A stretch of DNA of 64,000 nucleotides, taken from Tardiphaga robiniae (GTDB taxonomy: Bacteria > Pseudomonadota > Alphaproteobacteria > Rhizobiales > Xanthobacteraceae). Shown here piece after piece: positions 1-64,000 of the stretch (position 1 is the first letter of the stretch; each line of letters opens with the position of its first letter). The stretch lies in assembly GCF_013359755.1 (NCBI RefSeq), contig NZ_JABMCJ010000093.1, forward strand, positions 310,001 through 374,000, in the 5' to 3' direction. Made by a program: the position numbers and the translations under genes. The notes beneath the pieces are model-generated. The model saw only the letters and a list, made by a program, of their open reading frames with translations, ran no database searches and was not told where the DNA came from.

Positions 1-584
1 CTGCCGTGGTCGAGGGTGTGGCGACCGCCACGGAGGTCTCCACCATCGGCATCGTCTATGCCGTGCTGGCGGGCCTGTTGATCTATCGCCAGTTCGACTG
101 GAATCGGCTGAAGCCGATGCTCATCGATACGGCCTGCCTCTCCGGTGCAATCCTGCTGATCATCGGAACCGCGACCGGCATGGCCTGGGGCCTGACCCAG
201 TCCGGCTTCTCGCGCTCGCTGGCGGCGGCCATGACGGGCCTGCCGGGCGGCGGTGCGACCTTCATCGCGGTCTCCATCGTGGCCTTTGTCATCCTTGGCA
301 GCGTACTGGAAGGCATCCCCGCCATCGTGCTGTTCGGCCCGCTGCTGTTCCCGATCGCGCGGCTGGTCGGCGTCCACGAGGTCCACTATGCGATGGTGGT
401 GATCCTCGCCATGGGCATCGGATTGTTCGCGCCGCCCTTCGGCGTGGGCTATTATGCCGCCTGCGCCATCGGCCGTGTCGATCCCGCGGAAGGCATCCGG
501 CCGATCCTCGGCTATCTGCTGGCGCTGCTGATCGGCCTGATCATCGTGGCAATCTTCCCATGGATATCGATTGGATTCCTTTAA
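1..584 (+). CDS. TRAP transporter large permease (DctM-like), C-terminal part
   Basis: The gene is cut by the left edge; the frame is open from base 3 and runs 193 codons to TAA at 582-584. The product is very hydrophobic with about five membrane segments. The early GVATATEVSTIG stretch matches the TPTE-type motif of DctM proteins, and the later GIGLFAPPFGVGYY stretch matches the conserved re-entrant region of the 12-TM subunit. DctM forms the translocation channel of tripartite ATP-independent periplasmic transporters, working with a periplasmic binding protein (DctP) and a small subunit (DctQ), presumably encoded to the left. The substrate cannot be told from this fragment. It may be co-transcribed with the acyl-CoA synthetase 122 bp downstream, which would fit uptake of an organic acid followed by CoA activation, but that is inference. 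Confidence 0.85.
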   Translation, partial: AVVEGVATATEVSTIGIVYAVLAGLLIYRQFDWNRLKPMLIDTACLSGAILLIIGTATGMAWGLTQSGFSRSLAAAMTGLPGGGATFIAVSIVAFVILGSVLEGIPAIVLFGPLLFPIARLVGVHEVHYAMVVILAMGIGLFAPPFGVGYYAACAIGRVDPAEGIRPILGYLLALLIGLIIVAIFPWISIGFL

Positions 585-706
585 GATACGTTCTTTCAGA
601 AGGTTACGGTCATCACCTCGCGTAATTTTGGAAGATCATTTCTGTGATAATCTGATAGATGAAATATCTTACATAACCTACTGAACTAAATATAGGAGTC
701 TTAAAA

Positions 707-2356
707 ATGATCCCAGATCAGGGCGCCTATAGCGTCGGCCTCGACCAGACTCCGGCCAACTTCGTGCCGCTGTCGCCGCTGAGCTTTCTCAAACGCAGCG
801 CGGCGGTTTATCCAGACCTCACCAGCACGGTCTATGAGGGCCGCCGTTTCACCTGGGCGCAGACCTATGAACGCTGCCGGCGCTTTGCCTCGTTCCTGAC
901 GGGGCGCGGCATCGGACGGGGCGACACCGTCGCGGCGATGCTGCCGAACCTGCCGGCGATGAACGAAGCGCACTTCGCAGTCCCCATGGCCGGCGCCGTC
1001 CTCAACGCCCTAAACATCCGGCTCGACGCCGCGGCCATCGCGTTCCAGCTCGACCATGGCGGCGCCAGGCTGCTGCTGGTCGACCCTGAATTCTCCGGCG
1101 TGATCACCGAGGCCCTCGGCCTCATGACCGGACCGAAGCCGTCCGTGATTGACGTCGACGACGCGTCCTTCGCCGGCGGCCAACGGATCGGGGAACTTGA
1201 ATATGAAGCCGCCCTTGCCGAGGGCAGTCCCGATTTCACCAGCGCGTTCCCGCTCGACGAATGGGACGCTATCGCACTCGGCTACACCTCGGGGACCACA
1301 GGCAATCCGAAAGGCGTCGTGACCCATCACCGCGGCGCCTACCTCAACGCAGTCTCCAACATTCTCGCGGCCGGTCTCGGCCAGCATCCGGTCTATCTGT
1401 GGACCCTGCCGATGTTCCACTGCAACGGCTGGTGCTTCCCCTGGACGGTCGCGGCGAGTGCCGGCGTCAATGTCTGCCTGCGCAAGGTCGATCCGACCAA
1501 GATCTTCGCGCTGATGCGCGAGCATGGCGTCACCCACATGTCAGGCGCGCCGATCGTCTACAACACGCTGATCAATGCGCCCGATGCGCCGGTTTATTCC
1601 GGCGGACCTCTGGTGCAAGGCTCGATCGCCGGCGCGCCGCCGCCGATGGCCGTTTTGTCGGGCGCCGAGAAGATCGGCATCAAGCTGACCCATGTTTACG
1701 GCCTGACCGAAGTCTACGGGCCCGCCTCGGTCTGCGCCGAGCAACCCGGCTGGGATGCCCTGCCCGCCGATGAGCGCGCCAACCTGAAGCGCCGCCAGGG
1801 CGTACCCTATCACCTGCAGGAAGCCGTCACGGTGATCGATCCCGAAACGATGCTGGAAGTGCCGCACGACGGCGAGACCATTGGCGAGGTCATGTTCCGG
1901 GGCAATATCGTGATGAAGGGCTATCTGAAGAACGAGAAGGCCACCAAGGAGGCCTTCGAAGGCGGCTGGTTCCACACCGGCGATCTCGGCGTGCTCGATG
2001 CTGCCGGCTACGTGACCATCAAGGACCGCTCCAAGGACATCATCATCTCCGGCGGCGAGAACATCTCGTCAGTGGAAGTCGAGGACGTACTCTACAAACA
2101 TCCGGCCGTGCTGTTCGCAGCCGTGGTCGCCAAGCCCGATGCGAAATGGGGCGAAGTGCCGTGCGCTTTCGTGGAGCTGAAGGCAAATGCCGCGGCGACG
2201 GAAGCCGACATCATCGCGTTCTGCCGTGGGCAGATGCCGGGCTTCAAGACTCCGAAAGCCGTGGTGTTCGGTGTGATCCCGAAGACGTCGACAGGCAAGA
2301 TCCAGAAGTTCCTGCTGCGGGATCAGGTGAAGTCGACGGGGTCGTTTAGTAGCTGA
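707..2356 (+). CDS. AMP-dependent acyl-CoA synthetase (DmdB / acyl-activating-enzyme type)
   Basis: This 549-aa protein is a member of the ANL adenylating superfamily, which forms an acyl-adenylate and then an acyl-CoA. The phosphate-binding loop YTSGTTGNPKGVV lies near residues 192-205, the A5/A7 segment GWFHTGDLG near 420, the hinge region IKDRSKDIIISGGENIS follows, and the A10 lysine motif PKTSTGKIQKF is near the C-terminus. The N-terminus (NFVPLSPLSFLKR, then RLDAAAIAFQLDH) resembles the group that includes 3-methylmercaptopropionate-CoA ligase DmdB and plant acyl-activating enzymes more than classical FadD; the true substrate is unknown. An AGGAG ribosome-binding site at 694-698, 8 bases before the ATG, fixes the start. 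It follows the TRAP permease on the same strand. Confidence 0.9.
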   Translation: MIPDQGAYSVGLDQTPANFVPLSPLSFLKRSAAVYPDLTSTVYEGRRFTWAQTYERCRRFASFLTGRGIGRGDTVAAMLPNLPAMNEAHFAVPMAGAVLNALNIRLDAAAIAFQLDHGGARLLLVDPEFSGVITEALGLMTGPKPSVIDVDDASFAGGQRIGELEYEAALAEGSPDFTSAFPLDEWDAIALGYTSGTTGNPKGVVTHHRGAYLNAVSNILAAGLGQHPVYLWTLPMFHCNGWCFPWTVAASAGVNVCLRKVDPTKIFALMREHGVTHMSGAPIVYNTLINAPDAPVYSGGPLVQGSIAGAPPPMAVLSGAEKIGIKLTHVYGLTEVYGPASVCAEQPGWDALPADERANLKRRQGVPYHLQEAVTVIDPETMLEVPHDGETIGEVMFRGNIVMKGYLKNEKATKEAFEGGWFHTGDLGVLDAAGYVTIKDRSKDIIISGGENISSVEVEDVLYKHPAVLFAAVVAKPDAKWGEVPCAFVELKANAAATEADIIAFCRGQMPGFKTPKAVVFGVIPKTSTGKIQKFLLRDQVKSTGSFSS

Positions 2357-2367
2357 TTGCAGCAAAC

Positions 2368-2491
2368 TCGTCATTCCGGGGCGGGGTCTCGGCGAAGCCG
2401 AGAGCACGAGCCCGGAATCCCGTTATGTTCAAAACACTTCTGGATTCCGGGTTCGCCCGCGCAAGATGCGCGAGCGCCCCGGAATGACGAG
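2368..2491. repeat. Intergenic palindromic repeat, CATTCCGGGGCG family
   Basis: A 124-bp element lies between two plus-strand genes. Its ends are a perfect 17-bp inverted repeat (CTCGTCATTCCGGGGCG at 2368-2384 and its complement at 2475-2491). Inside is a second inverted pair, CCCGGAATCC at 2411-2420 and GGATTCCGGG at 2442-2451. The same ends recur at 48032-48177, so this is a dispersed family able to fold into a long cruciform or RNA hairpin. No reading frame in it looks real. Confidence 0.85.
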
Positions 2492-2540
2492 ATTGGTGTA
2501 AGGGTCTCGTCGTCCCCTTGCCGACGCAGAGGTCCCACAT

Positions 2541-3227
2541 ATGACGCAGAACTTCGCCGCAATCATTCTCGGCGGGACCGGGCAAGTCGGTGGTGCAGCC
2601 GTCACCGAGCTGCTGGCAGTTCCCGAATGCCGCGAAGTGGTGATGATCACCAGAAAGCCCATTGCCGCGCGATCGCGCGTGCGCAACGTCGTTCTTGATA
2701 CCGGCGCTGCTGACTTTGCCGAACGCACTGCCGGCCTAGCCCGTGAAGTTTTAAGCCAAGGGCCCGCCAGCGCTGTGAGCTGCGTGGGTGTCGGTTCCGG
2801 CTCGATGCGGTGGAGCGAAGAGGAGCTGAAGCGCCTTGAACTCGGCGTTGTCGGCGCCTTCGCGCGTGGCTGCCGTGACGCCGGCATCGCCCAGTTCTGC
2901 CTGCTGTCTGCAGTAGGAAGCACAGCCCAAAGCCGGTTTCGCTATGTCCGCGTCATGGGCATGAAGGAAGACAATGTGCGCAACGTCGGTTTTACCCGCC
3001 TCGCGATCTTCCAGCCCGGCATTATTGTCGGCAACGCGCATACCCCGGCCTGGGTCGGTTGGCTGGGACGTCTCGTGCCTGGTCGGTTTGGCAATGTCGA
3101 TCAGCGTGACATCGGCCGTTCAATCGCTGCCGAGATCGCCCTGCATCACCGCGAGACCGGCGTCGTGATCCTTGAGAACGCCGCCATGAAAGCGCTCGCT
3201 GCTCAAATTACTCCACCGTCAGTCTGA
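2541..3227 (+). CDS. Atypical SDR / NAD(P)-binding protein (HTATIP2/TIP30-like)
   Basis: This 228-aa protein has a Rossmann fold. The N-terminus reads FAAIILGGTGQVGGAAV, the GxxGxxG dinucleotide-binding motif of atypical short-chain dehydrogenases. A mid-protein LLSAVGS strand and the later LAIFQPGIIVG segment are typical of the NAD(P)H-binding, HTATIP2/YwnB-like group, in which the last segment reads RPG. The substrate is unknown, and members of this group may be regulatory rather than catalytic. The start is the ATG after the repeat-containing spacer. The last 20 bases overlap the convergent MBL hydrolase gene (3208-3227), so the two transcripts share their 3' ends. Confidence 0.8.
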   Translation: MTQNFAAIILGGTGQVGGAAVTELLAVPECREVVMITRKPIAARSRVRNVVLDTGAADFAERTAGLAREVLSQGPASAVSCVGVGSGSMRWSEEELKRLELGVVGAFARGCRDAGIAQFCLLSAVGSTAQSRFRYVRVMGMKEDNVRNVGFTRLAIFQPGIIVGNAHTPAWVGWLGRLVPGRFGNVDQRDIGRSIAAEIALHHRETGVVILENAAMKALAAQITPPSV

Positions 3228-4005
3228 TCCCGTCATAGGCGGGGACCACACTCTCCGGCAGTATCGCCTTTACCGCCTCGTAATCCACATCCGCCGTCAT
3301 ATTGGTGATCACCGTCCGCTTCGGCTTGAAGCGGTCGCGCCAGCGCAGCGCATCACTGATGCTGAAATGGCTGGGATGCTGTGTGTAGCGCAGCGCGTCG
3401 ACGATCCAGAGGTCGAGACCTTCGAGCGCCGGCCAGCTCTCTTCCGGGATGTCGTTGAGATCAGGCGTATAGGCCGTATTGCCGATCCGGTAGCCCAGCG
3501 CCGGGATGTTGCCATGTTGGACCAGGAACGGCGTCAGCGTCAGATCACCGCCCTTCCCCGTGATGGTTCGGCTCTCGCCGGCCTCGATGCGAAGGCGATC
3601 GAGGATCGGCGGATAGTCGCTGCCGGCGGGCGACTGAAAGCAATAGCCGAAGCGCAGCATGATATCCGTCGCCGTCGAGGCGTTCATATGGACCGGGATA
3701 CGCTTGCGGCGTTTCAGCACCACTGAGCGGAGGTCGTCCATGCCGTGGGTCTGGTCCGCATGCTCATGCGTCAGGAAGACCGCATCGATGTCATCGACAT
3801 TAGCGTCGATCAATTGCTCGCGCAGGTCCGGCGAGGTGTCGATCACCACACGCGTGACGCCCTCGGGCCCGATCCGCTCCGCCATCATCGAACACCGACG
3901 GCGACGATTCCTGGGATTGGCGGGATCGCAGGCGCCCCAGCCAAGCGCTGGGCGCGGCACACCCGCCGAGGATCCGCAGCCGAGAATGGTGAGCACCAGC
4001 GTCAT
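3208..4005 (-). CDS. MBL-fold metal-dependent hydrolase (PhnP-like)
   Basis: The 265-aa product starts at MTLVLTILGCGSSAGVPRP. The metal-binding motif TLTHEHADQTHGMDDLR-type (FLTHEHADQTHGMDD here) gives the HxHxDH signature, and later histidines occur at VQHGN and in the C-terminal half. The LGCGSSxGVPRP start and an early SPDLREQL segment are typical of the PhnP-like phosphodiesterase branch. The frame is open 168 bases further upstream, but the ATG at 4005 is chosen because it overlaps the tatD stop by ATGA (4002-4005), pointing to translational coupling in a tatD-mbl unit downstream of metG. The substrate is not known; cyclic phosphodiesters are likely by family. Confidence 0.88.
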   Translation of the reverse strand: MTLVLTILGCGSSAGVPRPALGWGACDPANPRNRRRRCSMMAERIGPEGVTRVVIDTSPDLREQLIDANVDDIDAVFLTHEHADQTHGMDDLRSVVLKRRKRIPVHMNASTATDIMLRFGYCFQSPAGSDYPPILDRLRIEAGESRTITGKGGDLTLTPFLVQHGNIPALGYRIGNTAYTPDLNDIPEESWPALEGLDLWIVDALRYTQHPSHFSISDALRWRDRFKPKRTVITNMTADVDYEAVKAILPESVVPAYDGIRLTVE

Positions 4006-4808
4006 GCCGGCACGCCAGTGCCAGGCCCGCTCCCGGCGGATGCCTTGCTGAACAGGCGAAAGAAGTTCTCTGTGGTCTGCCGCGACAGTTCTTCGAGCGA
4101 CACGCCTCGTGTTTCCGCGAGCACCTTCGCCGTCTCGACCACATAGGATGGCTCGTTGCGCTTGCCGCGCCATTTGCCGGGCGCCAGATACGGCGCATCG
4201 GTTTCGACCATGATGCGGTCGGCGGGAAGCTCAGCCGCGAGATCGCGCAGCTCCTGCGACTTCTTGAAGGTGATGATGCCGGTGAAGGAGATCGATAGGC
4301 CCATGTCGATGGCCTTCATCGCCAGCTCCCGTCCGCCGGTGTAGCAATGCAGCACCGCCTTGAACGCGCCCTTCGCCATCTCGTCTGCGAGAATAGTGCC
4401 GCATTGTTCGTCGGCCTCGCGCGTATGGATCACCAGTGGCAATCCGGTCGCGCGGGCTGCAGCGATATGGGCGCGAAAGCCGCGCTCCTGCGCGCCGGAC
4501 GATTCATGCTCGTAGAAATTATCGAGCCCGGCTTCGCCAAGAGCAACGACCTTCGGATGCTTCGTCAGTTCGATCAGTTCTTCGGCGGGAATGCCGTCTT
4601 CCTCGTCCGCATTGTGCGGATGGGTGCCGACCGAGCAATAGACGTTCGGAAAGCGCTCCGCGATGGCGAGCAGTGCCGGGAGCCGGCGCACCCGCGTCGA
4701 GATGGTCACGAGCTTGCCGACGCCCGCGGCTTCGGCACGCGCGACGATGCCGTCGAGATCGTCGGCGAAGTCGGGGAAATCCAGATGGCAGTGGCTATCG
4801 ACAAGCAT
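4002..4808 (-). CDS. TatD-family metal-dependent DNase (YcfH-like)
   Basis: The 268-aa protein begins MLVDSHCHLDFPDF, the HxH metal site of the TatD/amidohydrolase fold. VGTHPHNADE, GEAGLDNFYE (the bacterial GExGLDyy motif), LVIHTREAD, LHCYTGG and ETDAPYLAP supply the remaining ligands in family order. TatD proteins are cytoplasmic 3'-5' exonucleases linked to DNA repair and DNA degradation. The gene sits 9 bases after metG on the same strand; metG-tatD-MBL is a common order in alphaproteobacteria. It overlaps the MBL gene by 4 bases. Confidence 0.93.
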   Translation of the reverse strand: MLVDSHCHLDFPDFADDLDGIVARAEAAGVGKLVTISTRVRRLPALLAIAERFPNVYCSVGTHPHNADEEDGIPAEELIELTKHPKVVALGEAGLDNFYEHESSGAQERGFRAHIAAARATGLPLVIHTREADEQCGTILADEMAKGAFKAVLHCYTGGRELAMKAIDMGLSISFTGIITFKKSQELRDLAAELPADRIMVETDAPYLAPGKWRGKRNEPSYVVETAKVLAETRGVSLEELSRQTTENFFRLFSKASAGSGPGTGVPA

Positions 4809-4817
4809 CTCGCAAAC

Positions 4818-6383
4818 TCAGCTCGCAGCCGGCGGCTCGACATAGCGCGGGAACACGCCGGTCGGCGTCGGCAGCTGCGTGCCCGGCCTAATGCGGGTCG
4901 CAATTGCCGTGAAGTCGCGCTCGCTTTCGGGGATGCCGAGCACGTCGAGCAGCTTCGCACATGACGCCGGCATTACCGGCTGCGCCAGAATAGCAACCTG
5001 ACGCACGACTTCGGCAGTCACGTAGAGCACCGTGGCCTGCTTCTTCGGATCGGTCTTGGCCAGCGCCCACGGCGCCTCGCCCGCGAAATAGCGGTTGGCC
5101 TCGGCCACCACGGCCCAGATCGCGTTCAACGCCTGATGGATCTGCTGCGTCGCCATGGCGGTGCGTGCGAGTTCCAGCATGCCATCGGCCTGCGCCAGGA
5201 TGGCCTTGTCGTTATCGCTGAAATCGCCGGGTTCAGGCAGCACGCCGTCATACTGCTTGGCGATCATCGACAGCGAGCGCTGCGCGAGATTGCCAAGATC
5301 GTTGGCGAGGTCGGCATTGGTCCGATTGACGATGGCTTCGTGATTGTAGCTGCCGTCCTGTCCGAACGAGACTTCGCGCATGAAGAAATAGCGCATCTGA
5401 TCGACGCCATATTGCTGCGCCATACCGATCGGATCGACCACGTTGCCGACCGACTTCGACATCTTCTCACCGCGGTTGAGAAGAAATCCGTGACTGAAGA
5501 CGCGATGCGGGACGTCGACGCCAGCAGCCATCAGGAATGCAGGCCAGTATACCGCGTGAAAGCGAACGATATCCTTGCCGATCACATGCAGATTGGCAGG
5601 CCAATAGCGTTTGAAGTCGTCGCCATCGACATCCGGATAGCCGGCTGCCGTGATGTAGTTGGTCAGCGCATCGATCCAGACATACATCACATGACCGGGC
5701 GCACCCGGCACCTTGATGCCCCAGTCGAACGTGGTCCGCGAAATCGACAGATCCTGCAGGCCGCCCTTCACGAAACTCGTCACTTCGTTGAGACGCTCGC
5801 GCGGCAACACAAAGTCCGGAACGCGCGCGTACAGATCGAGCAGCTTGTCCTGGTAGGCGGACAGACGGAAGAAATAGGTTTCCTCCTCGGTCCACTCGAC
5901 CGGCGAGCCGAGCGGCTCACGCCGGACACCATCGTCGCCGAGCGTCGTTTCCGCTTCGTCGAAATAGGCTTCCTGGCGAACCGAATACCAGCCGGCATAT
6001 TTGTCGAGATAGATGGCGCCCGCCTTCTCCAGGGCGACCCACAGCGCCTGAACGGAGCGCTCATGGCGCTTCTCGGTGGTGCGAATGTAGTCGTCATAGG
6101 AAATGTTGAGCGCAGCATCCATCTCGCGAAAACGCGCAGAATTCCGGTCGGCCAGTTCGAGCGGCGTCAGGCCTTCCTTGACGGCGGTCTGCTGCATCTT
6201 GAGACCGTGCTCATCCGTTCCGGTCAGGAAACGAACGTCGTAGCCGTCGAGCCTCTGGAAGCGGGCAATCGTGTCGGTCGCCATGACCGTATAGGCATGA
6301 CCGATATGCGGCACGCCATTGGGATAGAAGATCGGCGTTGTCAGAAAATACGCCGGTCGGGTTGCATCGGTTGCAGATGTCAT
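4818..6383 (-). CDS. metG: Methionyl-tRNA synthetase
   Basis: This is a class I aminoacyl-tRNA synthetase of 521 aa that charges tRNA-Met. The HIGH motif appears as PHIGHAYTV near residue 20, the KMSKS loop as [10 protein letters not shown] near residue 300, and GTDEHGLK is also diagnostic. The length and the absence of a Cys-rich zinc knuckle after the HIGH domain mark it as the short, single-knuckle-less type; the C-terminal EMAP-like tRNA-binding domain of E. coli MetG is also missing, as usual in rhizobia. It lies between holB (72 bp upstream) and tatD in a housekeeping run. Confidence 0.97.
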
Positions 6384-6455
6384 GGCTGACTTTACGGACC
6401 TTGAATAAGACGATCTTGGTGAAGCGCGGATCGGCTGAAACCAGTCTCGCAGCGA

Positions 6456-7502
6456 TCAGCGCGTTGCTTCCGCGAGCAGTCCAAACACCGAGAAAACCAG
6501 CGGTTTTCGCTCGAGATTGTAGGATTCGGTCTCGCGCGCGGCTCGGTTGATCTTTTCCCATACCTCCGCCAGCCGCGCAAGGCGGGGCAAATTGGCGTTG
6601 GCATTGGCATCGTCGGCCCGCATGCGCTCGCCGATCCAGCGGTCGACACTGTCGACAAAGGCGCCGAGCGCGACACGGTCGCTGGTCCCCAGCGCATCCC
6701 CCAGCGCATGCAGCTCGCGCGGATCGACATGGGGCAGCGTGTTCAGGAGCGAGGCGGTGCGCTGGTGCAGTTTCAGCGCGCCGCCGCCCAGCAGATTCAG
6801 AGCACGGGAAACACTGCCCTCCGAGGCTTCCGCGACCTCCTTGAGCAAGGGATCGCTGGTTTCGATCTCGGCGGCCTGCGACGTGGCGCGGGTCACGTCG
6901 GCAACGGAAAGCGGACGCAGCGCCAGCTTGCGACAACGCGACTGGATGGTCGGCAACACGCGTGCCTGCGCATGTGTCACCAGCAGGAATAGCGAACGCA
7001 ACGGCGGCTCTTCAAGCACCTTCAGCAGCGCGTTGGCAGCGTTGGCATTCAACTCGTCGACTGTATCGACGATACAGACACGCCAGCCGTCAACGGCGGC
7101 GGTCGAGCCGAAGAACGATACGGTCTGCCGGGTCTCATCGACAGTGATGACCGTGCGCATCACGCCCTTGTCGTTGAGCGAACGTTCCAGCGTCAGCAGC
7201 CCGCCATGGGATTCGGCGGCGACCTGGCGCACGATCGGATGCATCGGATCGAGACCGAGCGATGTTGCGGATTGCACTTGCGGCGACGCGGGATCGCGAT
7301 GCGCCAGTACGAAACGCGCCATGCGATAGGCCAAAGTCGCCTTGCCGATGCCCTGCGGGCCGCCGATCAGCCAGGCATGCGGAATGCGGCCGCCGCGATA
7401 GGCGTTGAGCAGCGTGGCCTCGGCATCCTGATGACCGAACAGCGCGGTCGTCTCGCGCGGATGCGGAACCGAGATCGTTTGCTCGGACGACTTTGCGCTC
7501 AT
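6456..7502 (-). CDS. holB: DNA polymerase III delta' subunit
   Basis: The 348-aa protein is the clamp-loader delta' subunit. An AAA+ Walker A-type segment, GGPQGIGKATLAYRMARF, lies near residues 46-64. The VDTVDELNANAANALLKVLEEPP stretch (Walker B and neighbours) and the IQSRCRKLALRPL segment (SRC motif) are characteristic. It would act with HolA and DnaX to load the beta clamp. Its ATG overlaps the tmk stop by ATGA (7499-7502), matching the widespread tmk-holB coupling. Confidence 0.95.
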   Translation of the reverse strand: MSAKSSEQTISVPHPRETTALFGHQDAEATLLNAYRGGRIPHAWLIGGPQGIGKATLAYRMARFVLAHRDPASPQVQSATSLGLDPMHPIVRQVAAESHGGLLTLERSLNDKGVMRTVITVDETRQTVSFFGSTAAVDGWRVCIVDTVDELNANAANALLKVLEEPPLRSLFLLVTHAQARVLPTIQSRCRKLALRPLSVADVTRATSQAAEIETSDPLLKEVAEASEGSVSRALNLLGGGALKLHQRTASLLNTLPHVDPRELHALGDALGTSDRVALGAFVDSVDRWIGERMRADDANANANLPRLARLAEVWEKINRAARETESYNLERKPLVFSVFGLLAEATR

Positions 7503-8185
7503 GCCGAAGTAACCTCGTGGTTCGACGGCGTTAGAAGGCGTCGGCGCAACACGCCCCAGATATTGTTCGATACGATCTTTGAATCTGCATTGGCGTCGAT
7601 CAGTACGCAGCGTTGCGGTTCATCGGCTGCGATCTGCCGGAACGCGTCACGCAGCCCCTGATGGAAAGCGATGCCCTCGGCCTCGAATCTATCGGGCACA
7701 TCATTGCCACGCCGCGCTGCTGCGCGTCGCATGCCGATCGACACCGGGATATCGAGAATGACGGTGAGATCTGGTTTGAGCCGTCCGATGGTGACGCGCT
7801 CCATCGCATTGAGCAGTTCCGGCGAGACGTGCCCGAGTCGGCCCTGATAGGCCCGCGTCGAATCCGAGAAGCGATCACACAGCACCCAGATGCCCTGCTC
7901 CAGCGCCGGCGCAATCACCGCATGGACATGGTCGTCGCGCGCCGCGGCAAACAGCAGCGTCTCGGCTTCAGGACCGAGCAGTTTGCCCATGCCCGACAGC
8001 ACCACATGGCGGATGATCTCGGCACCGGGCGAACCGCCGGGCTCGCGGGTGACGATGACGCGCTTGCCTTCGGCCTCCAGCCGGTCGGCCAGAATCTTGA
8101 TCTGGGTCGATTTGCCGGCGCCCTCGCCGCCCTCGAAACTGACGAAACGACCGCGCGGCGGCGGTGTCGTGGGCGTGTCCGTCAT
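7499..8185 (-). CDS. tmk: Thymidylate kinase
   Basis: This 228-aa protein phosphorylates dTMP to dTDP. The P-loop FEGGEGAGKSTQ lies near residues 18-29, followed by the DR-type motif VTREPGGSPGAE and the catalytic LCDRFSDSTRAYQG segment. The lid region ARRGNDVPDRFE carries arginines after the DRF motif. It starts one base before the stop of the carboxypeptidase gene upstream and overlaps holB by four bases, forming a dacA-like-tmk-holB-metG unit. Confidence 0.96.
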   Translation of the reverse strand: MTDTPTTPPPRGRFVSFEGGEGAGKSTQIKILADRLEAEGKRVIVTREPGGSPGAEIIRHVVLSGMGKLLGPEAETLLFAAARDDHVHAVIAPALEQGIWVLCDRFSDSTRAYQGRLGHVSPELLNAMERVTIGRLKPDLTVILDIPVSIGMRRAAARRGNDVPDRFEAEGIAFHQGLRDAFRQIAADEPQRCVLIDANADSKIVSNNIWGVLRRRLLTPSNHEVTSA

Positions 8186-8186
8186 G

Positions 8187-9446
8187 TCAGAGCTTCTCGG
8201 CGCCGGCGCGGAACAGTCCGATCACCAGCTCACCGGCGCCGTCGACGGCGCGCCGCATGGTCGATCCCGTGCCGACGGCGGCCGCCGTATAGAGCGGCGT
8301 TTCGACGGCGATATTGGCGCCGCGCCAGACCTTGATCACGCCGACCGGCTGACCGGGCTCGATGGGTGCACGCACGGGGCCTTTATAGACGACGCGAGCG
8401 ATCAGCTTGTCGGTGCCGTTCTTCTGCACCATCACCTTCACTGGCTCCTTGGCCGAGAGCGCGACCGAGCGGCTCTCGCCGCCAAACACCTTGGCGAAGC
8501 CGACGGTCTGGTCGGCTGCGAACAGCGTGCGAGCCTCGAAATTCTTGAAACCCCACTCCAGCAGCTTCTTCGCCTCGGTCGCACGATCGTCCGGATCGTC
8601 CAGACCGTTGATCACCACGATCAGCCGCATGCCGTCGCGGATGGCCGAGCCGACCATGCCGTAGCCACCATCCTTGGTGTAGCCGGTCTTGAAACCGTCA
8701 GCGCCGTCCAGCGTCGCCAGCAACGGATTGCGGTTCTGCTGGCGGATCTTGTTCCAGGTGAATTCGCGCTCGCCGAACAGTTTGTAGAATTCGGGATAGG
8801 TGCGAACGATATGTCGGGCGAGCAGACCAAGCTCGCGCACCGTCATCTTGTTGCCAGGGTCCGGCAAACCATTGGAATTGGCGAAGGTGGATTTCGGCAT
8901 GCCGAGCACACGTGCCCGCGCTGTCATCTTCTCGGCAAAGGCGGTCTCGCTGCCGGCGATACCCTCAGCCAGGATCATGCAAGAGTCGTTGCCGCTCTGG
9001 ATGATGGCCCCGCGCAAGAGATCAGCGACCGGCACGCGGCTGTTGATGGCGGCAAACATGGTCGATGCGCCTGCCGGCGCGCCGCCCTTGCGCCAGGAAT
9101 TCTCGCTGACGCGGTATTCGTCCGTGAGCTTGATGTCGCCGCGGGTCAGTGCGTCGAACACCAGTTCGACCGTCATCAGCTTCATCATGCTGGAGGGCGC
9201 GCGGAGCTCGTCGGCATTCTTCTCGAACAGCACGCTGCCGGAGCCAGCCTCGATCAGGATCGCGGTCGGCGCATCGGTATCGTAGCCGCCGTCCTCGACG
9301 ACCTTCTTGGCGCCCTGCACGCTCTGGTTCGCAGCCTGCGCTGTTGGGCCGAGGGCGACGCCAAACGTCACCAGGGCAGCCAGAAGCGTCCGCCAGCTCC
9401 GCGCGGCGAATTGCGATCGTTTCAAGGGAATGGAGCCAGATGCCAT
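8187..9446 (-). CDS. D-alanyl-D-alanine carboxypeptidase (PBP5/6 family)
   Basis: This 419-aa penicillin-binding protein would trim the terminal D-Ala of peptidoglycan stem peptides in the periplasm. The start chosen (MASGSIPLKR) gives a clean signal peptide ending near PTAQAA; the upstream extension is not signal-like. The S11 active-site motifs are in order: SMMK at residues 86-89 (nucleophile serine and lysine), IQSGNDS (SxN) and GFKTGYTKDGG (KTG). A PBP5 C-terminal beta domain follows. The stop lies one base before the tmk start, so the pair is likely co-transcribed. Confidence 0.93.
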   Translation of the reverse strand: MASGSIPLKRSQFAARSWRTLLAALVTFGVALGPTAQAANQSVQGAKKVVEDGGYDTDAPTAILIEAGSGSVLFEKNADELRAPSSMMKLMTVELVFDALTRGDIKLTDEYRVSENSWRKGGAPAGASTMFAAINSRVPVADLLRGAIIQSGNDSCMILAEGIAGSETAFAEKMTARARVLGMPKSTFANSNGLPDPGNKMTVRELGLLARHIVRTYPEFYKLFGEREFTWNKIRQQNRNPLLATLDGADGFKTGYTKDGGYGMVGSAIRDGMRLIVVINGLDDPDDRATEAKKLLEWGFKNFEARTLFAADQTVGFAKVFGGESRSVALSAKEPVKVMVQKNGTDKLIARVVYKGPVRAPIEPGQPVGVIKVWRGANIAVETPLYTAAAVGTGSTMRRAVDGAGELVIGLFRAGAEKL

Positions 9447-9569
9447 GTGCTGTCCTGAGTGCTCTGGTCTTAACAGGATCAACGGAGGCAAACAACGCGG
9501 CAAGGTGCAACGCGGATTAGGGCGCCATGCTGCACCCGTCATGTTGTCGGCAGAGAAAGATGGACTGGC

Positions 9570-10520
9570 TTAGTAGAGACCGCGGCCAGACAGGATCGCC
9601 TGGGCGCCGCGCGCATCGACCGTGCCGTCATCCGGCTCGGCAGGCGCAGCATAAGCGGCGTTGCTCTCATAGGACACCGCGCGATGGTTCTCGGTCATGC
9701 GCGGCGCCGATGCCGTTCGCATGCGGCTCGATGCCGACATTTCCGACGTCGAACGGATCGACGCCACATCGGCCGAGGTATTGCCGAGCGAATACGGGCG
9801 GCCCTCCGGCAGAGGAACATCGCGGGAGACGACGCGACCGCCCTGCATGTCGGGCACGAAGGAGCGCGCCGAGGCGACACGCACCAGCGATGGCGACGGT
9901 GCCGGTTCACCGGTGCGCAGCGTGGCAACGAGCTGGCGATCGTCCGACCCTTCCAGCGGCGCGCGGCCGACATATTCGACGCGAACCTTGGCGGTGCCGT
10001 TACCCTTGAACTCGAGCAGTTCGGCGGCCTTGTTCGAGACGTCGATCAGGCGGTTGCCGTGATACGGGCCGCGATCGTTGACGCGAACGATCAGCGACTT
10101 GCCGTTATAGACGTTGGTGACGCGGGCATAGCTCGGGATCGGCAGCGTCGGATGGGCCGCGGTGAGCGAGGCCATGTCGAACACTTCGCCATTGGCTGTC
10201 AGACGGCCATGAAACGCGTCGCCATACCAGGAGGCGATGCCTTCAGCGCGGTAATTGATGTTTTCTTCCGGCACATAGAGCTTGCCGGCGACGGTGTAGG
10301 GCTTGCCGACACGGTAGGTGCCGCCGCCCTTGGGAACCGGCTCGCCCATCCCGACGACCCGAGGACTGCTCGAGACGCCATATTTCGGATCGAGGCGGCT
10401 GAAGCTGGTGGTGGAGGAGGAACAATTGGCCAGCGCCAGACAGGCGCTGATGGCCGCTGCTGCCTGAACAGCCTGGCCGAGTCGGTTTGACCCACGAATC
10501 CCCATACGCCCCAATACCAT
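9570..10520 (-). CDS. rlpA: RlpA-family septal lipoprotein (lytic transglycosylase-like)
   Basis: The 316-aa product carries a lipoprotein signal with lipobox LALANCSSS near residue 30, which favours the start at MVLGRMGIRG; the frame is open up to 10757 but that stretch has no signal character. The double-psi beta-barrel domain contains ASWYGDAFHGRLTANGEVFD, ARVTNVYNGKSLIVRVNDRGPY and IDVSNKAAELL. These match RlpA, which binds or cleaves denuded glycan at septa. The typical C-terminal SPOR domain is not obvious; instead there is a low-complexity Ser/Ala-rich tail of about 100 residues. Confidence 0.88.
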   Translation of the reverse strand: MVLGRMGIRGSNRLGQAVQAAAAISACLALANCSSSTTSFSRLDPKYGVSSSPRVVGMGEPVPKGGGTYRVGKPYTVAGKLYVPEENINYRAEGIASWYGDAFHGRLTANGEVFDMASLTAAHPTLPIPSYARVTNVYNGKSLIVRVNDRGPYHGNRLIDVSNKAAELLEFKGNGTAKVRVEYVGRAPLEGSDDRQLVATLRTGEPAPSPSLVRVASARSFVPDMQGGRVVSRDVPLPEGRPYSLGNTSADVASIRSTSEMSASSRMRTASAPRMTENHRAVSYESNAAYAAPAEPDDGTVDARGAQAILSGRGLY

Positions 10521-10840
10521 TCCAGCGGCCGCCTGCCCATCTCCGGGCATCCCCACGGCCAAAATCCCGATGCAGCCCACTTCCGCATCAAGTGGTGAAT
10601 ATATCGCAGCCGGATCGCGGCGGAAATGGGGAGAGCCCCGGTATGGTAAACAGAGGATGTGGGTTTTCAGCCCGCACGCCGGGTGTCGCTCGCACCGCAC
10701 ACGTCGCGCTAGAAGTTCCTCTTGCGATCGGTGAGATGGCACCGTGATTGTGTTCAACCACTTCAGAACACGCGCATTTTTCCGGGATCGACGCTTACAT
10801 ATTTACCCCGGATTCAGACGAGCTTCGTAGCGTGCACACT

Positions 10841-11005
10841 ATGAAAAACCTCATCAAGCGATTTATCGCAGACGAAACCGGCGCCACGGCCATCGAATAT
10901 GGACTGATTGCTGCCGGCATTGCCCTCGCCATCATTGCCGTCATCAACGGTATGGGCACCAAACTCAATGGCAAGTTCACATCGATCAACTCGTCACTGA
11001 AGTGA
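10841..11005 (+). CDS. Flp/Fap-type pilin
   Basis: This 54-aa prepilin has the classic Flp signature: a short basic leader ending at Gly14, then ATAIEYGLIAAGIALAII with the Glu5 and Tyr6 of mature Flp pilins. A prepilin peptidase (TadV/CpaA) would cut after Gly14 and the Tad machinery would assemble the pilus. No other tad/cpa genes are in the window. The ATG at 10841 is taken because it yields the correct leader length. No strong ribosome-binding site is visible. Confidence 0.93.
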   Translation: MKNLIKRFIADETGATAIEYGLIAAGIALAIIAVINGMGTKLNGKFTSINSSLK

Positions 11006-11026
11006 CGACCTGACGATCCATTATCA

Positions 11027-11053
11027 CTCCCCGCGCCGCCACGGCGCGCGGAG
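11027..11053 (+). terminator. GC-rich hairpin downstream of the Flp pilin gene
   Basis: A strong stem, CTCC-CGCGCCG paired with CGGCGCG-CGGAG around a CCA loop, lies 22 bases after the pilin stop and before the convergent small gene at 11081. The T-tract is weak (TTCTCCCTC), so termination is likely but not certain. Confidence 0.5.
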
Positions 11054-11080
11054 TTCTCCCTCAAGTTACGTCTCGCACGA

Positions 11081-11233
11081 TCAATCGTACCACTCGCGGC
11101 GGATATACGGGCCGTACAGCACGTCCTGACGCCAGCGATAAACCTGCACCAGCAGGCCGCCGACACCGGCAACAACACTCAGCAACAACAAGGTCTCGAT
11201 CACCACAAAGCCCCCGGCATTCTCGTTGGGCAC
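11081..11233 (-). CDS. Putative 50-aa type IV pilin-like mini-protein
   Basis: Reading from the GTG at 11233, the frame gives a leader MPNENAGG followed directly by FVVIETLLLLSVVAGVGGLL, then a short polar tail (VQVYRWRQDVLYGP, ending REWYD). The G|F junction with Glu at position 5 of the predicted mature chain matches the class IV pilin processing signal (FTLIE-type). It faces the Flp pilin gene convergently with a hairpin between them. Alternative GTG starts at 11206 or 11203 would remove the leader; a GGGGG tract precedes those. It could be a minor pilin-like subunit or simply a small membrane protein. I do not recognise a named family. Confidence 0.45.
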   Translation of the reverse strand: MPNENAGGFVVIETLLLLSVVAGVGGLLVQVYRWRQDVLYGPYIRREWYD

Positions 11234-11425
11234 AGCAATACATGATGATTTTTAAGATCCCCGCTGCGGTTTGTTTTGAATTTGCGGCCCGCCGCTAACG
11301 GAGATTAATTTCCGCAACTCGCTCCCCCGTCCGTTTCAACTATTTGTTAGTTGAACGATCGCGCATGATTTGGATTTGATAGCGGAACGCGCTGACGCGA
11401 TTCCTGGCGGGACTCTTGCGGCGGG

Positions 11426-11698
11426 ATGTTGGGGATGGAGATGGACGTTTCAAGGACGGATTGCGGCGGAATAACCGGTGCGGGAGAGTACAGGTTTCGC
11501 GATGGCCACCTGATCGTGACGCTCTACCAGATCGCGATCTGGGCCGAACATCCCCAAGCGATCTTCACCGTCGTCACATCGCGCTTCCAGAACAGCATGA
11601 AGCTCTATGTGCTCGGGTCGTGGCGCCTGCCGAATGCTGCAGCGTCGAGTGAGCAGCCACCCGCTCCCGCTAGTGCGGAAGGAATGTCGCTGCATTGA
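11426..11698 (+). CDS. Hypothetical protein, 90 aa
   Basis: The frame encodes a small, mixed hydrophobic protein with a beta-rich-looking core (EYRFRDGHLIVTLYQIAIW, then AIFTVVTSRFQNSMKLYVLG) and a Ser/Ala/Pro tail. I do not recognise the family. Three in-frame ATGs lie close together (11426, 11435, 11441); none has a clear ribosome-binding site, so the start is uncertain by five codons. The 3' end overlaps the convergent small membrane protein at 11670-11807. Confidence 0.5.
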   Translation: MLGMEMDVSRTDCGGITGAGEYRFRDGHLIVTLYQIAIWAEHPQAIFTVVTSRFQNSMKLYVLGSWRLPNAAASSEQPPAPASAEGMSLH

Positions 11699-11807
11699 TC
11701 ACGGTGACGACCGCGAAAGCCATCACCCATAGCGGCCAGACGGACGCCTGCGCCCGCGGGCGGAACTGTCGGGGAACGCCGAAATTGCGTGCCATTGCCT
11801 GCTCCAT
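11670..11807 (-). CDS. Small single-pass membrane protein, 45 aa
   Basis: The minus-strand frame from the ATG at 11807 gives MEQAMARNFGVPRQFRPRAQ and then a hydrophobic segment VWPLWVMAFAVVTVINAATF before LPH-stop. The basic N-terminus and single membrane span suggest a real short inner-membrane protein with the N-terminus in the cytoplasm. An in-frame ATG at 11843 would add 12 residues. No function is suggested by context. Confidence 0.45.
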   Translation of the reverse strand: MEQAMARNFGVPRQFRPRAQASVWPLWVMAFAVVTVINAATFLPH

Positions 11808-12079
11808 TGCATCGACCGAACGACACTGAATGTGAGCATGCATTCTGTTAAAATTGCGTCGTGGCTTCGGCTATAATTTGTGCGTCCACGGCAAGCATAG
11901 CCGCGGCGCGCGGCGCTTCGTAATGACGCAGAGTGAGCTGGCAGCAAAGCGGGGCACCATCGCATCGTGACGATGGATGCCTACCGACGATCAGACGCAC
12001 ATGCTGCCGGTAAGGTTGATTGGTTAGGTTAAACCGGTAATTGCATTGACCGCACCTGCTGCCTTGCTCAATTGCCGGC

Positions 12080-12319
12080 ATGATCGACGATGACGACAGC
12101 TATGAGTTGAATGACCAGGGCATCCGGGTGCTGATCGGGCTGACCGTGGAAGAGACTGCGGAATTCACCCGCCTTGACGGCACCATCGGTCACGGCCGCC
12201 CGCCTGGGATCTCGCTCGAACAATGGGCCCATGCCGAAGACCGGCGCTGGCTCGAACTCTATCAGAAACACGAAACTGCGCGGCAGCCGTTCTTGCAGAC
12301 AGGCAAGACCAGGCACTGA
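12080..12319 (+). CDS. Hypothetical protein, 79 aa
   Basis: An acidic then charged small protein (MIDDDDSYELNDQGIRVLIG, then GLTVEETAEFTRLDG and RRWLELYQKHETARQPF). Predicted helices and codon use look like coding sequence. No motif is recognised. It runs toward the ssrA terminator on the opposite strand. Confidence 0.55.
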   Translation: MIDDDDSYELNDQGIRVLIGLTVEETAEFTRLDGTIGHGRPPGISLEQWAHAEDRRWLELYQKHETARQPFLQTGKTRH

Positions 12320-12372
12320 GCGCGCAAAAGCGGCATTCTCCGACACCGTAAACTAAAAGCACTCTGCAAATT

Positions 12373-12405
12373 AAAAGCCGCGCCAACCCGAAGGTTGACG
12401 CGGCC
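12373..12405 (-). terminator. Rho-independent terminator of ssrA
   Basis: On the minus strand GCCGCGTCAACC pairs with GGTTGGCGCGGC around a TTCG tetraloop and is followed by TTTT. It sits at the 3' end of the permuted tmRNA gene. Confidence 0.85.
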
Positions 12406-12756
12406 ATGGCCGTTCTGTTGCAAGGTGGACCTACCCCGAACGGTTACGCCGCGAGGCGCACTTCGTTCATGCGAACGTTATCGTTTGCATTTAGGTTTTG
12501 ACCCGATAACGGCGGTATCATGCCGAGCACAATTCACAACTTCTTCGCGGCCATCGATCCTGTTTCGCCCCCGCCTGAGCAGCCCGTGCATTTCACCGTC
12601 CGGCGAAATCGACCTCACCTGGGTGAGATCGCCAGCTGCTGAGGTGGAGGCGCCGGGTACTGCCCCCGGGTCTGCCCGCAGTCCATTGAGAGGTTCAGCG
12701 CCATCGTCTTGCGACGAACCAGATATAGGCGCGATCTCAGGCGAAATCTAGGCTCG
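12377..12756 (-). ncRNA. ssrA: tmRNA, circularly permuted two-piece form
   Basis: The minus strand encodes a two-piece alphaproteobacterial tmRNA. The acceptor piece comes first (from about 12756) and ends near 12643 with CGCCTCCACC; its T-arm-like region holds CCCGGGGGCAGTACCCGG. After an excised spacer, the coding piece begins at 12572 with GGGGGCGAAACAGGATCGA. Its first seven bases pair with CGCCTCC to form the acceptor stem (one G-U pair). The tag frame, 12488 down to TAA at 12446-12444, reads ANDNVRMNEVRLAA, a standard alphaproteobacterial tag start and AA end. It rescues stalled ribosomes with SmpB. The exact 5' end of the acceptor piece is an estimate. Confidence 0.93.
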
Positions 12757-12785
12757 GTCCGCCCTGCATTCCGGGCGGAATGCCG

Positions 12786-13148
12786 CTAGCCCTTCTTGGC
12801 GGAACTCTTTTTGGTGGCGGTCTTTTTGGCGGCGCCCTTGGCCGCTTCCGCCTTGGCCGGCTTTTCTTTAGGTGCCTTGGTCTTTGCAGGTTTGGCTTCG
12901 GCAACCGGAGCTTCGACCGGCAGCACGTCAGCGGCCTGAGGCCCTGAACCCTGCGTCTCGACCGCCAGAACCTCGACCGCCGGCTCCCCGGCAGGCTTCG
13001 CGGCAGCCACCTTCTTCGCCGCAGGCGCAGGCTTGCTCTCCGCGGGCGCGGCGGCCTTGCCGGCCTCCTTGATCAGCCGCTGCGCGGCTTCGAATTTGGC
13101 CTCGCGCATCGCACGCAAGGCGTCGGCGCGCGGTGTCGGGTTTGCCAT
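12786..13148 (-). CDS. Lys/Ala/Pro-rich basic protein (histone H1-like tail type)
   Basis: This 120-aa protein starts MANPTPRADALRAMREAKFE with a short helical head, followed by a long Ala/Pro/Lys-rich segment and a C-terminus of AKKTATKKSSAKKG type. The composition resembles bacterial H1-like nucleoid proteins, but such low-complexity tails are not diagnostic. The ATG at 13148 is preceded by a GGAG ribosome-binding site; an open extension upstream would cross the tRNA gene and is rejected. It lies between ssrA and tRNA-Ser. Confidence 0.7.
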   Translation of the reverse strand: MANPTPRADALRAMREAKFEAAQRLIKEAGKAAAPAESKPAPAAKKVAAAKPAGEPAVEVLAVETQGSGPQAADVLPVEAPVAEAKPAKTKAPKEKPAKAEAAKGAAKKTATKKSSAKKG

Positions 13149-13316
13149 GATGGTCTCCGTCCTCAGAATCGTCAGGCTTTGCTTAGCACGCCCGGCGCCC
13201 GGCACCGACCGGCCCAAGGGAATCCCCGTGTTAGATGATTTCAGCCCCGGACAGCTGCCCCGGCGCAATCCTCTCTTTCCCTCGGCAGGCCGCTTTGCTA
13301 AGCGCTGTCCCACGAC

Positions 13317-13406
13317 GGAAAGGTGGCCGAGTGGTTTAAGGCAGCGGTCTTGAAAACCGCCGTGCCTGCAAGGGTACCGTGGGTTCGAATCCCACCCTTT
13401 CCGCCA
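13317..13406 (+). tRNA. tRNA-Ser (anticodon TGA)
   Basis: The acceptor stem GGAAAGG/CCTTTCC, long variable arm, GTGGG-TTCGAAT-CCCAC T-arm and anticodon loop CTTGAAA define a serine tRNA reading UCA. CCA is encoded at 13404-13406. Its last 14 bases (13393-13406) are repeated at 30432-30445 and form the left attachment site of the island; the gene remains intact. Confidence 0.97.
13393..13406. repeat. attL core (14-bp direct repeat, copy 1)
   Basis: CACCCTTTCCGCCA at the 3' end of tRNA-Ser including the encoded CCA. It is identical to 30432-30445. The flanks diverge on both sides (TCC/AAT here, GGA/TTT at the right copy). Confidence 0.85.
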
Positions 13407-13605
13407 AATCAGCAACTATCAATCTGATTTTAAAGGGATATTTTAGGATCACTGTTTGCAGCCCACAAATGAACCAACAACCTCTCAGGGGTGCGCGCGT
13501 TCACCCACTTGCCCTGCCCCCTTTATTCTTTCAGACTTCCTTTCAGGTTTGGAGCTATACGCAGGAAGCGCCTCGTATGCTCTGTTTCGAACAATCACTG
13601 CATTC

Positions 13606-14454
13606 ATGACCGTAGATTTACAGTTTGCGCCGGTGTTCCCTAGGCACGCGATCGAACGATGCGCTGCCACTGTAGGCTTTGTCCCGGCGCTGCCCGATAA
13701 GGCCTTCGATCGGCTGATCGCAGCCGTTACTCCAATTCTTCAGAATGCCGGCCTCATACCCCAAGCTACCGTTTCGATCGGATTTATGGTTGGTCCGGAC
13801 GGGAAAATGGTACCTATGGATGGGGGCGCCCCCGGCGGCGGCCCTCGCGTTTTCTCTTTACCAGATCAGACAAGCGCGCTGACAATCACCCCTGATGGTT
13901 TGGTTTGGGCCATCAGCACATACGTACGGTGGCAGCCATTCGTTGGCGGTGTCGAAAAGAACGTCCTCCCCGTGCTCAAAGAGTTTCTGAGCGACGTGTC
14001 TATTGCGGCAGTTAAACTTGAGTACTGGGACCGATTCCTGTGGTCTGGCACGTGGGAAAATTTTGACGTCGGTAAGCTGTTGAAGAAGGGCTCTGGGTTC
14101 ATTGCTCAAGAGGCTGCGACCCGTCCGAAGCAATGGCACTCCCATTCAGGCTGGTTCGACAATGAAGCAGGTCTTCGCCGTCTGACAAACGTTAACGTCG
14201 ATCTTGCCGAAGTGGCAGTGGATCCCAGCTTGCCGCCTAGACCTTCTGTGGGAATCTATTCGTCACTTACCGATCAGACTAATGTTCCAGAATACGGAAT
14301 GATCGATATTTCAGCACTTGGTGAAAGCTTCGTGGTTGAGCGTCTGGAACATCAGCACCTTGCGTTGAAGGATATTCTTGGCCATATCATCACTGATGAA
14401 ATGGCGACTCGCATCGGATTGAACCCACGGAAGCCCCAAAATGCCGGCGCTTGA
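13606..14454 (+). CDS. TIGR04255-family protein
   Basis: The 282-aa product begins MTVDLQFAPVFPRHAIERCA. A central region (RVFSLPDQTSALTITPDGLVW, then STYVRWQPFVGGVEKNVLPVL and AAVKLEYWDRFLW) matches the layout I know for the sporadically distributed TIGR04255 proteins, whose biochemical role is undescribed and which often occur in mobile regions. The frame is open 150 bases upstream; the ATG at 13606 is preferred because the upstream stretch is not protein-like. It is the first gene after attL and overlaps the next gene by 14 bases. Base composition is lower in GC than the flanking housekeeping genes, consistent with transfer. Confidence 0.7.
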   Translation: MTVDLQFAPVFPRHAIERCAATVGFVPALPDKAFDRLIAAVTPILQNAGLIPQATVSIGFMVGPDGKMVPMDGGAPGGGPRVFSLPDQTSALTITPDGLVWAISTYVRWQPFVGGVEKNVLPVLKEFLSDVSIAAVKLEYWDRFLWSGTWENFDVGKLLKKGSGFIAQEAATRPKQWHSHSGWFDNEAGLRRLTNVNVDLAEVAVDPSLPPRPSVGIYSSLTDQTNVPEYGMIDISALGESFVVERLEHQHLALKDILGHIITDEMATRIGLNPRKPQNAGA

Positions 14455-14974
14455 TCTCGATACGACATACCAATCGAAGCCAATTGACCGAGATCGTGAC
14501 AAACCCTCGATCACACGGACGGGAGCAGACATCCGCCTGCCAAGCTTGGCGAAGGCCAGGACGTTTGTGCGCCTCGTGGGCTCGGCTCAGGAAGCCGATC
14601 AGTTTGTGTTGCTCGCTCCCAGAGATCCTTGGCTAATTGAAACGATAAGGTTGATCGACGATCATCGAAACCTTGCAAAGGGCTGGGATGGCGAGTGTGC
14701 AGAACCTCCAGAAGCTGGAGCGCTGGATACTGCCGAGATGCTCTCGGTTTTTCTTAACTCGAATGGACCAGGGAGTCGGCCGACATTCTCAGTCGACTCT
14801 TTAGGCCGTCCCACCTTCGCTGCGCGGACGAACAATTTTTATATTCATCTGACTGTCGATAAAAGTGAGCGGATCACTTGGTTCGCGGAGGTGGATGGCG
14901 TCGAACACTTCCACGACGACGTTGAATTTAAGGGGCGCAAACTGCCCGACGAGTTATCAGCCATTTTATCGTAG
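14441..14974 (+). CDS. Uncharacterised protein with a GWDG motif, second gene of the TIGR04255 cassette
   Basis: The protein is 177 aa. A helical segment FVLLAPRDPWLIETIRLIDD leads into NLAKGWDGECAEPPEAGALD, resembling the nWDGyga-x-P motif seen in small uncharacterised proteins of mobile regions. The C-terminal half looks beta-rich (GRPTFAARTNNFYIHLTVDK, RITWFAEVDGVEHFHDDVEF). I do not recognise a named family. Overlap with the preceding gene by 14 bases and a gap of only 6 bases to the next suggest one transcript and fixed stoichiometry. Confidence 0.7.
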   Translation: MPALDLDTTYQSKPIDRDRDKPSITRTGADIRLPSLAKARTFVRLVGSAQEADQFVLLAPRDPWLIETIRLIDDHRNLAKGWDGECAEPPEAGALDTAEMLSVFLNSNGPGSRPTFSVDSLGRPTFAARTNNFYIHLTVDKSERITWFAEVDGVEHFHDDVEFKGRKLPDELSAILS

Positions 14975-14980
14975 TGGTAC

Positions 14981-15580
14981 ATGAGCCGCGAAAAATGCAG
15001 AGCGGCTATTAAAAGCACGCCTGAAGAGGAAATTGCTCGAAAGCTTCACCGTGCAACGGAAGACGTGTGCGGTTGCGAGCAATTTGAGATGGAAGACACG
15101 TCACCGGGACGAGTTTCGGACGGTGAATTACTAAATTTGGTCGTAAGTGATCCAAATAGTCTGCTCCCCGACGGCTCGCTAAATCCAGCGATGGTTGTGC
15201 AAATCGATCTCGGCGGCCTCAGCTGTTTGCGCGGTGCCGCAGAAGACGAAGAATTTCGGCTCACCATAGATCAGTTGAAGACGCGCTCGGCGGCGGCCGG
15301 AAAGCAGAGGTTTTTGCACGGCGTATGTATTTTTCCTGCTTCGACTGTTCGCTACGACAACGATTCGAGGCTCTTGGGAGTTTACGACACCGCGCTTCCC
15401 GACAAGCCTCATCATGCGGACATGATCGCTCCCGATTTGCATCCAATCACCACGTTGTCGAAGACTCAAAAAGAAAAAGAAAATCGCAGACGATATAAAC
15501 GCATCATCGAGTTAATCGGAGCAACGCTCGTGCCGGCGCGGCAATTCCGCGGCGGCCAGTTTGCTACTTACGGACGATGA
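14981..15580 (+). CDS. Uncharacterised protein, third gene of the TIGR04255 cassette
   Basis: The 199-aa protein has a small cysteine cluster VCGCEQFE near residue 30, a segment PAMVVQIDLGGLSCLRGAAE, and a basic C-terminus (KTQKEKENRRRYKRIIELIG). The cysteine pair could bind a metal, but no standard zinc-binding layout is complete. No family is recognised. It follows the second gene by 6 bases and is closed by a strong terminator 8 bases after the stop, defining a three-gene operon from 13606 to 15580. Confidence 0.7.
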   Translation: MSREKCRAAIKSTPEEEIARKLHRATEDVCGCEQFEMEDTSPGRVSDGELLNLVVSDPNSLLPDGSLNPAMVVQIDLGGLSCLRGAAEDEEFRLTIDQLKTRSAAAGKQRFLHGVCIFPASTVRYDNDSRLLGVYDTALPDKPHHADMIAPDLHPITTLSKTQKEKENRRRYKRIIELIGATLVPARQFRGGQFATYGR

Positions 15581-15588
15581 ACAAGGGC

Positions 15589-15617
15589 GCCCGCCGGCGA
15601 ACCGGCGGGCTTTCCTT
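15589..15617 (+). terminator. Rho-independent terminator after the TIGR04255 cassette
   Basis: GCCCGCCGG pairs with CCGGCGGGC around a CGAA tetraloop and is followed by TTTCCTT. It lies between convergent genes ending at 15580 and 15619. Confidence 0.85.
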
Positions 15618-15618
15618 G

Positions 15619-16380
15619 CTAGGCCGCTCGCTTAACCTCAATACCCGTCAGGTGCGAAAGCATCAGGCCGACCATCTGCTCCTCCTTGGTGTTTCCGTCC
15701 TCGATCTCGCCAAGCCAGCAGAAGTTGATGATCGCTGAAGCAACGGCACGAAAGCCCGCGAGCGTCGTCGGCTTCAACTCCATCATCTCCTCGAAGACGG
15801 CTGCCTCCTCGTCCCAAACGGCGCGCAGCGCTCGATCGGCTGCGTCGTAGCCACTTTCCTGTCGAGACTTCGCATGCGCCTCGCGGTGGGTGTCAAGTGC
15901 GGCAATGAGTTCGTCGGCTCGCTTCCGCCGCTGCTCATCGCCGAGCGATACGAAAAGATCCGCGGGCGCGCCGGCGGGAAGGCTTCGGTTGCTTCTCCAG
16001 TTCGATAATCCGAATTCGTCCCACTGCTCCGATGTGCCAATGAAATTCCATTGATGGAATTCGGTGCGACCACGAAGCTTGTCGATGTCGTCCTCCACGC
16101 ACCATTCTTCCCAACGTCCGTCGGCTTGGCGCGTGTACGAGCCGACGTCTCCGTCGTCGTAGCGCTTCAGCAAGACGCGCGGGCGTTCTGGCCGTACCCA
16201 GGCATCATCGCATTTACCGAGTTCGATCGAGCGCTGCCTGCATAGGCCTCGAAGCCTTGTGAGCTCATCCGCTAGCGTGATCAGCCTGGCCTCATATCCT
16301 TCGGCCGCGCGCGCTGGTGACGGCAAAAGCTGAACGGCGACTGGCGTTGCCGCCAGCGGTAGCGTGACTAGCTGGTTCAT
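15619..16380 (-). CDS. Hypothetical secreted-type protein, 253 aa
   Basis: The preferred start gives MNQLVTLPLAATPVAVQLLP and a plausible signal peptide ending near SPARAAEGYEA. The rest is charged and helical with several Trp/Asp-rich stretches (FHQWNFIGTSEQWDEFGLSN) and a C-terminal helix ending in HLTGIEVKRAA. The upstream in-frame extension contains RRTLMNQ, so a start a few codons earlier giving an RR-type leader is possible. I recall proteins of this layout as recurrent hypotheticals in Bradyrhizobium mobile regions, without a function. It is the only minus-strand gene in the left cargo half. Confidence 0.65.
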   Translation of the reverse strand: MNQLVTLPLAATPVAVQLLPSPARAAEGYEARLITLADELTRLRGLCRQRSIELGKCDDAWVRPERPRVLLKRYDDGDVGSYTRQADGRWEEWCVEDDIDKLRGRTEFHQWNFIGTSEQWDEFGLSNWRSNRSLPAGAPADLFVSLGDEQRRKRADELIAALDTHREAHAKSRQESGYDAADRALRAVWDEEAAVFEEMMELKPTTLAGFRAVASAIINFCWLGEIEDGNTKEEQMVGLMLSHLTGIEVKRAA

Positions 16381-17086
16381 GAGGGTCCTCCGTGTCAGGG
16401 CTGAGCCAATCGCTCGAGGAACGAAAGTCGGTGCCCTGCCCTCTGGTTCGCTGTCCACAGGGACGGTCTGGGCCGCGCGTGGGCGGCTATCTGGAATCAG
16501 GGGCGCTCGGCATGCTGTTCGGTCGCCGGCAGCGCTGGCGGACTCCGCACGGGGCGGAAACATGGGTATGGCTAGGGTCATTGTGGTCGCTCACTGAAAT
16601 GGGCCTCTCACAGCCGCGCTCGGAGACAGTCCGAGCAGCCGGGGGGTGAGAGCCTGTCAGTGAGACAGGTGCGCCGGTTTTAAGCCCCGAAGGACTCTGG
16701 ACAGAACGGCACGCCCCGGCCATAATTCGGCCGTTCGGAGCCGCGCCGCCAAGCGCGTCCGTTGGAGCCCTCATCGGGCGCCATTATTCAACCGCCGCCA
16801 CGTCGCTTGCAGGCGACAAGGCAATTCCTTGCAGGGAATGGTGCGGTCGAAGTCACTGATCCGGGCTCTCACACCCGCCTTCATGCTCATCTGAATTCGT
16901 TAACAAATCAATCCCTCTCGGGGGCGCCTTGGCGCGTCTGGCCCATCGGATCGGGAGTCCGAAGAAGCAGCCCGTACGTGCGCGCCTGTGGGTAGTAGCG
17001 GCGGACGGCTAAAGTATCGTTGCCTCCCGCCCAAGTTGCGGGTTCATTGTGCGCCGGCATCAATAACATCAATCGTCGGGGCGGAA
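16381..17086 (+). other. 706-bp gene-free region with five hairpins upstream of the OLD nuclease
   Basis: No convincing coding frame was found. Five perfect hairpins occur within 222 bp: 16618-16636 (GCTCGGA stem, GACAG loop), 16653-16669 (CCTGTC, loop AGTGA), 16717-16733 (CGGCC, loop ATAATTC), 16802-16817 (GTCGC, loop TTGCAG) and 16824-16839 (ATTCC, loop TTGCAG). The last two have different stems but the same six-base loop. A structured leader or small RNA is possible; the promoter of the plus-strand OLD gene must also lie here. Confidence 0.45.
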
Positions 17087-19036
17087 ATGCGATTAGCATC
17101 TTTTCGAGTGCGGGAGTTTCAGAGCGTTCGGGACTCTGGAGACGTCAAGGTCGGGGATATCACCTGTCTGGTCGGCAAAAACGAGGCCGGCAAAAGTGCG
17201 CTGCTGAAGGCCCTTTATCGCGTGAATCCCGTCGTGCCTGAAGAAGGCGGCTTTGATGTAACAATCGATTATCCCCGCATGTCAGTCGAGGACTATCGCC
17301 ACGATGTTGAGACTAAGAAACGAGGCATCGCGAACCCCATCGCAACTCAGTACGAACTCACTGACGACGAGGTCGAAGCCATCGAGAGCGAATTCGGCAA
17401 ATGTCTGAAAAATCGCTTCGTCATGATCTATAAGTACTATGACAATTCTCGCACCTTCAATATGAGTGTCGACGAAGTCGCTGGCCTGACAGCGCTCATC
17501 AAAAAAGCTGACATCCCAGAACCGCTTCGCGGGAATCTTCTCGCAAGCACCGTCACAGCGGACGGAGTTCTCGCGAAGCTAACGGCGGCCGAAGCCACCA
17601 CTGAAACCGATCGGCTCAAAACCCTCTTCACAGCTATCAGCAAAACAAGCGTGAAGAAGTATATTTACGATGAATACGTGCACGAAGCCGAGCCCTCGTA
17701 TCTTTATTTCGACGAATATTATCAAATGACCGGCCACGAAAATATTGAGGCCCTCGTCCAGCGCTCAGAAGCAAAGGCTCTCAAGTCTTCGGATCATCCA
17801 ATGCTGGGGCTCATCCGGCTTGCCAGGCTGAAGCTTCCGGACTTGCTTAATCCACAGAGCACCATCGACCTGAAGGGAAAGCTTGAAGGTGCAAGCAATC
17901 ACTTAACCAGGCAGGTGCTGAAATACTGGTCGCAAAATAAGCATCTCAAAATGACATTTGACGTTCGACCGGGCCTGGCACGCGACCCCGAAGGCATGAG
18001 GACAGGAACGAACATCTGGGGCGGCGTATTCGACAGCCGCCATGCGGTGACCACAGAGTTGGGAAGTCGATCGAGAGGCTTTGTGTGGTTTTTCTCGTTC
18101 CTAGCGTGGTACTCGGATGTAAAGCGCGACAATAAGCCGGTAATTCTACTGCTCGATGAACCTGGCCTGACGCTGCATGCAAAAGCTCAAGACGACCTAC
18201 TTCGTTACTTCGAGACGGAGTTGAAGGGCGAGCACCAGTTAATCTATTCGACGCATTCACCCTTTATGATTGATGCGAAGCACTTCGATCGTGTGCGCAT
18301 TGTCCAAGACGCAAGCATCGACGGCTCTGAAGACATCGGTGGCACGGAAGTACTCAAGGACGTTTACGCCGCGAGTGAAGACAGTTTATTTCCGTTGCAG
18401 GCAGCTCTCGGATACGAGATGCATCAAAGCCTATTTGTTGGCCCTTACTCGCTGATTGTTGAAGGGGCCGCCGATCTGCTGTTCATTCAAACTATGTCAG
18501 CCCTACTCGGCGCGGACGGGCGGACATCCTTGGACGAGCGTTGGACCGTCACTCCAGTCGGGGGCGCGTCAAAAATACCGACTTTCGTCGCGCTCCTCGG
18601 ATCTCAGAAAGGCATGACCATAGCAACTTTGATCGACAGTCAGACGTCCGATCAGGAGGCTATTGAAGCTCTGTACAAAGAGAAGCTTCTGAAAAAGGCC
18701 AACGTGATAACCTTCGCAGACATCTTGGACGCAAAGGAAGCTGACGTCGAGGACATGTTTGGACAAGCATTTTACCTGCAGATCGTGAATGCTGAGTTCA
18801 AGGGGCAGCTGTCCGGTCAAATCAAGGCAGCAGCGATAAAGTCTAAACACCCTCGTTTAACAAAGCGCCTAGACGAATATTTTGCCGAGCACCCATTGAA
18901 GCAAGGCTCCTTTGGACACTTTCGACCGGCCCGCTATTTCAGCGAAAACGCAGCCAGTTTGAAGAAAGACATACCGGCCACCGCGTTCGATAGCTTCGAA
19001 AAAGCATTTAAGAAGCTGAACAAGCTGCTCGATTGA
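17087..19036 (+). CDS. OLD-family ATP-dependent endonuclease (AAA ATPase plus TOPRIM)
   Basis: This 649-aa protein starts MRLASFRVREFQSVRDSG, the usual SMC/RecF-like ATPase opening. Walker A is GKNEAGKS (residues 30-37), Walker B VILLLDEPG, and the following YSTHSPFMID is typical of OLD proteins. The C-terminal third is TOPRIM-like: LIVEGAADLLFIQTMS with the first acidic residue, TPVGGASKIPTFVALL, and IATLIDSQ in place of a DxD. The start has a GGGGCGG ribosome-binding site; upstream in-frame codons are rejected. OLD nucleases act in phage defence, alone (P2 Old) or with partners such as the GajB helicase of Gabija. No helicase gene adjoins it here, and neither small neighbour is a known partner. 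Confidence 0.88.
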   Translation: MRLASFRVREFQSVRDSGDVKVGDITCLVGKNEAGKSALLKALYRVNPVVPEEGGFDVTIDYPRMSVEDYRHDVETKKRGIANPIATQYELTDDEVEAIESEFGKCLKNRFVMIYKYYDNSRTFNMSVDEVAGLTALIKKADIPEPLRGNLLASTVTADGVLAKLTAAEATTETDRLKTLFTAISKTSVKKYIYDEYVHEAEPSYLYFDEYYQMTGHENIEALVQRSEAKALKSSDHPMLGLIRLARLKLPDLLNPQSTIDLKGKLEGASNHLTRQVLKYWSQNKHLKMTFDVRPGLARDPEGMRTGTNIWGGVFDSRHAVTTELGSRSRGFVWFFSFLAWYSDVKRDNKPVILLLDEPGLTLHAKAQDDLLRYFETELKGEHQLIYSTHSPFMIDAKHFDRVRIVQDASIDGSEDIGGTEVLKDVYAASEDSLFPLQAALGYEMHQSLFVGPYSLIVEGAADLLFIQTMSALLGADGRTSLDERWTVTPVGGASKIPTFVALLGSQKGMTIATLIDSQTSDQEAIEALYKEKLLKKANVITFADILDAKEADVEDMFGQAFYLQIVNAEFKGQLSGQIKAAAIKSKHPRLTKRLDEYFAEHPLKQGSFGHFRPARYFSENAASLKKDIPATAFDSFEKAFKKLNKLLD

Positions 19037-19057
19037 TTGATCGTGCAATCATAGCCG

Positions 19058-19129
19058 ATAGCGGGCGCAACCACCGCGATTCCCGCTGGCCTGCCATCCA
19101 TGCGATCATACACCCTGGTCACGAATCAA
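19058..19129 (+). repeat. Leader repeat copy A, upstream of a 65-aa gene
   Basis: This segment opens with ATAGCGGGCGCAACC and closes with GCGATCATACACCCTGGTCACGAATCAA-type sequence (shared blocks TGCGATCAT, CACCCTG and TCACGAATCAA). It is a diverged copy of 20331-20404; both lie about 20 bases ahead of small genes. Confidence 0.75.
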
Positions 19130-19147
19130 ATCGGAAGGGAAACTCTG

Positions 19148-19345
19148 ATGTCACACCTAGTAGATAATCGGCTGGTAGCAGCAACATTAGCCGCTCCAGT
19201 AATTGCGAAACTAGAGCTCGGCGCCGCACTCGAGAATGAAGCGGTCAGAATTTATAATGAAATACTGAAACGGTTGGATGAACAATCTGCGAAGGCAGCA
19301 GCCGATGGCATTGATAGCTACCTTTCAGGATCGATCATGAGGTAG
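19148..19345 (+). CDS. Small hypothetical protein, 65 aa
   Basis: A GGAAGGG ribosome-binding site precedes the ATG. The product is mostly helical (LAAPVIAKLELGAALENEAV, then RIYNEILKRLDEQSAKAAAD). No motif is recognised. It follows the OLD nuclease by 111 bp, with leader repeat copy A between, so it may be expressed separately from that gene. A partner role for the nuclease is possible but unsupported beyond proximity. Confidence 0.6.
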   Translation: MSHLVDNRLVAATLAAPVIAKLELGAALENEAVRIYNEILKRLDEQSAKAAADGIDSYLSGSIMR

Positions 19346-19573
19346 GCCGTGCCAGCGAGGCACTCCGTCACGGGCCGTTCTGGGTCACCAACTGTTTCTG
19401 TGTCCGGCGCTGCCGCTGAGGCACCACCGGCGCGACGTCTGCCAGACCGTTCGGGCCGTCTCCCGCGGGCCGTCGTCTCGGCGTTCTTGTTTGTTCCAAT
19501 TATGTAATACCCCGTAACTTCTATTAATCAGCGCAAAACTGCATCGCTGGACCGCAGTTCAGGACTTTTGTTC

Positions 19574-20245
19574 ATGCCTACAAACGAACTGATTGGATCA
19601 GCCGTTGTTGCAGCCTTTGTTTCCGGCGTCGTTTCCATCGCGGGTGCGCTAATATCGAACCGCACATCTGCGAGTATCAATCGAGAGAAGATCGCGGCGG
19701 ATGGCGAGCTTGCTGATCGCCGCTTTCGGTACGACCGGGAGATGCACGATTACAAGCGCCGAACCGAGCTCGGCGAAGACGTCTTGGCGAGCTTCTATGA
19801 GTTTCGGGACATTATGCGCTCGGTGCGTAACCCCGGATCTTCTGGCAATGAAGGCGATACCAGAGAACGAGCGCCGGGAGAGTCTCCAGATCTCGCACGC
19901 AGCAGGGATTTGTACTTCATTCCGTTCGAGCGACTAAATAAAAACGCACAGTTCCTTGGAGCCCTCTTCAGTAAACGCTATCGTGCGCGAGCGCTGTTCG
20001 GTGAAAATATAGAGAAAGCGTTCTCGCAATCCCATCAAGCGATGGTGTGGGTTCGTGTCTCCGCAAGCATGCTAATGCGAACGGCTGGCCATCCTCCAAA
20101 TTTTGAACAACAAAACCGCTGGGAAGGCGACATCTGGGAGGGCTTTGCGGAGCAGGATCGCGTTGCTCTTGCAATCGACCAAGCGATTGGCCTAGCCGAA
20201 TCCGCCATTGAGCCTTCACTCTCGCGTCAGCCTTCCGGCGAATAG
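19574..20245 (+). CDS. Membrane-anchored coiled-coil protein, 223 aa
   Basis: The N-terminus has one membrane segment (LIGSAVVAAFVSGVVSIAGA) followed by a charged, likely coiled-coil stretch (SINREKIAADGELADRRFRY, then DREMHDYKRRTELGEDVL). The rest is cytoplasmic, helical, with no recognised catalytic motif. The ATG at 19574 is preferred to an upstream TTG. Similar one-TM proteins occur as hypotheticals in rhizobial genomes. It lies between the two leader repeats in the cargo region, so an effector-like role is conceivable but is inference only. Confidence 0.7.
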   Translation: MPTNELIGSAVVAAFVSGVVSIAGALISNRTSASINREKIAADGELADRRFRYDREMHDYKRRTELGEDVLASFYEFRDIMRSVRNPGSSGNEGDTRERAPGESPDLARSRDLYFIPFERLNKNAQFLGALFSKRYRARALFGENIEKAFSQSHQAMVWVRVSASMLMRTAGHPPNFEQQNRWEGDIWEGFAEQDRVALAIDQAIGLAESAIEPSLSRQPSGE

Positions 20246-20330
20246 TGCTGCGCTAAGGCCGCGCCGCCATGACGCAATCCGGCTCTATCGAAGACCCGGT
20301 CCGACTGATCCACATTCGCGTAGTCTGTGA

Positions 20331-20404
20331 ATAGCGGGCGCAACCGGTCCGCGGCTCCCGCCAGCCGCCTACCCGTGCGATCATGCACCCTGATCACGAA
20401 TCAA
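20331..20404 (+). repeat. Leader repeat copy B, upstream of a 68-aa gene
   Basis: A 74-base diverged copy of 19058-19129. Identical blocks include ATAGCGGGCGCAACC, GTGCGATCAT/ATGCGATCAT, and TCACGAATCAA. It ends 20 bases before the start codon of the 68-aa gene, the same arrangement as copy A (18 bases). Confidence 0.75.
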
Positions 20405-20424
20405 GCTGCTTCAACGGAGCGAAT

Positions 20425-20631
20425 ATGAGCGACGCGAACGCGATGGTGAAAAGCCTGGAGATACTTGATAGATCCGCCAAAGAGCTCTCAGGCCTCGGCT
20501 TCAACAATGTGACCGTCAGCGAGATGTTTTTTGCCTACGGCATCCGCATCGGGGTGCTCGTCGAGGGCGCAGCCGTGTTCGGCGCCGCCCGCGCCGTGAT
20601 CGACAGCATGGAGAAGCAAAGCCGTGGTTGA
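20425..20631 (+). CDS. Small hypothetical protein, 68 aa, coupled to the cyclase-like gene
   Basis: The ATG at 20425 follows a GGAGCG ribosome-binding site. The product has an N-terminal amphipathic helix (MVKSLEILDRSAKELSGLGF) and a hydrophobic C-terminal half (IRIGVLVEGAAVFGAARAVI) that is too weak to call a membrane span. Its last 8 bases overlap the next gene's GTG start, suggesting translational coupling. No family is recognised. Confidence 0.65.
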   Translation: MSDANAMVKSLEILDRSAKELSGLGFNNVTVSEMFFAYGIRIGVLVEGAAVFGAARAVIDSMEKQSRG

Positions 20632-21394
20632 CGACGCTAATTCTGGCGCGATCTACACTGAACGCTATGTGGCGTTCATCGATATCCTAGGGTTCAGTGA
20701 CGTCGTTCGGCAGTCGACGTTTTTTCCATGGCGCGTAGCCAGTCTGATCTCGATCCTCGAGCAGATGGCGGATCCTCAGCAATACCTTCTTGATGGGCTA
20801 CTGCTCGAAGCGGACAGCTTCAAAGCCCAATCATTCTCCGACTGCATCGTAATGTCAGAAAACGCCAGCCCAGGTGGTTTGCTTCACTTGTTAGGCGCAT
20901 TGACGGTCACAAGCGTCAAGCTCTTGGCGAAAGGCATATTCACTCGTGGCGGAATCGCGAAGGGGCTCTTGCACCACACCGATAAAGTGGTTTTTGGCCC
21001 CGCAATGATCGAGGCCTACAGGCTAGAATCCACAACGGCAAAGTACCCGCGTATCCTTGTCGATAAGGCTACGCATGTTGACTACAAATCTCCGACGTAC
21101 ACGCACGCTGGTGCCAACTATTCAGAACTTCCTGCATTCCGCTTCGACAACGACGGCCCACCTTTTCTGGATATTCTAGCGCCGCTACGACTTCCGACAG
21201 CCGATGGTTTTGAAGAGGACATTCCGCTAATTCGGGAAGAGATACAGCGCTCACTTGACGAGGCTATTTACGAACCAAAGCACTTCGAAAAAGTGAGATG
21301 GCTCGCTATTTACTGGAACGAGCTTGCGCTTTCCATCGGCGCGCGGACGGTCGATTTTCCACAGCTCGATCATTTGAATCCGAAAAAGACGTAG
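20624..21394 (+). CDS. Class III nucleotide cyclase-like protein
   Basis: This 256-aa protein carries the outline of a class III cyclase domain. YVAFIDILGFSDVV (residues 15-28, metal Asp20) matches the FxDixGFt motif; FSDCIVMSE (Asp73) sits where the second metal aspartate belongs; FTRGGIAKG followed by VVFGPAMIEAYRLE and YPRILVD (107-147) matches the RxGi-x-G and NxAaRLe region, although the usual Asn is replaced. Activity and nucleotide choice cannot be read from sequence. Known Pycsar systems pair a cyclase of this fold with a membrane or NADase effector; no cNMP-binding effector is seen next to it. The start is GTG, overlapping the 68-aa gene by 8 bases. Confidence 0.65.
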   Translation: MVDDANSGAIYTERYVAFIDILGFSDVVRQSTFFPWRVASLISILEQMADPQQYLLDGLLLEADSFKAQSFSDCIVMSENASPGGLLHLLGALTVTSVKLLAKGIFTRGGIAKGLLHHTDKVVFGPAMIEAYRLESTTAKYPRILVDKATHVDYKSPTYTHAGANYSELPAFRFDNDGPPFLDILAPLRLPTADGFEEDIPLIREEIQRSLDEAIYEPKHFEKVRWLAIYWNELALSIGARTVDFPQLDHLNPKKT

Positions 21395-21434
21395 TGTGCT
21401 TCTTCGCTAGGGCAGCACCACCACCACGACGCAT

Positions 21435-22106
21435 TTAAGCCGACGCCTTGCCGCCGACCCGGTCCGCCCACCTGTGAATCACCCGAGAGCTGACCGAGCC
21501 CGCTGTCACGGTGGTAAGCTGCGCGAAGCCGCCAACCGCACAGAACTCGCCGTCGATGCCTTTATTGGCGATCAGGTGAGCACGCTGCAGCTGCAGAATT
21601 CGAAGCCCATGGACTGCAGGATTGATCGCATCGGCGTCGCCATCTAACGGCAACGACGCCACGATCTTCTCGTGGAGCCCGAGCTCATTAGGCAGACACG
21701 TGACGCCTGCAAGCGTAACGACGCGCCATGCGCACCCGTATCGATCATGGCTCGCGACCATGTAGGAGCACGGCCCAGTCGATTCCGAAATGCCGGCGAC
21801 GAGGACCTCGAAGTCAGCGCTGGCCCGGCAGTCCTCGAACACCGGGGCATAATTGTGCGCGCCGGCCTGAAGCAGCTCGACGATGACGGATCTCAGTTCG
21901 TCGAAGGACGCCGCACCGTTGCCGATGAGCTCGGCAAAAATCGGCCTCATGCCGGCGGGACCGCGCATCGCGACCGCGCAGTCGAGATGTGGCATCGGCA
22001 CCGCCTTCGGCCCGATCATCATAATCTCGCCGTCCGGGTGGTACGCCAGCGCATCCGTCAAGAGATGCACGGAGTTCGACTGGAGTATCACATTCATTGC
22101 GGACAT
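21435..22106 (-). CDS. Phage-module protein, possible Ntn-hydrolase-like
   Basis: The 223-aa protein begins MSAMNVILQSNSVHLLTDALAYHPDG, a pattern I associate with proteasome-like or Ntn-fold proteins found beside phage tail genes in rhizobia. PHLDCAVAMRGPAG follows. It may be structural or tail-associated; the assignment is weak. It is the last gene of the minus-strand phage module and is overlapped in another frame by the degenerate end of the tail gene upstream. Genes on the other side point toward it. Confidence 0.5.
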   Translation of the reverse strand: MSAMNVILQSNSVHLLTDALAYHPDGEIMMIGPKAVPMPHLDCAVAMRGPAGMRPIFAELIGNGAASFDELRSVIVELLQAGAHNYAPVFEDCRASADFEVLVAGISESTGPCSYMVASHDRYGCAWRVVTLAGVTCLPNELGLHEKIVASLPLDGDADAINPAVHGLRILQLQRAHLIANKGIDGEFCAVGGFAQLTTVTAGSVSSRVIHRWADRVGGKASA

Positions 22107-22581
22107 GCGCGGTACCTTTCATTGCATTGGTAAGAAGAGAGCCTCCGAGCCCAATTGCGGCGGTACCGAGCATCCCGGGGATGCCGGCACCGAACAGCGC
22201 AGGACCAGCCCAAAGAGCGAAGGCGGAGACCGCAACGAGCGCGACCAACCCCAGAACCTGCTTGGTGCCGTTCTGGCCGCCGCCCAGCGGATACGAAACG
22301 AAGCGGACGTTGTCGTTCGCCGCTATCCGCGTGCTCGTCCAGAACCTCCGCAGAAGCGGCACGCCGTTGATCTCGAGAATGGTCGGCAGGCCCTTCTTGA
22401 ACTGCCATCCATACTTCGGATCCCGGGTTGCCCAGCCCGTCCGCCGGAGAAAATCCGTGACCGTCTCGCGACGCCGCGGCACATCGCGCGCAATTTCCTG
22501 TCCCGGCATCACAAGATGCAAAACGGGAGTGCGCTCGGCGCTCCGGCGGCGTTCTCGACGTGTGCCCTGAGTCTGTGTCAT
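21814..22581 (-). pseudogene. Truncated phage tail-tip (J-like) N-terminal fragment
   Basis: The first ~160 codons look like the N-terminus of a phage tail-tip/host-specificity protein: ILEINGVPLLRRFW, FVSYPLGGGQNGTK, then two hydrophobic segments (VLGLVALVAVSAFALWAG and IPGMLGTAAIGLGGSLLTNA). After SLLTNAMKG the frame runs on for about 97 residues of Arg-rich sequence that overlaps the real gene at 21435-22106 out of frame, which is not protein-like. The large central and C-terminal domains of J are absent. A deletion joining the tail gene to the next gene explains this; a genuinely short protein cannot be excluded. Confidence 0.55.
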
Positions 22582-22737
22582 GCCTCATCGCCCCGTGAAC
22601 TATATGTCCTGATCTCGCTCGCTGGCTTCAGCGCGCGCCCGATGAGTAGCCGGCGACCGCGCGTGGAGAGCCCGCGGTCGCCGGCCAAGCGCTGCAGCGT
22701 TCTGCTTTTGCCGCGGCGCTATTCTTGAATGTGCCCA

Positions 22738-23694
22738 TCACGATTGTTCCAGGATCGTCAGCCGGCGGAGCCGGTCTGCAGATCCGCGTTCCTGCGGTGT
22801 CATCGCCTCGAGCTCGAGTCGCCGGCGACGATATGCAATCCGATCGGAGTCGCTAATCTGTGCCGTGGCGCTCGTCGACGACGATCCGCTGAGTCCGACC
22901 GCGTCTCTTAGCGTGCCGATGCGATCGACCATGCCGGCCGCGCGAGCGGCGTCTGCCCTAAGTGTACGCCCTTTGCCAAAGTTGCTGCGCACGGTGGCTG
23001 CGCTGACGCGGCGCCCGCTTGCGACCGCGGAGATAAACCGGTCTGCCACTTTATCGACCCCATCTTGCATATGGGCTCGCGCAACAGCGCTGAGCGGCTC
23101 GAAGGAATTGGCTTCCACCTTGAATGGGCTGGCCCTGCTGACTATGAATGTGGGCTGGATGCCGGCGACGCCGAGTGCGCGGGAGACATCGGTGTGCAGG
23201 CACAGCACTCCAATGCTTCCAACTTCGCCGGATGTGGTCATTGTAATCTGAGGTGCTTGAGACGCGAGCCAGTATCCTGCGCTTGCCGCCAGGCCATCGA
23301 CAAATGCCGCCATCGGTTTGACCCTGGCCGCCGCTGCAATATCGGCACCCAGTTCGTCGCAACCAGTCGCAGCACCACCGGGAGAGTCGACATACAACAA
23401 GATTTTGGAGACAGATCGATCGGACAGCGCTTCATACAGTTTTCCGCGAATTGCGGCGTAGTTGGAGAAGCCAAAGTAATCCGACATCATCCCGCCATTT
23501 CGCATCAGCGGGCCTGTAATCCCGACGACGGCGATCCCAGCTGGAGCGCCGTTGGAATTGCGTGCCGGTGCTGCCATGCGCTCGCCCCGGGCCATCAGCG
23601 CCACCATGCCGCTGAGCCGTGTGGGCTCGATGGCCCACGCCTGCGACTCCGCGCGGAGCATCGCCCAAACGTCACCGTGATCGCGGCCGCTCAT
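22738..23694 (-). CDS. S49-family (SppA/lambda C-like) phage prohead protease
   Basis: The 318-aa protein has the ClpP-crotonase fold signs of S49 serine proteases: ILLYVDSPGGAATG (oxyanion region), FVDGLAASAGYWLASQA with the catalytic serine, GEVGSIGVLC, and PFKVEANSFEPLS supplying the candidate lysine. Length and context match single-domain phage capsid maturation proteases, which cut scaffold and capsid proteins in HK97-type assembly. Its ATG overlaps the capsid stop by ATGA (23691-23694), so in this strand the capsid gene is translated first and the protease second, the reverse of the usual phage order. Confidence 0.85.
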   Translation of the reverse strand: MSGRDHGDVWAMLRAESQAWAIEPTRLSGMVALMARGERMAAPARNSNGAPAGIAVVGITGPLMRNGGMMSDYFGFSNYAAIRGKLYEALSDRSVSKILLYVDSPGGAATGCDELGADIAAAARVKPMAAFVDGLAASAGYWLASQAPQITMTTSGEVGSIGVLCLHTDVSRALGVAGIQPTFIVSRASPFKVEANSFEPLSAVARAHMQDGVDKVADRFISAVASGRRVSAATVRSNFGKGRTLRADAARAAGMVDRIGTLRDAVGLSGSSSTSATAQISDSDRIAYRRRRLELEAMTPQERGSADRLRRLTILEQS

Positions 23695-24719
23695 GTGCGG
23701 GCACCGAGCGCAATGAACGGCGATTGGGTGACCGTTGAATTTTCGGGAGTGATCGTCTCAGCCCATGCCGGCGCGCCGTCGACGCGGTAGCGAAACTTGA
23801 ACGCCGACTCGTCGGTGAGGAACCGCACGTGGATCGAGCTCAGAAGGTTCGGTTCGCGCTCGGCAAGCAAGTATTGGGAAAAGTCGGCGAGCAAAATGTC
23901 GCCCGTGCTGCCGAGCACGGAGGTGTGTTCGCTCAGTTCGACGGGCATCTGGTGCAGAAGCCGCTCACCGTTGGGGCCGGTCTCGATCAGTGTCGGGCCG
24001 TCTTGTTCCAACGCCAGCACCTGGCCGAAGACGTCGTTACTCATGAGCCACACGGCTCGCTGATGCGAAGGACCCCAAAGCCGACTGACCATACCGCTCA
24101 GGTTTGTCGTGCTGACCGAGGCCGCGGCCTGGCCGACGTCTTTCTCGACGGTGATGAGCGAAGGCGACTTTAGCACGCCGAGCGGCAGTCCGGCGCCGGT
24201 GCCGTTAATGACCTCGCGTTCAATTTTGAAGGCGGCGGCCAGCGAGAAAAGCCGCTCGATCGTCGCTGCCAAGACCGGCGCGTCCTGCAGCAATTCGTCG
24301 GTCACATAAATCAGAGAAAGAAGTTTTCGAAGGGTGAGCTTGACCTGTTCGATTTTCAGCCCTGTTTCAGGTGCCGGCGCCGCTTCATCGGTCCAATATG
24401 TTTGAACGCCGCCGAACCGGGCAATGCCGCCGTCGGCGATTGCAGGGATCGTGATATTCTTGCCCTTGGTCGACGGGAGGCGATCGCACCGCGCCAGGAT
24501 GGATCCCGCGGCAAAAACCCGGGCCCATAGCCGCTCGATAAACTCCTCCGGAACGAGAAAGCCGCCCTGGTTTCCGAATCCTTCATTCTGTCCGAGCGCG
24601 ACGGCTTCCATGACGAGACGCGCATCGCGCAGATCGCCGCCATCAGAATCCTGACGCGCGACCGCGAGCAGGAATGCGGAAAACTCATCAAACGTCTCGG
24701 TAAGGATTTGCTTGTTCAC
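23691..24719 (-). CDS. HK97-fold major capsid protein
   Basis: The 342-aa product (GTG start, VNKQILTETF) contains EGFGNQGGFLVPEEFIERLW, GKNITIPAIAD, and EAAPAPETGLKIEQVKLTLR with LLSLIYVTDELLQDAPVLAA, the usual N-arm, spine and E-loop order of HK97 capsid subunits. A later segment, INGTGAGLPLGVLKSPSLIT, is also typical. There is no long N-terminal delta scaffold domain, so the helical protein encoded just upstream may act as scaffold. The start overlaps that gene's stop by GTGA (24716-24719). Confidence 0.9.
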   Translation of the reverse strand: MNKQILTETFDEFSAFLLAVARQDSDGGDLRDARLVMEAVALGQNEGFGNQGGFLVPEEFIERLWARVFAAGSILARCDRLPSTKGKNITIPAIADGGIARFGGVQTYWTDEAAPAPETGLKIEQVKLTLRKLLSLIYVTDELLQDAPVLAATIERLFSLAAAFKIEREVINGTGAGLPLGVLKSPSLITVEKDVGQAAASVSTTNLSGMVSRLWGPSHQRAVWLMSNDVFGQVLALEQDGPTLIETGPNGERLLHQMPVELSEHTSVLGSTGDILLADFSQYLLAEREPNLLSSIHVRFLTDESAFKFRYRVDGAPAWAETITPENSTVTQSPFIALGART

Positions 24720-25312
24720 GCGGTGACTCCAAAGTTGCGCACGCGGCGAGCCCAAACAGCGGCGATGCTGTCCCATCGGCTGAGATCCATCTGGCTCAGA
24801 TCGCGCGATATGTCCGGTAGCAACTGCGACGTCGGCTCCGGCGCCTCAGCGGCAAACTCCGCCCGAATGTTTCGCTCCGCCTCCAGTGCGAGGCTAAGCC
24901 CGTCAACGGCGGCAACGATTTTCTTCGTCGCGACCATATGCCGATCGCGGTAGGTCATCGCGATCTGCACGGATAGCGCGGTGCGTGCCACCAGGAAGGC
25001 TTCGTGCGCAGCAACGTACCTGGGCTGAAGCGCGGCGAAATCGAACTCCAGAGCTTCGATGTCGCTCGCTGCCTTTATCGGGCTGCGTTGTGACGCCGCT
25101 ATAAGACCGCTCAAACTGGCAGCCAGATCCTTTGATCGCTCGGGGATGTGGCTGAGTCCCGCAAGGCTGCGTGCCAGACGGCGCCGTTCGAGATCGCTGC
25201 GCAGTTCACGCATCTGCACGCTGATCGCGCGCCATGCTGACTCCGCGGCGGTATACTCGGCGGCCACGTCGGGCGCCGGCGGATCGGGTTTCATAGCAAG
25301 AGCGGACGTCAT
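24716..25312 (-). CDS. Helical protein upstream of capsid, possible scaffold
   Basis: This 198-aa protein is predicted almost entirely helical with heptad-like stretches (WRAISVQMRELRSDLERRRL, LEFDFAALQPRYVAAHEAFL). Position directly before the capsid gene and GTGA coupling fit a scaffolding role, but no scaffold family is recognised. The ATG chosen gives MTSALAMKPDPPAPDVAAEY; 14 codons of open frame precede it. Confidence 0.55.
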   Translation of the reverse strand: MTSALAMKPDPPAPDVAAEYTAAESAWRAISVQMRELRSDLERRRLARSLAGLSHIPERSKDLAASLSGLIAASQRSPIKAASDIEALEFDFAALQPRYVAAHEAFLVARTALSVQIAMTYRDRHMVATKKIVAAVDGLSLALEAERNIRAEFAAEAPEPTSQLLPDISRDLSQMDLSRWDSIAAVWARRVRNFGVTA

Positions 25313-25418
25313 GCGGACCTCGTTCGATCCCAGATCGGCGTCGCGACGGCGCACCTACAGGGTCAAAACGAGAGTTGAGCGATTTGCTGGGTCACTTACA
25401 GCGCGGCGGTGACCCAAG

Positions 25419-25778
25419 CTAAAATAATCTGCGCATGCGGGCTGCGCTTAGCAGAGGACCGCAACGCAGGATTTCGAACCCCGCTAGCCGCTTCGGGTCG
25501 TCGATGGCTGGTGTCGATCGATGCCGAAAGCCTAACGCGGCCAACCGATTCAGATCCTCCACGATGGCGTCCGCTGCTTTGTGCGCGCTGCTGAGGTCGG
25601 AGTACCAATTCTTTCTATAGGTTCGCAACAGATAACAGCGCTCGCGCACCATGTCCGAGTGTGATCGCTTACGGCGGAGACGGTCCGCTACGCGTTCTCG
25701 GTCCTCATCTGAGACGTATGCAAGCACGAGTTCGAGGAACTGGGCGAACATCTCTGGGCTCATCGCGGCTCGCTCCAT
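25419..25778 (-). CDS. Hypothetical phage-module protein, 119 aa
   Basis: MERAAMSPEMFAQFLELVLA followed by a basic helical region (RVADRLRRKRSHSDMVRERC) and an ILRCGPLLSAARMRRLF tail. No motif is recognised. It starts 4 bases after the stop of the upstream gene (25783), within the same-strand run. The frame is open further upstream but would overlap that gene fully. Confidence 0.6.
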   Translation of the reverse strand: MERAAMSPEMFAQFLELVLAYVSDEDRERVADRLRRKRSHSDMVRERCYLLRTYRKNWYSDLSSAHKAADAIVEDLNRLAALGFRHRSTPAIDDPKRLAGFEILRCGPLLSAARMRRLF

Positions 25779-25782
25779 GAGT

Positions 25783-26184
25783 TCATTTCCCTGGAAGCGG
25801 CGTTTCGCGCCGGACAGGCTCTTTGGAGCGATCGGCGCCGTAGCTCGAGTAATCAAGCAGCGAGGCGTAACGCACCGGATCACGCCAGGTCCGAGATCCA
25901 ACGCCCGCGACGCATGCGCGGACGAAGCGCATATCGATGTCCGGCCTGATTTCTCGCTTGTCAGCAGCAATCCCTTGCTTAGCCTCCAACATAGCCGCCG
26001 CGAGAAGTCGAGATTCCGGCGGCCACCTCGGATTGCTCGCTACGCTCAGCAAGTCCTTGGGATCGTCGGTCATCGCAAAAACGTCGTCGATCGCGCGTCG
26101 GACGACAACGAGACGTTCGGGGCTCTGGTGGTCGTGAAGTGCCACGCCGCGGTGCTCACCGATCGTTGCTATCGCGTCGCTCAT
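25783..26184 (-). CDS. Hypothetical phage-module protein, 133 aa
   Basis: The product reads MSDAIATIGEHRGVALHDHQ and continues with mixed helical sequence, including FAMTDDPKDLLSVASNPRWP and MRFVRACVAGVGSRTWRDP. No family is recognised. Its start overlaps the stop of the gene before it by ATGA (26181-26184). Confidence 0.6.
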   Translation of the reverse strand: MSDAIATIGEHRGVALHDHQSPERLVVVRRAIDDVFAMTDDPKDLLSVASNPRWPPESRLLAAAMLEAKQGIAADKREIRPDIDMRFVRACVAGVGSRTWRDPVRYASLLDYSSYGADRSKEPVRRETPLPGK

Positions 26185-26462
26185 GATTTTCCTCCTTTGA
26201 GAATTCGTAGGGCGCGGCGCGCGACCGGATCGGTCTCATCCGCGCCTGATTCAGCAGTCGGCCTTTCGGGGAGCGGTCCGAGCTTTAGGAGCGCTCTGGC
26301 TGCTGAGACTCGGGCCGCTGCTGGCGCGCTCGGATCTCCGGCCACCGCGCGCAACACCGCCATGGGATCGACACTCGAGATGTCGACGCCGGCAAGAGCC
26401 GACGCGCTTGTTTCCTCTCGTGTTGGTCTCCCGGGACCGCGTCGCTTAACTCGTTTGGCCAT
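26181..26462 (-). CDS. Small basic hypothetical protein, 93 aa
   Basis: The N-terminus KRVKRRGPGRPTREE is AT-hook-like, suggesting DNA contact. A helical repeat-like segment follows (VDPMAVLRAVAGDPSAPAAA, then RVSAARALLKLG). A small terminase subunit or packaging accessory would suit the position, but no such family is recognised. ATGA coupling links it to the downstream gene. Confidence 0.55.
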   Translation of the reverse strand: MAKRVKRRGPGRPTREETSASALAGVDISSVDPMAVLRAVAGDPSAPAAARVSAARALLKLGPLPERPTAESGADETDPVARRALRILKGGKS

Positions 26463-26611
26463 TTGGTGTTTTCACTTAATTAGAATTTCTAGAGATTTTT
26501 TCCGCGCGCGCAGATGGTGCAAATGCGACCCCAAGCGGTAACTGCCCCTTCCCGACTTCGGGAACTTAGGCCCCCCGCCCCTTTGTCCCGCCGCGATCAT
26601 CGCGGCTGATC

Positions 26612-27130
26612 CTACTCGATGCGTTTAGCCATCGCCGCGCGGCGTGCCGGTAGGGTTGCGATGACGTCGCGGATGGAGTTCAGCCTACCCTGCGCATTGG
26701 CGATCATCTCGAGCACCTCCGCCGTGACCGGCATGAACTTGCGGGTATCAATGCAATCCCGCGTTGCCCACTCGATGGCGGCGAACGATGGCGCCTTGGC
26801 TATGGCACGGTCCACCATGATCGATGCGTAAGCACCGGCGGCTTTGCTATTGTGAAAATTCAACCTCATCACCGCGAGGTGGTCGCCAATCTCGACCTCG
26901 GTGGCTGGCCGAGCGATGACCGCAAAGCGGTCCCGCAGATCCGCTAGGGTCGGAAGGATTCCATCAACGTCCTGCATCAGCCGACGTAACGTATCCGGAT
27001 CAGCATTGTCGTACGCGTTTGCAATGACATCGCGTCTATAGAGATCGAGCAGCCTTTCACCGGTGTTCTCGAACTCCTCGGATAGAACGCGGAGTTCGCG
27101 TTGCGATTTGTGCACCTGGGGTACGGTCAT
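26612..27130 (-). CDS. Hypothetical phage-module protein, 172 aa
   Basis: A helical protein (RELRVLSEEFENTGERLLDL, then DPDTLRRLMQDVDGILPTLA and HLAVMRLNFHNSKAAGAYAS). No catalytic motif is recognised. Its ATG overlaps the stop of the HTH protein upstream by ATGA (27127-27130), so it probably belongs to the early/replication block rather than the structural block; 149 bp separate it from the next gene. Confidence 0.6.
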   Translation of the reverse strand: MTVPQVHKSQRELRVLSEEFENTGERLLDLYRRDVIANAYDNADPDTLRRLMQDVDGILPTLADLRDRFAVIARPATEVEIGDHLAVMRLNFHNSKAAGAYASIMVDRAIAKAPSFAAIEWATRDCIDTRKFMPVTAEVLEMIANAQGRLNSIRDVIATLPARRAAMAKRIE

Positions 27131-27954
27131 GTTGGTCTCCGGTTAAAGCCAGCAATGGATGGGTCATTCATTCCGATGGGCGACTGGAAAGAGCGCGGCT
27201 CTTCAAGCTCATCGGCCCATGCGCGGCTTCGCAACCATCGGGCTGGGTATGGAATGTACTTGCGGTCCGTAGGCGGACGACGGGAGAAGTGTTCCACCAG
27301 CCGCGCCACGCCGGCCATGATCTCAGCTTCAGTCGCCTGCTTCTTTTTCAGAACTTGACCCAGAGCAAGTTCAGCGTCTCCGGGTGCCTTCTTGCGTGGG
27401 TAGGCTGCGTAGAACCGTTTGAAGAAACTATCTGACGCGACATCGACGCCGCATGTGGGTGGCATCGGAAGAAATAGATATCCTTCTCTGTTCTCTTCTT
27501 TGTTCAATACTTCAGTGTTTGTGTGGATGGCCGTAGGTGGTTCGGAAGGCTGTTCGTAGGTGGTTGAGGTGAACGGCCGTACCGGGTTGATCTCTTTCAA
27601 CCGTGCACTGCTGTCGCTGGTTGACCCTGTACGGCGGTGGGCGGTTAACCCTGTCTCGCCAGCGATTGTTGGATGATCTGTCGGCAGCGATAATTCGTAG
27701 CTATTCGAATGCCGACCTTTCGTGCTCACTCGTCGGATGTATCCCGCCTGCTCGCCTGCTTTGATTTGCTTCGGTATGGCGGTGATCTGCTGGCCTGTCC
27801 CATCGGCCAGCGTCTGATAGGACGGATTGCATTGTCCGGTCTTGAAATTCTTGTGCAGCGAGATCCGTTGCAAGAGAGTTTTCGTTGCCGGCGTGAGGCG
27901 TCGGTCAGCCAATACGGAAGCTTGCCACATGTCACGTTCTCGCAGGGTCTTCAT
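27127..27954 (-). CDS. Helix-turn-helix replication-type protein
   Basis: The 275-aa product has an N-terminal winged-helix-like region (LTPATKTLLQRISLHKNFKT, NPSYQTLADGTGQQITAIPK, IKAGEQAGYIRRVSTKG), a Ser/Thr/Pro-rich linker, and a C-terminal domain with FFKRFYAAYPRKKAPGDAEL and KYIPYPARWLRSRAWAD. This YPRKkapg...YPArWLr pattern is common at the C-terminus of phage replisome-organiser and DnaD-like proteins. It probably starts island DNA replication. An alternative start at 27930 lies just after the preceding gene's stop (TGACATG). No strong ribosome-binding site separates the two choices. Confidence 0.7.
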   Translation of the reverse strand: MKTLRERDMWQASVLADRRLTPATKTLLQRISLHKNFKTGQCNPSYQTLADGTGQQITAIPKQIKAGEQAGYIRRVSTKGRHSNSYELSLPTDHPTIAGETGLTAHRRTGSTSDSSARLKEINPVRPFTSTTYEQPSEPPTAIHTNTEVLNKEENREGYLFLPMPPTCGVDVASDSFFKRFYAAYPRKKAPGDAELALGQVLKKKQATEAEIMAGVARLVEHFSRRPPTDRKYIPYPARWLRSRAWADELEEPRSFQSPIGMNDPSIAGFNRRPT

Positions 27955-28102
27955 GGGGGGAGAGCTTTCGCACGGGACGGTTCTGGACGAGCGCGACCGC
28001 TTCAGCATGCTGGCGCGATCCGAACGGGCCGGGAGCATCGTCGTGCCAGCCGATGAACCATGCGCCATCGTCGTGCTGGACGATTTCGTTGATCGAAAGC
28101 AT
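27932..28102 (-). CDS. Small hypothetical protein, 56 aa
   Basis: The frame reads MLSINEIVQHDDGAWFIGWH, then DDAPGPFGSRQHAEAVALVQ and ends in DPART. The aromatic WFIGWHDDAPGPF segment recurs, as I recall, in small proteins near AlpA genes in rhizobial islands. Its ATG shares one base with the AlpA stop (TAATG at 28104-28100), a strong coupling signal. It overlaps the start of the HTH gene if that begins at 27954. Confidence 0.65.
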   Translation of the reverse strand: MLSINEIVQHDDGAWFIGWHDDAPGPFGSRQHAEAVALVQNRPVRKLSPHEDPART

Positions 28103-28341
28103 TAGATCGCCGACCGATCACGCTGAGCGATGCGATCGCGCTGCCACTGGGCGATCTCGGAGGCAAGCCACGCAACGGCCTTGCCGCGTTGGGTGAGTTT
28201 GATGGGTCGCGGGAACTGAGGCGGCGTTTCACCCATCAGATCGTAGATGGTGGACCGTCCGAGCCCTGTCGCTTCTTTGACGGCAGCTAGCCTGAGTAAG
28301 GTATCGACCTGATTGCCTGAACTCTGCACTTTGTTCTCCAT
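28102..28341 (-). CDS. AlpA-family transcriptional regulator / excisionase
   Basis: The 79-aa protein carries the MerR-like winged helix of AlpA: LLRLAAVKEATGLGRSTIYD, FPRPIKLTQRGKAVAWLASE and IAQWQRDRIAQR. AlpA regulators in P4-like elements and islands control the integrase and excision. It lies two genes downstream of the integrase on the same strand. Confidence 0.9.
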   Translation of the reverse strand: MENKVQSSGNQVDTLLRLAAVKEATGLGRSTIYDLMGETPPQFPRPIKLTQRGKAVAWLASEIAQWQRDRIAQRDRSAI

Positions 28342-28418
28342 GTTCCAACCGGATCATCCCGGGCTTGGTTGGAAGATGCAGAAACGCTCAGCGCGCGTCG
28401 TACCAAAAATAAATGAGA

Positions 28419-29018
28419 TTAGATTTGCACATCGCTGGCAAGGCCGAACCCGGCGGCTCGGCGCGCTTTACATCGCTTCCGCCAGATTGACGCCACGTTC
28501 AGTTCGCTCGTGCCTAAGCGGCACTCGCTAAGTGCCGCCGAAACTATGGAGCAGGCACACGGGCCCGTACTGGCGCGGTTTCTGGTGGGCCTTAGGCCTC
28601 GGGATACCATAAGCTCCACGGCAGCAAAGATGGCTTCATCTCGATGCAGATGCGAAACGGCGTGGCTGCCTTGTCTGAAGTTCGGCGGCTTCATGGCTGC
28701 CCGGACGACGTATGCCTGCAGGACCAACGGCAAGGAAAGGTTTCGACCTGTGCGATGCGCGGCAATTTCGCAAAGCGCTTCATGGGCGATCCGATCTCCG
28801 CTGCCTGCGAGTTCGATCAAGCGCTCGGGATGATCACCCGAGTAAAGAACGCGGGCCTCCATCGGCATCGACGCGTCATTGGCAAAATCTAGGCCAGCTT
28901 CGCACATCAGATTGAACCGGTAAGACCGGTTACTGGCCTCCTCGTCCGCCACCCAAGGGTGCTGCAGCAGGTACGCAAGGGCAGCATCGTAGGCCGATTC
29001 AGCTGACACTTCGCTCAC
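28419..29018 (-). CDS. Hypothetical protein coupled to the integrase, 199 aa
   Basis: A mixed helical protein (ESAYDAALAYLLQHPWVADE, then LPLVLQAYVVRAAMKPPNFR) with several Arg-rich patches in the last third (RKRCKARRAAG). No family is recognised. Its ATG overlaps the integrase stop by ATGA (29015-29018), so its amount is tied to that of integrase, which hints at a role in recombination control. It could also be an unrelated passenger. Confidence 0.65.
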   Translation of the reverse strand: MSEVSAESAYDAALAYLLQHPWVADEEASNRSYRFNLMCEAGLDFANDASMPMEARVLYSGDHPERLIELAGSGDRIAHEALCEIAAHRTGRNLSLPLVLQAYVVRAAMKPPNFRQGSHAVSHLHRDEAIFAAVELMVSRGLRPTRNRASTGPCACSIVSAALSECRLGTSELNVASIWRKRCKARRAAGFGLASDVQI

Positions 29019-30292
29019 GTGGATGCTGCCCGAATCGGTACGACCGAAGCGTTGCGCGGTCCCCCGGCGCAGTATTGCGCCCAGTCGTCCATCAGGCGCC
29101 GGCGCTTCTCCCTCATATTGCCGCGGCGATAGGCTGCTTCAACCTTGTCGGAAACTGTGTGGGCGAGCGCCATTTCGGAGACCTCGTTTGGGTATGAAGT
29201 CTGCTCGGCGCACCAGTCCTTAAACGTCGATCGGAAGCCGTGCACGGTCAGGTCGTTATCAAACCCCTCCATACCCTGCAGCAACTCTAACATTGCCATA
29301 TTTGATAGTGGGGTGCCCTCCTCTGCCCCAGGAAAGATGAACTCGCCGGTGCCGTCGGCCAACTCCACTATGTCGCAGGCGCGCTCGCAAAGCGGTACGA
29401 CATGATCGTACTTCCGGGCGCCCTTTTTCCCCTTCATTCGTGCTTTAGGAACTGTCCAAAGCTTTTCCTGAATGTTGAGCTCAGACCGCGTGCCTTCGAT
29501 CGTATCGCTGGTACGTGCCGCGGTAAGAATGGTGAACTCAAGCGCACGAGCACTGATGCTGTTTTTGGCGCGAAGGTCGACCATGAAGGCGGGAAGATCG
29601 GCGTACGGAAGAGCTTTATGATGCCGAACGGGGGCGACCGATGACTTGGCGGGCAGAAGCTGGTCGAGATGCCCTCGCCACCGAGCTGGATTTTCGCCAT
29701 CTCTCAGCTTTCGAGCTTTTGCCCAGTCCAGTATTTTCTCGATGCGGCCTCGCACCCGGCTTGCGGTCTCGGTTTTTCCGGCCCAAAACGTCGGTGCACC
29801 AAGTTCCTCGCTCTCGGTTTGCTCAAGAATCTTCAGCACCAGATTGGTGTCGATGGCATCAACGGCCAGCCGGCCGATTGTCGGATAAGCGTAGGTTTCC
29901 AAGGTGGAGCGCCATTGATCGCCGTGCTTCGCTGATTTCCAGCCTGTCTGATGAGCAGTTATGTACTTTTCGGCTGCCTGTTCGAATGTCATCAGCTTGG
30001 CATGAGCTGCGCTCGCCTGGAGTCTTTCCGCGCGTCGCTGCTCAAGCGGGTCGACACCGGTCAGAATAAGCTTGCGACCGGCACGGGCATTCTCGCGAGC
30101 CTCCGCAAGGGTTACCAGGTTGACTGGGCCCAGCCCCATCTCGCGGGCACGGCCTGCGATCATGTAGCGAAGGAGCCAGCTTTTGGTGCCGGCGTTGGTC
30201 ACCTGTAAATACAGGCCGCCGCCATCGGCGTATCGGCCGGGCTTCTTCTGCTTAGTGACTTCGATCGCCGTTAGGCCCTTCGAGGCTGCCAT
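29015..30292 (-). CDS. P4-type tyrosine recombinase (integrase)
   Basis: The 425-aa protein has the DUF4102-type N-terminal arm domain (GRYADGGGLYLQVTNAGTKS), a core-binding domain with EQAAEKYITAHQTGWKSAKH, and the catalytic domain. Active-site residues visible are Arg in FTILTAARTSDTIEG, His-x-x-Arg in HGFRSTFKDWC, His in ALAHTVSDKVEAAY and the nucleophile Tyr in EAAYRRG. The start MAASKGLTAIEV is preferred over a 5-codon longer one. P4 integrases usually target tRNA 3' ends, consistent with the att repeat at tRNA-Ser. The gene lies 139 bp inside attR, reading inward. Confidence 0.95.
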   Translation of the reverse strand: MAASKGLTAIEVTKQKKPGRYADGGGLYLQVTNAGTKSWLLRYMIAGRAREMGLGPVNLVTLAEARENARAGRKLILTGVDPLEQRRAERLQASAAHAKLMTFEQAAEKYITAHQTGWKSAKHGDQWRSTLETYAYPTIGRLAVDAIDTNLVLKILEQTESEELGAPTFWAGKTETASRVRGRIEKILDWAKARKLRDGENPARWRGHLDQLLPAKSSVAPVRHHKALPYADLPAFMVDLRAKNSISARALEFTILTAARTSDTIEGTRSELNIQEKLWTVPKARMKGKKGARKYDHVVPLCERACDIVELADGTGEFIFPGAEEGTPLSNMAMLELLQGMEGFDNDLTVHGFRSTFKDWCAEQTSYPNEVSEMALAHTVSDKVEAAYRRGNMREKRRRLMDDWAQYCAGGPRNASVVPIRAAST

Positions 30293-30431
30293 TGACCCAC
30301 AATCCAACCCACAAAATCGGTCCGGATTTGGCCGGACGTGGTTGGATTTGTCCAGACGATTATCGCCAGATTGTGCCCTTTTACGTATGTTTTTGGACAG
30401 GGGCGGAATACAACGGAACCAAAATTACGGA

Positions 30432-30445
30432 CACCCTTTCCGCCA
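30432..30445. repeat. attR core (14-bp direct repeat, copy 2)
   Basis: CACCCTTTCCGCCA, identical to the last 14 bases of tRNA-Ser at 13393-13406, and 139 bp beyond the integrase start. It marks the right end of the island. Confidence 0.8.
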
Positions 30446-30473
30446 TTTGCCGCATCATCCTCTGTCGGACGAC

Positions 30474-30716
30474 ATGATCGATCAATCCGAGCCAACGACG
30501 CCCGCTGAAACACTCGGCGCTCTCAAGCCGCCGCGCTGCGCGATGTGCCGGGCGCGAATGGCGTTGCTGCGAAGCGAGCCGGATCCCGGCGGCGGCGACA
30601 AGTGCACCTTCACCTGCCCGAAATGCGAATTCCTGAAGACCAAGGTCATCGGCGGGCCGCCCGATCTCAGCCGCCACAGGCCGCCCAAAAAAACACGACA
30701 GCCCCAGACACGTTAG
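30474..30716 (+). CDS. Small zinc-ribbon-like protein, 80 aa
   Basis: Two CxxC pairs (CAMCRAR and CPKCEF, separated by about 28 residues) fit a zinc ribbon. The C-terminus is basic (HRPPKKTRQPQTR). Function unknown. It is the first gene outside the island and converges with the membrane protein gene 13 bp away. Confidence 0.7.
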   Translation: MIDQSEPTTPAETLGALKPPRCAMCRARMALLRSEPDPGGGDKCTFTCPKCEFLKTKVIGGPPDLSRHRPPKKTRQPQTR

Positions 30717-30729
30717 GCCGCCTGAGGGA

Positions 30730-31320
30730 TTACCGCGGCGGCTGTGCTGCCGCCGGGAGCGGAGCGCCGCCGACCGAGATGGCACCAGCGGGACGATCGG
30801 CGGGGCGCTTGCGCGGCGCCGTGGGTGCCGGGCGCGCGGCCACTGGCGCAGCCGGAGCTGCGGCCATGGGCGCTGGCGCCGCAGCGGCTGGAGCCGGCGG
30901 GGAGAGAACGCCCCTGCCTTGCAGCGTATCGATCTTGGCGGTTAGTCCAACGACCTGGGTCGTGAGGCCCTGGATCTGATCGGACAGGCGCTTCAACTCT
31001 GTCTGCTGCGCCGTCAGCAGTTCGGTAGCAGCCTGGATCGAGCTTCCGGTCTGCTGCTGGAACGCCGCGAAATCAGTCGCGCTGACGCTGCCCTCCGCCG
31101 CGCTCGCCAACACCGGGGCGCTCTCTCTGGGGCCAGTGCTTCCTGTCACCGCCTGTGCCATGTCGGTCAGTGCGTCGTGGTAGTTCAGCCAGAGATATCC
31201 ACCGCCGCCAGCGAGGATCAACAGCACGGCGACAACTCCGAACGGGCCGAACGACCTGCGCTTGCGTAGCGGCACAGGGGGCGGTCCGACATTGATCTCG
31301 TTATTGAACGTATCGGCCAC
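30730..31320 (-). CDS. Single-pass inner-membrane coiled-coil protein
   Basis: The 196-aa protein has a basic N-terminal patch (PLRKRRSFGP), one membrane span (FGVVAVLLILAGGGGYLWL), a periplasmic coiled coil (LTAQQTELKRLSDQIQGLTT, QVVGLTAKIDTLQGRG) and a long Ala/Pro-rich tail. The architecture is common for envelope proteins of unknown role in Bradyrhizobium relatives. No catalytic motif is present. Confidence 0.75.
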   Translation of the reverse strand: MADTFNNEINVGPPPVPLRKRRSFGPFGVVAVLLILAGGGGYLWLNYHDALTDMAQAVTGSTGPRESAPVLASAAEGSVSATDFAAFQQQTGSSIQAATELLTAQQTELKRLSDQIQGLTTQVVGLTAKIDTLQGRGVLSPPAPAAAAPAPMAAAPAAPVAARPAPTAPRKRPADRPAGAISVGGAPLPAAAQPPR

Positions 31321-31685
31321 TGGAGATCCTCACTTGCGACGTCCGATCCTGCGGCTCGGGGAGCGAGACAACCGGCGCGATTCCTTGAAGCGTATGTAAG
31401 CAAAAAATCCACTGAGGTGAACTGCTGCGACTCGGTCATCCCCCATGTCGCCTCATCATGCCCGCGCAGATACGCCTTCAGCGCCCGTTAACCCTGCGCC
31501 GGGCTGGCATCGCCTCGCCGGCGCCGCATTGTCATCGCCGTTGCGCCGCGATCACTCCTCGCAACCGCGTAAAATGTTGCAACGACGCATCACTACAGCT
31601 CCGAATGAAAAGCGGACCGCGAATCTCTTTGACTGTGCGGCCCCCCGTGCCGTCTGTAGTTCGCGGGGGAATAAGGACCACCACG
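31321..31685. other. 365-bp region without a supported gene
   Basis: Open frames here are short, Arg/Ser-rich and lack ribosome-binding sites. The end of the region holds the AAGGA ribosome-binding site (around 31675) for the 29-aa frame that follows. No hairpin or repeat stands out. Confidence 0.5.
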
Positions 31686-31775
31686 ATGATTGAGACCGTC
31701 ACTGCACTCTTCGGATTTCTCAGCGCCGGCATTCTGGCCGCTCACGCTTATGACGGTTACCGCGCCCGCTTCTAA
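31686..31775 (+). CDS. Small membrane protein, 29 aa
   Basis: MIETVTALFGFLSAGILAAH followed by AYDGYRARF-stop. A strong AAGGA site lies about 8 bases before the ATG. One membrane span covers most of the chain. No family is recognised, but the ribosome-binding site and composition support a real gene. Confidence 0.55.
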   Translation: MIETVTALFGFLSAGILAAHAYDGYRARF

Positions 31776-32011
31776 GCGCGCGACGATTTCGCGACACGGC
31801 CGCTCAGCCATCTCGCAACTCAGCTAGTTGGTGCGCTTGCAGCCACTGCGCTGCTCTGATCGAGACATTCGGCTTCGATGAAAGCTGTCTCCGACGAAAC
31901 AAGACTGAAACACGATTCTCCAGAACCGCTTTGAACGCGCCCGACGAGGGTAGCGACTGATGGGCAGGGACACAGCAAAGCGCTCGCGCGCCCACCCAAT
32001 GGAGAAGATCT

Positions 32012-32266
32012 ATGTTTCGCAAAGTAACCCTCGGACTGATCGCTGCAGCCTCGCTCGGTGCAGCCGCCCTCGCCCCCAGCGCTGCATCGGCTCACGGCTG
32101 GCATGTCGGTGGCTGGCACGGTGGATGGGGTGGCTACGGTCACCACGCCTTCTATGGCGGGCCGACCTTCTATGTCGGCGGCCTGACCGACGGCTGCCTG
32201 CAGCGCCGCGTGGTGGAAACCCGCCGTGGGCCGCGCGTCCGGACCGTCAACGTCTGCGCCTACTGA
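32012..32266 (+). CDS. Secreted Gly/His-rich small protein
   Basis: The 84-aa protein has a clear signal peptide ending ASAHG, then a Gly/His/Trp-rich region (WHVGGWHGGWGGYGHH) and a C-terminal segment with two cysteines (DGCLQRRVVETRRGPRVRTV, NVCAY). Similar short secreted proteins are common in Bradyrhizobium; the role is unknown, and metal binding by the histidines is only possible. It ends before a strong terminator. Confidence 0.8.
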   Translation: MFRKVTLGLIAAASLGAAALAPSAASAHGWHVGGWHGGWGGYGHHAFYGGPTFYVGGLTDGCLQRRVVETRRGPRVRTVNVCAY

Positions 32267-32283
32267 TCGCATCAAGTTACGGA

Positions 32284-32313
32284 AAGCCCGGCCGCCCAAC
32301 GGCCGGGCTTTTT
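32284..32313 (+). terminator. Rho-independent terminator
   Basis: AAGCCCGGCCG pairs with CGGCCGGGCTT around a short loop and is followed by TTTTT, 17 bases after the stop of the Gly/His-rich gene. Confidence 0.92.
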
Positions 32314-32433
32314 GCTGCCGTACTCAGGTATTGTTCTGCTTCTGTTGCCCCCCGGTGACAGCCAAGGTCAGCGTTTCCAGCTAAAGCTTGTGTCGAATTC
32401 GCTCAATATCTTCAGAGCGATGGAAGGTCCTGG

Positions 32434-33237
32434 ATGCGAACCCTTTGGCTGGCCGCGATCATCGCAGCGTCGGGCGCGGTGAATGCCGCTGCTGCCGACC
32501 TGCAGTCGCGCGTCTGGACCAAGACGCCCGCGACGACCGAAGCAGGCTATAGCTGGGGCGGCTGGTATGTCGGCGGCAACGCCGGCGGTTCCTGGGGCCA
32601 GAGCAACGTCTCCAACGCTTTCGTCAATGGCACCGCGCCGATCGCAAACCAGCAGGCAATTGCGGCTGCCTCGCCGCGCCTCAATCCTGATGGCTTCACC
32701 GGCGGCGGTCAGGTCGGCTACAATCATCAGGTGGACCGCTGGTTGTTTGGCGTCGAGGCCGACGCGAACTATTTCGGCCTGAAGCAGTCGCGCGGTTTCA
32801 CCGCGCCCTTCCCGGCCGGCGGTTCGTTCACCACCACAAATTCCGTAACGAGTGATTGGCTGGTCACGCTGCGCCCGCGCGTCGGCTACACGGTCGATCG
32901 TACGCTTTTCTACGCAACTGGCGGCCTCGCGCTCACCGAGTTGAATTTCGCCTCCTCGCTAACCGACACGACTGGCCAGAACGAAACCGCGTCACTGTCA
33001 AAGACCGTGGCAGGTTGGACCATCGGCGCCGGCATCGAACACGCGTTCACCAAAAACTGGTCGGCGAAGGTCGAATATCTCCATACCGATTTCGGCAAGC
33101 AATCGGTCTCGGCTCCGACCTTCACGGGACCAGGCGCTGCAACCGGTATCATCGCCCATGATATCGACCTGAAGACCAATACGGTACGCGGCGGACTGAA
33201 CTATCATTTCGGCGGCCCGTCGGTCGCGCGCTACTGA
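32434..33237 (+). CDS. Outer-membrane beta-barrel protein (Omp25/Omp31-like)
   Basis: The 267-aa protein has a signal peptide ending NAAAADLQ and an N-terminal repeat-type motif SWGGWYVGGNAGGSWG, typical of the rhizobial Omp25/31 porin-like family. Alternating hydrophobic strands follow, and the C-terminus ends with the beta-signal-like GGLNYHFGGPSVARY. YSWGGWY and VGYNHQVDRWLFGVEADANY are strongly characteristic. It is monocistronic with a terminator-forming palindrome right after it. Confidence 0.9.
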   Translation: MRTLWLAAIIAASGAVNAAAADLQSRVWTKTPATTEAGYSWGGWYVGGNAGGSWGQSNVSNAFVNGTAPIANQQAIAAASPRLNPDGFTGGGQVGYNHQVDRWLFGVEADANYFGLKQSRGFTAPFPAGGSFTTTNSVTSDWLVTLRPRVGYTVDRTLFYATGGLALTELNFASSLTDTTGQNETASLSKTVAGWTIGAGIEHAFTKNWSAKVEYLHTDFGKQSVSAPTFTGPGAATGIIAHDIDLKTNTVRGGLNYHFGGPSVARY

Positions 33238-33249
33238 TCGCTGCAGAGA

Positions 33250-33295
33250 TCTCCAAACAAAAGGCCCTCGCTAGCGAGGGCCTTTTGTTTGGAGA
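33250..33295. terminator. 46-bp perfect palindrome, bidirectional terminator
   Basis: The 23-base arm starting TCTCCAAACAAAAGGCCCTC is perfectly mirrored around the CTAG centre. Both strands end in T-rich sequence (TTTTGTTT). It serves the outer-membrane protein gene (+) and the convergent gene at 33308 (-). Confidence 0.92.
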
Positions 33296-33307
33296 TGCAT
33301 GCGCCGG

Positions 33308-33547
33308 TCAGCCGGTCATCGCCAAAACGCGGCTTTCGACCGGATACGGCTCCACAGTGATCGTCCAGCGCAGTGGCCAGCAGGTCAGATCCGGACGAAC
33401 GGCGTGAACATAGCCGTTGACGAAAACGCTGTCGGCATCGTCGCTGAATCGCTCGTCGATCAACTCGCCATGAAGATGCGCCATCCGGCAGCGGCGCATC
33501 TGCGCGTATTTCGTCGTTTCGTATTTGGCCAAATCGGGCCTCCCCAA
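33308..33547 (-). CDS. Hypothetical protein, 79 aa
   Basis: The frame from a TTG at 33547 reads MGRPDLAKYETTKYAQMRRC and continues with MAHLHGELIDERFSDDADSV and WPLRWTITVEPYPVESRVLA. ATG starts at 33499 or 33484 are alternatives. No family is recognised. The bidirectional terminator just past its stop supports it as transcribed. Confidence 0.55.
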   Translation of the reverse strand: MGRPDLAKYETTKYAQMRRCRMAHLHGELIDERFSDDADSVFVNGYVHAVRPDLTCWPLRWTITVEPYPVESRVLAMTG

Positions 33548-33733
33548 CGTCGCAATGTCCCCATCGGGAACTTTGGGCGACTCGCGGTTAACAAAGCCTC
33601 AAGCGGATCCGCGACGGTATCGGGCTGGAGTGCGCGTATCAAAAATGCGCAAAGCCCCCGACTTTCATCGATTCGATTCACGGCTGCTTCAAGAATGCAG
33701 AACAGTGTGGCGCCAATATTATTGGAGCGTCCC

Positions 33734-33922
33734 ATGTTCATGATCGCGAGCATTCTGACGGTCGCTGCCGGTGTGTTTTACGCAGCGAGTATCAACAACA
33801 GCAGATGGGCGATGCAGGTGTGCCACTACGGCGACATATTCTGCATGAACCCGTCATGGCTTGTCATCGCCGCCGTCCTGTCCATCATCTGGGCATTCTT
33901 TTTGCGCGTCGATCGACTGTAG
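33734..33922 (+). CDS. Small membrane protein, 62 aa
   Basis: Two hydrophobic segments, MIASILTVAAGVFYAAS and WLVIAAVLSIIWAFFL, flank a short loop with two cysteines (CHYGDIFC). It ends in RVDRL. The layout indicates a two-pass inner-membrane protein of unknown function. A much longer upstream frame exists but is not protein-like. Confidence 0.65.
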   Translation: MFMIASILTVAAGVFYAASINNSRWAMQVCHYGDIFCMNPSWLVIAAVLSIIWAFFLRVDRL

Positions 33923-33930
33923 TCGTTCGA

Positions 33931-34161
33931 TCAGCAGACGACCTGGTCCGCAACGAGTTCAGCGGGCTTGAGGTGTTGCCGGCGCGGCGCCAAACGCAGC
34001 GATTTCGACGTGGCACAATGTGGACAGCCAAAGGTGCGAATTTCACCGCCCTCTTCGTCCGTCTCGATCTTGATCAGATAAACTTGGGTCCTGCAGCCCG
34101 AACATTTCAGATGTTCGGTGCGAATGTTATCGTTCAGATGAACTCTGCGGGTGCCGGACAT
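33931..34161 (-). CDS. Small zinc-ribbon protein, 76 aa
   Basis: Cysteines in CSGCRTQ and CPHCATSK, 25 residues apart, form a zinc ribbon. NIRTEHLKCSGCRTQVYLIK then gives a beta-rich middle. The function is unknown; similar proteins are frequent hypotheticals in this group. It converges with the small membrane protein gene with an 8-bp gap. Confidence 0.7.
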   Translation of the reverse strand: MSGTRRVHLNDNIRTEHLKCSGCRTQVYLIKIETDEEGGEIRTFGCPHCATSKSLRLAPRRQHLKPAELVADQVVC

Positions 34162-34448
34162 CTGCAGTCTCCGAAAACCGATGACAGCCTGCCCAGACTA
34201 TCGCGTTTTCACGCATGCCGAGCGCCGAAATAGACAACCTGTAATTGCTTAAAAGAAGCTCTGCGCCCTTAAGGAATCGCCGCCGTATTGAGCTACCGTG
34301 TTCCGGCAGGATTATCCAGATTGCGGGTTCCACGCGATACGTCTTTTCACGCAGTTTAGAGTATATCTAAATTCTTCGATTGCGGTTCATCGTCACACAA
34401 CTATAGATATTGATGGATCGATCTGCTCGACGACCCTGGAATGTCGCA

Positions 34449-35324
34449 ATGCACAAGCGATATCAGCCGCTCAATATCCCCATCGAGATCGTTCGCACGG
34501 TGGTGGCGATCGCGGAAACCGGCAGCCTGACCAAGGCTGCCGAACGGCTGGGCCTGAGCCAGCCCGCTGTCAGTTCCCAGATCAAGCGCATTCAGAACAT
34601 GGTGGGAGGCAACCTCTTCACCAAAACGGTCAACGGCACGACGGCTACCCAGCTCGGCAAGCTGGTGCTGCATCAGGCCAAACGGATTCTGGAAGCCAAC
34701 GACCAGATGTTGCGGATTGGCGGCGTGGCCAATCTTCCGCAGCCGATCCGGTTTGGATTGAGCACACTGTTCGTCCAGGATTTCTTCAGCCATCAGACCT
34801 CCCAAAGTCTGGCCGATCTGGTCATTCACACTGACAACTCGGTGGGCATCACCAAAGGCCTGATCGACGGCTATATCGATATCGCCTACATTCTCGAAAA
34901 TCCGGAAATGAGCAGCGAGATATCGCACCTGATCGTCAACGAGGCCGATGAGGAGTTCGTGTGGGTGCGCGCAAAGGACTTCGTCCTCAGTTCGGGCGCG
35001 CCGATCCCCATTCTGACATGGCCGGGCGACGATCTGATGATCCGGACCCTGACGCGCCACGGTCTGTCCTACAAGATCGTATTCAACAGTCCCGACTATC
35101 ACGCCAAGTTGGCGGCTGTGGAAAGCGGCATCGGCATCACCGCGATCCCGAAGCGGATGATTCCGCCTACACTCGTCTGGGCGCAGGAATATTACCTGCC
35201 GCACCTGCCGCCCGTCAAAGCGTTGCTGTGTGCGCGCTCGAACCTGGAAACAATGCAGAGCACGGAATTGCTCAACGCGATCTCGTCACGCTTTTTCAAA
35301 TCGCCGGCCATGTTGAACCTGTAA
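34449..35324 (+). CDS. LysR-family transcriptional regulator
   Basis: This 291-aa protein has the N-terminal winged helix of LysR regulators: VRTVVAIAETGSLTKAAERL, GLSQPAVSSQIKRIQNMVGG and LFTKTVNGTTATQLGKLVLH. The C-terminal effector domain follows, with GIGITAIPKRMI near the end. Its target is unclear because no divergent gene is adjacent; 287 bp of AT-richer sequence precede it. The ATG at 34449 is used; an upstream in-frame ATG at 34410 is less likely. Confidence 0.92.
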   Translation: MHKRYQPLNIPIEIVRTVVAIAETGSLTKAAERLGLSQPAVSSQIKRIQNMVGGNLFTKTVNGTTATQLGKLVLHQAKRILEANDQMLRIGGVANLPQPIRFGLSTLFVQDFFSHQTSQSLADLVIHTDNSVGITKGLIDGYIDIAYILENPEMSSEISHLIVNEADEEFVWVRAKDFVLSSGAPIPILTWPGDDLMIRTLTRHGLSYKIVFNSPDYHAKLAAVESGIGITAIPKRMIPPTLVWAQEYYLPHLPPVKALLCARSNLETMQSTELLNAISSRFFKSPAMLNL

Positions 35325-35366
35325 CTCAGCCATGATCGTGAGCCCGGCCGTAATCCCTATCGGCAG

Positions 35367-35762
35367 TCAGCGTGGCACGAGATAGTGTTCGTCCCATTCG
35401 CTACGCGGCACCTCGGTGCCAAGCTGATAGGCAAAGGATTTGACGTCGAGCCCGTCAGGAGTGGTCTCGCAGACATAGGACAGCCTGTACCACTTGCCCC
35501 CGCTGCGGATGGCACCGCCCGGCGCTTTGATCTGGTTGTCTCGAATGACCGGATCGGCAAACGCGTAGGCCACGAACTCGTCCGGCTTGTATCCCTTGTG
35601 CTCGCGGCCCACGGAGCCCATCGCACGCGCATCGCAACGCTGCTCCAGACGGGTTTCCGGCGACAGTTTGAGCATCTGATCGGTCCGGGACGACGCTGCA
35701 TGTAGGGGAGATTGGGCAGCGATGCCGATAAAGGCAACAACTGCGAACACTAGTTTTCTCAT
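35367..35762 (-). CDS. DUF930-family periplasmic protein
   Basis: The 131-aa protein has a signal peptide (MRKLVFAVVAFIGIAAQSPL, cleavage near HAAS) and the DUF930 pattern: LSPETRLEQRCDARAMG, DEFVAYAFADP, GAIRSGGKWYRLSYVCETT and a final EWDEHYLVPR. Two conserved cysteines could form a disulfide. The family is widespread in Rhizobiales and has no assigned function. Confidence 0.88.
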   Translation of the reverse strand: MRKLVFAVVAFIGIAAQSPLHAASSRTDQMLKLSPETRLEQRCDARAMGSVGREHKGYKPDEFVAYAFADPVIRDNQIKAPGGAIRSGGKWYRLSYVCETTPDGLDVKSFAYQLGTEVPRSEWDEHYLVPR

Positions 35763-35835
35763 TGCCTTAGGCCAATTACCTTATTTGACTTGCGAGGATT
35801 TTGTGGCGCGAACCTACCATGTTCGCACATGCAAA

Positions 35836-35864
35836 AAACCCCGCTCGTGTTACCGGCGGGGTTT
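35836..35864 (-). terminator. Rho-independent terminator
   Basis: AAACCCCGC pairs with GCGGGGTTT; on the minus strand it ends in six T residues. It lies just past the stop of the 85-aa gene at 35879. Confidence 0.85.
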
Positions 35865-35878
35865 CAAATTCGGGATCG

Positions 35879-36136
35879 TCAGCCGATCCGTTTGAATGTC
35901 AGCAGTTGATGAAATTCCGAGGGCGAGAACCGGCGGCCGCCGAGACCGGAGATACTGACCCGCCACCCCGCATCGTTGAGCGTCCGGGCCTGCGCGACGG
36001 CGACGTCCGGAATGATCCGGTGCGTCACCATGCTCTGGTCGTTGCGCGTCGCGTGGATGGTGAAGATATCGCCCCGCCGCGAAGCCGCAGGGATATCGGC
36101 TGCTTCAAGATCACTGTCAGAGAACACGGTCGCCAA
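35879..36136 (-). CDS. Hypothetical protein, 85 aa
   Basis: The protein reads MATVFSDSDLEAADIPAASR and has central MVTHRIIPDVAVAQARTLND and C-terminal FSPSEFHQLLTFKRIG segments. No family is recognised. A terminator follows directly, which supports expression. Confidence 0.6.
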   Translation of the reverse strand: MATVFSDSDLEAADIPAASRRGDIFTIHATRNDQSMVTHRIIPDVAVAQARTLNDAGWRVSISGLGGRRFSPSEFHQLLTFKRIG

Positions 36137-36219
36137 CGCCAGCCTCCATCATCAGTCAAAGCCCGATGTGATTGTGCAGCGCACGTGGTTAACTAATTAT
36201 TACAGCAACGCGCGCGCCG

Positions 36220-36441
36220 TCAGGATTTGAAGACGCCCGTGATCTTGTTCCAGAGCGATGAGCCGTCGTCGTTATCGTGTTTCGACCGGTCCGGCTGCGT
36301 AGCACTCACAGGATCCGAAGCCGGGAAACTGTCCTTCAGGCCGGTCTTGAGTTCCTCAGACGTTTTGCGATCAGCACGCGCCGCCTCCTTCACGCCAACA
36401 GCGTATTTGTCGTGGGGTGCGGGATCGAATTTCTCAGCCAT
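36220..36441 (-). CDS. Small SFPASDP-motif protein, 73 aa
   Basis: The ATG at 36441 follows a perfect AAGGAG site. The hydrophilic product contains LKTGLKDSFPASDPVSATQP, a motif found in many short alphaproteobacterial proteins (often described only as hypothetical), and ends LWNKITGVFKS. A stress-related or disordered protein seems likely, but this is not established. Confidence 0.75.
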   Translation of the reverse strand: MAEKFDPAPHDKYAVGVKEAARADRKTSEELKTGLKDSFPASDPVSATQPDRSKHDNDDGSSLWNKITGVFKS

Positions 36442-36506
36442 GATCGTCTCCTTCATCTGATGAAGGAAAAACGTCGCCGTGGCCAAGAGGTTCCTCTCTG
36501 CGGCGA

Positions 36507-37199
36507 TTAGTCGAGACCGCGCTCGCGGCTGAGGCCGACCATCTCCTGGATGAACAGCGCCTTCTGCTTGTCATCCAGCGTGGCGAATAGCGGCTCCGCG
36601 GCATCGGCAACGGCGCGCTGATCGACGGCCCGGTCGTTGAGGAACTGAGCCTCGTTGCGCATCTGCTCGATGATGTCATCCGGCGGATCGCGCTTGGCGC
36701 GGGCAATGCGCAGTTTCAGACGCTCCGCGCCGTTATTGCCGAGCGTATGCATGGCGTTGCTAAAACCGGCCCAGTTCTTTTCCTGCTCCGGCGTCAGGTT
36801 GAGCGACGTCTTGATACGGCTAGTGTTGGCGTCGCTACTCGCGACGATTTGCTCGGCGGTCAGTTCCGGCTCCGCCGCGGGTTGAGCGCCCTTCTTGCCC
36901 TTCTTGGCGGCCTTGGTTTGTTTGGCGCTCGACTGCCCGCCCACGGGACCGCGAACATTGTTCGAGGGCACGCCCAGCACGCCGCCGACAACGCCCACGA
37001 CGCCGCCGATCGCTCCACCGAGAACGCCCCCGATCGGCCCAGCCGCACGATTGCCGTCTCTTGCGCCTTGCTGCACGCCCTGGACCAGCCCCTGCGCGTG
37101 GACCGCTGCGGAATTTCCGAGCAGCAGAACGGCGGCGGCGCACAGCACATGGCGCAGTGGTCGATGCGTGCGCTTGGGCAAATTCATTCTGGTCATCAT
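36507..37199 (-). CDS. Spy/CpxP-like LTxxQ-motif periplasmic protein
   Basis: This 230-aa protein has a signal peptide ending VHAQG, a Gly/Val-rich stretch that may be membrane-inserting (GGVLGGAIGGVVGVVGGVLG), a Lys/Ala linker and a C-terminal helical domain with LNLTPEQEKNWAGF and later LDDKQKALFIQEMVGL. The LTPEQ motif is that of Spy/CpxP chaperone-like proteins. The glycine-zipper insert is not part of classical Spy and gives the protein an unusual hybrid layout. Confidence 0.8.
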   Translation of the reverse strand: MMTRMNLPKRTHRPLRHVLCAAAVLLLGNSAAVHAQGLVQGVQQGARDGNRAAGPIGGVLGGAIGGVVGVVGGVLGVPSNNVRGPVGGQSSAKQTKAAKKGKKGAQPAAEPELTAEQIVASSDANTSRIKTSLNLTPEQEKNWAGFSNAMHTLGNNGAERLKLRIARAKRDPPDDIIEQMRNEAQFLNDRAVDQRAVADAAEPLFATLDDKQKALFIQEMVGLSRERGLD

Positions 37200-37390
37200 C
37201 GTCTCCTCACCGCAATTTCGCGGCGCAGCAAATCACTTGTGATCATCAGCAACCATAGTGGCTTCAACACGGCCAAGTCCACACGCCAGGTCTCCGCCAA
37301 TGGTAGACCTCATCGAGCCAAGCCTGTTAGATAACGCCCGCGCGGCCCCTGGCGGGTGCGCAACAACGTAGAATGCTTCAAGGGGTGGAA

Positions 37391-38380
37391 ATGGCGACCA
37401 ACAAGAAGAAACTTCTGATCACCGAGTCGATGTCGACCCAGGGAATGGACCTGTTCAATGCACGCGATGACATCGAAGTGGTCAAGTTCAGCAATCTGAT
37501 TTCCGCTGCCGACTACATCAAGCTGATTGAGCAACACGCACCGGTGCACGGCACCGCGCTCGGCGCCACGCGGTTCGGCGAGTCCGAACTCGAAGCCTGC
37601 AAGGACATGAAGGTGGTGGCGCGCATCGGCGTCGGCTACGACGCGGTTGATGTGCCGGCGCTGTCCAAGCGCAAGGTGCCGCTGATGATTGCTGGCACCG
37701 CCAACTCGCCCTCGGTTGCGGAACAGGCGCTGTTCATGATGCTGACGCTCGCCAAGCGCGCAGTCGAACTCCACGCCATGGTCAAGGAGGGCAAATGGGC
37801 GTCGCGCTTCGGAGCGCTACCGTTCGACCTGTTCGGCAAGACGGTGCTGGTGGTCGGCTTCGGCCGTATCGGCACCCGCACCGCCAAGCGCTGCCAGGCG
37901 ATGGAAATGAACGTCCTGGTCTATGACCCCTATGTCTCGGCCGATACAATCAAGGCTGCCGGCTGCGAGCCTGTCAGCGATCTCGACGCAGCCCTGCCCC
38001 GTGCCGACTTTGTCAGCCTGCATTGCCCGAAGACTCCGGAGACGACCGGCCTGTTCAACGCTGCGCGGATCGCCCGCATGAAGCCGTCGGCCTATCTCAT
38101 CAATACCGCGCGTGGTGGCATCATCATCGAAGCCGCGCTGCATGACGCGCTGGTCTCGGGCAAGCTCGCCGGCGCTGGCCTCGACGTGTTCGAGGCGGAA
38201 CCGCCGCCGCTCGGTCACGCGCTGTTCGAACTGCCGAACGTGATCATCGCGCCGCATGTCGCCGGCGTGACCCGCGAGGCACTCGACCGCATGGGCGCGC
38301 AGACCGCGCGCAACATGCTGAGCGTGCTCGACGGCGAGCCGATCAAGCAAAATGCCGTCAACGCGGACGTGTTCGGCTGA
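37391..38380 (+). CDS. NAD-dependent 2-hydroxyacid dehydrogenase (SerA-like)
   Basis: A 329-aa D-isomer-specific dehydrogenase. The Rossmann motif VLVVGFGRIGTRTAKR is near residue 150; NTARGGIIIEAAL and the catalytic His in VIIAPHVAGVT complete the family pattern, with the Arg in ARIGVGYD-type segment (VVARIGVGYDAVDVP). It lacks the C-terminal ACT domain of full-length SerA, so it may act on another hydroxyacid rather than 3-phosphoglycerate. The start at MATNKKK is favoured over an upstream ATG. The amidase 70 bp downstream is probably co-transcribed. Confidence 0.9.
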   Translation: MATNKKKLLITESMSTQGMDLFNARDDIEVVKFSNLISAADYIKLIEQHAPVHGTALGATRFGESELEACKDMKVVARIGVGYDAVDVPALSKRKVPLMIAGTANSPSVAEQALFMMLTLAKRAVELHAMVKEGKWASRFGALPFDLFGKTVLVVGFGRIGTRTAKRCQAMEMNVLVYDPYVSADTIKAAGCEPVSDLDAALPRADFVSLHCPKTPETTGLFNAARIARMKPSAYLINTARGGIIIEAALHDALVSGKLAGAGLDVFEAEPPPLGHALFELPNVIIAPHVAGVTREALDRMGAQTARNMLSVLDGEPIKQNAVNADVFG

Positions 38381-38450
38381 ACCGGCGATTGCTGGCGCGG
38401 ATGATTGATCCGCGCTAGCACTGCCGCAGTCCTCACCAGAGTACCCCGCG

Positions 38451-39875
38451 ATGGCATTCAAGGAATATGGCGATCACGATGCGCTCGGCCTTGCCGGGCT
38501 GGTGCGCAGCAAGCAGATCACCCCGCGCGAACTGCTCGATGAGGCGGTGGCGCGCACCGAGCGCGTCAATCCCCGGATCAACGCTGTCGTGGTGCGCCAT
38601 GAGGACTATGCGCAGCGCCAGATCGACGAGGGGTTGCCCGACGGGCCGTTCACCGGCGTGCCATTCCTGCTGAAGGATCTCGAACTCCTCGATGGCACGC
38701 GCACGACCTTCGGGGCCAGTCTCTACAAGGACTTCGTCGCCGATCATACCGGCACCCTCGCCCAACGCTTCCTCAATGCCGGCCTGACGATATTCGGCAA
38801 GAGCGCGAGCCCCGAATTCGGGCTGATGCCGACGACGGAATGCCGGCTGCACGGACCGACGCGCAATCCGTGGAATACCGATCATGCATCGGGCGGCTCG
38901 TCCGGGGGCGCAGCCGCTGCCGTGGCCGCGCGGATCCTGCCGGTCGCCCATGCCAGCGACGGCGGAGGTTCGATCCGTATTCCAGCCTCGGCCTGCGGCG
39001 TGTTCGGTCTGAAGCCGACCCGCGCTCGCAATCCGACGGGTCCTGACAAGGCCGAAGGCTGGGGCGGCTTTTCCTGCGGCCACGTCGTCAGCATCAGCGT
39101 ACGCGACAGCGCCGCGATGCTCGATGCTGTTCACGGACCCGAACTGACTAGCCCCTATATGGCGCCCGCACCGGAACGTCCCTTCCTCGATGAAGTCAGC
39201 CGTGGTCCCGGCAGGCTGCGCATCTTCTTCACCGACAAGTCGCCCTATGGCGATGCGATCGATCCCGAAGTCGCCGCTGCCGTCCGCGATGTCGCCAGGT
39301 TGCTCGAAGCACAGGGTCATCATGTCGAAGAACGCGCGCCGGTGCTGCCGCTCGACCCTGCGCAAGTGATTGCGGCGATCGTGTCGGCCAATACGGCGGT
39401 GACCGTGCAGTTCGCGGAGAAGAAGTTCGGCCGCCCGATGACCTCGGATGATTTCGAGAAACTCACACTCGGCAGCGCACACAATGCCCGCAAGGCAAGC
39501 GCAGTCGACTACGTGACAGCACTGCAGAACGCATTCCAGATCTCCCGCAGCGTCACCGAATTCTTTACCGGCTGCGACATCTTCCTGTCGCCGACGCTCT
39601 GCACGCCGCCGATCAGGATCGGTGAGATCGACACGATGTCGGACGATCTCAGCCATGTCGCGCCTTTGCTGCGCCACTACATGCCAAGCACCAGTATGGC
39701 CAACATGACCGGCCAGCCGTCCATGTCGGTGCCCCTGGCCTGGAGCAGCAAAGGCCTGCCGATCGGTATGATGTTCACGGCGCATTTCGGCGACGAGGCC
39801 ATGCTGTTCCGTCTGGCCGGGCAACTCGAGCAGATCCGGCCCTGGAAAGACAGGCGTCCGCCGATCTCTGCCTAA
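38451..39875 (+). CDS. Amidase-signature-family amidase
   Basis: The 474-aa protein shows the Ser-cisSer-Lys triad of the amidase signature family: the lysine in [13 protein letters not shown], the cis-serine in [12 protein letters not shown], and the nucleophile serine within [27 protein letters not shown] follows. Length and layout resemble indoleacetamide-type and other small-substrate amidases rather than GatA, whose partners are not nearby. The exact substrate is unknown. Confidence 0.92.
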
Positions 39876-39967
39876 AAACAGCCACAGCGATTACCAAAAT
39901 GAAACCACAGCCGATTAGATTATCGGCGGTATGTGGACGTTGCGTAATTACGGGGAGGCGCATTTCA

Positions 39968-40453
39968 ATGACCCAGAACGATCCGACCGATCACGCCCTC
40001 GCGGCCATTGCGAGCATTCTCGACCGCAAGGAAGCGGAATCGCAAGTGGCCGAACACGGCGACGCCGAGCCCGCTTCGATTACCGTCGTCACTGAAACCG
40101 TGGTCACCGAGACTGTATCCGTCATGGTCGCCGCCGAACCCGAAGCGCCGCTCGTCGAACACGAGTCGCCCTCCACGGTTCCAGAGGCCCTCGAGGTCGA
40201 TGGTTACTCTCGTCTCGGTCCAGGTCCGCTCGATGCCATCCGCTTTCGCTGGACCGCACGCCGCGACGACGACGGCCAGTATTTCGTCGATGAAACCATC
40301 GGCAGTTCACGGCCGATTTCGTCAGGCCCGATGCCGCGTGACGAAATCATCGATTTCATCGATGGGCGCGAGCGCGCCGCCCGCGATCGTTTCGAGACGC
40401 TGAAGAGCCAGATGACCGTGGGCAGCAGCGCCTCGCGTTACAGCGACTACTGA
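39968..40453 (+). CDS. Hypothetical acidic protein, 161 aa
   Basis: A GGGGAGG site precedes the ATG. The product has an acidic, Val/Glu-rich N-terminal half with a short repeat (TVVTETVVTETVSVMV) and a C-terminal folded-looking region (PLDAIRFRWTARRDDDGQYF, PMPRDEIIDFIDGRERAARD). No family is recognised. The upstream in-frame extension is ignored because of the strong ribosome-binding site. Confidence 0.7.
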   Translation: MTQNDPTDHALAAIASILDRKEAESQVAEHGDAEPASITVVTETVVTETVSVMVAAEPEAPLVEHESPSTVPEALEVDGYSRLGPGPLDAIRFRWTARRDDDGQYFVDETIGSSRPISSGPMPRDEIIDFIDGRERAARDRFETLKSQMTVGSSASRYSDY

Positions 40454-40472
40454 CGAAAGCCAGGCTTCAGGC

Positions 40473-40497
40473 GACGCCGCCGTCCAGCGGCGGCGTT
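40473..40497 (+). terminator. Probable hairpin terminator
   Basis: ACGCCGCCG pairs with CGGCGGCGT around TCCAG, 20 bases past the previous stop. A T-tract is absent, so the call is tentative. Confidence 0.45.
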
Positions 40498-40671
40498 GGG
40501 GCCTATCACGCTGCCTCAAACAGAAGATGTCCGGCGCAGGATTGAACCACTTCTTCAGTCGGCGCCACACACCAAAGCAATTGCAATTCCCCCCTGAGTG
40601 ACGCGGATCAAGCGTTCGGGCGCATCCGCGGCTCGGTTCAGGGTCAGGATTTCAACCGCTTTGGAGGACAC

Positions 40672-41430
40672 ATGAAGCCGCTCTTCGCCCTCGCCGCTAT
40701 CCTGCTGACCAGCACCGCCGCTCAGGCTGGCGACAGCTACTCGTTCGACATCGGTGGCCGCACCATTACCATCGAAGCGCCAAGCGACTGCACTTCGACG
40801 GACTGCATCTCGGTTTCCATTCCCGGCGTCTACGAATATGGCACGAAGCGCAGCAAGCGCGAGCGTGACCGCGAGACGCGCGAGCAGGCCCCTAACACTC
40901 CGCGATCCGAACAGATGGCCAAGCCTGTGGAGACGCAGAAGCCCGTTGCCGCCCCAAAGGAGGCGGCCGCTCCGGCGACACCTGTCACGCCATCCGTCGC
41001 GGTAGCCCCGCAGCCTGCCCCGGCACCCGCGCCTGCCGAGAAATCTGCGCCCTCTACGGTCGTCGCCAACGCACCGCCCACAGATCCAGTCGACAAGCAG
41101 GATGCGCCCGCACCGGTTACGCCTGCCGCCGCGGCAACGCCGCTCGGCATCTGGATGACCGAGAAGAAGGAAGGCAAGGTTCGCATCGAACAATGCGGCG
41201 CCAATCTGTGCGGCTATTCGATGAATGCCAAGACCGAGGCCAATGGGGAGAAGGTGCTGATCAACATGAAGCCCGGCAACAACAAATGGGCGGGAAAGAT
41301 CTTCGATCCGAACAGCGGCAGCACCTACGAATCGACCATCGCGCTCAAAGATAGTGACACGCTGCGTGTTCAGGGCTGTGCCTTCGGCGGCATGTTCTGC
41401 GGCGGACAGACCTGGACGCGGGTGAACTGA
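40672..41430 (+). CDS. DUF2147-type secreted protein with Pro/Ala linker
   Basis: The 252-aa protein has a signal peptide ending AQAGD, a first domain with a cysteine pair (SDCTSTDC), an Ala/Pro-rich linker of about 80 residues and a C-terminal DUF2147-like domain: GIWMTEKKEGKVRIEQCGAN, NNKWAGKIFDPNSGSTYEST, CAFGGMFCGGQTWTRVN. DUF2147 proteins are envelope-associated with no proven activity. The N-terminal domain is unrecognised and the linker makes it longer than the ~130-aa standard form. Confidence 0.85.
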   Translation: MKPLFALAAILLTSTAAQAGDSYSFDIGGRTITIEAPSDCTSTDCISVSIPGVYEYGTKRSKRERDRETREQAPNTPRSEQMAKPVETQKPVAAPKEAAAPATPVTPSVAVAPQPAPAPAPAEKSAPSTVVANAPPTDPVDKQDAPAPVTPAAAATPLGIWMTEKKEGKVRIEQCGANLCGYSMNAKTEANGEKVLINMKPGNNKWAGKIFDPNSGSTYESTIALKDSDTLRVQGCAFGGMFCGGQTWTRVN

Positions 41431-41540
41431 TCCCAGCCGACGCTGCTCATTGATTGAAAGGTCCAACATCCCCTGTAAGCTGATCGTAACGCGGTGCGCC
41501 CCTGAACGGTGCGCTTCGCGATACAAACGGGGGAGACGTC

Positions 41541-42335
41541 ATGATCCGGATCACCGCCGCCTGGCTTGCGGCCTGCCTGCTGCTTGCCGCGCCCTTGCAT
41601 GCACAGACGCCGGCCCCTGCGCCCTCACCGTCCCGCCTCGACGATATCATTGCCCGGAGGACGCTCCGCGTTGGATTGACCGGCGACTACATGCCGTTCA
41701 GCGCGTTCGATCCTGTCACGACATCGTTCAAGGGCTTCGACGTCGAGATGGCAGAGGCGCTCGGAAAAGCACTCGGCGTCAAGGTCGACTATGTGAAGAC
41801 CAGCTGGCCAAAACTGTCAGCGGACTTTGCGGCAGACCAGTTCGACATGGTGATGGGCGGCGTGTCGATCACTCTGGACCGGCAGAAGAAGGGCATGTTC
41901 TCGATCCCGATCATGCGCGAGGGCAAGACGCCGATCGCGCGCTGCACCGATGCAGGGAAATTCGGCACACTCGCTGAGATCGATCGGCCAGGTATCAAGG
42001 TGATCGTGAATCCGGGCGGCACCAATGAGCGCTTTGCACGGACGCATATCAAATCGGCCGAGATCACCGTCTTCAACGACAATACCCGCATCTTCGACGA
42101 GATCGCACAAGGCCGTGCTGATTTGATGATGACCGATGCCTCAGAGACCCGCTATCAGCAGAAGCTGCATCACGGTGTGCTCTGCGCCGTGCATCCCGAC
42201 ACGCCGTTCGATTTTGCCGAGAAAGCCTATTGGCTCCAGCGCGACGTGGGGCTGAAGGCTTTCGTCGATCAGTGGCTGCACATCATGCAGGAAGACGGCA
42301 GTTTCCGTGGGACCGTCAACCGCTGGTTCGACTGA
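41541..42335 (+). CDS. Periplasmic cyclohexadienyl dehydratase-like (PheC) protein
   Basis: The 264-aa product has a signal peptide ending LHAQT and an SBP_bac_3-type fold. Segments LRVGLTGDYMPFSAF, FDMVMGGVSITLDR, GKTPIARCTD, VIVNPGGTNERFAR and IFDEIAQGRADLMMTDASET follow the PheC pattern closely, including the conserved RC and NPGGTNE motifs. PheC converts prephenate or arogenate to phenylpyruvate or phenylalanine in the periplasm. A pure solute-binding role is the alternative, but the NPGGTNE signature argues for the enzyme. Confidence 0.83.
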   Translation: MIRITAAWLAACLLLAAPLHAQTPAPAPSPSRLDDIIARRTLRVGLTGDYMPFSAFDPVTTSFKGFDVEMAEALGKALGVKVDYVKTSWPKLSADFAADQFDMVMGGVSITLDRQKKGMFSIPIMREGKTPIARCTDAGKFGTLAEIDRPGIKVIVNPGGTNERFARTHIKSAEITVFNDNTRIFDEIAQGRADLMMTDASETRYQQKLHHGVLCAVHPDTPFDFAEKAYWLQRDVGLKAFVDQWLHIMQEDGSFRGTVNRWFD

Positions 42336-42350
42336 CCGGAGGCAATCGGC

Positions 42351-42372
42351 GCGCCGGCTGCAAAGCCGGCGC
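42351..42372. terminator. Hairpin between convergent genes
   Basis: A perfect 8-bp stem GCGCCGGC/GCCGGCGC around TGCAAA, lying between the PheC-like stop (42335) and the acdS stop (42389). No T-tract on either side, so function is presumed from position. Confidence 0.45.
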
Positions 42373-42388
42373 ACACGACGTGACGACA

Positions 42389-43402
42389 CTATCCATTACG
42401 GAACGCGTAGCCATATCCATTCAGCGCCGGCGCGCCGCCAAGATGCGCATAGAGCACCTTGGATCCTTCAGGGAAGTAACCCTTCTGCACGAGGTCGATC
42501 ATTCCCTGCATCGATTTCCCTTCATAGACTGGGTCGGTGATCATGCCCTCCAGACGCGCGCAGAGACGGATGGCGTCCTTGGTCTCTTCCGATGGCACGC
42601 CATATACGGGATAGGCGTAGTCCTCGATCAGCACCACATCATCCTCGACGAGGTCTTTGCCTAATTTGACCAGCTTGGCGGTGTTCTGCGCAATCTCAAG
42701 TACCTGCGCCTTGGTCTGAGCCGGCGTGAAAGATGCGTCGATACCAATGACCCTGCGCTGGCGGTCGTCCTTGGCGAAGCCTACCAGCATGCCGGCATGG
42801 GTCGAGCCGGTCACGGTACAGACGACAATGTAGTCGAACGCGAAGCCGAGCTCCTTCTCCTGCGCCCGGACTTCTTCGGCAAAGCCGACATAGCCGAGAC
42901 CGCCGAATTTGTGCACGGAGGCACCGGCCGGAATGGCGTAGGGTTTGCCGCCCTTTGCCTTCACATCCTCGATCGCCTCTTCCCAGCTATGGCGGATGCC
43001 GATGTCAAAGCCTTCGTCGACGAGCTGCACATCCGCCCCCATGATCCGGCTGAGCATGATATTGCCGACACGGTCGTAGACGGCGTCCTCATGCGGCACC
43101 CAGCTCTCCTGTACCAGCCGGCACTTCATACCGATCTTGGCCGCAACGGCTGCGACCATGCGTGTATGATTGGACTGTACGCCGCCGATCGATACCAGCG
43201 TATCGGCGTTCGACGCGATGGCATCGGGGATAATGTATTCGAGCTTGCGCAGCTTGTTGCCGCCATAGGCCAGCCCGGAATTGCAGTCCTCGCGCTTGGC
43301 GTAGAGTTCGACCTTACCGCCGAGATGGGCCGAGAGCTTCTCCAGCTTCTCGATATAGGTGGGTCCAAAGGTGAGCGGATAGCGTTCGAAGCCTTCGAGC
43401 AT
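42389..43402 (-). CDS. acdS: 1-aminocyclopropane-1-carboxylate deaminase
   Basis: The 337-aa PLP enzyme converts ACC, the ethylene precursor, to 2-oxobutyrate and ammonia. The PLP lysine is Lys50 in [13 protein letters not shown]. Glu294 in DPVYEGKS and Leu321 in [13 protein letters not shown] are the residues that separate true ACC deaminases from D-cysteine desulfhydrases. The start [14 protein letters not shown] is chosen by alignment of the family N-terminus; 35 upstream codons are non-homologous. A divergent Lrp-type gene (acdR) lies 156 bp away, the standard control arrangement. Confidence 0.95.
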
Positions 43403-43558
43403 GTGACACCTGTTGTCGTGAAAACTGGCAGTACAGCTAGCATTTTCGGTGCGGAAGGTGCTTTCAAAGATATGGCTGTTATCTGCTATATGTCGTACTA
43501 TATCCATATAAACTGGAAGTATGACGCATTAAATTCCAAAAATTGAGAAGATTCTTTC
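43403..43558. promoter_or_regulatory. acdS-acdR divergent control region
   Basis: This 156-bp spacer between divergent genes is AT-rich compared with its surroundings in its right half. An inverted pair ATATGG (43470-43475) and CCATAT (43504-43509) frames TATATGTCGTACTATAT. Lrp-type binding is expected here by analogy with known acdR-acdS regions; the exact site is inferred. Confidence 0.5.
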
Positions 43559-44023
43559 ATGGCTGAAAATCTGGATAAAATCGGACTTCGCATGCTGCAT
43601 TTGCTGCAGAAAGACGGACGTCTGAGCAATGCCGATCTGGCCGCGAAGGTGAATGTCAGTCCCGCCACCTGTCATCGCCGCACGCAGCAGTTGTTTGACG
43701 AAGGCTATATCAGGAACACACGTGCCATCATTGCGCCCGAGAAGGTCAACCGCGGCGCGCTGGTCATGGTCGGTGTCGTGCTCGATCGCTCGACGCCGGA
43801 AAGCTTTGCAGTGTTTGAAAAGGCGGTGGCCAAACTGAAATTTGTTCTCGATTGCCACCTGGTCGCCGGCGACTTCGACTATTTCCTAAAAATCCGCGTC
43901 GGCGACATGGCCGATTTCAATCGTATCCACGGCACGCAACTCATCGCACTGCCCGGCGTCCGTCAGACCCGAACCTTTTTCGTCATGAAAGAGGTGGTGG
44001 ACAATGCGCCGCTAGACTTTTGA
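43559..44023 (+). CDS. acdR: Lrp/AsnC-family regulator of acdS
   Basis: The 154-aa protein has the AsnC-type HTH (LDKIGLRMLHLLQKDGRLSN, ADLAAKVNVSPATCHRRTQQ) and a RAM effector domain (CHLVAGDFDYFLKIRVGDMA, DFNRIHGTQLIALPGVRQTR). Its position divergent from acdS supports the acdR identity; AcdR activates acdS in the presence of ACC in studied bacteria. Confidence 0.9.
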   Translation: MAENLDKIGLRMLHLLQKDGRLSNADLAAKVNVSPATCHRRTQQLFDEGYIRNTRAIIAPEKVNRGALVMVGVVLDRSTPESFAVFEKAVAKLKFVLDCHLVAGDFDYFLKIRVGDMADFNRIHGTQLIALPGVRQTRTFFVMKEVVDNAPLDF

Positions 44024-44062
44024 ACCCGGCGTCGTCCTCGTACCCGGCAATGCCTGGCCGTC

Positions 44063-44467
44063 CTAGCCGACCGGCTTCGCATATTGTTCGTCGCTGACCT
44101 TTTCCATCCAGTCCGCGGTCTTGCCGTCGAGCGCTTCCTGCATGGCGATATGGGTCATGCCGGTGGTCGGCGCCGCGCCGTGCCAGTGTTTCTCGCCCGG
44201 TGGAATCCAGACGGTGTCGCCCGGCTTGATCTCGACGACTGGCTGACCTTCGGTCTGGAAGCGCCCGACGCCCGCGATGACATAGAGCGTCTGCCCGAAC
44301 GGATGGGTATGCCAGGCGGTGCGTGCGCCCGGTTCGAAACTCACGCGGAACGTCACCAGCCGCGCCGGCGCTTCCGCGACAATGACCGGATCCTGCCAGA
44401 CCGTGCCCGTGAAGTATTCCTCTGGCGCCCTTTTGGTCGGGCGCGAACCTGCTGGAAAAAGCTTCAT
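44063..44467 (-). CDS. Cupin-domain protein
   Basis: A 134-aa single-cupin protein. Motif 1 is GARTAWHTHPFGQTLYVIAG with two metal histidines, and motif 2 is IKPGDTVWIPPGEKHWHGAA with the third. EYFTGTVWQDPVI at the N-terminus is typical of the group often found near carboxymuconolactone decarboxylase-like proteins. Substrate unknown. It lies 27 bp downstream of the RraA-like gene and is likely co-transcribed with it. Confidence 0.88.
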   Translation of the reverse strand: MKLFPAGSRPTKRAPEEYFTGTVWQDPVIVAEAPARLVTFRVSFEPGARTAWHTHPFGQTLYVIAGVGRFQTEGQPVVEIKPGDTVWIPPGEKHWHGAAPTTGMTHIAMQEALDGKTADWMEKVSDEQYAKPVG

Positions 44468-44494
44468 GGCACGGTCTCGCTGTTGTTCGGTGCG

Positions 44495-45193
44495 TTACTT
44501 CTTCGACGCGGCGTAGCGCGCCTTGGTTTCGGCATTCATCGGATACAGGCCGGGCAGCGTGGCGCCGTTATTCACCTCGTTGACGATCCAGGCTTCCATG
44601 CGCTCCTGCTCGGCGCCTTCGGCGAGGATGAGATCGAGGAAGGCCTTCGGGATCACGACAGCGCCGTCCTGGTCGGCGACGATGACGTCGTCCGGGAAGA
44701 TGGCAACGCCGCCGCAGCCGATCGGTTCACCCCAGCCGACAAAGGTCAGGCCGGCAACCGACGGCGGAGCAGCATAGCCGTCGCACCAGACCGGCAGATT
44801 GGTGCCGAGCACGCCCTCGATGTCACGCACCACGCCGTCGGTGATCAGCGCAGCGACGCCGCGCTTCTGCATGCGGGCGCAGAGGATGTCGCCGAAGATG
44901 CCGGCGTCGGTGATGCCCATGGCGTCGACCACGGCGATGCAGCCTTCCGGCATCGCTTCGATGGCGGTGCGGGTCGAGATCGGCGACGACCACGATTCCG
45001 GGGTCGCGAGATCCTCGCGCGCCGGCACAAAACGCAGCGTAAAGGCCGGACCGACGAGACGGGGCTGACCGGGGCGCAGCGGCTTGGCGCCGCGCAGCCA
45101 GACATTGCGCAGGCCCTTCTTCAGGAGAACGGTGGTGATGGTCGCGGTGGTGACCTTCGACAGGGTGGCAATGGCTTCGGGTGTCAGGGACAT
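44495..45193 (-). CDS. RraA-family protein (HMG/CHA aldolase-like)
   Basis: The 232-aa protein shows the RraA/aldolase fold: VGPAFTLRFVPARED, IAVVDAMGITDAGIFGDILC, GVAALITDGVVRDIEGV and PDDVIVADQDGAVVIPKAFL. The G-x-x-G-D-x(20)-R-D motif (FGDILC...TDGVVRD) of the metal-dependent class II pyruvate aldolases is complete, so an aldolase or decarboxylase activity is possible rather than RNase E inhibition. It is divergent from the pxp operon. Confidence 0.87.
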   Translation of the reverse strand: MSLTPEAIATLSKVTTATITTVLLKKGLRNVWLRGAKPLRPGQPRLVGPAFTLRFVPAREDLATPESWSSPISTRTAIEAMPEGCIAVVDAMGITDAGIFGDILCARMQKRGVAALITDGVVRDIEGVLGTNLPVWCDGYAAPPSVAGLTFVGWGEPIGCGGVAIFPDDVIVADQDGAVVIPKAFLDLILAEGAEQERMEAWIVNEVNNGATLPGLYPMNAETKARYAASKK

Positions 45194-45445
45194 ACGCAGG
45201 GCTCTTCAGGTCAGAGGGTGCAGGACGTTGGACTTACGGCGGCGCATCTTGCGGTGGAATGCCAGCGCGTCAAGGGCTGCTGCTTCAAAGCGCCATGCAA
45301 TGTGATGAAACCTCTGCGATCAGTACGGCTTATCGCCAACATGCGTATTAATTTATTGAAGATGCACGGCTATTTTCAGATTGCGAATTCCACTCGCTGG
45401 TAAAACGCGCTATGCATGATTGTCCAATACTGACGTTGTGAGGCC

Positions 45446-46177
45446 ATGGTCGCAGCTCTCTCCCCGCCCCGCATCCTCCCCAGTGGCGATGCTGCCATCA
45501 CCGTCGAATTCAGCCGCACCATCGACGAGGAAGCCAACCGCCGGGTGCTGGCGCTCGACAAACTCGTCGCGTCGGCCGGCCTTGCTGCCGTCACCGAAAC
45601 GGTCCCGACCTATCGTTCGCTGCTGGTGCATTACGATCCCTTGCAGATCGGCTTCGATGCGCTGGGCGAGAAACTGACCGAACTGGCGTTGCAGCCGCTA
45701 CCCGAGGCCAAGGCGGCCCGGCGCTGGCGCATCCCGGTCGCCTATGGCGGCGAAAACGGCATCGATCTCGAAGACGTCGCGAAGGCGCTCAACATCACGC
45801 CGGACGAAGTGGTCGCACGCCATGTGGGCGGAGACTACAAGGTGGCGATGATCGGTTTCACGCCGGGCTGGTCCTATCTCAGCGGGCTGCCGAGCTCGAT
45901 GCAGATGTCACGCCGACAGAATCCCCGGCTGCTGACGCCGCCCGGCACGATCTCCATCGGCGGCATCCAGACCGGCGTGCAATGCCTCGCCGGCCCGAGC
46001 GGCTGGCATCTCTTAGGGCGGACCGCCGTGCGCACTTATCAGCTTGGCCGCGATCCGACATTTCTTCTGGAGCCTGGCGACGCCATCACTTTCGCCGCTG
46101 TCGACGAGAAGACCTTTGCCGAGCAGGACCGCGCAGCCGAAGCCGGTGCATTCGTCGCGGAGCTGATCGCATCATGA
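45446..46177 (+). CDS. pxpB: 5-oxoprolinase subunit PxpB (KipI-like)
   Basis: The 243-aa protein is PxpB of the ATP-dependent 5-oxoprolinase complex. PSGDAAITVEFSRTID opens the chain; VAYGGENGIDLEDVAKALNI and MIGFTPGWSYLSGLP with RQNPRLLTPPGTISIGGIQT are diagnostic. PxpBC couples ATP hydrolysis to ring opening with PxpA, recycling 5-oxoproline to glutamate. A GAGG site precedes the ATG. It overlaps pxpC by ATGA (46174-46177). Confidence 0.93.
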   Translation: MVAALSPPRILPSGDAAITVEFSRTIDEEANRRVLALDKLVASAGLAAVTETVPTYRSLLVHYDPLQIGFDALGEKLTELALQPLPEAKAARRWRIPVAYGGENGIDLEDVAKALNITPDEVVARHVGGDYKVAMIGFTPGWSYLSGLPSSMQMSRRQNPRLLTPPGTISIGGIQTGVQCLAGPSGWHLLGRTAVRTYQLGRDPTFLLEPGDAITFAAVDEKTFAEQDRAAEAGAFVAELIAS

Positions 46178-47220
46178 GCAAGCTCATCGTCACTTCTGTG
46201 AGCCCCGGCACGTCCGTGCAGGATGTCGGCCGGTTCGGCGCACAGCGCTATGGCCTGGTGCCATCGGGCGCCGTCGATCGACTGGCAATGGCCGCCGCCA
46301 ATGCCCTGCTCGGCAACACGCTGTTTGCCGCGACCATCGAACTCGGCCCGCTCAATTCAGTCTTCACGGCTAAGGGCGGCGCCGTTCGGATCTCGCTCAC
46401 GGGTGCAACACGGCCAGCCGATATTGCCGGCACGCCTGTCACGGTGAATACGTCGGTGACATTGGCCGACGGCGAGAGCCTCAATCTCGGCGTCGCCCGC
46501 GCCGGCACCTTCGGCTATCTCGCCATCGAAGGCGGCGTGCGCGGCGAGCCGATGTTCGGCAGCCTGGCCGTGAACGCCCGCGCCGGTCTCGGCAGTCCCT
46601 ATCCGCGCCCGCTGCAGGCCGGTGACGAATTGCTGGTGGCGGCTGCCAGCAGCGCCAACGAGAAGCGCATCGATTTGCCTGCGCCGGCCGAAGGTCCGAT
46701 CCGCGTGGTGCTTGGACCACAAGACGATGAATTCGGTGACGCCAAAGAATTGTTCCTCAGCAGCGAGTGGAAGATCTCGGCGACCAGCGACCGCATGGGC
46801 TATCGCCTTGAAGGCCCCGTCATCAAACATCTGCACGGGCACAACATCGTTTCTGACGGCACCGTGAACGGCTCGATCCAGGTACCCGGCAACGGCCAGC
46901 CCATCGTGCTCATGCCCGACCGTGGCACATCAGGCGGCTATCCGAAAATCGCGACCGTGATCTCGACGGATCTCGGCCGGTTCGGCCAGACCCAGCCGGG
47001 CCGCGCTTTCCGCTTTAAAGCCATCTCCATGGCCGAAGCGCAGGCGGAATACCGCGCCTTCGCAGAATTGCTGCAGAGCCTGCCCGGTCGTGTCCATGAT
47101 TCCAACATCCTGATGCTGGACATCAAGGCGCTGCTGTCGGCCAATGTCGCTGGCACCGCAGTCAGCGCGATCGACGTCGAGACGTGGCAGGCGCCGCAGC
47201 CGGCAGACGCGCAAGACTGA
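46174..47220 (+). CDS. pxpC: 5-oxoprolinase subunit PxpC (KipA-like)
   Basis: The 348-aa protein begins [20 protein letters not shown], the PxpC/biotin-dependent carboxylase-like domain. [20 protein letters not shown] and [20 protein letters not shown] are characteristic; the latter is the family signature. The ATG at 46174 overlaps the pxpB stop. Confidence 0.93.
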
Positions 47221-47251
47221 TTTCGAACCCTATTTACGAAAGAGCACGACC

Positions 47252-48022
47252 ATGGCGACCATCGATCTGAACTGCGACCTCGGCGAAAGCTTTGGCATGT
47301 GGGAGATGGGCAACGACGCCGCGATGATCGACCTCGCGTCCTCGGTGAACATCGCCTGCGGTTATCACGCGGGCGACGCCGACGTGATGCGCAAGACCGT
47401 GCAGCTTGCGAAAGCGCGCAACGTCAGGATCGGTGCCCATCCGGGCTATCGCGATCTGCACGGTTTCGGCCGCCGCCCCATCGTCGGTCTCACCGCGCTG
47501 GAGATCGAGAACCTGATCGCGTACCAGATCGGCGCCTTGCAGGCGATTGCCGCCATGGAAGGCTACAAGGTCACCCATGTGAAGGCCCACGGCGCGATCT
47601 CCAACGTCGCCTGCGAGGACGACATGACCGCCCGCGCCATCGCTGCCGGCATCAAGGCCGTCGACCGCAACCTAACCTTCGTGGTGCTGGCGAATTCCAA
47701 GCTCGTGACCGCAGGCGAAGCCGCCGGACTCCCGTTGGCACATGAAGTGTTCGCCGACCGCGCCTATGAGGACAACGGCAATCTCGTCTCGCGCAAGAAG
47801 CCCGGCGCGGTGCTGCATGATCCGGTGATGGTTGCCGATCGTGTGGTGAAGATGGCACAGACCGGCGAAGTCATCTCGATCACTGGCAAGGTGATCAAGA
47901 TGAAGATGGACACAGTGTGCATTCACGGCGACACGCCGGGAGCCGTCGAACTTGGCCGCCATGTACGAGATGGGCTGAAGGCGGCGGGGATCGATGTGGC
48001 GCCGTTCAAGACGGCGCTTTAG
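47252..48022 (+). CDS. pxpA: 5-oxoprolinase subunit PxpA (LamB/YcsF family)
   Basis: The 256-aa protein starts [20 protein letters not shown], the classic YcsF signature. Further motifs are [29 protein letters not shown] and [17 protein letters not shown]. It completes the pxpBCA operon, 31 bp after pxpC. The operon end is followed closely by a dispersed palindromic repeat. Confidence 0.95.
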
Positions 48023-48031
48023 AACTCCATC

Positions 48032-48177
48032 GTCATTCCGGGGCGCGTGCGACTTCGCACGCGAACCCGGAATCCCGAAATGTTCTTCACCTCTAACATT
48101 ACGGGGGCGGACAGTGGGGACTCATCTTGAGATTCCGGGTTCGCATGCGCAAAGATGCGCACGCGCCCCGGAATGAC
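48032..48177. repeat. Intergenic palindromic repeat, CATTCCGGGGCG family, with extra central segment
   Basis: Ends are a perfect 20-bp inverted repeat (GTCATTCCGGGGCGCGTGCG and complement). The inner CCGGAATCCCG/GATTCCGGG pair matches the element at 2368-2491, but the centre carries roughly 35 extra bases (around 48093-48128) that include CGGGGGCGGACAGTGGGG. It lies between convergent pxpA and amiE. Confidence 0.85.
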
Positions 48178-48187
48178 AGTGAATTCA

Positions 48188-49228
48188 TCACCGATCGTTC
48201 AACATCCCCTCATGCGGCAGTCCCTCGATCGGGCATTCCTCGACACCGACCGTCGGCCGCGTGAAGGCCTCGACATTCTCGCGCGCCTTGTCGGGATTGT
48301 TGACCCAGTTCGCGTAGAAATCGAACGGACAGGCTGCGACGCCCTTGTTGCTTTCGCCGGAATTGATCGTGCCCGTATAACCGCGATGCAGCAGCTTGAA
48401 GAGATGGTTCTCCGACTGCCCGGTGCGTCGCGCGTCGCGGATCAGTGATTTCGACAGTGCCGCATATTGAATGCCGTAATCTTCCTCGCCGCATTCGCCG
48501 AGCGTGCGGCCATCGAAACCGATGATCGCCGAATGTCCGAAGTAGGAATATACGCCGTCGAAGCCTGAGGCGTTGGCGACGGCGACATAGGTGTTGTTCG
48601 CCCAGGCCATCGCCTTGGCCATCAGCACCTGCTGATCCTTCGCTGGATACATGTAACCCTGACAGCGCACGATCAGTTCGGCGCCCTTCATGGCGCAGTC
48701 ACGCCAGATCTCGGGATAGTTGCCGTCGTCGCAGATGATCAGCGAGATCTTCAGTCCCTTCGGCCCCTCGGAGACATAAGTGCAATTGCCGGGATACCAG
48801 CCTTCGATGGGCACCCATGGCATGATCTTGCGATATTTCTGAACGATCTCGCCCTGATCGTTCATCAGGATCAGCGTGTTGTACGGCGCCTTGTGCGGAT
48901 GCTGCTCATGGCGTTCGCCGGTCAGCGAGAACACGCCCCAGACCTTGGCCTTGCGGCAGGCCTCCGCGAAAATCTCGGTTTCCTCGCCGGGTACGATCGA
49001 GGCGGTCTCGTACATTTCCTTGGAGTCGTACATGATGCCCTGGGTCGAATATTCCGGGAACACCACCAGATCCATGCCGGGCAGACCGATCTTCATGCCG
49101 ACGATCATGTCGGCGATCTTCTGCGCATTGGCCAACACCTCGGCCTTCGTGTGAAGCCGCGGCATCTTGTAATTCACGACGGCGACGCCGACCGCGTCCT
49201 TGCTGGATGAAATATCGCCGTGATGCAT
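48188..49228 (-). CDS. amiE: Aliphatic amidase
   Basis: The 346-aa nitrilase-superfamily enzyme hydrolyses short aliphatic amides. Length and sequence match Pseudomonas AmiE closely ([40 protein letters not shown]). The catalytic triad is Glu59 (VVFPEYS), Lys134 (QKYRKIMPW) and Cys166 ([10 protein letters not shown]). The regulators amiC and amiR are not adjacent. It lies between two intergenic repeats at the end of a long minus-strand run. Confidence 0.96.
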
Positions 49229-49326
49229 CTGCGCTGGTCTCCGTTGCCGGGCGATGGTGGGCCGACGGAGGGAGACCGGGAATACGTGGATTTACGGATG
49301 TGGGTGGTGCGGCAATCTCCGCCTGT

Positions 49327-49440
49327 CGTCCCCGCGAAGGCGGGGACCCATAGACACCACTGCCGCGATCGGAACACTGCGGAGAATGCCAGCTTAAGCT
49401 ACGGACTCGGAGGCTATGGGTCCCCGCCTTCGCGGGGACG
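49327..49440. repeat. Intergenic palindromic repeat, CCCCGCGAAGGCGGGG family
   Basis: A perfect 27-bp inverted repeat (arms 49327-49353 and 49414-49440, each itself containing a CCCCGC-GAAG-GCGGGG hairpin) encloses a 60-bp spacer. This is a second family, unrelated to the CATTCCGGGGCG element. It sits in the gap between amiE and the binding-protein gene at 49464. Confidence 0.88.
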
Positions 49441-49463
49441 ACGGTCAAGAGTGCAGAGGGATG

Positions 49464-50408
49464 CTACAGCCCCGCACCCTTCCCGATCGCATCGTTGAAC
49501 GATCGATCCACGATCGCATTGGCATCGAGCTTCTGCTTGATCAGTCCGCTGCGCAGATAGAGATCGATGGTCTTCTGCTCATCCGCGGCGACGCCATCGT
49601 CGATCGGTGCGATGCGGATTTTTGCGCGTGTCAGCCAGTTCAGCGGCACCGACGGCGCCACGTTCATCAGCTTGCCCCAAGTCTGCGCGTAAGCATCCGC
49701 GTTCTTCAGCGCCCAGGCGCGCGCCGCAGTGAGGCGGCGGAGATAGTCCTCGAGTTCGGCATGCTTGTCGCGGATCGCATTCGGCGTCGCCACGACAAAG
49801 CTCAGCCCCGATGTCAGGCCCTCGGCATTGAGCAGGACGCGCGACTGGAACAGCACCTCTTCCTGACTCACATAAGGTTCCCAGGTCGACCACGCATCGA
49901 CTGAGCCGCGGGTATAGGCGACCTTGGCGTCCGACGGCGCGAGGAACACGATCTGCACATCGCTCGCCGTCCAGCCCTTCTGTTCCAGCGCGGCGAGAAT
50001 GAGCTGATGCCCGATCGAGCCGCGGCCGGTGGCGATCTTCTTGCCCTTCAGATCGTCGAAGCTCTTGATCGTCGAGTCCTTCGGCACCAGCACGGCGAGA
50101 CCGTCGCCGGTCTGCCGGATCGCGCCGATGGCCTTGACCGGCACATTGGCCGCTGCTGCAAAGGTGAAGGGCGCATCGCCGACCAGCCCGCTATCGAGTG
50201 CGCCGGCACCGAGCGCTTCCAGCAGCGGCGCTGCCGCGGCGAATTCCTTCCACTCGATCTTGTAGGGCACGTCTTTCAGCACGCCGGATGCTTCCATCAC
50301 GGCGCGCGCATTGCCCTTCTGGTCGCCGACGATCAGCGTGGTCTCGGCGTGGGCGGAAGTGGCAAAAGCCGCGAGGATCAGACCGGCGGCAAGAACAAGC
50401 CGTTTCAT
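49464..50408 (-). CDS. ABC transporter substrate-binding protein (SsuA/TauA type)
   Basis: The 314-aa protein has a signal peptide ending AHAET and the NMT1/TauA-like binding fold (IVGDQKGNARAVMEASGVLK, FAAAAPLLEALGAGALDSGL, GKKIATGRGSIGHQLILAAL, DAWSTWEPYVSQEE). The last motif is typical of aliphatic sulfonate binders. Overlap with the SsuD-like gene (ATGA at 50405-50408) indicates co-expression. No permease or ATPase adjoins it, so it may share the transporters encoded further upstream. Confidence 0.88.
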   Translation of the reverse strand: MKRLVLAAGLILAAFATSAHAETTLIVGDQKGNARAVMEASGVLKDVPYKIEWKEFAAAAPLLEALGAGALDSGLVGDAPFTFAAAANVPVKAIGAIRQTGDGLAVLVPKDSTIKSFDDLKGKKIATGRGSIGHQLILAALEQKGWTASDVQIVFLAPSDAKVAYTRGSVDAWSTWEPYVSQEEVLFQSRVLLNAEGLTSGLSFVVATPNAIRDKHAELEDYLRRLTAARAWALKNADAYAQTWGKLMNVAPSVPLNWLTRAKIRIAPIDDGVAADEQKTIDLYLRSGLIKQKLDANAIVDRSFNDAIGKGAGL

Positions 50409-51499
50409 GCTGCGACAACTCCCTTGGCGGCATCACGCGCCGCAATCAGTTCGCGGGTGCGCGGGATCAGTTCGCGGCCATAATCGATGGCGTCGATCAG
50501 GGGATCGAAGCCGCGGATCAGGAAATGGCTGACGCCGAGATCGTAGTAATCGGCGAACACTTCGGCGACCTGCTCAGGCGTGCCGACCAGCGCGGTGGTG
50601 TTGCTGTTGGCGCCGGTGAGCGCCGCCATCTCGGTCCACAGCCGCTTGTCGATGCGGGTGCCCTGCTCGGCCAGCGCCAGCAGACGCTTCGCACCGGCGG
50701 TGGCATGGCCATCGGCCGGCTTGCGATAGCCGGTCTTGTCCTGCAGCGCGGTGGCGCGGGCGAGAATGTCGTCGGCCTTGGCCCAGGCCTTCTCCTCGGT
50801 GTCGGCGATGATCGGGCGCACCGACAGGCTGAAGCGCGGCGCCGGACGGCCGTATTTCGCAGCAGCAGCACGTACGCGGCCAGTGACGTCGCGGACCTGC
50901 GCATAGGATTCACCCCACAGCGCAAACGTATCGGCATGCTTGCCGGACACGTCGATGGCCGCATCCGACGCGCCGCCAACGAAGACGTGAATCGGCACGG
51001 TCGGCTTCACCTGTGAAAAGCCACCCTCGACCTGGTAGTATTTGCCGTTGTAATCAAACGGCTTCTCGCTCGTCCATTCCTGCTTGATGATGTCGAGCCA
51101 TTCGCTGGTGCGCGCGTAACGCTCGTCCTTGTCGTCGAGCGTATTGCCGTCCTGCCGCAGCTCCTTGGCATTGCCGCCGGTGATGACGTGCAGCGAGACG
51201 CGGCCATGGTGGAAATTCTCGATGGTGGCGAGCTGGCGTGCCAGCACCGTCGGTGCCGTGAAGCCCGGGCGCTGGGCAATCATCACTTTCAGCTTTTCGG
51301 TGACGCCGAGCGCATGCTGGGCGACCTGCAGGCCGTCCGGCGTGGTCGAATGGAAGGCGAGCAGCGCGCGGTCGAAGCCAGCGAGCTCATGCGCCTTGGC
51401 GACGGTTTCGATATAGCTGGGATCGAGCACCGGGCCGGAGCGCACGCGGGTCTCGGATGCGTCGTTGTTGGTGATGAAGCCGATGAATTCGACGGACAT
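50405..51499 (-). CDS. SsuD-like FMNH2-dependent monooxygenase (LLM class)
   Basis: The 364-aa bacterial luciferase-like protein starts MSVEFIGFITNNDASE; a GGAGAG site precedes the ATG. LLAFHSTTPDGLQVAQHALG, MIAQRPGFTAPTVLARQLAT, GRVSLHVITGGNAKELRQDG and ERYARTSEWLDIIKQ match SsuD/alkanesulfonate monooxygenase and related sulfone monooxygenases. A flavin reductase partner is not adjacent. Context suggests release of sulfite from organosulfur compounds. Confidence 0.9.
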   Translation of the reverse strand: MSVEFIGFITNNDASETRVRSGPVLDPSYIETVAKAHELAGFDRALLAFHSTTPDGLQVAQHALGVTEKLKVMIAQRPGFTAPTVLARQLATIENFHHGRVSLHVITGGNAKELRQDGNTLDDKDERYARTSEWLDIIKQEWTSEKPFDYNGKYYQVEGGFSQVKPTVPIHVFVGGASDAAIDVSGKHADTFALWGESYAQVRDVTGRVRAAAAKYGRPAPRFSLSVRPIIADTEEKAWAKADDILARATALQDKTGYRKPADGHATAGAKRLLALAEQGTRIDKRLWTEMAALTGANSNTTALVGTPEQVAEVFADYYDLGVSHFLIRGFDPLIDAIDYGRELIPRTRELIAARDAAKGVVAA

Positions 51500-51524
51500 G
51501 GGTCTCTCCACTTCCTGCTGTTAT

Positions 51525-52667
51525 TCAGATGCCGAGCGCGATGCGTCCGGCGGAAATCCTGGTGCTGTCGTCCTGCGGCGTGTGTACGCGGCCGCACAGA
51601 ACGTCGCGATAATGCCGCTCCAGCGGATTGGCGCGGGTCAGTCCGTGATTGCTGGTCAGCGACAGCGCGTCCTCGACGACAGCCACGGCATTATTGGTGA
51701 CGGTGAGCTTGAGGATGTTGGCTTCGACCGGCGTCAGCGTAACACCGTCATCGATGTCCCGTGCGAAAGTGTCGAGCAGCCGCGCATTGACCGAGAGCTT
51801 CGCCTCGATGCCGCCGACGATCTCCTGCGCCCGCGGCAGAGTCGCCAGCGGCGCGCCGAGGCTCGATGGCGTGCGGGTCTTCAGAAAGTCGATCAGCCAG
51901 TCACGCGCCGCCCGCGCCACGCCGTCATAGACGGCCCCGACCAGCACGGCCTGGATGGTCGCCTGCGACACATCCGGTGCGCCCCAGTCACCCGGACGGC
52001 GCACGTCCACTTCATGGTCGAGCGGAACGAGCACGTCGTCGAACACGACGTCGTGGCTGCCGCTGGCGCGCAGACCGAGATGATCCCAGGTCTCGACGAT
52101 CTCGGTGCCCGGCAGACCCGCCGGCACCAGAAAGACGCCGACCCGTACCTCGGGCTCGTCCGTCTTGGCCCATACAGTGTACCATTTGAGGATCGGCGCA
52201 CCGGTCGAATAGATCTTGCGGCCGGTCATGCGCCAGCCTTCGGCCGTGCGCTTCGCTGTGGTTTGAGGCAGACCGCCCCGCGATGGCGATCCCTGATCGG
52301 GCTCGACGCGCAACGCGTTGATCAGCGCAGGGCCATTCACGGCGTCGCGCGACACGCGCTGCGCCAGATGCGCAGGCCAGTTGCCGTTCCGCGTGATGAC
52401 CAGATGGTGGATATAGTGCATCGCCAATACAAGCGCGGTCGCGGCATCGGCCTTGCCGACCGCGTTCACGACGCGCGCAGCCTCGCGCACCCCGGCGCCC
52501 GCGCCGCCCAGCACCTTTGGCACCGGTAGCGCCAGCAGGCCCGCCTCGGACAGTTCCTGAAAATTCTCGAATGGAAAACTTGCCGCACGATCATGCGACG
52601 ACGCACGTTCCGCAAAGCCCGGAACGAGCAAATTAACTCTGTCGATAACGCTGGGAACCGCGTCCAT
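51525..52667 (-). CDS. Acyl-CoA-dehydrogenase-like sulfur acquisition oxidoreductase (SfnB/DszC-like)
   Basis: The 380-aa protein has the acyl-CoA dehydrogenase fold (PFENFQELSEAGLLALPVPK, GWRMTGRKIYSTGAPILKWY, WDHLGLRASGSHDVVFDDVL, and a C-terminal SLTSNHGLTRANPLERHYRD). The WDHLGLRASGSHDV motif and link to the SsuD-like gene 25 bp downstream fit the SfnB/DszC class, which are flavin-dependent monooxygenases in organosulfur use rather than fatty acid oxidation enzymes. Substrate not determined. Confidence 0.85.
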   Translation of the reverse strand: MDAVPSVIDRVNLLVPGFAERASSHDRAASFPFENFQELSEAGLLALPVPKVLGGAGAGVREAARVVNAVGKADAATALVLAMHYIHHLVITRNGNWPAHLAQRVSRDAVNGPALINALRVEPDQGSPSRGGLPQTTAKRTAEGWRMTGRKIYSTGAPILKWYTVWAKTDEPEVRVGVFLVPAGLPGTEIVETWDHLGLRASGSHDVVFDDVLVPLDHEVDVRRPGDWGAPDVSQATIQAVLVGAVYDGVARAARDWLIDFLKTRTPSSLGAPLATLPRAQEIVGGIEAKLSVNARLLDTFARDIDDGVTLTPVEANILKLTVTNNAVAVVEDALSLTSNHGLTRANPLERHYRDVLCGRVHTPQDDSTRISAGRIALGI

Positions 52668-52777
52668 ATCGTATTGCTTTCGGCTTCTCTGACCCTAGAG
52701 AATGCCGTTCGGCAGGGGTTACAAGCGGTATCCGGAAATAACGACAGCGGGACTGATGGGTCTCAGACCTACAGGTG

Positions 52778-52811
52778 AAAATTCTCCCCAACGACCTCAA
52801 GCGAGAATTTT
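52778..52811 (-). terminator. Probable terminator after the first ABC operon
   Basis: AAAATTCTC and GAGAATTTT form a 9-bp stem with a 16-base loop, just past the ATPase stop at 52836. The T-run is within the stem arm. Confidence 0.5.
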
Positions 52812-52835
52812 ATTCGCGCGATTTTGAAGCCCGAT

Positions 52836-53642
52836 TCAGGAATCTGCCGCCTTGCCCCGACTGCCGGCGATATGGCTCGTGAGCTTCTGCGTGACCTCGC
52901 GCCGCAACGCGTTGAACTCCGGCGATGCGACATCGCGCGGACGCGGCAGATCGACCTCGATTTCGCAATCGATCCGGCCCGGCCCCGCCGACATCACGAT
53001 GACGCGATCCGCCAGCATCACGGCTTCCTCGACCGAATGCGTCACGAAAATCACCGTGAGGCCGGTGGTGCGCCAGATCTCGACGAGTTCCTCCTGCAGC
53101 TTGCTGCGCGTCAGCGCATCCAGCGCGCCGAACGGCTCGTCCATCAGCAGCACGTCGGTGTCGTTGCTGAGCACACGCGCGATAGCAACGCGCTGTTTCA
53201 TGCCGCCGGAGAGCTGGTGCGGATAGCGATCGGCGAAGGCGGTCAATCCGACCATCGCCATGAACTTGTCGGTGAGCTCGCTCACGAGTTTGGTGGCGAG
53301 ACGGCGATGTTTGGGGCCGAAGCCAATATTGTCGCGCACCGTCAGCCACGGAAATAGCGCGTAATCCTGAAACACCATGCCGCGATCCGGGCCCGGCTTG
53401 TCGACGGGAAAGCCATACATGGTCACGGAACCCATCGTCGCCGTCTCAAAGCCGGCGACGATGCGCAGCAAGGTGGACTTGCCGCAACCGGACGCGCCGA
53501 GCAGGCAAACGAACTCGCCCTTGCGGATGGTGAGATTGACACTGCGCAGCGCTTCAACCGGGCCGTTGGAGGCCTGATAGATTTTCCCGACGTCGCTGAC
53601 CTCGAGGATATCAGGCGCAATTGTGGTTGGTCGATCAAGCAT
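52836..53642 (-). CDS. ABC transporter ATP-binding protein (SsuB/TauB type)
   Basis: This 268-aa ATPase has Walker A GASGCGKSTLLR, Q-loop MVFQDYALFPW, ABC signature LSGGMKQRVAIARVL and Walker B VLLMDEPFGALD, followed by FVTHSVEEAVMLADR. Sequence style matches the nitrate/sulfonate/taurine family. Its start overlaps the permease stop by 8 bases (53635-53642). Confidence 0.93.
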   Translation of the reverse strand: MLDRPTTIAPDILEVSDVGKIYQASNGPVEALRSVNLTIRKGEFVCLLGASGCGKSTLLRIVAGFETATMGSVTMYGFPVDKPGPDRGMVFQDYALFPWLTVRDNIGFGPKHRRLATKLVSELTDKFMAMVGLTAFADRYPHQLSGGMKQRVAIARVLSNDTDVLLMDEPFGALDALTRSKLQEELVEIWRTTGLTVIFVTHSVEEAVMLADRVIVMSAGPGRIDCEIEVDLPRPRDVASPEFNALRREVTQKLTSHIAGSRGKAADS

Positions 53643-54510
53643 GATGCTGTGGGCTCCAGCGAAGGAAGTAGTTGCTGAGCATCAGCAGGATGCGATCCGA
53701 CACGAAGCCGGTGATGCCGATGATGATCATGCCGGTGATCACGAGATCGGTGCGCGACAGCGTGCGGCCATCCATGATGACGGCGCCGAGCCCTTCGGGC
53801 ACGCCGGTCATCTCGCCGACGACGATCAGGATCCACGCAAAACCCGCACCGAGACGAAGCCCGTTGAAGATGCTCGGCAACGCTGCCGGTAAGACGACGG
53901 AACGGAACTGCTGTGCGCCGCTGCAGCCGAGCATCTCCGCGGCTTCGAACAACCTGATATCGACGGAGCGTACGCCGAACACCGTATTGAGCAGGATCGG
54001 AAAGAACGCGCCGAGAAACACCAGGAAGATCGCCGCACGCGGACCGAGGCCGAAGAAGATCATCGACAACGGCAGCCATGCCGTGACCGGGATCGGCCGC
54101 AGCAGCGACAGCGTGGGATCGAGCAGCTTGCGCAGCAGCGGCATCCGCCCGATCATCAGCCCGAGCGGAATGCCGACCGCCGCCGCACAGAGAAAGCCGC
54201 CATAGACACGCTGCACGCTTTTCCAGAAATGGATCGGCAGGCTGGCGCTGTAGGCGTCGTCATAGATTCCGCCGAAAGCGAAATCCCACATCATCACGGC
54301 GACGCCATAGGGCGATGGCACCAGTCGCGTGCCGGTCCAGCGCACCATGACGTCCCAAATCACCATCAAGCAGACCGGCACGATCAGCGCGAGCGCGACT
54401 GTACGCGCCCGCTGCACGCCCTTCCCGGCCGCGGGCACCGGCGGGGTTTCCGCTGCCGGCGCAAGCTGTACCCTGTTGGACGTATCGTCCATCGTGCTTT
54501 GCAGGCTCAC
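53635..54510 (-). CDS. ABC transporter permease (SsuC/TauC type)
   Basis: The 291-aa protein has six predicted membrane spans. The inner-membrane coupling region EAAEMLGCSGAQQFRSVVLP, with AALPSIFNGLRLGAGFAWIL, is the EAA-motif loop of BPD permeases in the sulfonate/taurine/nitrate class. It is 7 bp after the SBP stop and overlaps the ATPase gene, giving an SBP-permease-ATPase operon. Confidence 0.93.
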   Translation of the reverse strand: MSLQSTMDDTSNRVQLAPAAETPPVPAAGKGVQRARTVALALIVPVCLMVIWDVMVRWTGTRLVPSPYGVAVMMWDFAFGGIYDDAYSASLPIHFWKSVQRVYGGFLCAAAVGIPLGLMIGRMPLLRKLLDPTLSLLRPIPVTAWLPLSMIFFGLGPRAAIFLVFLGAFFPILLNTVFGVRSVDIRLFEAAEMLGCSGAQQFRSVVLPAALPSIFNGLRLGAGFAWILIVVGEMTGVPEGLGAVIMDGRTLSRTDLVITGMIIIGITGFVSDRILLMLSNYFLRWSPQHHA

Positions 54511-54517
54511 GATGTGC

Positions 54518-55474
54518 TCACGTGGCCGCCAGCGCCTTCACGAAGCTCGCATCGATGAAGGTCTTGTAGTCCGGCAACTGCCGGATCTGCTTCTTGGACA
54601 GCATCTGGCCGCCGTAATATTCCGCCTGCTTCATGAACTGGTCGTCGATATTCCAGGTCAGCTCCACATTCGGCGCGGCCTTCTCGATCGACGGCTTCTG
54701 CTGGCCGAGCTTCTGCATGGCGATGGCGATAAAGGCCTCGCGGTCCTTCATGGCATATTCGCTGGCCAGGCGGTGGGTCTTGAGCAGCGCCTTGATGAGC
54801 TCGGGATCTTTCTCGATCAGTTCGCGGCGCGTGGCCAGCACCATGTTCAGCGAACCGGTCGGCGTGGTGTAGGGATATTCGACGATCTGGCCGACGCCAT
54901 TGGCGAGGCTGATGCCCGGGCCGGGCTCGGCGCCCACATAGGCGTCGATGTCGCCGCGGGCTAGCGCCGGCGCCATGTCGCTGAACGACAGACGCACGGA
55001 CTCGACGTCCTTCACCGTCATGCCTTCGGCGGAGAGGCGATCGAGGATCACGACTTCCTGGGTCGAGCCCGGCAGGATCGCGACCTTCTTGCCCTTCAGG
55101 TCCTTGATCGTGTTGATCCCGGAATCTTTCTTGGCGACGACCGCCATGCCCCGATTGCAGGCAGATGCGATGACGACAACCGGCTCGCCATTGGCGCCGC
55201 CGAGCGTCGCCGCGGCAAAACCGAAGATGCCGAAATCGACGGTGCCGGTCACGACGGCATTCTTGCCGTCGGTCGGGGTTTCGAACGGGATCACCTCGAA
55301 CTTGACGCCATCAGGCGCGAATTTCTCGTAGAAATACGGCGTGACGCCGTGGATGAGCTTCAGCGTTCCGATCTTGACCACGCGGTCAGCGGCGAAGGCC
55401 TTGATGCTGGTCGTGGACAGCGCCGCGGCAATGGCCGTCAGGCGGATGAAATCACGTCGGTTGGTGCTGTACAT
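54518..55474 (-). CDS. ABC transporter substrate-binding protein (sulfonate/nitrate/taurine class)
   Basis: This 318-aa protein has a Tat-type signal (NRRDFIRLTAIAAALST, then KAFAADR). The binding domain shows VVKIGTLKLIHGVTPYFYEK, VDFGIFGFAAATLGGANGEP, VAILPGSTQEVVILDRLSAE and IDAYVGAEPGPGISL, typical of NMT1/SsuA-type proteins. The ligand is unknown; a sulfonate or sulfate ester would fit the neighbourhood. Confidence 0.9.
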   Translation of the reverse strand: MYSTNRRDFIRLTAIAAALSTTSIKAFAADRVVKIGTLKLIHGVTPYFYEKFAPDGVKFEVIPFETPTDGKNAVVTGTVDFGIFGFAAATLGGANGEPVVVIASACNRGMAVVAKKDSGINTIKDLKGKKVAILPGSTQEVVILDRLSAEGMTVKDVESVRLSFSDMAPALARGDIDAYVGAEPGPGISLANGVGQIVEYPYTTPTGSLNMVLATRRELIEKDPELIKALLKTHRLASEYAMKDREAFIAIAMQKLGQQKPSIEKAAPNVELTWNIDDQFMKQAEYYGGQMLSKKQIRQLPDYKTFIDASFVKALAAT

Positions 55475-55590
55475 GTCATTCCCTTGGGCTGAACCGTGTG
55501 TCAGCCCAAAAGGAATGCAATAACCGTGCCTCGTATACAGCTATCGGTGGAGTGTGCCCTCACCCGCAACGGATCATAATCGGGAGGAGC

Positions 55591-56382
55591 TCACCACGTC
55601 GCGTCCAGCCCGAGCAGTCGCAGGATCTGCCGTCGCAGCTCGGCCAGATGCGGATCGCCGCGATGGCGCGGATAGGGCCGGTCGACCGTGATATCCGCCG
55701 TTACCCGCGCCGGACGATCGCTGAACACGATGACGCGATTAGCGAGGAACAGCGCCTCCTCCACGTCATGGGTCACCAGCAGTGCCGTGAAGCCGTTGCG
55801 CTGCCACAGCGACACCAGTTCGGCCTGCATGGTGATGCGTGTCAGCGAATCCAGTTTGCCGAGCGGCTCGTCGAGCACGAGGATGCGCGGATCGTTCACC
55901 AGCGCCCGCGCCAATGCCACGCGCTGTGCCATGCCGCCCGAGAGCTGATGCGGATAGGCCTTCCGGAAGGCTCCGAGGCCGACGAGATCGATCGCCGCAT
56001 CGACGCGGTGACGCTGCGTCTTGAGTACGCCCTGCGCTTCCAGCCCGAGCGCAACATTGTCCCACACCGTCCGCCACGGAAACAGCGTCGGGTCCTGAAA
56101 CACGACAACGCGGGACGGGTAAGGGCCGGTGATGGCGACGCCATCCTCATCCAGCGTGCCGGCACGCGGCGGCTCGAGACCCGCCACCAATCGGAGCAGC
56201 GTGGACTTGCCGCAGCCGGACGGGCCGAGCAGCGCCACGAACTCTCCGGACGCAACGCTGATGCTGACATCGTCGAGCACCGGCAGCACGCTGCCATCGA
56301 TGTCGAAGGCGTGGCTGACGCCCTTGACGTCGAGCGACGCGCCCGTCGCCGCTGGCTTGAATGCTGTCGCCAGCGCTACCAT
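55591..56382 (-). CDS. ABC transporter ATP-binding protein (SsuB/TauB type), second system
   Basis: A 263-aa ATPase with Walker A GPSGCGKSTLLR, Q-loop VVFQDPTLFPW, signature LSGGMAQRVALARAL, Walker B ILVLDEPLGKLD and VTHDVEEALFLANR. It overlaps the permease stop by 7 bases (56376-56382), forming the third gene of the second transporter operon. Confidence 0.93.
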   Translation of the reverse strand: MVALATAFKPAATGASLDVKGVSHAFDIDGSVLPVLDDVSISVASGEFVALLGPSGCGKSTLLRLVAGLEPPRAGTLDEDGVAITGPYPSRVVVFQDPTLFPWRTVWDNVALGLEAQGVLKTQRHRVDAAIDLVGLGAFRKAYPHQLSGGMAQRVALARALVNDPRILVLDEPLGKLDSLTRITMQAELVSLWQRNGFTALLVTHDVEEALFLANRVIVFSDRPARVTADITVDRPYPRHRGDPHLAELRRQILRLLGLDATW

Positions 56383-57416
56383 TTGACGACACCCTTCTGC
56401 CAGACCAGCAGCCGGTCACGCACCTTGAACAGCAGCGTGATCGCGCCGGAGCACAGCAGCGACATCACGATCAGTGCCGCGTACATGTTGTTGTAGGACG
56501 CCCAGCCCTGCGCCCATTGCAGATAGAAGCCGAGGCCCGCCTTCACGCCGATCATTTCGGCCACGACCAGCACCGCGAAGGATGCGCCGAGCCCCATGAA
56601 CAGACCGACGAACACATGCGGCAGCGCCGCCGGGATCGCGACCTTGGTCACCAGGAAAGACGGTTTTGCGCCAAGCGTTCGTGCGACGTCGTAATAGGCG
56701 GTGCTGACGCTGGCCACGCCCGACCAGGTCAGCACTGTCACCGGAAAGCCGGTGGCCAGCGCGATCAGAAACGTGCTGGCGCTCCAGGCGGACGGGAACG
56801 TGAAGAACGCAATCGGCAGCCAGGCAGTCGCCGGCAATGGTCCGATGAAGCGCAGGATCGGATGCACCCAGTAACCCGCGAGCCGCGACCAGCCGATGGA
56901 GACGCCGGTGAGGAAGCCTACGACCGCGCCGATGAAGTAGCCGCCAAGCTGCAGCTTCACCGAGGCGAAAGCGCTATCGAGCAGCTTCGGCAGGTCGTCG
57001 GTATAGACCTCGACGATCGACTGCGGCGGTGGAAAGAACGGCAGCGGCAGCCAGCCGAATTTCGCCGTCGCAAGCTCCCACAGCGTCAGGAACACTCCCA
57101 AGGCAAACAGCCAGGGCGCGCGTCGCTGCACGCCGTCGCCGAATTTGCCGAGTGCTGCCTGCGCCGTGGTCGCAATCGCGATGCCGCCAGCAATCGCGAA
57201 TGCCGTATAGGCTACAGCCTCGGTGCGTGGCCAGTCGCCGATATCCGGCCATCGCAGGCACGACAGGCCGAAAGCCAGCCAGGCGAGCCCTGCCCCGATC
57301 CCCGTGATGCTGAAACGAAGCTTGTTGACGAATTGAAGTCCACCATCGCCAGCAATAAGCGCGGTCTCGCGGTCACCGCCAAGCGATGAGATCTCAGACG
57401 CGGAATACGTCGGCAT
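56376..57416 (-). CDS. ABC transporter permease (SsuC/TauC type), second system
   Basis: The 346-aa permease is longer than usual because of an N-terminal extension with two extra hydrophobic segments (GIGAGLAWLAFGLSCLRW and AVAYTAFAIAGGIAIATTAQ) before the six-span core. The EAA-like loop YYDVARTLGAKPSFLVTKVA with IPAALPHVFVGLFMGLGASF marks the BPD permease. The extension could be an accessory domain. It overlaps the SBP gene upstream by 23 bases. Confidence 0.9.
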   Translation of the reverse strand: MPTYSASEISSLGGDRETALIAGDGGLQFVNKLRFSITGIGAGLAWLAFGLSCLRWPDIGDWPRTEAVAYTAFAIAGGIAIATTAQAALGKFGDGVQRRAPWLFALGVFLTLWELATAKFGWLPLPFFPPPQSIVEVYTDDLPKLLDSAFASVKLQLGGYFIGAVVGFLTGVSIGWSRLAGYWVHPILRFIGPLPATAWLPIAFFTFPSAWSASTFLIALATGFPVTVLTWSGVASVSTAYYDVARTLGAKPSFLVTKVAIPAALPHVFVGLFMGLGASFAVLVVAEMIGVKAGLGFYLQWAQGWASYNNMYAALIVMSLLCSGAITLLFKVRDRLLVWQKGVVKW

Positions 57417-58491
57417 AGATGCGCTCCGCGAATTTGGTGGTGTCGGTTGACGGCTTGAACACGGAAACCGTCTTGAGATCGTCAGCGTAGGATTTCAGCT
57501 CGCGCTTCAGCGCATCGCCCACGGGGTGATGATGATGGGTGTGATACTTCACCATACCCAGCAGATCTTCGACGGTGGCATTCTTCGGCGCATAGGGCTG
57601 GAACGACTTCGCAGCCTTCTCAGGATTCTGCGATGCGAACATTGCGGCATCGAGCAATGCCTGCGTCAGGCCGCGCGCGACCAGTGGATCGTCACGCAGT
57701 AGGCTGCCACGCACACCGACGATGCAGCAGCTGATATCCTTGTAGGGGCCATCGAGATTGGAGCCGACTTCCTTCAGCTCGCCATCCTTGAGCCAGAGAT
57801 AGGCCAGCGGATCGGAGGCGAGCCCGATTTGTGCTTCGCCCTTCTCCACGGCGAGCCGCACGAGGTTGCCGGGATATTGCCGCCACTCGACGTCCTTGTC
57901 CGGATTAAGTCCGGCTTTCGCGAGCTGGATCGAGAAGAAGTTCTTGTCGGGGCCGGCCATATCGCCGACGGCGATGGTCTTGCCCTTGAAATCCGCAACG
58001 CTCTTCACCTCCGACTTCGCCGGCGCCAGCGCGCGCAGGCAGCCGCCATGGGTACCGGCGACGATCTTGACGTCGAAGCCCTGCTCCAACGGCTTCAGCC
58101 AGCGCAGCGCCATACCCAGGCCCGCATCGGATTTCCCCGTGGCGATGGCTTCGAGAAGCTGGTCCGTCGAGCCGCTGTAATTGACCAGCTCGACATCGAG
58201 GTTCTGCTTCTGGAAGAAGCCATGATCGATGGCGACCGGCAGCGGCGCAAGGCAGACCGCGCCGGCATTCCAGGAGAGCTTCAATTTACGCGGTGCACCG
58301 GTGAGCGCGGGCGCCTCCGATGCGGTCCTGCAGATTGGAAATTCGGAAAAATCGATGGGTGACGCCTGCCGGAACGGGAACGCCTGCGCGCCCCATACGC
58401 CGAGTGGTGCGGCCAATGCTGCTGCAGCGCCGCCGCGCAGCAGCGACCGGCGATCCATCAGCGGCTTGCGGTTGTGATCATCGTTCGACAT
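57394..58491 (-). CDS. ABC transporter substrate-binding protein, second system
   Basis: The 365-aa product has a Tat-like signal (MDRRSLLRGGAAAALAAPLG) after a short N-terminus. A GGAGA site precedes the ATG at 58491. Binding-domain segments LKLSWNAGAVCLAPLPVAID, NLDVELVNYSGSTDQLLEAI and GKSDAGLGMALRWLKPL match SsuA/NrtA-type proteins, and a HHHH run lies near residue 310. It heads the SBP-permease-ATPase operon 58491-55591. Confidence 0.9.
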   Translation of the reverse strand: MSNDDHNRKPLMDRRSLLRGGAAAALAAPLGVWGAQAFPFRQASPIDFSEFPICRTASEAPALTGAPRKLKLSWNAGAVCLAPLPVAIDHGFFQKQNLDVELVNYSGSTDQLLEAIATGKSDAGLGMALRWLKPLEQGFDVKIVAGTHGGCLRALAPAKSEVKSVADFKGKTIAVGDMAGPDKNFFSIQLAKAGLNPDKDVEWRQYPGNLVRLAVEKGEAQIGLASDPLAYLWLKDGELKEVGSNLDGPYKDISCCIVGVRGSLLRDDPLVARGLTQALLDAAMFASQNPEKAAKSFQPYAPKNATVEDLLGMVKYHTHHHHPVGDALKRELKSYADDLKTVSVFKPSTDTTKFAERIYADVFRV

Positions 58492-58929
58492 CTGGTCTCC
58501 TTGCGATCGGCACAGCGCTGCCCATGGCCGCAACGGATGGTGTTGCGGCTCGCGCTGATGCGATGGTCAATGTGTTGAGTGGAAGCTCAGCCGTGAGAGT
58601 CCGCCGACTCCCGCCCCTGTGATTTCGATGGTACGAGGATGCGCAGCGCGGCGGCTTCGGTCAATAAAATGGAATTTTGAATGTCGCGCAGGTTGGAGAG
58701 ATTATCTCCAATGAGAGCAGCGCCGGGAGAGAACGCAATTTATCGCTGAGGAAGCGTTCTACTGATGACGCAGTTGAAGCAAAACAGTTCTCTCGCAAAC
58801 GCGCGCTCCCCTCATGGTGAGGAGGCGCGAAGCGCCGTCTCGAACCATGAGATGCCGGCGCTCCGAGTCTGCGGCCATCCTTCGAGACGCCCGCTAACGG
58901 CGGGCTCCTCAGGATGAGGGCTAGAGATA
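58492..58929. other. 438-bp intergenic region with a palindromic repeat
   Basis: It separates the CysJ-like gene from the second ABC operon and must contain that operon's promoter or read-through signals. Apart from the repeat at 58806-58920 nothing coding is evident. Confidence 0.5.
58806..58920. repeat. Intergenic palindromic repeat, CCTCATGGTGAGGAGGCG family
   Basis: CCCTCATGGTGAGGAG at the left is matched by CTCCTCAGGATGAGGG at the right, with inner GCGCGAAGCGC and CCCGCTAACGGCGGG hairpins and a CGTCTCGAACCATGAGA/CCTTCGAGACG pair. A third intergenic repeat family in this genome; the arms are imperfect. Confidence 0.75.
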
Positions 58930-60537
58930 TCAATATACGTCGAGCTGAAACCGCCCCTTCTTCTTCAGCTCACTGACGAACGTCACCGCTTCATCAGTCG
59001 AACGCGCGCCATGCTGGGCGGCGATATCGACCAGAGCCCGCTCCACATCCTTGGCCATGCGCTTGGCATCGCCGCAGACATAGACATGAGCGCCTTCGGC
59101 GAGCCACGTCCAGACGTCGCGGCCGACCTCACGCATGCGATCCTGCACGTAGAATTTCTCACCGGCGTCACGCGACCAGGCCAGCGACAACCGTGTGAGG
59201 AAGCCTTCGGTCTTCATGCCATTGAGTTCGTCGGCATAGAAGAAATCCGACCCGCTGCGCTGATGGCCGAAGAACAGCCAGTTCTTGCCCGGCGCCTTGG
59301 TGGCCTTGCGGTCGTGCAGGAACGCCCTGAATGGCGCGATGCCGGTGCCCGGCCCGACCATGATGATCGGCGTCTCCGGATTTTCCGGCAGCGCGAAACC
59401 GTGCGCCTTCTGGACATAGACCTTGAGCTCGTCGCCGGGCTGAATGCGATCGGCGAGGAAGCTCGAGGCCAGACCATGGCGCTTACGCTTGCCGACCATA
59501 TAGCGAACGATATCGACTGTCAGCGACAGTTTGCCGGGCGTGGCGTTGTGCGATGACGAGATCGAGTAGAGCCGCGGCTGCAGTGGCTCAAGCGCCTCGA
59601 TGAAAGCTTCCGGGTGCGGCCGCACGCCGGAGAATTTCTGCAACGCAGCCATCACGTCGAGCGTCGCGGCATCACCATCGGGGTCCTCGCCCTGGGCCAG
59701 TGCGCGTGCCTTGGCGCGCTGCGCTCCGCCGGTGAGATAGGACATCAGCTCGAACAGCGAGTCCGGTGCCGGGGCCAGCGAGACGTCGTATTGCAGCACT
59801 TCACGCAGCGTCTTGCCACGCACCTCCGTCGTATGCGACGCGCCGAGCAGAGCGATGATCTGGTCGACGTGACCGAGATCGTTCGACGCAAAGATGCCGA
59901 AACTGTCGCCGACGACGTAATCGAGGCCGCAGCCCGACAGATCGAAATCGATATGCCAGGTCTCCTTTTCGGAGCCTTTGCCATTGAGCAGGCGGCGGCC
60001 GAGAAACACGGCGGATGCGGGATTGTCGCGCGAGCGCCCGAGCGTCGACGGATCCGGCGCAGCAACTTCGACCGGTTCTGCAGCAGCAGGCGTCGCTGCT
60101 GCCGCGGGCGCAGCACCCGCCGGCGCCTTGTCGAGCTCTTCATAGAGCGACTTCAGCATCCGCGCGGTTTCCTTGCCGCCGGGGACGCAGAGATTCAGGC
60201 GCGCTTCGGCCTTGGAGGCGATCGCGTCGGAATAGTCGTTGCAGTTATAGCCGCACTGGCCGCAATCCTGCTGCGCCATCGCCGCCATCATCTTGCGACG
60301 AACCGGCTTGCCCTCGGCGAGCTTCATGCGATCGGCGATCGGCATGGTCTGGTCATGCCACGGCGCGCCGTCATCTTCTTCCATGATGGCTGCGCCCTGC
60401 TCTGCAGAGAGCGGCGTCGCCGGCGCATCGGACAGCAGGCCGGCGAAGAAGCCGTTCAGCCAGGAGCGTTGCGCTTCCGAGAACGGCGCAGACGCAGGAA
60501 TGATCTCGAGTTTGGGCGGCGGCGTCATCTGGTTCAT
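58930..60537 (-). CDS. CysJ-like sulfite reductase flavoprotein with Fe-S domain instead of flavodoxin
   Basis: The 535-aa protein has a CysJ-like C-terminal half: RLYSISSS (FAD), GPGTGIAPFRAFL (NADPH) and a YVCGDAKRMAKDVERAL segment. The N-terminal third, in place of the FMN flavodoxin domain, contains DCGQCGYNCNDYSDAIASKA and LNLCVPGG, the Cys pattern of the PF04060 4Fe-4S domain (as in RnfB-like proteins). An Ala/Pro linker joins the two. Electrons would pass NADPH-FAD-Fe-S to the siroheme subunit. Its ATG overlaps that subunit's stop by ATGA (60534-60537). Confidence 0.88.
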   Translation of the reverse strand: MNQMTPPPKLEIIPASAPFSEAQRSWLNGFFAGLLSDAPATPLSAEQGAAIMEEDDGAPWHDQTMPIADRMKLAEGKPVRRKMMAAMAQQDCGQCGYNCNDYSDAIASKAEARLNLCVPGGKETARMLKSLYEELDKAPAGAAPAAAATPAAAEPVEVAAPDPSTLGRSRDNPASAVFLGRRLLNGKGSEKETWHIDFDLSGCGLDYVVGDSFGIFASNDLGHVDQIIALLGASHTTEVRGKTLREVLQYDVSLAPAPDSLFELMSYLTGGAQRAKARALAQGEDPDGDAATLDVMAALQKFSGVRPHPEAFIEALEPLQPRLYSISSSHNATPGKLSLTVDIVRYMVGKRKRHGLASSFLADRIQPGDELKVYVQKAHGFALPENPETPIIMVGPGTGIAPFRAFLHDRKATKAPGKNWLFFGHQRSGSDFFYADELNGMKTEGFLTRLSLAWSRDAGEKFYVQDRMREVGRDVWTWLAEGAHVYVCGDAKRMAKDVERALVDIAAQHGARSTDEAVTFVSELKKKGRFQLDVY

Positions 60538-62321
60538 GCGGACACCTGTTCGTCAGCAAGCTTGCGCAACGAAGCTGCGTCGCGACGGCGCGAGAAAGTG
60601 AGGAAGGTCTCGTCCGGCGACGCACGATTGGCGAGATAGGCCTTCAGCAGCCGCTCGACGACGACAGGCGCGTCCTCGGACTTGACGTTCTGATAGACCT
60701 CCTGCCCCACATCGGCCTGCGGGCCGAAGCCGCCGCCGGTGAAGATGTGGAAACCGTCCACGGTGTCGTCGCTATCGTCCAGCGCCACGCGCGCACCGAT
60801 CATGCCGATGTCGCTGATGTAATGCTGCGCGCAGGAATGATGGCAGCCGGTGAGATGGATGTTGATCGGCGTATCGACCTCGACGCGCGTATCACACCAT
60901 TCGGCGATGTTTGTTGCCGTGCGTTTGGTATCCGCATTGCCGAATTTGCAACCGGCGCGGCCGGTGCAGGCGATCAGGCCGGCGCGGATCTCGGTGGTCT
61001 TGATGGCAAGGCCGAGCGCTTCGATGGCTGCAGTCGCCAGCGCAACATTCGCGTCTTTCACACCGGGGATCAGCAGATTCTGCCACACCGTGAGGCGGAT
61101 ATCGCCGTCGCCGAGATCGGCCGCAATCTTCGAAAGCCCCCGCATCTGATCGGTCGTCACCTTGCCCAGCGGCAACACGACGCCGATCCAGTTCAGGCCA
61201 TCCTGCTTCTGCTTGTGCACGCCGACATGCGCCGTGCGGTCGAAGCTTGGGCGCGGCAGCAACGCGTCCGCCGGAACGCGGGTAAACGGCGCGCCGAGCT
61301 TCTCCTCGACGATGGTCAGGAACTTCTCCATGCCCATGCCGTCGATGACGTATTTCAGCCGCGCTTTAAGCCGGTTAGTACGATCGCCGAGATCGATGAA
61401 GACGCGCACGATGGCGTCGGAGACCTTGGTAGAGTCCTCCGGTCTCACGATGATGCCGGTATCGGTGGCGAAATCCTTGTGGCCGGTGATGCCGCCGATG
61501 CCGAGCTTGAACCAGACGCCGGGCGCGACGCCGAAGCCATCTTTCACTTCGACTGCCTGGAAGGCGATGTCGTTGGTGTCTTCCAGCACGGCGATCTTGC
61601 CGGCGCCGTCGAAGGCGACGTTGAATTTGCGCGGCAGGCCATAGAGCGTGCGGTCATTGAGAATGTGATAGTGCCACTCGCGCGCATAGGGCCGCGTGTC
61701 CAGCAGTTCCTGCGGGTCGATGCCCGCGGTCGGCGTGCCGGTGACGTTGCGGATGTTGTCTGCCCCGGAGCCGCGTGAGCACAGACCGAGATCCTGGATA
61801 CCCTCGATCAGTTTCACAGCATTTTTCGGCGGAATCTCGCGCACCTGCAGATTGGCGCGCGTGGTCACATGGGAAAACGGACCGCAGAGCTCGTCACTGA
61901 GATCGGCAAGACCCGCAAGCTGCCAGTGCTTCATGATGCCGTTCGGGATCCGAAGCCGGCACATATAGGAGTCCTGCGTTGGACCCACATAGAAGATGCC
62001 GTAATAGCGCCAGCGGAAATTGTCGGCCGGCGATGGCCGTGCATCGATCGCGGCCTGATCGCGCAGCCGCGGATAGGCGTCGAACGGGTGTTCCTCGCGC
62101 TTCCATTTCTCCTGCTCGACCAGCTTCTTGCCCGACGCAATCGTGCGGTCCTGCGCCTTGATATGCGGCGCATCCGGTCCGGTCGGCTCCGCATTGGCCT
62201 TGGCTGACGCAGCGCCGCCGAGACCCTTGCCGACACGACTGATCTGCAGCCCGGTCGAAAAGCCTTCCAGGTAGCGCTTCTGTTCGTCAGTAAAGTCGAT
62301 GGAGAGCGTTTCAATTTTCAT
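60534..62321 (-). CDS. Siroheme nitrite/sulfite reductase (CysI-like)
   Basis: The 595-aa protein has two ferredoxin-like nitrite/sulfite reductase half-domains. The 4Fe-4S/siroheme cysteines occur as ACTGRAGCKFGNADTKR and TGCHHSCAQHYISDIG, the standard C-x5-C and C-x3-C. Substrate-side residues are in RLRIPNG and the RPSFDRTAHVGVHKQKQDG region. The start MKIETLSIDF is chosen by similarity to family N-termini; the longer upstream frame is not. It is the catalytic partner of the reductase at 58930-60537 and lies downstream of cysNC, indicating assimilatory sulfate reduction. Confidence 0.92.
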   Translation of the reverse strand: MKIETLSIDFTDEQKRYLEGFSTGLQISRVGKGLGGAASAKANAEPTGPDAPHIKAQDRTIASGKKLVEQEKWKREEHPFDAYPRLRDQAAIDARPSPADNFRWRYYGIFYVGPTQDSYMCRLRIPNGIMKHWQLAGLADLSDELCGPFSHVTTRANLQVREIPPKNAVKLIEGIQDLGLCSRGSGADNIRNVTGTPTAGIDPQELLDTRPYAREWHYHILNDRTLYGLPRKFNVAFDGAGKIAVLEDTNDIAFQAVEVKDGFGVAPGVWFKLGIGGITGHKDFATDTGIIVRPEDSTKVSDAIVRVFIDLGDRTNRLKARLKYVIDGMGMEKFLTIVEEKLGAPFTRVPADALLPRPSFDRTAHVGVHKQKQDGLNWIGVVLPLGKVTTDQMRGLSKIAADLGDGDIRLTVWQNLLIPGVKDANVALATAAIEALGLAIKTTEIRAGLIACTGRAGCKFGNADTKRTATNIAEWCDTRVEVDTPINIHLTGCHHSCAQHYISDIGMIGARVALDDSDDTVDGFHIFTGGGFGPQADVGQEVYQNVKSEDAPVVVERLLKAYLANRASPDETFLTFSRRRDAASLRKLADEQVSA

Positions 62322-62795
62322 GCGGGACGAAGCTCCTGCGGGCCACAGCGTGGCTTCAACGGGGATAAGGATCGCGGACCGCACAGGCTCAAGTCAGCGC
62401 GTCGCGCCGGCTTGAATTCTGAAGCGATCCGATCAGCCTCGTTGCTGCGGAAATCCATCTGAACTGGCCGGCGGGCATCAGCGAACGCCGGTTGACTAGA
62501 GACATTCAAGTCTCGTGCCAGATCGTCATCGGGGGAAAAATATCAATAAATCAGGGGATTGAGGTCGAGATCGGGCCGAACCCGGCCGTTCGGTGCCAGC
62601 GTTTGTGCACCGCACGCTCAATAATTAGACGGTGGGAACGTCAATGGCAGCTATCGGTGCGAGGGCCCTTGCGACGAAGGAACCCAGCCTGGCCTCGTGG
62701 CCTTTCGGATTTGTCGCCTCGCCAAGAGGAAAGCTGGCAAGCCAGCTTTCCTTGACCTCATCATGAGGTGCAACAGTGAGCGCGGGCCTAAGCCG
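62322..62795. other. 474-bp intergenic region upstream of the sulfite reductase
   Basis: It holds the promoter of the sulfite reductase operon and the 3' end of cysNC. No coding frame is convincing. Besides the hairpin at 62727-62752, a small stem ACCTCA-TCA-TGAGGT lies at 62755-62769. No riboswitch fold was recognised. Confidence 0.5.
62727..62752 (-). terminator. Hairpin downstream of cysNC
   Basis: AGGAAAGCTGGC and GCCAGCTTTCCT form a perfect 12-bp stem with an AA centre, 44 bases past the cysNC stop; a T-tract is lacking. Confidence 0.55.
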
Positions 62796-64000
62796 TTAGA
62801 CCGCCTCGAACGCCGCCAGATCAGCGGCTCCGTCGTCCAGCACTTGCGTCTGCCGCAGCATGTCCTCGATGCCATCTATCGCGCGCCCCACATCGACCGT
62901 CGACGTGTCGATCCGCAACTCGACCGTCTCCGGCGCCTGATAGTCGTTGGCGATACCGGTGAAGCCCGGCAGGTCGCCGGCGCGGGCCTTGGCGTAATGC
63001 CCCTTGGGATCGCGCTGCTCGCAGATCTCCGCCGGAGTCGCGACATAGATCTCGCGAAATGCAGTATCGACCGCGCTGCGGGCCTCGGCGCGGTCGCCGC
63101 GCGAGGGTGAGACTGCCGCGACGATGGCGATATGACCGTTGCGGGCGAGATGGCCGGCCATCTCCGCCAGCCGCCGGACATTCTCGCTGCGATCGGCGGC
63201 GGAGAAGCCGAGGTCGCGATTGAGTCCGGCGCGCAGCGTGTCGCCGTCGAGCAGGATCGGCGAACCGCCTTTGGCGAACAGACGGTGCTCCAGCGCCCGC
63301 GCCAGCGTCGACTTGCCCGATCCCGGCAATCCCGTGAACCACACCACCGCGCCTTGATGGCGATAGCGCGCCGAACGTTCCTCAGGCTGTAGTGCCGACT
63401 GCACCGGCACGATGTCCGATGACACGACGCGTTGGGCAGCATCGATGGACAGCACGAGACCGCCACCGGCGATCCGGCCGCCGACCTCGATCACGAGACG
63501 TCCGGTGCGCGGATTGTCGACATAGCGATCAGCGGCGACCGGTTGCGACAGTGCGATCTCGATTTCACCGACGTGATTGCGGGCGATCTGCTTGGTTTCG
63601 ACACTGGCCAGTTCGCCGGGATCGATCGCCTTCTCGATCGCGACTACACGGCCGCGCACTTCGCGCACGCCGAGCCGCACCAGGATCGACGATCCCGCTG
63701 TCAGCGGCTGATCGTGCAGCCAGAAGATCCGCGCCCGCAGTCGTCGCGTATCCGATGGCACCACGCCCACATGCGCGATCACGTCGCCGCGCTCGACGAA
63801 CAGTTCGCGGTCGAGCGTGATACCGACGGATCGCCCTGCCCCGTGCTCGCCTTCCAGCGGGGTCGCCGACCAGCGCTCCACGCTCTTGATCTTTGCCCGC
63901 TTGCCGGCGGGCATGATCACCACATCGTCGCCGACAGCCAGATGACCCGCCTCGATACGCCCGGCCACGATGCGCCGGTCATCGAACTTGTAGATCGCCT
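62796..64000 (-). CDS. cysNC: CysNC: sulfate adenylyltransferase large subunit / APS kinase, C-terminal part
   Basis: The gene continues beyond the right edge. The visible 401 codons give the end of the EF-Tu-like CysN GTPase (domains II/III: VVIMPAGKRAKIKSVERW, LDRELFVERGDVIAHVG) and then a complete APS kinase domain: Walker A WFTGLPGSGKSTLARALEHR, ILLDGDTLRAGLNRDLGFSA and REIYVATPAEICEQRDPKGH. The fusion makes APS and phosphorylates it to PAPS. CysD is probably encoded just beyond the window, upstream. The downstream genes on this strand encode the sulfite reductase. Confidence 0.96.
   Translation of the reverse strand, partial: AIYKFDDRRIVAGRIEAGHLAVGDDVVIMPAGKRAKIKSVERWSATPLEGEHGAGRSVGITLDRELFVERGDVIAHVGVVPSDTRRLRARIFWLHDQPLTAGSSILVRLGVREVRGRVVAIEKAIDPGELASVETKQIARNHVGEIEIALSQPVAADRYVDNPRTGRLVIEVGGRIAGGGLVLSIDAAQRVVSSDIVPVQSALQPEERSARYRHQGAVVWFTGLPGSGKSTLARALEHRLFAKGGSPILLDGDTLRAGLNRDLGFSAADRSENVRRLAEMAGHLARNGHIAIVAAVSPSRGDRAEARSAVDTAFREIYVATPAEICEQRDPKGHYAKARAGDLPGFTGIANDYQAPETVELRIDTSTVDVGRAIDGIEDMLRQTQVLDDGAADLAAFEAV

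Follow-up and report, generated by a model that had tools for sequence, protein, structure and literature searches.

Known phage satellites either reshape the capsid of a helper phage (P4, SaPI) or encode a full head and packaging set (cf-PICI), at least in the portion of the literature available to us. According to the available part of the source that defines them, cf-PICIs encode a portal, connectors and both terminase subunits (PMC10690885). The P4-like families are psu, delta, epsilon and alpha, i.e., PF07455, PF04606, PF10554 and PF03288 (PMC8628076). An element with only a capsid and its protease would be intermediate between these kinds of satellite.

Here, we describe an island of 17,039 bp (one repeat copy counted) in Tardiphaga robiniae, located in the window, by which we mean the whole stretch of 64,000 nucleotides that was analysed. 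We consider it likely that this island is a capsid-carrying phage satellite, an assignment made without transcription, excision, particle or transfer data. The island has a signal resembling the packaging or late-gene signal of one phage group and no recognisable packaging motor of its own, so it probably borrows the machinery of that phage to spread.

The integration target is tRNA-Ser(TGA) (13317-13406, plus strand), identified by ARAGORN. The 14-bp repeat CACCCTTTCCGCCA is found exactly at the tRNA 3' end (13393-13406, plus strand) and at the far end of the island (30432-30445, plus strand), with no further match when up to two mismatches are allowed. Since at least two such matches also occurred in 11 of 100 shuffles, the repeat by itself is weak evidence. 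Decisive evidence comes from an empty site in a relative (G015), in which the left flank (to 13406) directly abuts the right flank (from 30446); 197 of the 200 bases of a joined query aligned there, with a single repeat copy. This confirms the island, with its ends fixed to the base. The initial annotation, which had proposed a 17-kb island between these repeats and had predicted exactly this junction with one repeat copy, was thus borne out, including its claim of lower GC content (0.578 inside versus 0.624 and 0.623 in the flanks; 0.550 in the cargo end and 0.604 in the phage-like core). Neither outcome that it had named as refuting was seen: an empty site exists, and an island capsid gene had no match (E<=1e-10) in 17 other genomes of the genus. 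In three other close relatives, the same tRNA gene is occupied by different DNA, with 7.2 kb between the flanks and repeat copies 5,017 bp apart in G003, repeat copies 2,972 bp apart in G007, and 47.4 kb between the flanks in G017, for which only one exact repeat copy was present within the stretches retrieved. The marks of a tRNA-targeting integrase element are all present, i.e., a tRNA 3' end duplicated on the far side, an adjoining integrase and an empty site. The initial annotation had left the nature of the island unstated; both its gene content and the related elements suggest a satellite equipped with capsid genes of its own.

The genes next to the right end are all on the minus strand. 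The tyrosine integrase (29015-30307; 430 aa, start codon unsettled) has the Pfam domains Phage_int_M, Arm-DNA-bind_3 and Phage_integrase above cut-offs, as expected from its earlier description as P4-type. It is followed by an ORF of 199 aa with no family found (28419-29018), an AlpA-type regulator or excisionase (28105-28341; Phage_AlpA 62.6 bits, cut-off 21), a replication-initiator-like protein, Rep (27127-28068; phrog_270, E 1.6e-23, with HTH_36 slightly below cut-off), and an ORF of 172 aa without a significant family (26612-27130).

Beyond these genes lies an operon that looks like a late one, also on the minus strand. Its first gene encodes the small protein Q (26181-26462), which weakly matches phrog_15261 (E 0.0039), a family also matched by a gene of the G788 element discussed below (E 0.00032). 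ORF P (25783-26184; 133 aa) has no family found. ORF O (25419-25778; 119 aa) is conserved in the same place in a related element of Afipia (24% identity, E 4e-5 in a single comparison). ORF N (24716-25315; about 199 aa) is long-helical and 33% identical to its Afipia counterpart; its structure model is helical with a mean pLDDT of 75.5. No family matched N, and a fold search with the model gave 0 matches at E<=0.001. Among 397 order-level genomes its profile matched that of the window alone, and in IMG/VR it matched nothing, which leaves the two elements as closest kin; N and ORF J (below) had zero matches in the phage collection, and no relative of N other than that of Afipia occurred among 98 loci with a major capsid protein (MCP). 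We infer, without support from a family or fold match, that N is a candidate separate scaffold. The HK97-type MCP (23691-24719) scores 129.7 bits for Pfam Phage_capsid (cut-off 24.2) and 159.4 bits for TIGR01554 over profile positions 100-381 of 385. The roughly 100 unmatched N-terminal positions are those that we take to be the delta/scaffold region. Single-sequence scans with this MCP found no relative in genome contigs and IMG/VR, and only two distant matches (35% and 28%) in plasmids. The operon continues with an S49 head maturation protease (22738-23694; Peptidase_S49 97.3 bits, cut-off 24.9; phrog_53, E 1.8e-68).

Between the operon and the replication genes is an intergenic stretch (26493-26575, minus strand) that resembles a helper-type packaging site (cos/pac-like) or late-operon control site. 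An HMM of three phage pre-terS stretches alone, though trimmed according to an alignment that included the window, gave E 1.2e-9 as the sole significant hit in the window and one hit in the Afipia element (E 9.6e-28); the best score among 31 control sequences of 64 kb was 9.5 bits, versus 33.7. In one lineage of complete phages the matching stretch is located directly upstream of terS, the position that Q takes in the island, 31-51 bp beyond the site. The 23-base core of the site was found in 5 of 391 family genomes at one mismatch or fewer (exact in G000, G178 and G352; 0 for the reversed control). This core was written from the five sequences, which are hit by construction, and it adds rarity only. 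In IMG/VR two exact stretches were found, each in a two-capsid phage, and no helper-type neighbours were seen at the one-mismatch loci L193 and L194. In the host genome, we detected neither a G352-type large terminase (TerL; E<=1e-20) nor a second copy of the core, and its single Pfam portal sits in a scattered cluster resembling a gene transfer agent. As far as can be judged from sequence, there is no matching helper resident in this genome.

The alternative that survives best, and one that we hold to be rather unlikely, is that the shared stretch is the late promoter of a helper, which switches on the capsid operon while packaging uses another signal. Its position just upstream of a late-looking operon, and directly upstream of terS in the phages, suits such a promoter. 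Against it, the site tracks the type of terS: it was present in 0 of 5 examined phage loci that have a G352-like TerL (45-62%) but no terS of this type (G017 C13, L070, L074, L077 and L210, each with DNA upstream of terL available). With distantly related terS (29-31%), a weak trace occurred in the right place in two of three loci (L181 and L182, not L208).

Downstream of the protease are two minus-strand ORFs of phage affinity. K (22120-22581) corresponds to the N-terminal part of a tail-tip (J-like) protein of phages (phrog_31, E 3.5e-6; 68% identity to the N-terminus in G352 and 66% in G017). Its frame loses homology and then continues into gene J; being only a fragment of a gene, K shows that a degree of decay or recombination has taken place. 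J (21435-22106; 223 aa) is a predicted proteasome-like Ntn-hydrolase and a relative of a phage gene immediately after the tape measure; the modelled fold of J matches 20S proteasome chains (best E 3.2e-7, modest model). It also weakly matches phrog_13702 (218 positions; E 0.0044, and E 0.0033 for its Afipia relative), which is labelled 'terminase large subunit'. Given the size and predicted fold of J, we read this label as mistaken, a reading that no experiment has secured.

The same plan recurs in three more genomes, each with one element (15.3-17.9 kb) at a tRNA 3' end. Closest to the island is the element of Afipia sp. OHSU_II-C1, which lies at tRNA-Ser(TGA) with a 14-bp repeat of the same type (copies 17,865 bp apart) and contains the integrase, site, capsid, protease, N, O and J in the order of the window, plus a tape measure gene; no G352-type TerL or portal was found in it. 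Identities between the two elements are 42% for the integrase, 46% for the capsid, 49% over 188 aa for S49 and 30% for J, and the two Rep proteins gave no BLASTP alignment. Agreement at codon positions 1/2/3 was 0.50/0.54/0.30 for N, 0.56/0.65/0.39 for the capsid, 0.53/0.58/0.31 for S49 and 0.49/0.58/0.28 for J; position 2 is best conserved, which indicates protein-level constraint. The G788 element (15,953 bp, tRNA-Ser GCT) has a capsid gene, an AlpA 70% identical to that of the island, and Terminase_4; no ORF remains for TerL or portal, and no counterparts of O and N were recognisable. In the G156 element (15,293 bp, 49-bp repeat of tRNA-Thr), the capsid is fused to an S78 protease and, again, no ORF remains for TerL or portal. 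An MCP hit was present in 16 family genomes, and wide neighbourhoods besides that of the window were available for six of them (G352, G178, G156, G069, G068 and G388). The other nine were represented by loci of about 4 kb only, where further elements may hide. All six Bradyrhizobium-genus neighbourhoods (G352, G388, G888, G788, G804 and G841) were inspected.

A first MCP tree (98 rows, without Afipia and the G352 MCP1) placed the G156 C58 protein (L037, a flagged long branch) with the window and L097 (92/71). A second tree (42 rows) omitted 11 distant or long-branched loci (L035, L036, L037, L081, L083-L088, with L082 excepted, and L090) and kept every third of the remaining IMG/VR rows. It united the window, Afipia, G352 MCP1 and L097 MCP1 in one clade (100/99), MCP1 being a second capsid gene of the phages in which the matching pre-terS stretch occurs. 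Within it, the window grouped with the MCP1s (99/95), and the two satellites were not mutual closest relatives; constraining their capsids together was not rejected (p-AU 0.105).

These comparisons bear on the possibility that the island is a decayed prophage, in which the terminase, portal and most tail genes were lost and the cos site, capsid and protease remain as debris. We judge this improbable. The tail-tip fragment K, the phage derivation of capsid, protease and pre-terS site, and the tape measure gene of the Afipia element are what debris would look like; yet another genus retains this core set with its gene order unchanged, the proteins being 24-49% identical, the reading frames intact and codon position 2 the best conserved. 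In addition, the phages with the matching site have the order protease then MCP1, the reverse of the island's capsid then protease, N lacks relatives outside Afipia in all the collections given above, and two further capsid elements without terminase or portal also sit at tRNA ends.

We also looked for the families that define known elements. No portal was found in the island by family match or with a G352 portal query, no large terminase by family match beyond the weak trace of J to phrog_13702, and no TerS family matched Q, P, O, N or R in the window. Just two island ORFs reach 400 aa, encoding the OLD-like protein (682 aa) and the integrase (430 aa), which leaves no unexplained ORF as large as phage TerL (581 aa) or portal (546 aa). 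No head-tail connector was recognised in the island; such proteins are small and diverse, and the unnamed ORFs could include some. None of the island ORFs scanned against Pfam matched the P4 families psu, delta, epsilon or alpha. A complete prophage was rejected as its set of terminase, portal, connector and tail genes was not met, and a strict P4-like satellite as those four families were not met, though P4-type integrase and AlpA were. A strict cf-PICI was likewise rejected for want of portal and large terminase, though capsid and head protease were met. That such a cf-PICI is nevertheless present, with its portal and terminase unrecognised, fits the capsid, head protease, integrase and satellite size; we give this next to no credence, as neither family was found and no ORF of such size remains.

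The left end of the island carries plus-strand cargo, i.e., a TIGR04255-like protein (13456-14454; 27.9 bits, below the cut-off of 30), an OLD/Gabija-like ATPase-TOPRIM protein (16988-19036; 682 aa; AAA_15 above cut-off, PADLOC Old E 7.5e-21), which is a candidate anti-phage gene, and an uncharacterised phage family protein (20624-21394; phrog_23933, E 3.8e-30). The anti-phage-type cargo is at the opposite end of the element from the integrase and capsid genes. An ordinary island whose captured phage genes currently serve no function would account for host-type cargo at this end and for the unnamed ORFs, but is scarcely tenable given the borrowed site and a capsid operon whose gene order has been maintained in different genera under protein-level constraint.

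If the island is a capsid-carrying satellite, its cycle may be envisaged as follows. During growth of a helper phage, AlpA and the integrase would excise the element and Rep would help copy it. Q, P, O, N, capsid and protease would be made late, with the shell built from the element's own capsid protein and the particle completed with portal, terminase and tail from the helper. The helper terminase would recognise the borrowed site and package the element of about 17 kb, and the particle would inject this DNA into a new cell, for insertion at tRNA-Ser by the integrase.

A broader proposal, which we regard as possible and put forward tentatively, is that shell-only satellites form a recurrent class in this alphaproteobacterial family, with two-capsid helper phages and capsid exchange between helper and satellite. 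Such elements would be 15-18 kb, integrated at tRNA genes, and would encode a capsid, in most cases together with its protease and possibly with a distinct scaffold, borrowing portal, terminase and tail and taking the packaging site of the helper. The putative helper lineage of the island and the Afipia element is that of phages of the G352/L097 type, with a terS beginning MTEKP and two tandem capsid genes, of which MCP1 is satellite-type; this suggests that helpers and satellites have exchanged capsid genes. The phages may have acquired MCP1 from a satellite, with a role in setting or contesting the size of the shell. The likely helper lineage is thereby named, and a pre-terS site together with an MCP1-type capsid provides a signature for finding further pairs. 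If the island is shell-only, its shell must accept a foreign portal, so that portal-capsid matching and the choice of shell size by the MCP become directly testable.

Compared with known systems, the island is like cf-PICIs in its own HK97-type capsid and head protease, integrase, satellite size and (by inference) need for a helper; it differs in that no portal or large terminase was found, the small terminase is unrecognised, and an apparent packaging or late site of the helper is used instead. The Streptomyces phage satellites MulchRoom and MiniFlayer also have their own capsid genes but, in the part of the source available, encode terminases and portal as well (PMC10690885), unlike the island. 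With P4-like satellites it shares a P4-type integrase, AlpA, a tRNA target and anti-phage-type cargo; their psu, delta, epsilon and alpha families were not found in it, and P4 reshapes the capsid protein of its helper, whereas the island encodes its own. Finally, a satellite-borne, helper-type packaging site would work as in cos-type PICIs and SaPIs, but those redirect helper capsids, whereas this island brings its own capsid and protease.

The initial annotation had described a 17-kb island in a tRNA-Ser(TGA) gene (window 13393-30445) bounded by a 14-base repeat, and reanalysis confirmed the positions of the tRNA gene, both repeat copies and the integrase. Taken alone, the repeat could be a chance occurrence, as two matches with at most two mismatches were also reached in 11 of 100 shuffles. 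The boundaries are settled instead by the predicted empty site, which is present in a close relative (G015): the flank ending at 13406 adjoins, base to base, the flank from 30446, and 197 of the 200 bases of a joined query aligned there, with one repeat copy. The island spans 17,039 bp if a single repeat copy is included. Of the five closest genomes, one has the site unoccupied; the other four carry an insertion there, namely the window's element and those of G003 (5.0 kb between repeats), G007 (3.0 kb) and G017 (47 kb between flanks). The tRNA-Ser(TGA) site is an integration hotspot. The occupants in these sister genomes (loci L061 in G003, L062 in G007 and L063-L065 in G017) are unrelated elements.

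From its right end inward, the minus strand of the island encodes an integrase, an unknown ORF, AlpA (Pfam 62.6 bits, cut-off 21), a replication-initiator-like protein (phrog_270 match) and another unknown ORF. An intergenic gap containing a site discussed below is followed on this strand by small ORFs Q, P, O and N, an HK97-type capsid protein, an S49 head protease, K (an N-terminal piece of a tail-tip protein) and J. The left end holds cargo, mainly on the plus strand, including an OLD-like ATPase-TOPRIM protein. This OLD/Gabija-like gene (16988-19036) is a candidate anti-phage gene, its function being inferred. Just two ORFs reach 400 aa, those of the OLD-like protein and the integrase; TerL and portal of a related phage have 581 and 546 aa. 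No terminase or portal family was recognised in the island, apart from J, which weakly matches a PHROG of 218 positions whose label is terminase large subunit (E 0.0044; Afipia relative, E 0.0033).

Because J has 223 aa and its predicted model resembles chains of the 20S proteasome (best E 3.2e-7), we read this terminase label as mistaken, although the model is of moderate confidence only (pLDDT 68.7; the remaining four models were lower). Proteasome beta subunits act through Thr1, Asp17 and Lys33. In the J alignment, position 2 is Ser or Thr and D18 and K34 are invariant, which would fit this triad once the first Met is lost. Proteins with a predicted proteasome-like fold occur in phage and satellite (window 21435-22106; L068 18684-19322; L178 10001-10783).

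A capsid protein search of 391 family genomes returned 16 genomes at E<=1e-25, among them Afipia sp. OHSU_II-C1 (G178), whose element has the arrangement and tRNA of the window's island. Its repeats (CACCCCTTCCGCCA) are spaced 17,865 bp apart, one copy being the 3' end of tRNA-Ser(TGA). Both elements share the gene order integrase, O, N, capsid, S49 and J, with identities of 42%, 24% (E 4e-5), 33%, 46%, 49% over 188 aa and 30%, respectively. Agreement at codon positions 1/2/3 is 0.50/0.54/0.30 for N, 0.56/0.65/0.39 for the capsid gene, 0.53/0.58/0.31 for S49 and 0.49/0.58/0.28 for J; this pattern is a mark of protein-level selection. The Afipia element also encodes a tape measure protein of 944 aa (L069 257-3088), which could result in shorter tails; the counterpart in the Bradyrhizobium sp. 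Ai1a-2 prophage (G352) has 1,450 aa.

Further elements were found in two genomes. In G788, of the same genus as Bradyrhizobium sp. Ai1a-2, tRNA-Ser(GCT) holds an element of 15,953 bp; the repeat is 15 bases long, and the integrase and AlpA are 52% and 70% identical to those of the window. Further genes of the element code for a small terminase (Terminase_4 at 42.6 bits against a cut-off of 24.7), a member of the Q family, a capsid protein and a fibre-like protein. Neither a terminase large subunit nor a portal was recognised in it, and its ORFs of at least 300 aa leave no space for either; searches for O, N and a head protease recognised none. The G156 element (15,293 bp) is bounded by a 49-base repeat of tRNA-Thr(CGT) (200 random control windows gave no repeat longer than 13 bases) and contains genes for an integrase, an HTH protein, a capsid protein fused to an S78 prohead protease, antirepressors and a STAND/AAA ATPase. 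The capsid-S78 fusion of this 15.3-kb tRNA-Thr element lies at loci L072/L073 (G156:C58). Scans of ten ORFs revealed no portal or TerL; of the ORFs listed between the repeats, those of the capsid-S78 fusion and the integrase are the largest, at 564 and 484 aa. The window, Afipia, G788 and G156 elements thus make up a set of four, 15.3-18 kb in size and inserted at three kinds of tRNA, that carry a capsid gene and no recognised packaging motor.

When the island was compared directly at the DNA level with regions of phages and satellites, a short non-coding match appeared at terS of three phages, i.e., the G352 prophage (TerS phrog_309, E 8e-9; TerL phrog_9, E 1.6e-118), Bradyrhizobium sp. Leo170 (L082) and an IMG/VR contig (L097), in each immediately before the start of terS. 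The L097 stretch is no part of the terS coding sequence, because a stop codon stands ahead of the start in that frame. An HMM built from the three phages only matched an Afipia stretch (E 9.6e-28) and window 26575-26493 (E 1.2e-9; next window match, E 1.6); 31 controls of 64 kb each scored 9.5 bits at best, vs 33.7. Across 140 other loci (1.66 Mb), the only strong matches came from the locus of the window itself, the Afipia element and, once more, the Leo170 phage. Phages of G001 and G014, from the window's genus (TerS 29-31% to G352), gave weak matches exactly upstream of terS (E 0.031 and 0.0098). No match was found upstream of the similarly distant terS of the L208 phage, in any of five phages with G352-like TerL but without such a terS, or in the G788 and G156 elements. 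The window site precedes Q by 31-51 bp and lies before the capsid operon; its orientation matches that in the phages. The main alternative is that it is a late promoter instead; we take it as a putative TerS-recognised packaging site, cos- or pac-like.

In G352 (L079/L066) and L097, an S49 protease is followed by two tandem HK97-type capsid genes, MCP1 and MCP2, conserved between the two phages at 62% and 86.7%, respectively; L082 has lost the protease and the first half of MCP1 and retains an intact MCP2. A tree of 42 rows places the window and Afipia capsids together with the MCP1s of G352 and L097 in one clade (100/99). The protease/capsid gene order is reversed between phage and satellite. 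In HK97-type capsid proteins, the delta region at the N-terminus serves as scaffold.

G352-type TerL (E<=1e-20) is absent from the window's genome and present in 4 of 18 genus genomes. One phage-like region, in G017, combines a TerL of this type (60-63%) with a portal and a tail-tip protein that has an N-terminus 66% identical to K; it has a different terS, without the site. The single Pfam portal of the window's genome (C90) lies amid scattered phage-like genes in a cluster that resembles a gene transfer agent. Loci L196 (G000:C90) and L198 (G178:C16) hold portal and capsid-like genes scattered in this way and likewise resembling gene transfer agent clusters. Since no G352-type TerL was found and the lone portal lies in such a cluster, the window's genome has no matching resident helper.

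According to PMC11389934, none of the 17 prophages in a strain with a capsid-forming PICI (cf-PICI) detectably mobilised it; by analogy, a satellite without a resident matching helper would not be unusual. In the open-licence PMC literature, no description of elements such as these in this bacterial family was recognised. The gene list for cf-PICIs in PMC10690885 comprises a capsid protein, head protease, portal, connectors, both terminase subunits and HNH. The gene content of the island fits neither this list nor that for P4-like satellites (psu, delta, epsilon and alpha, as listed in PMC8628076).
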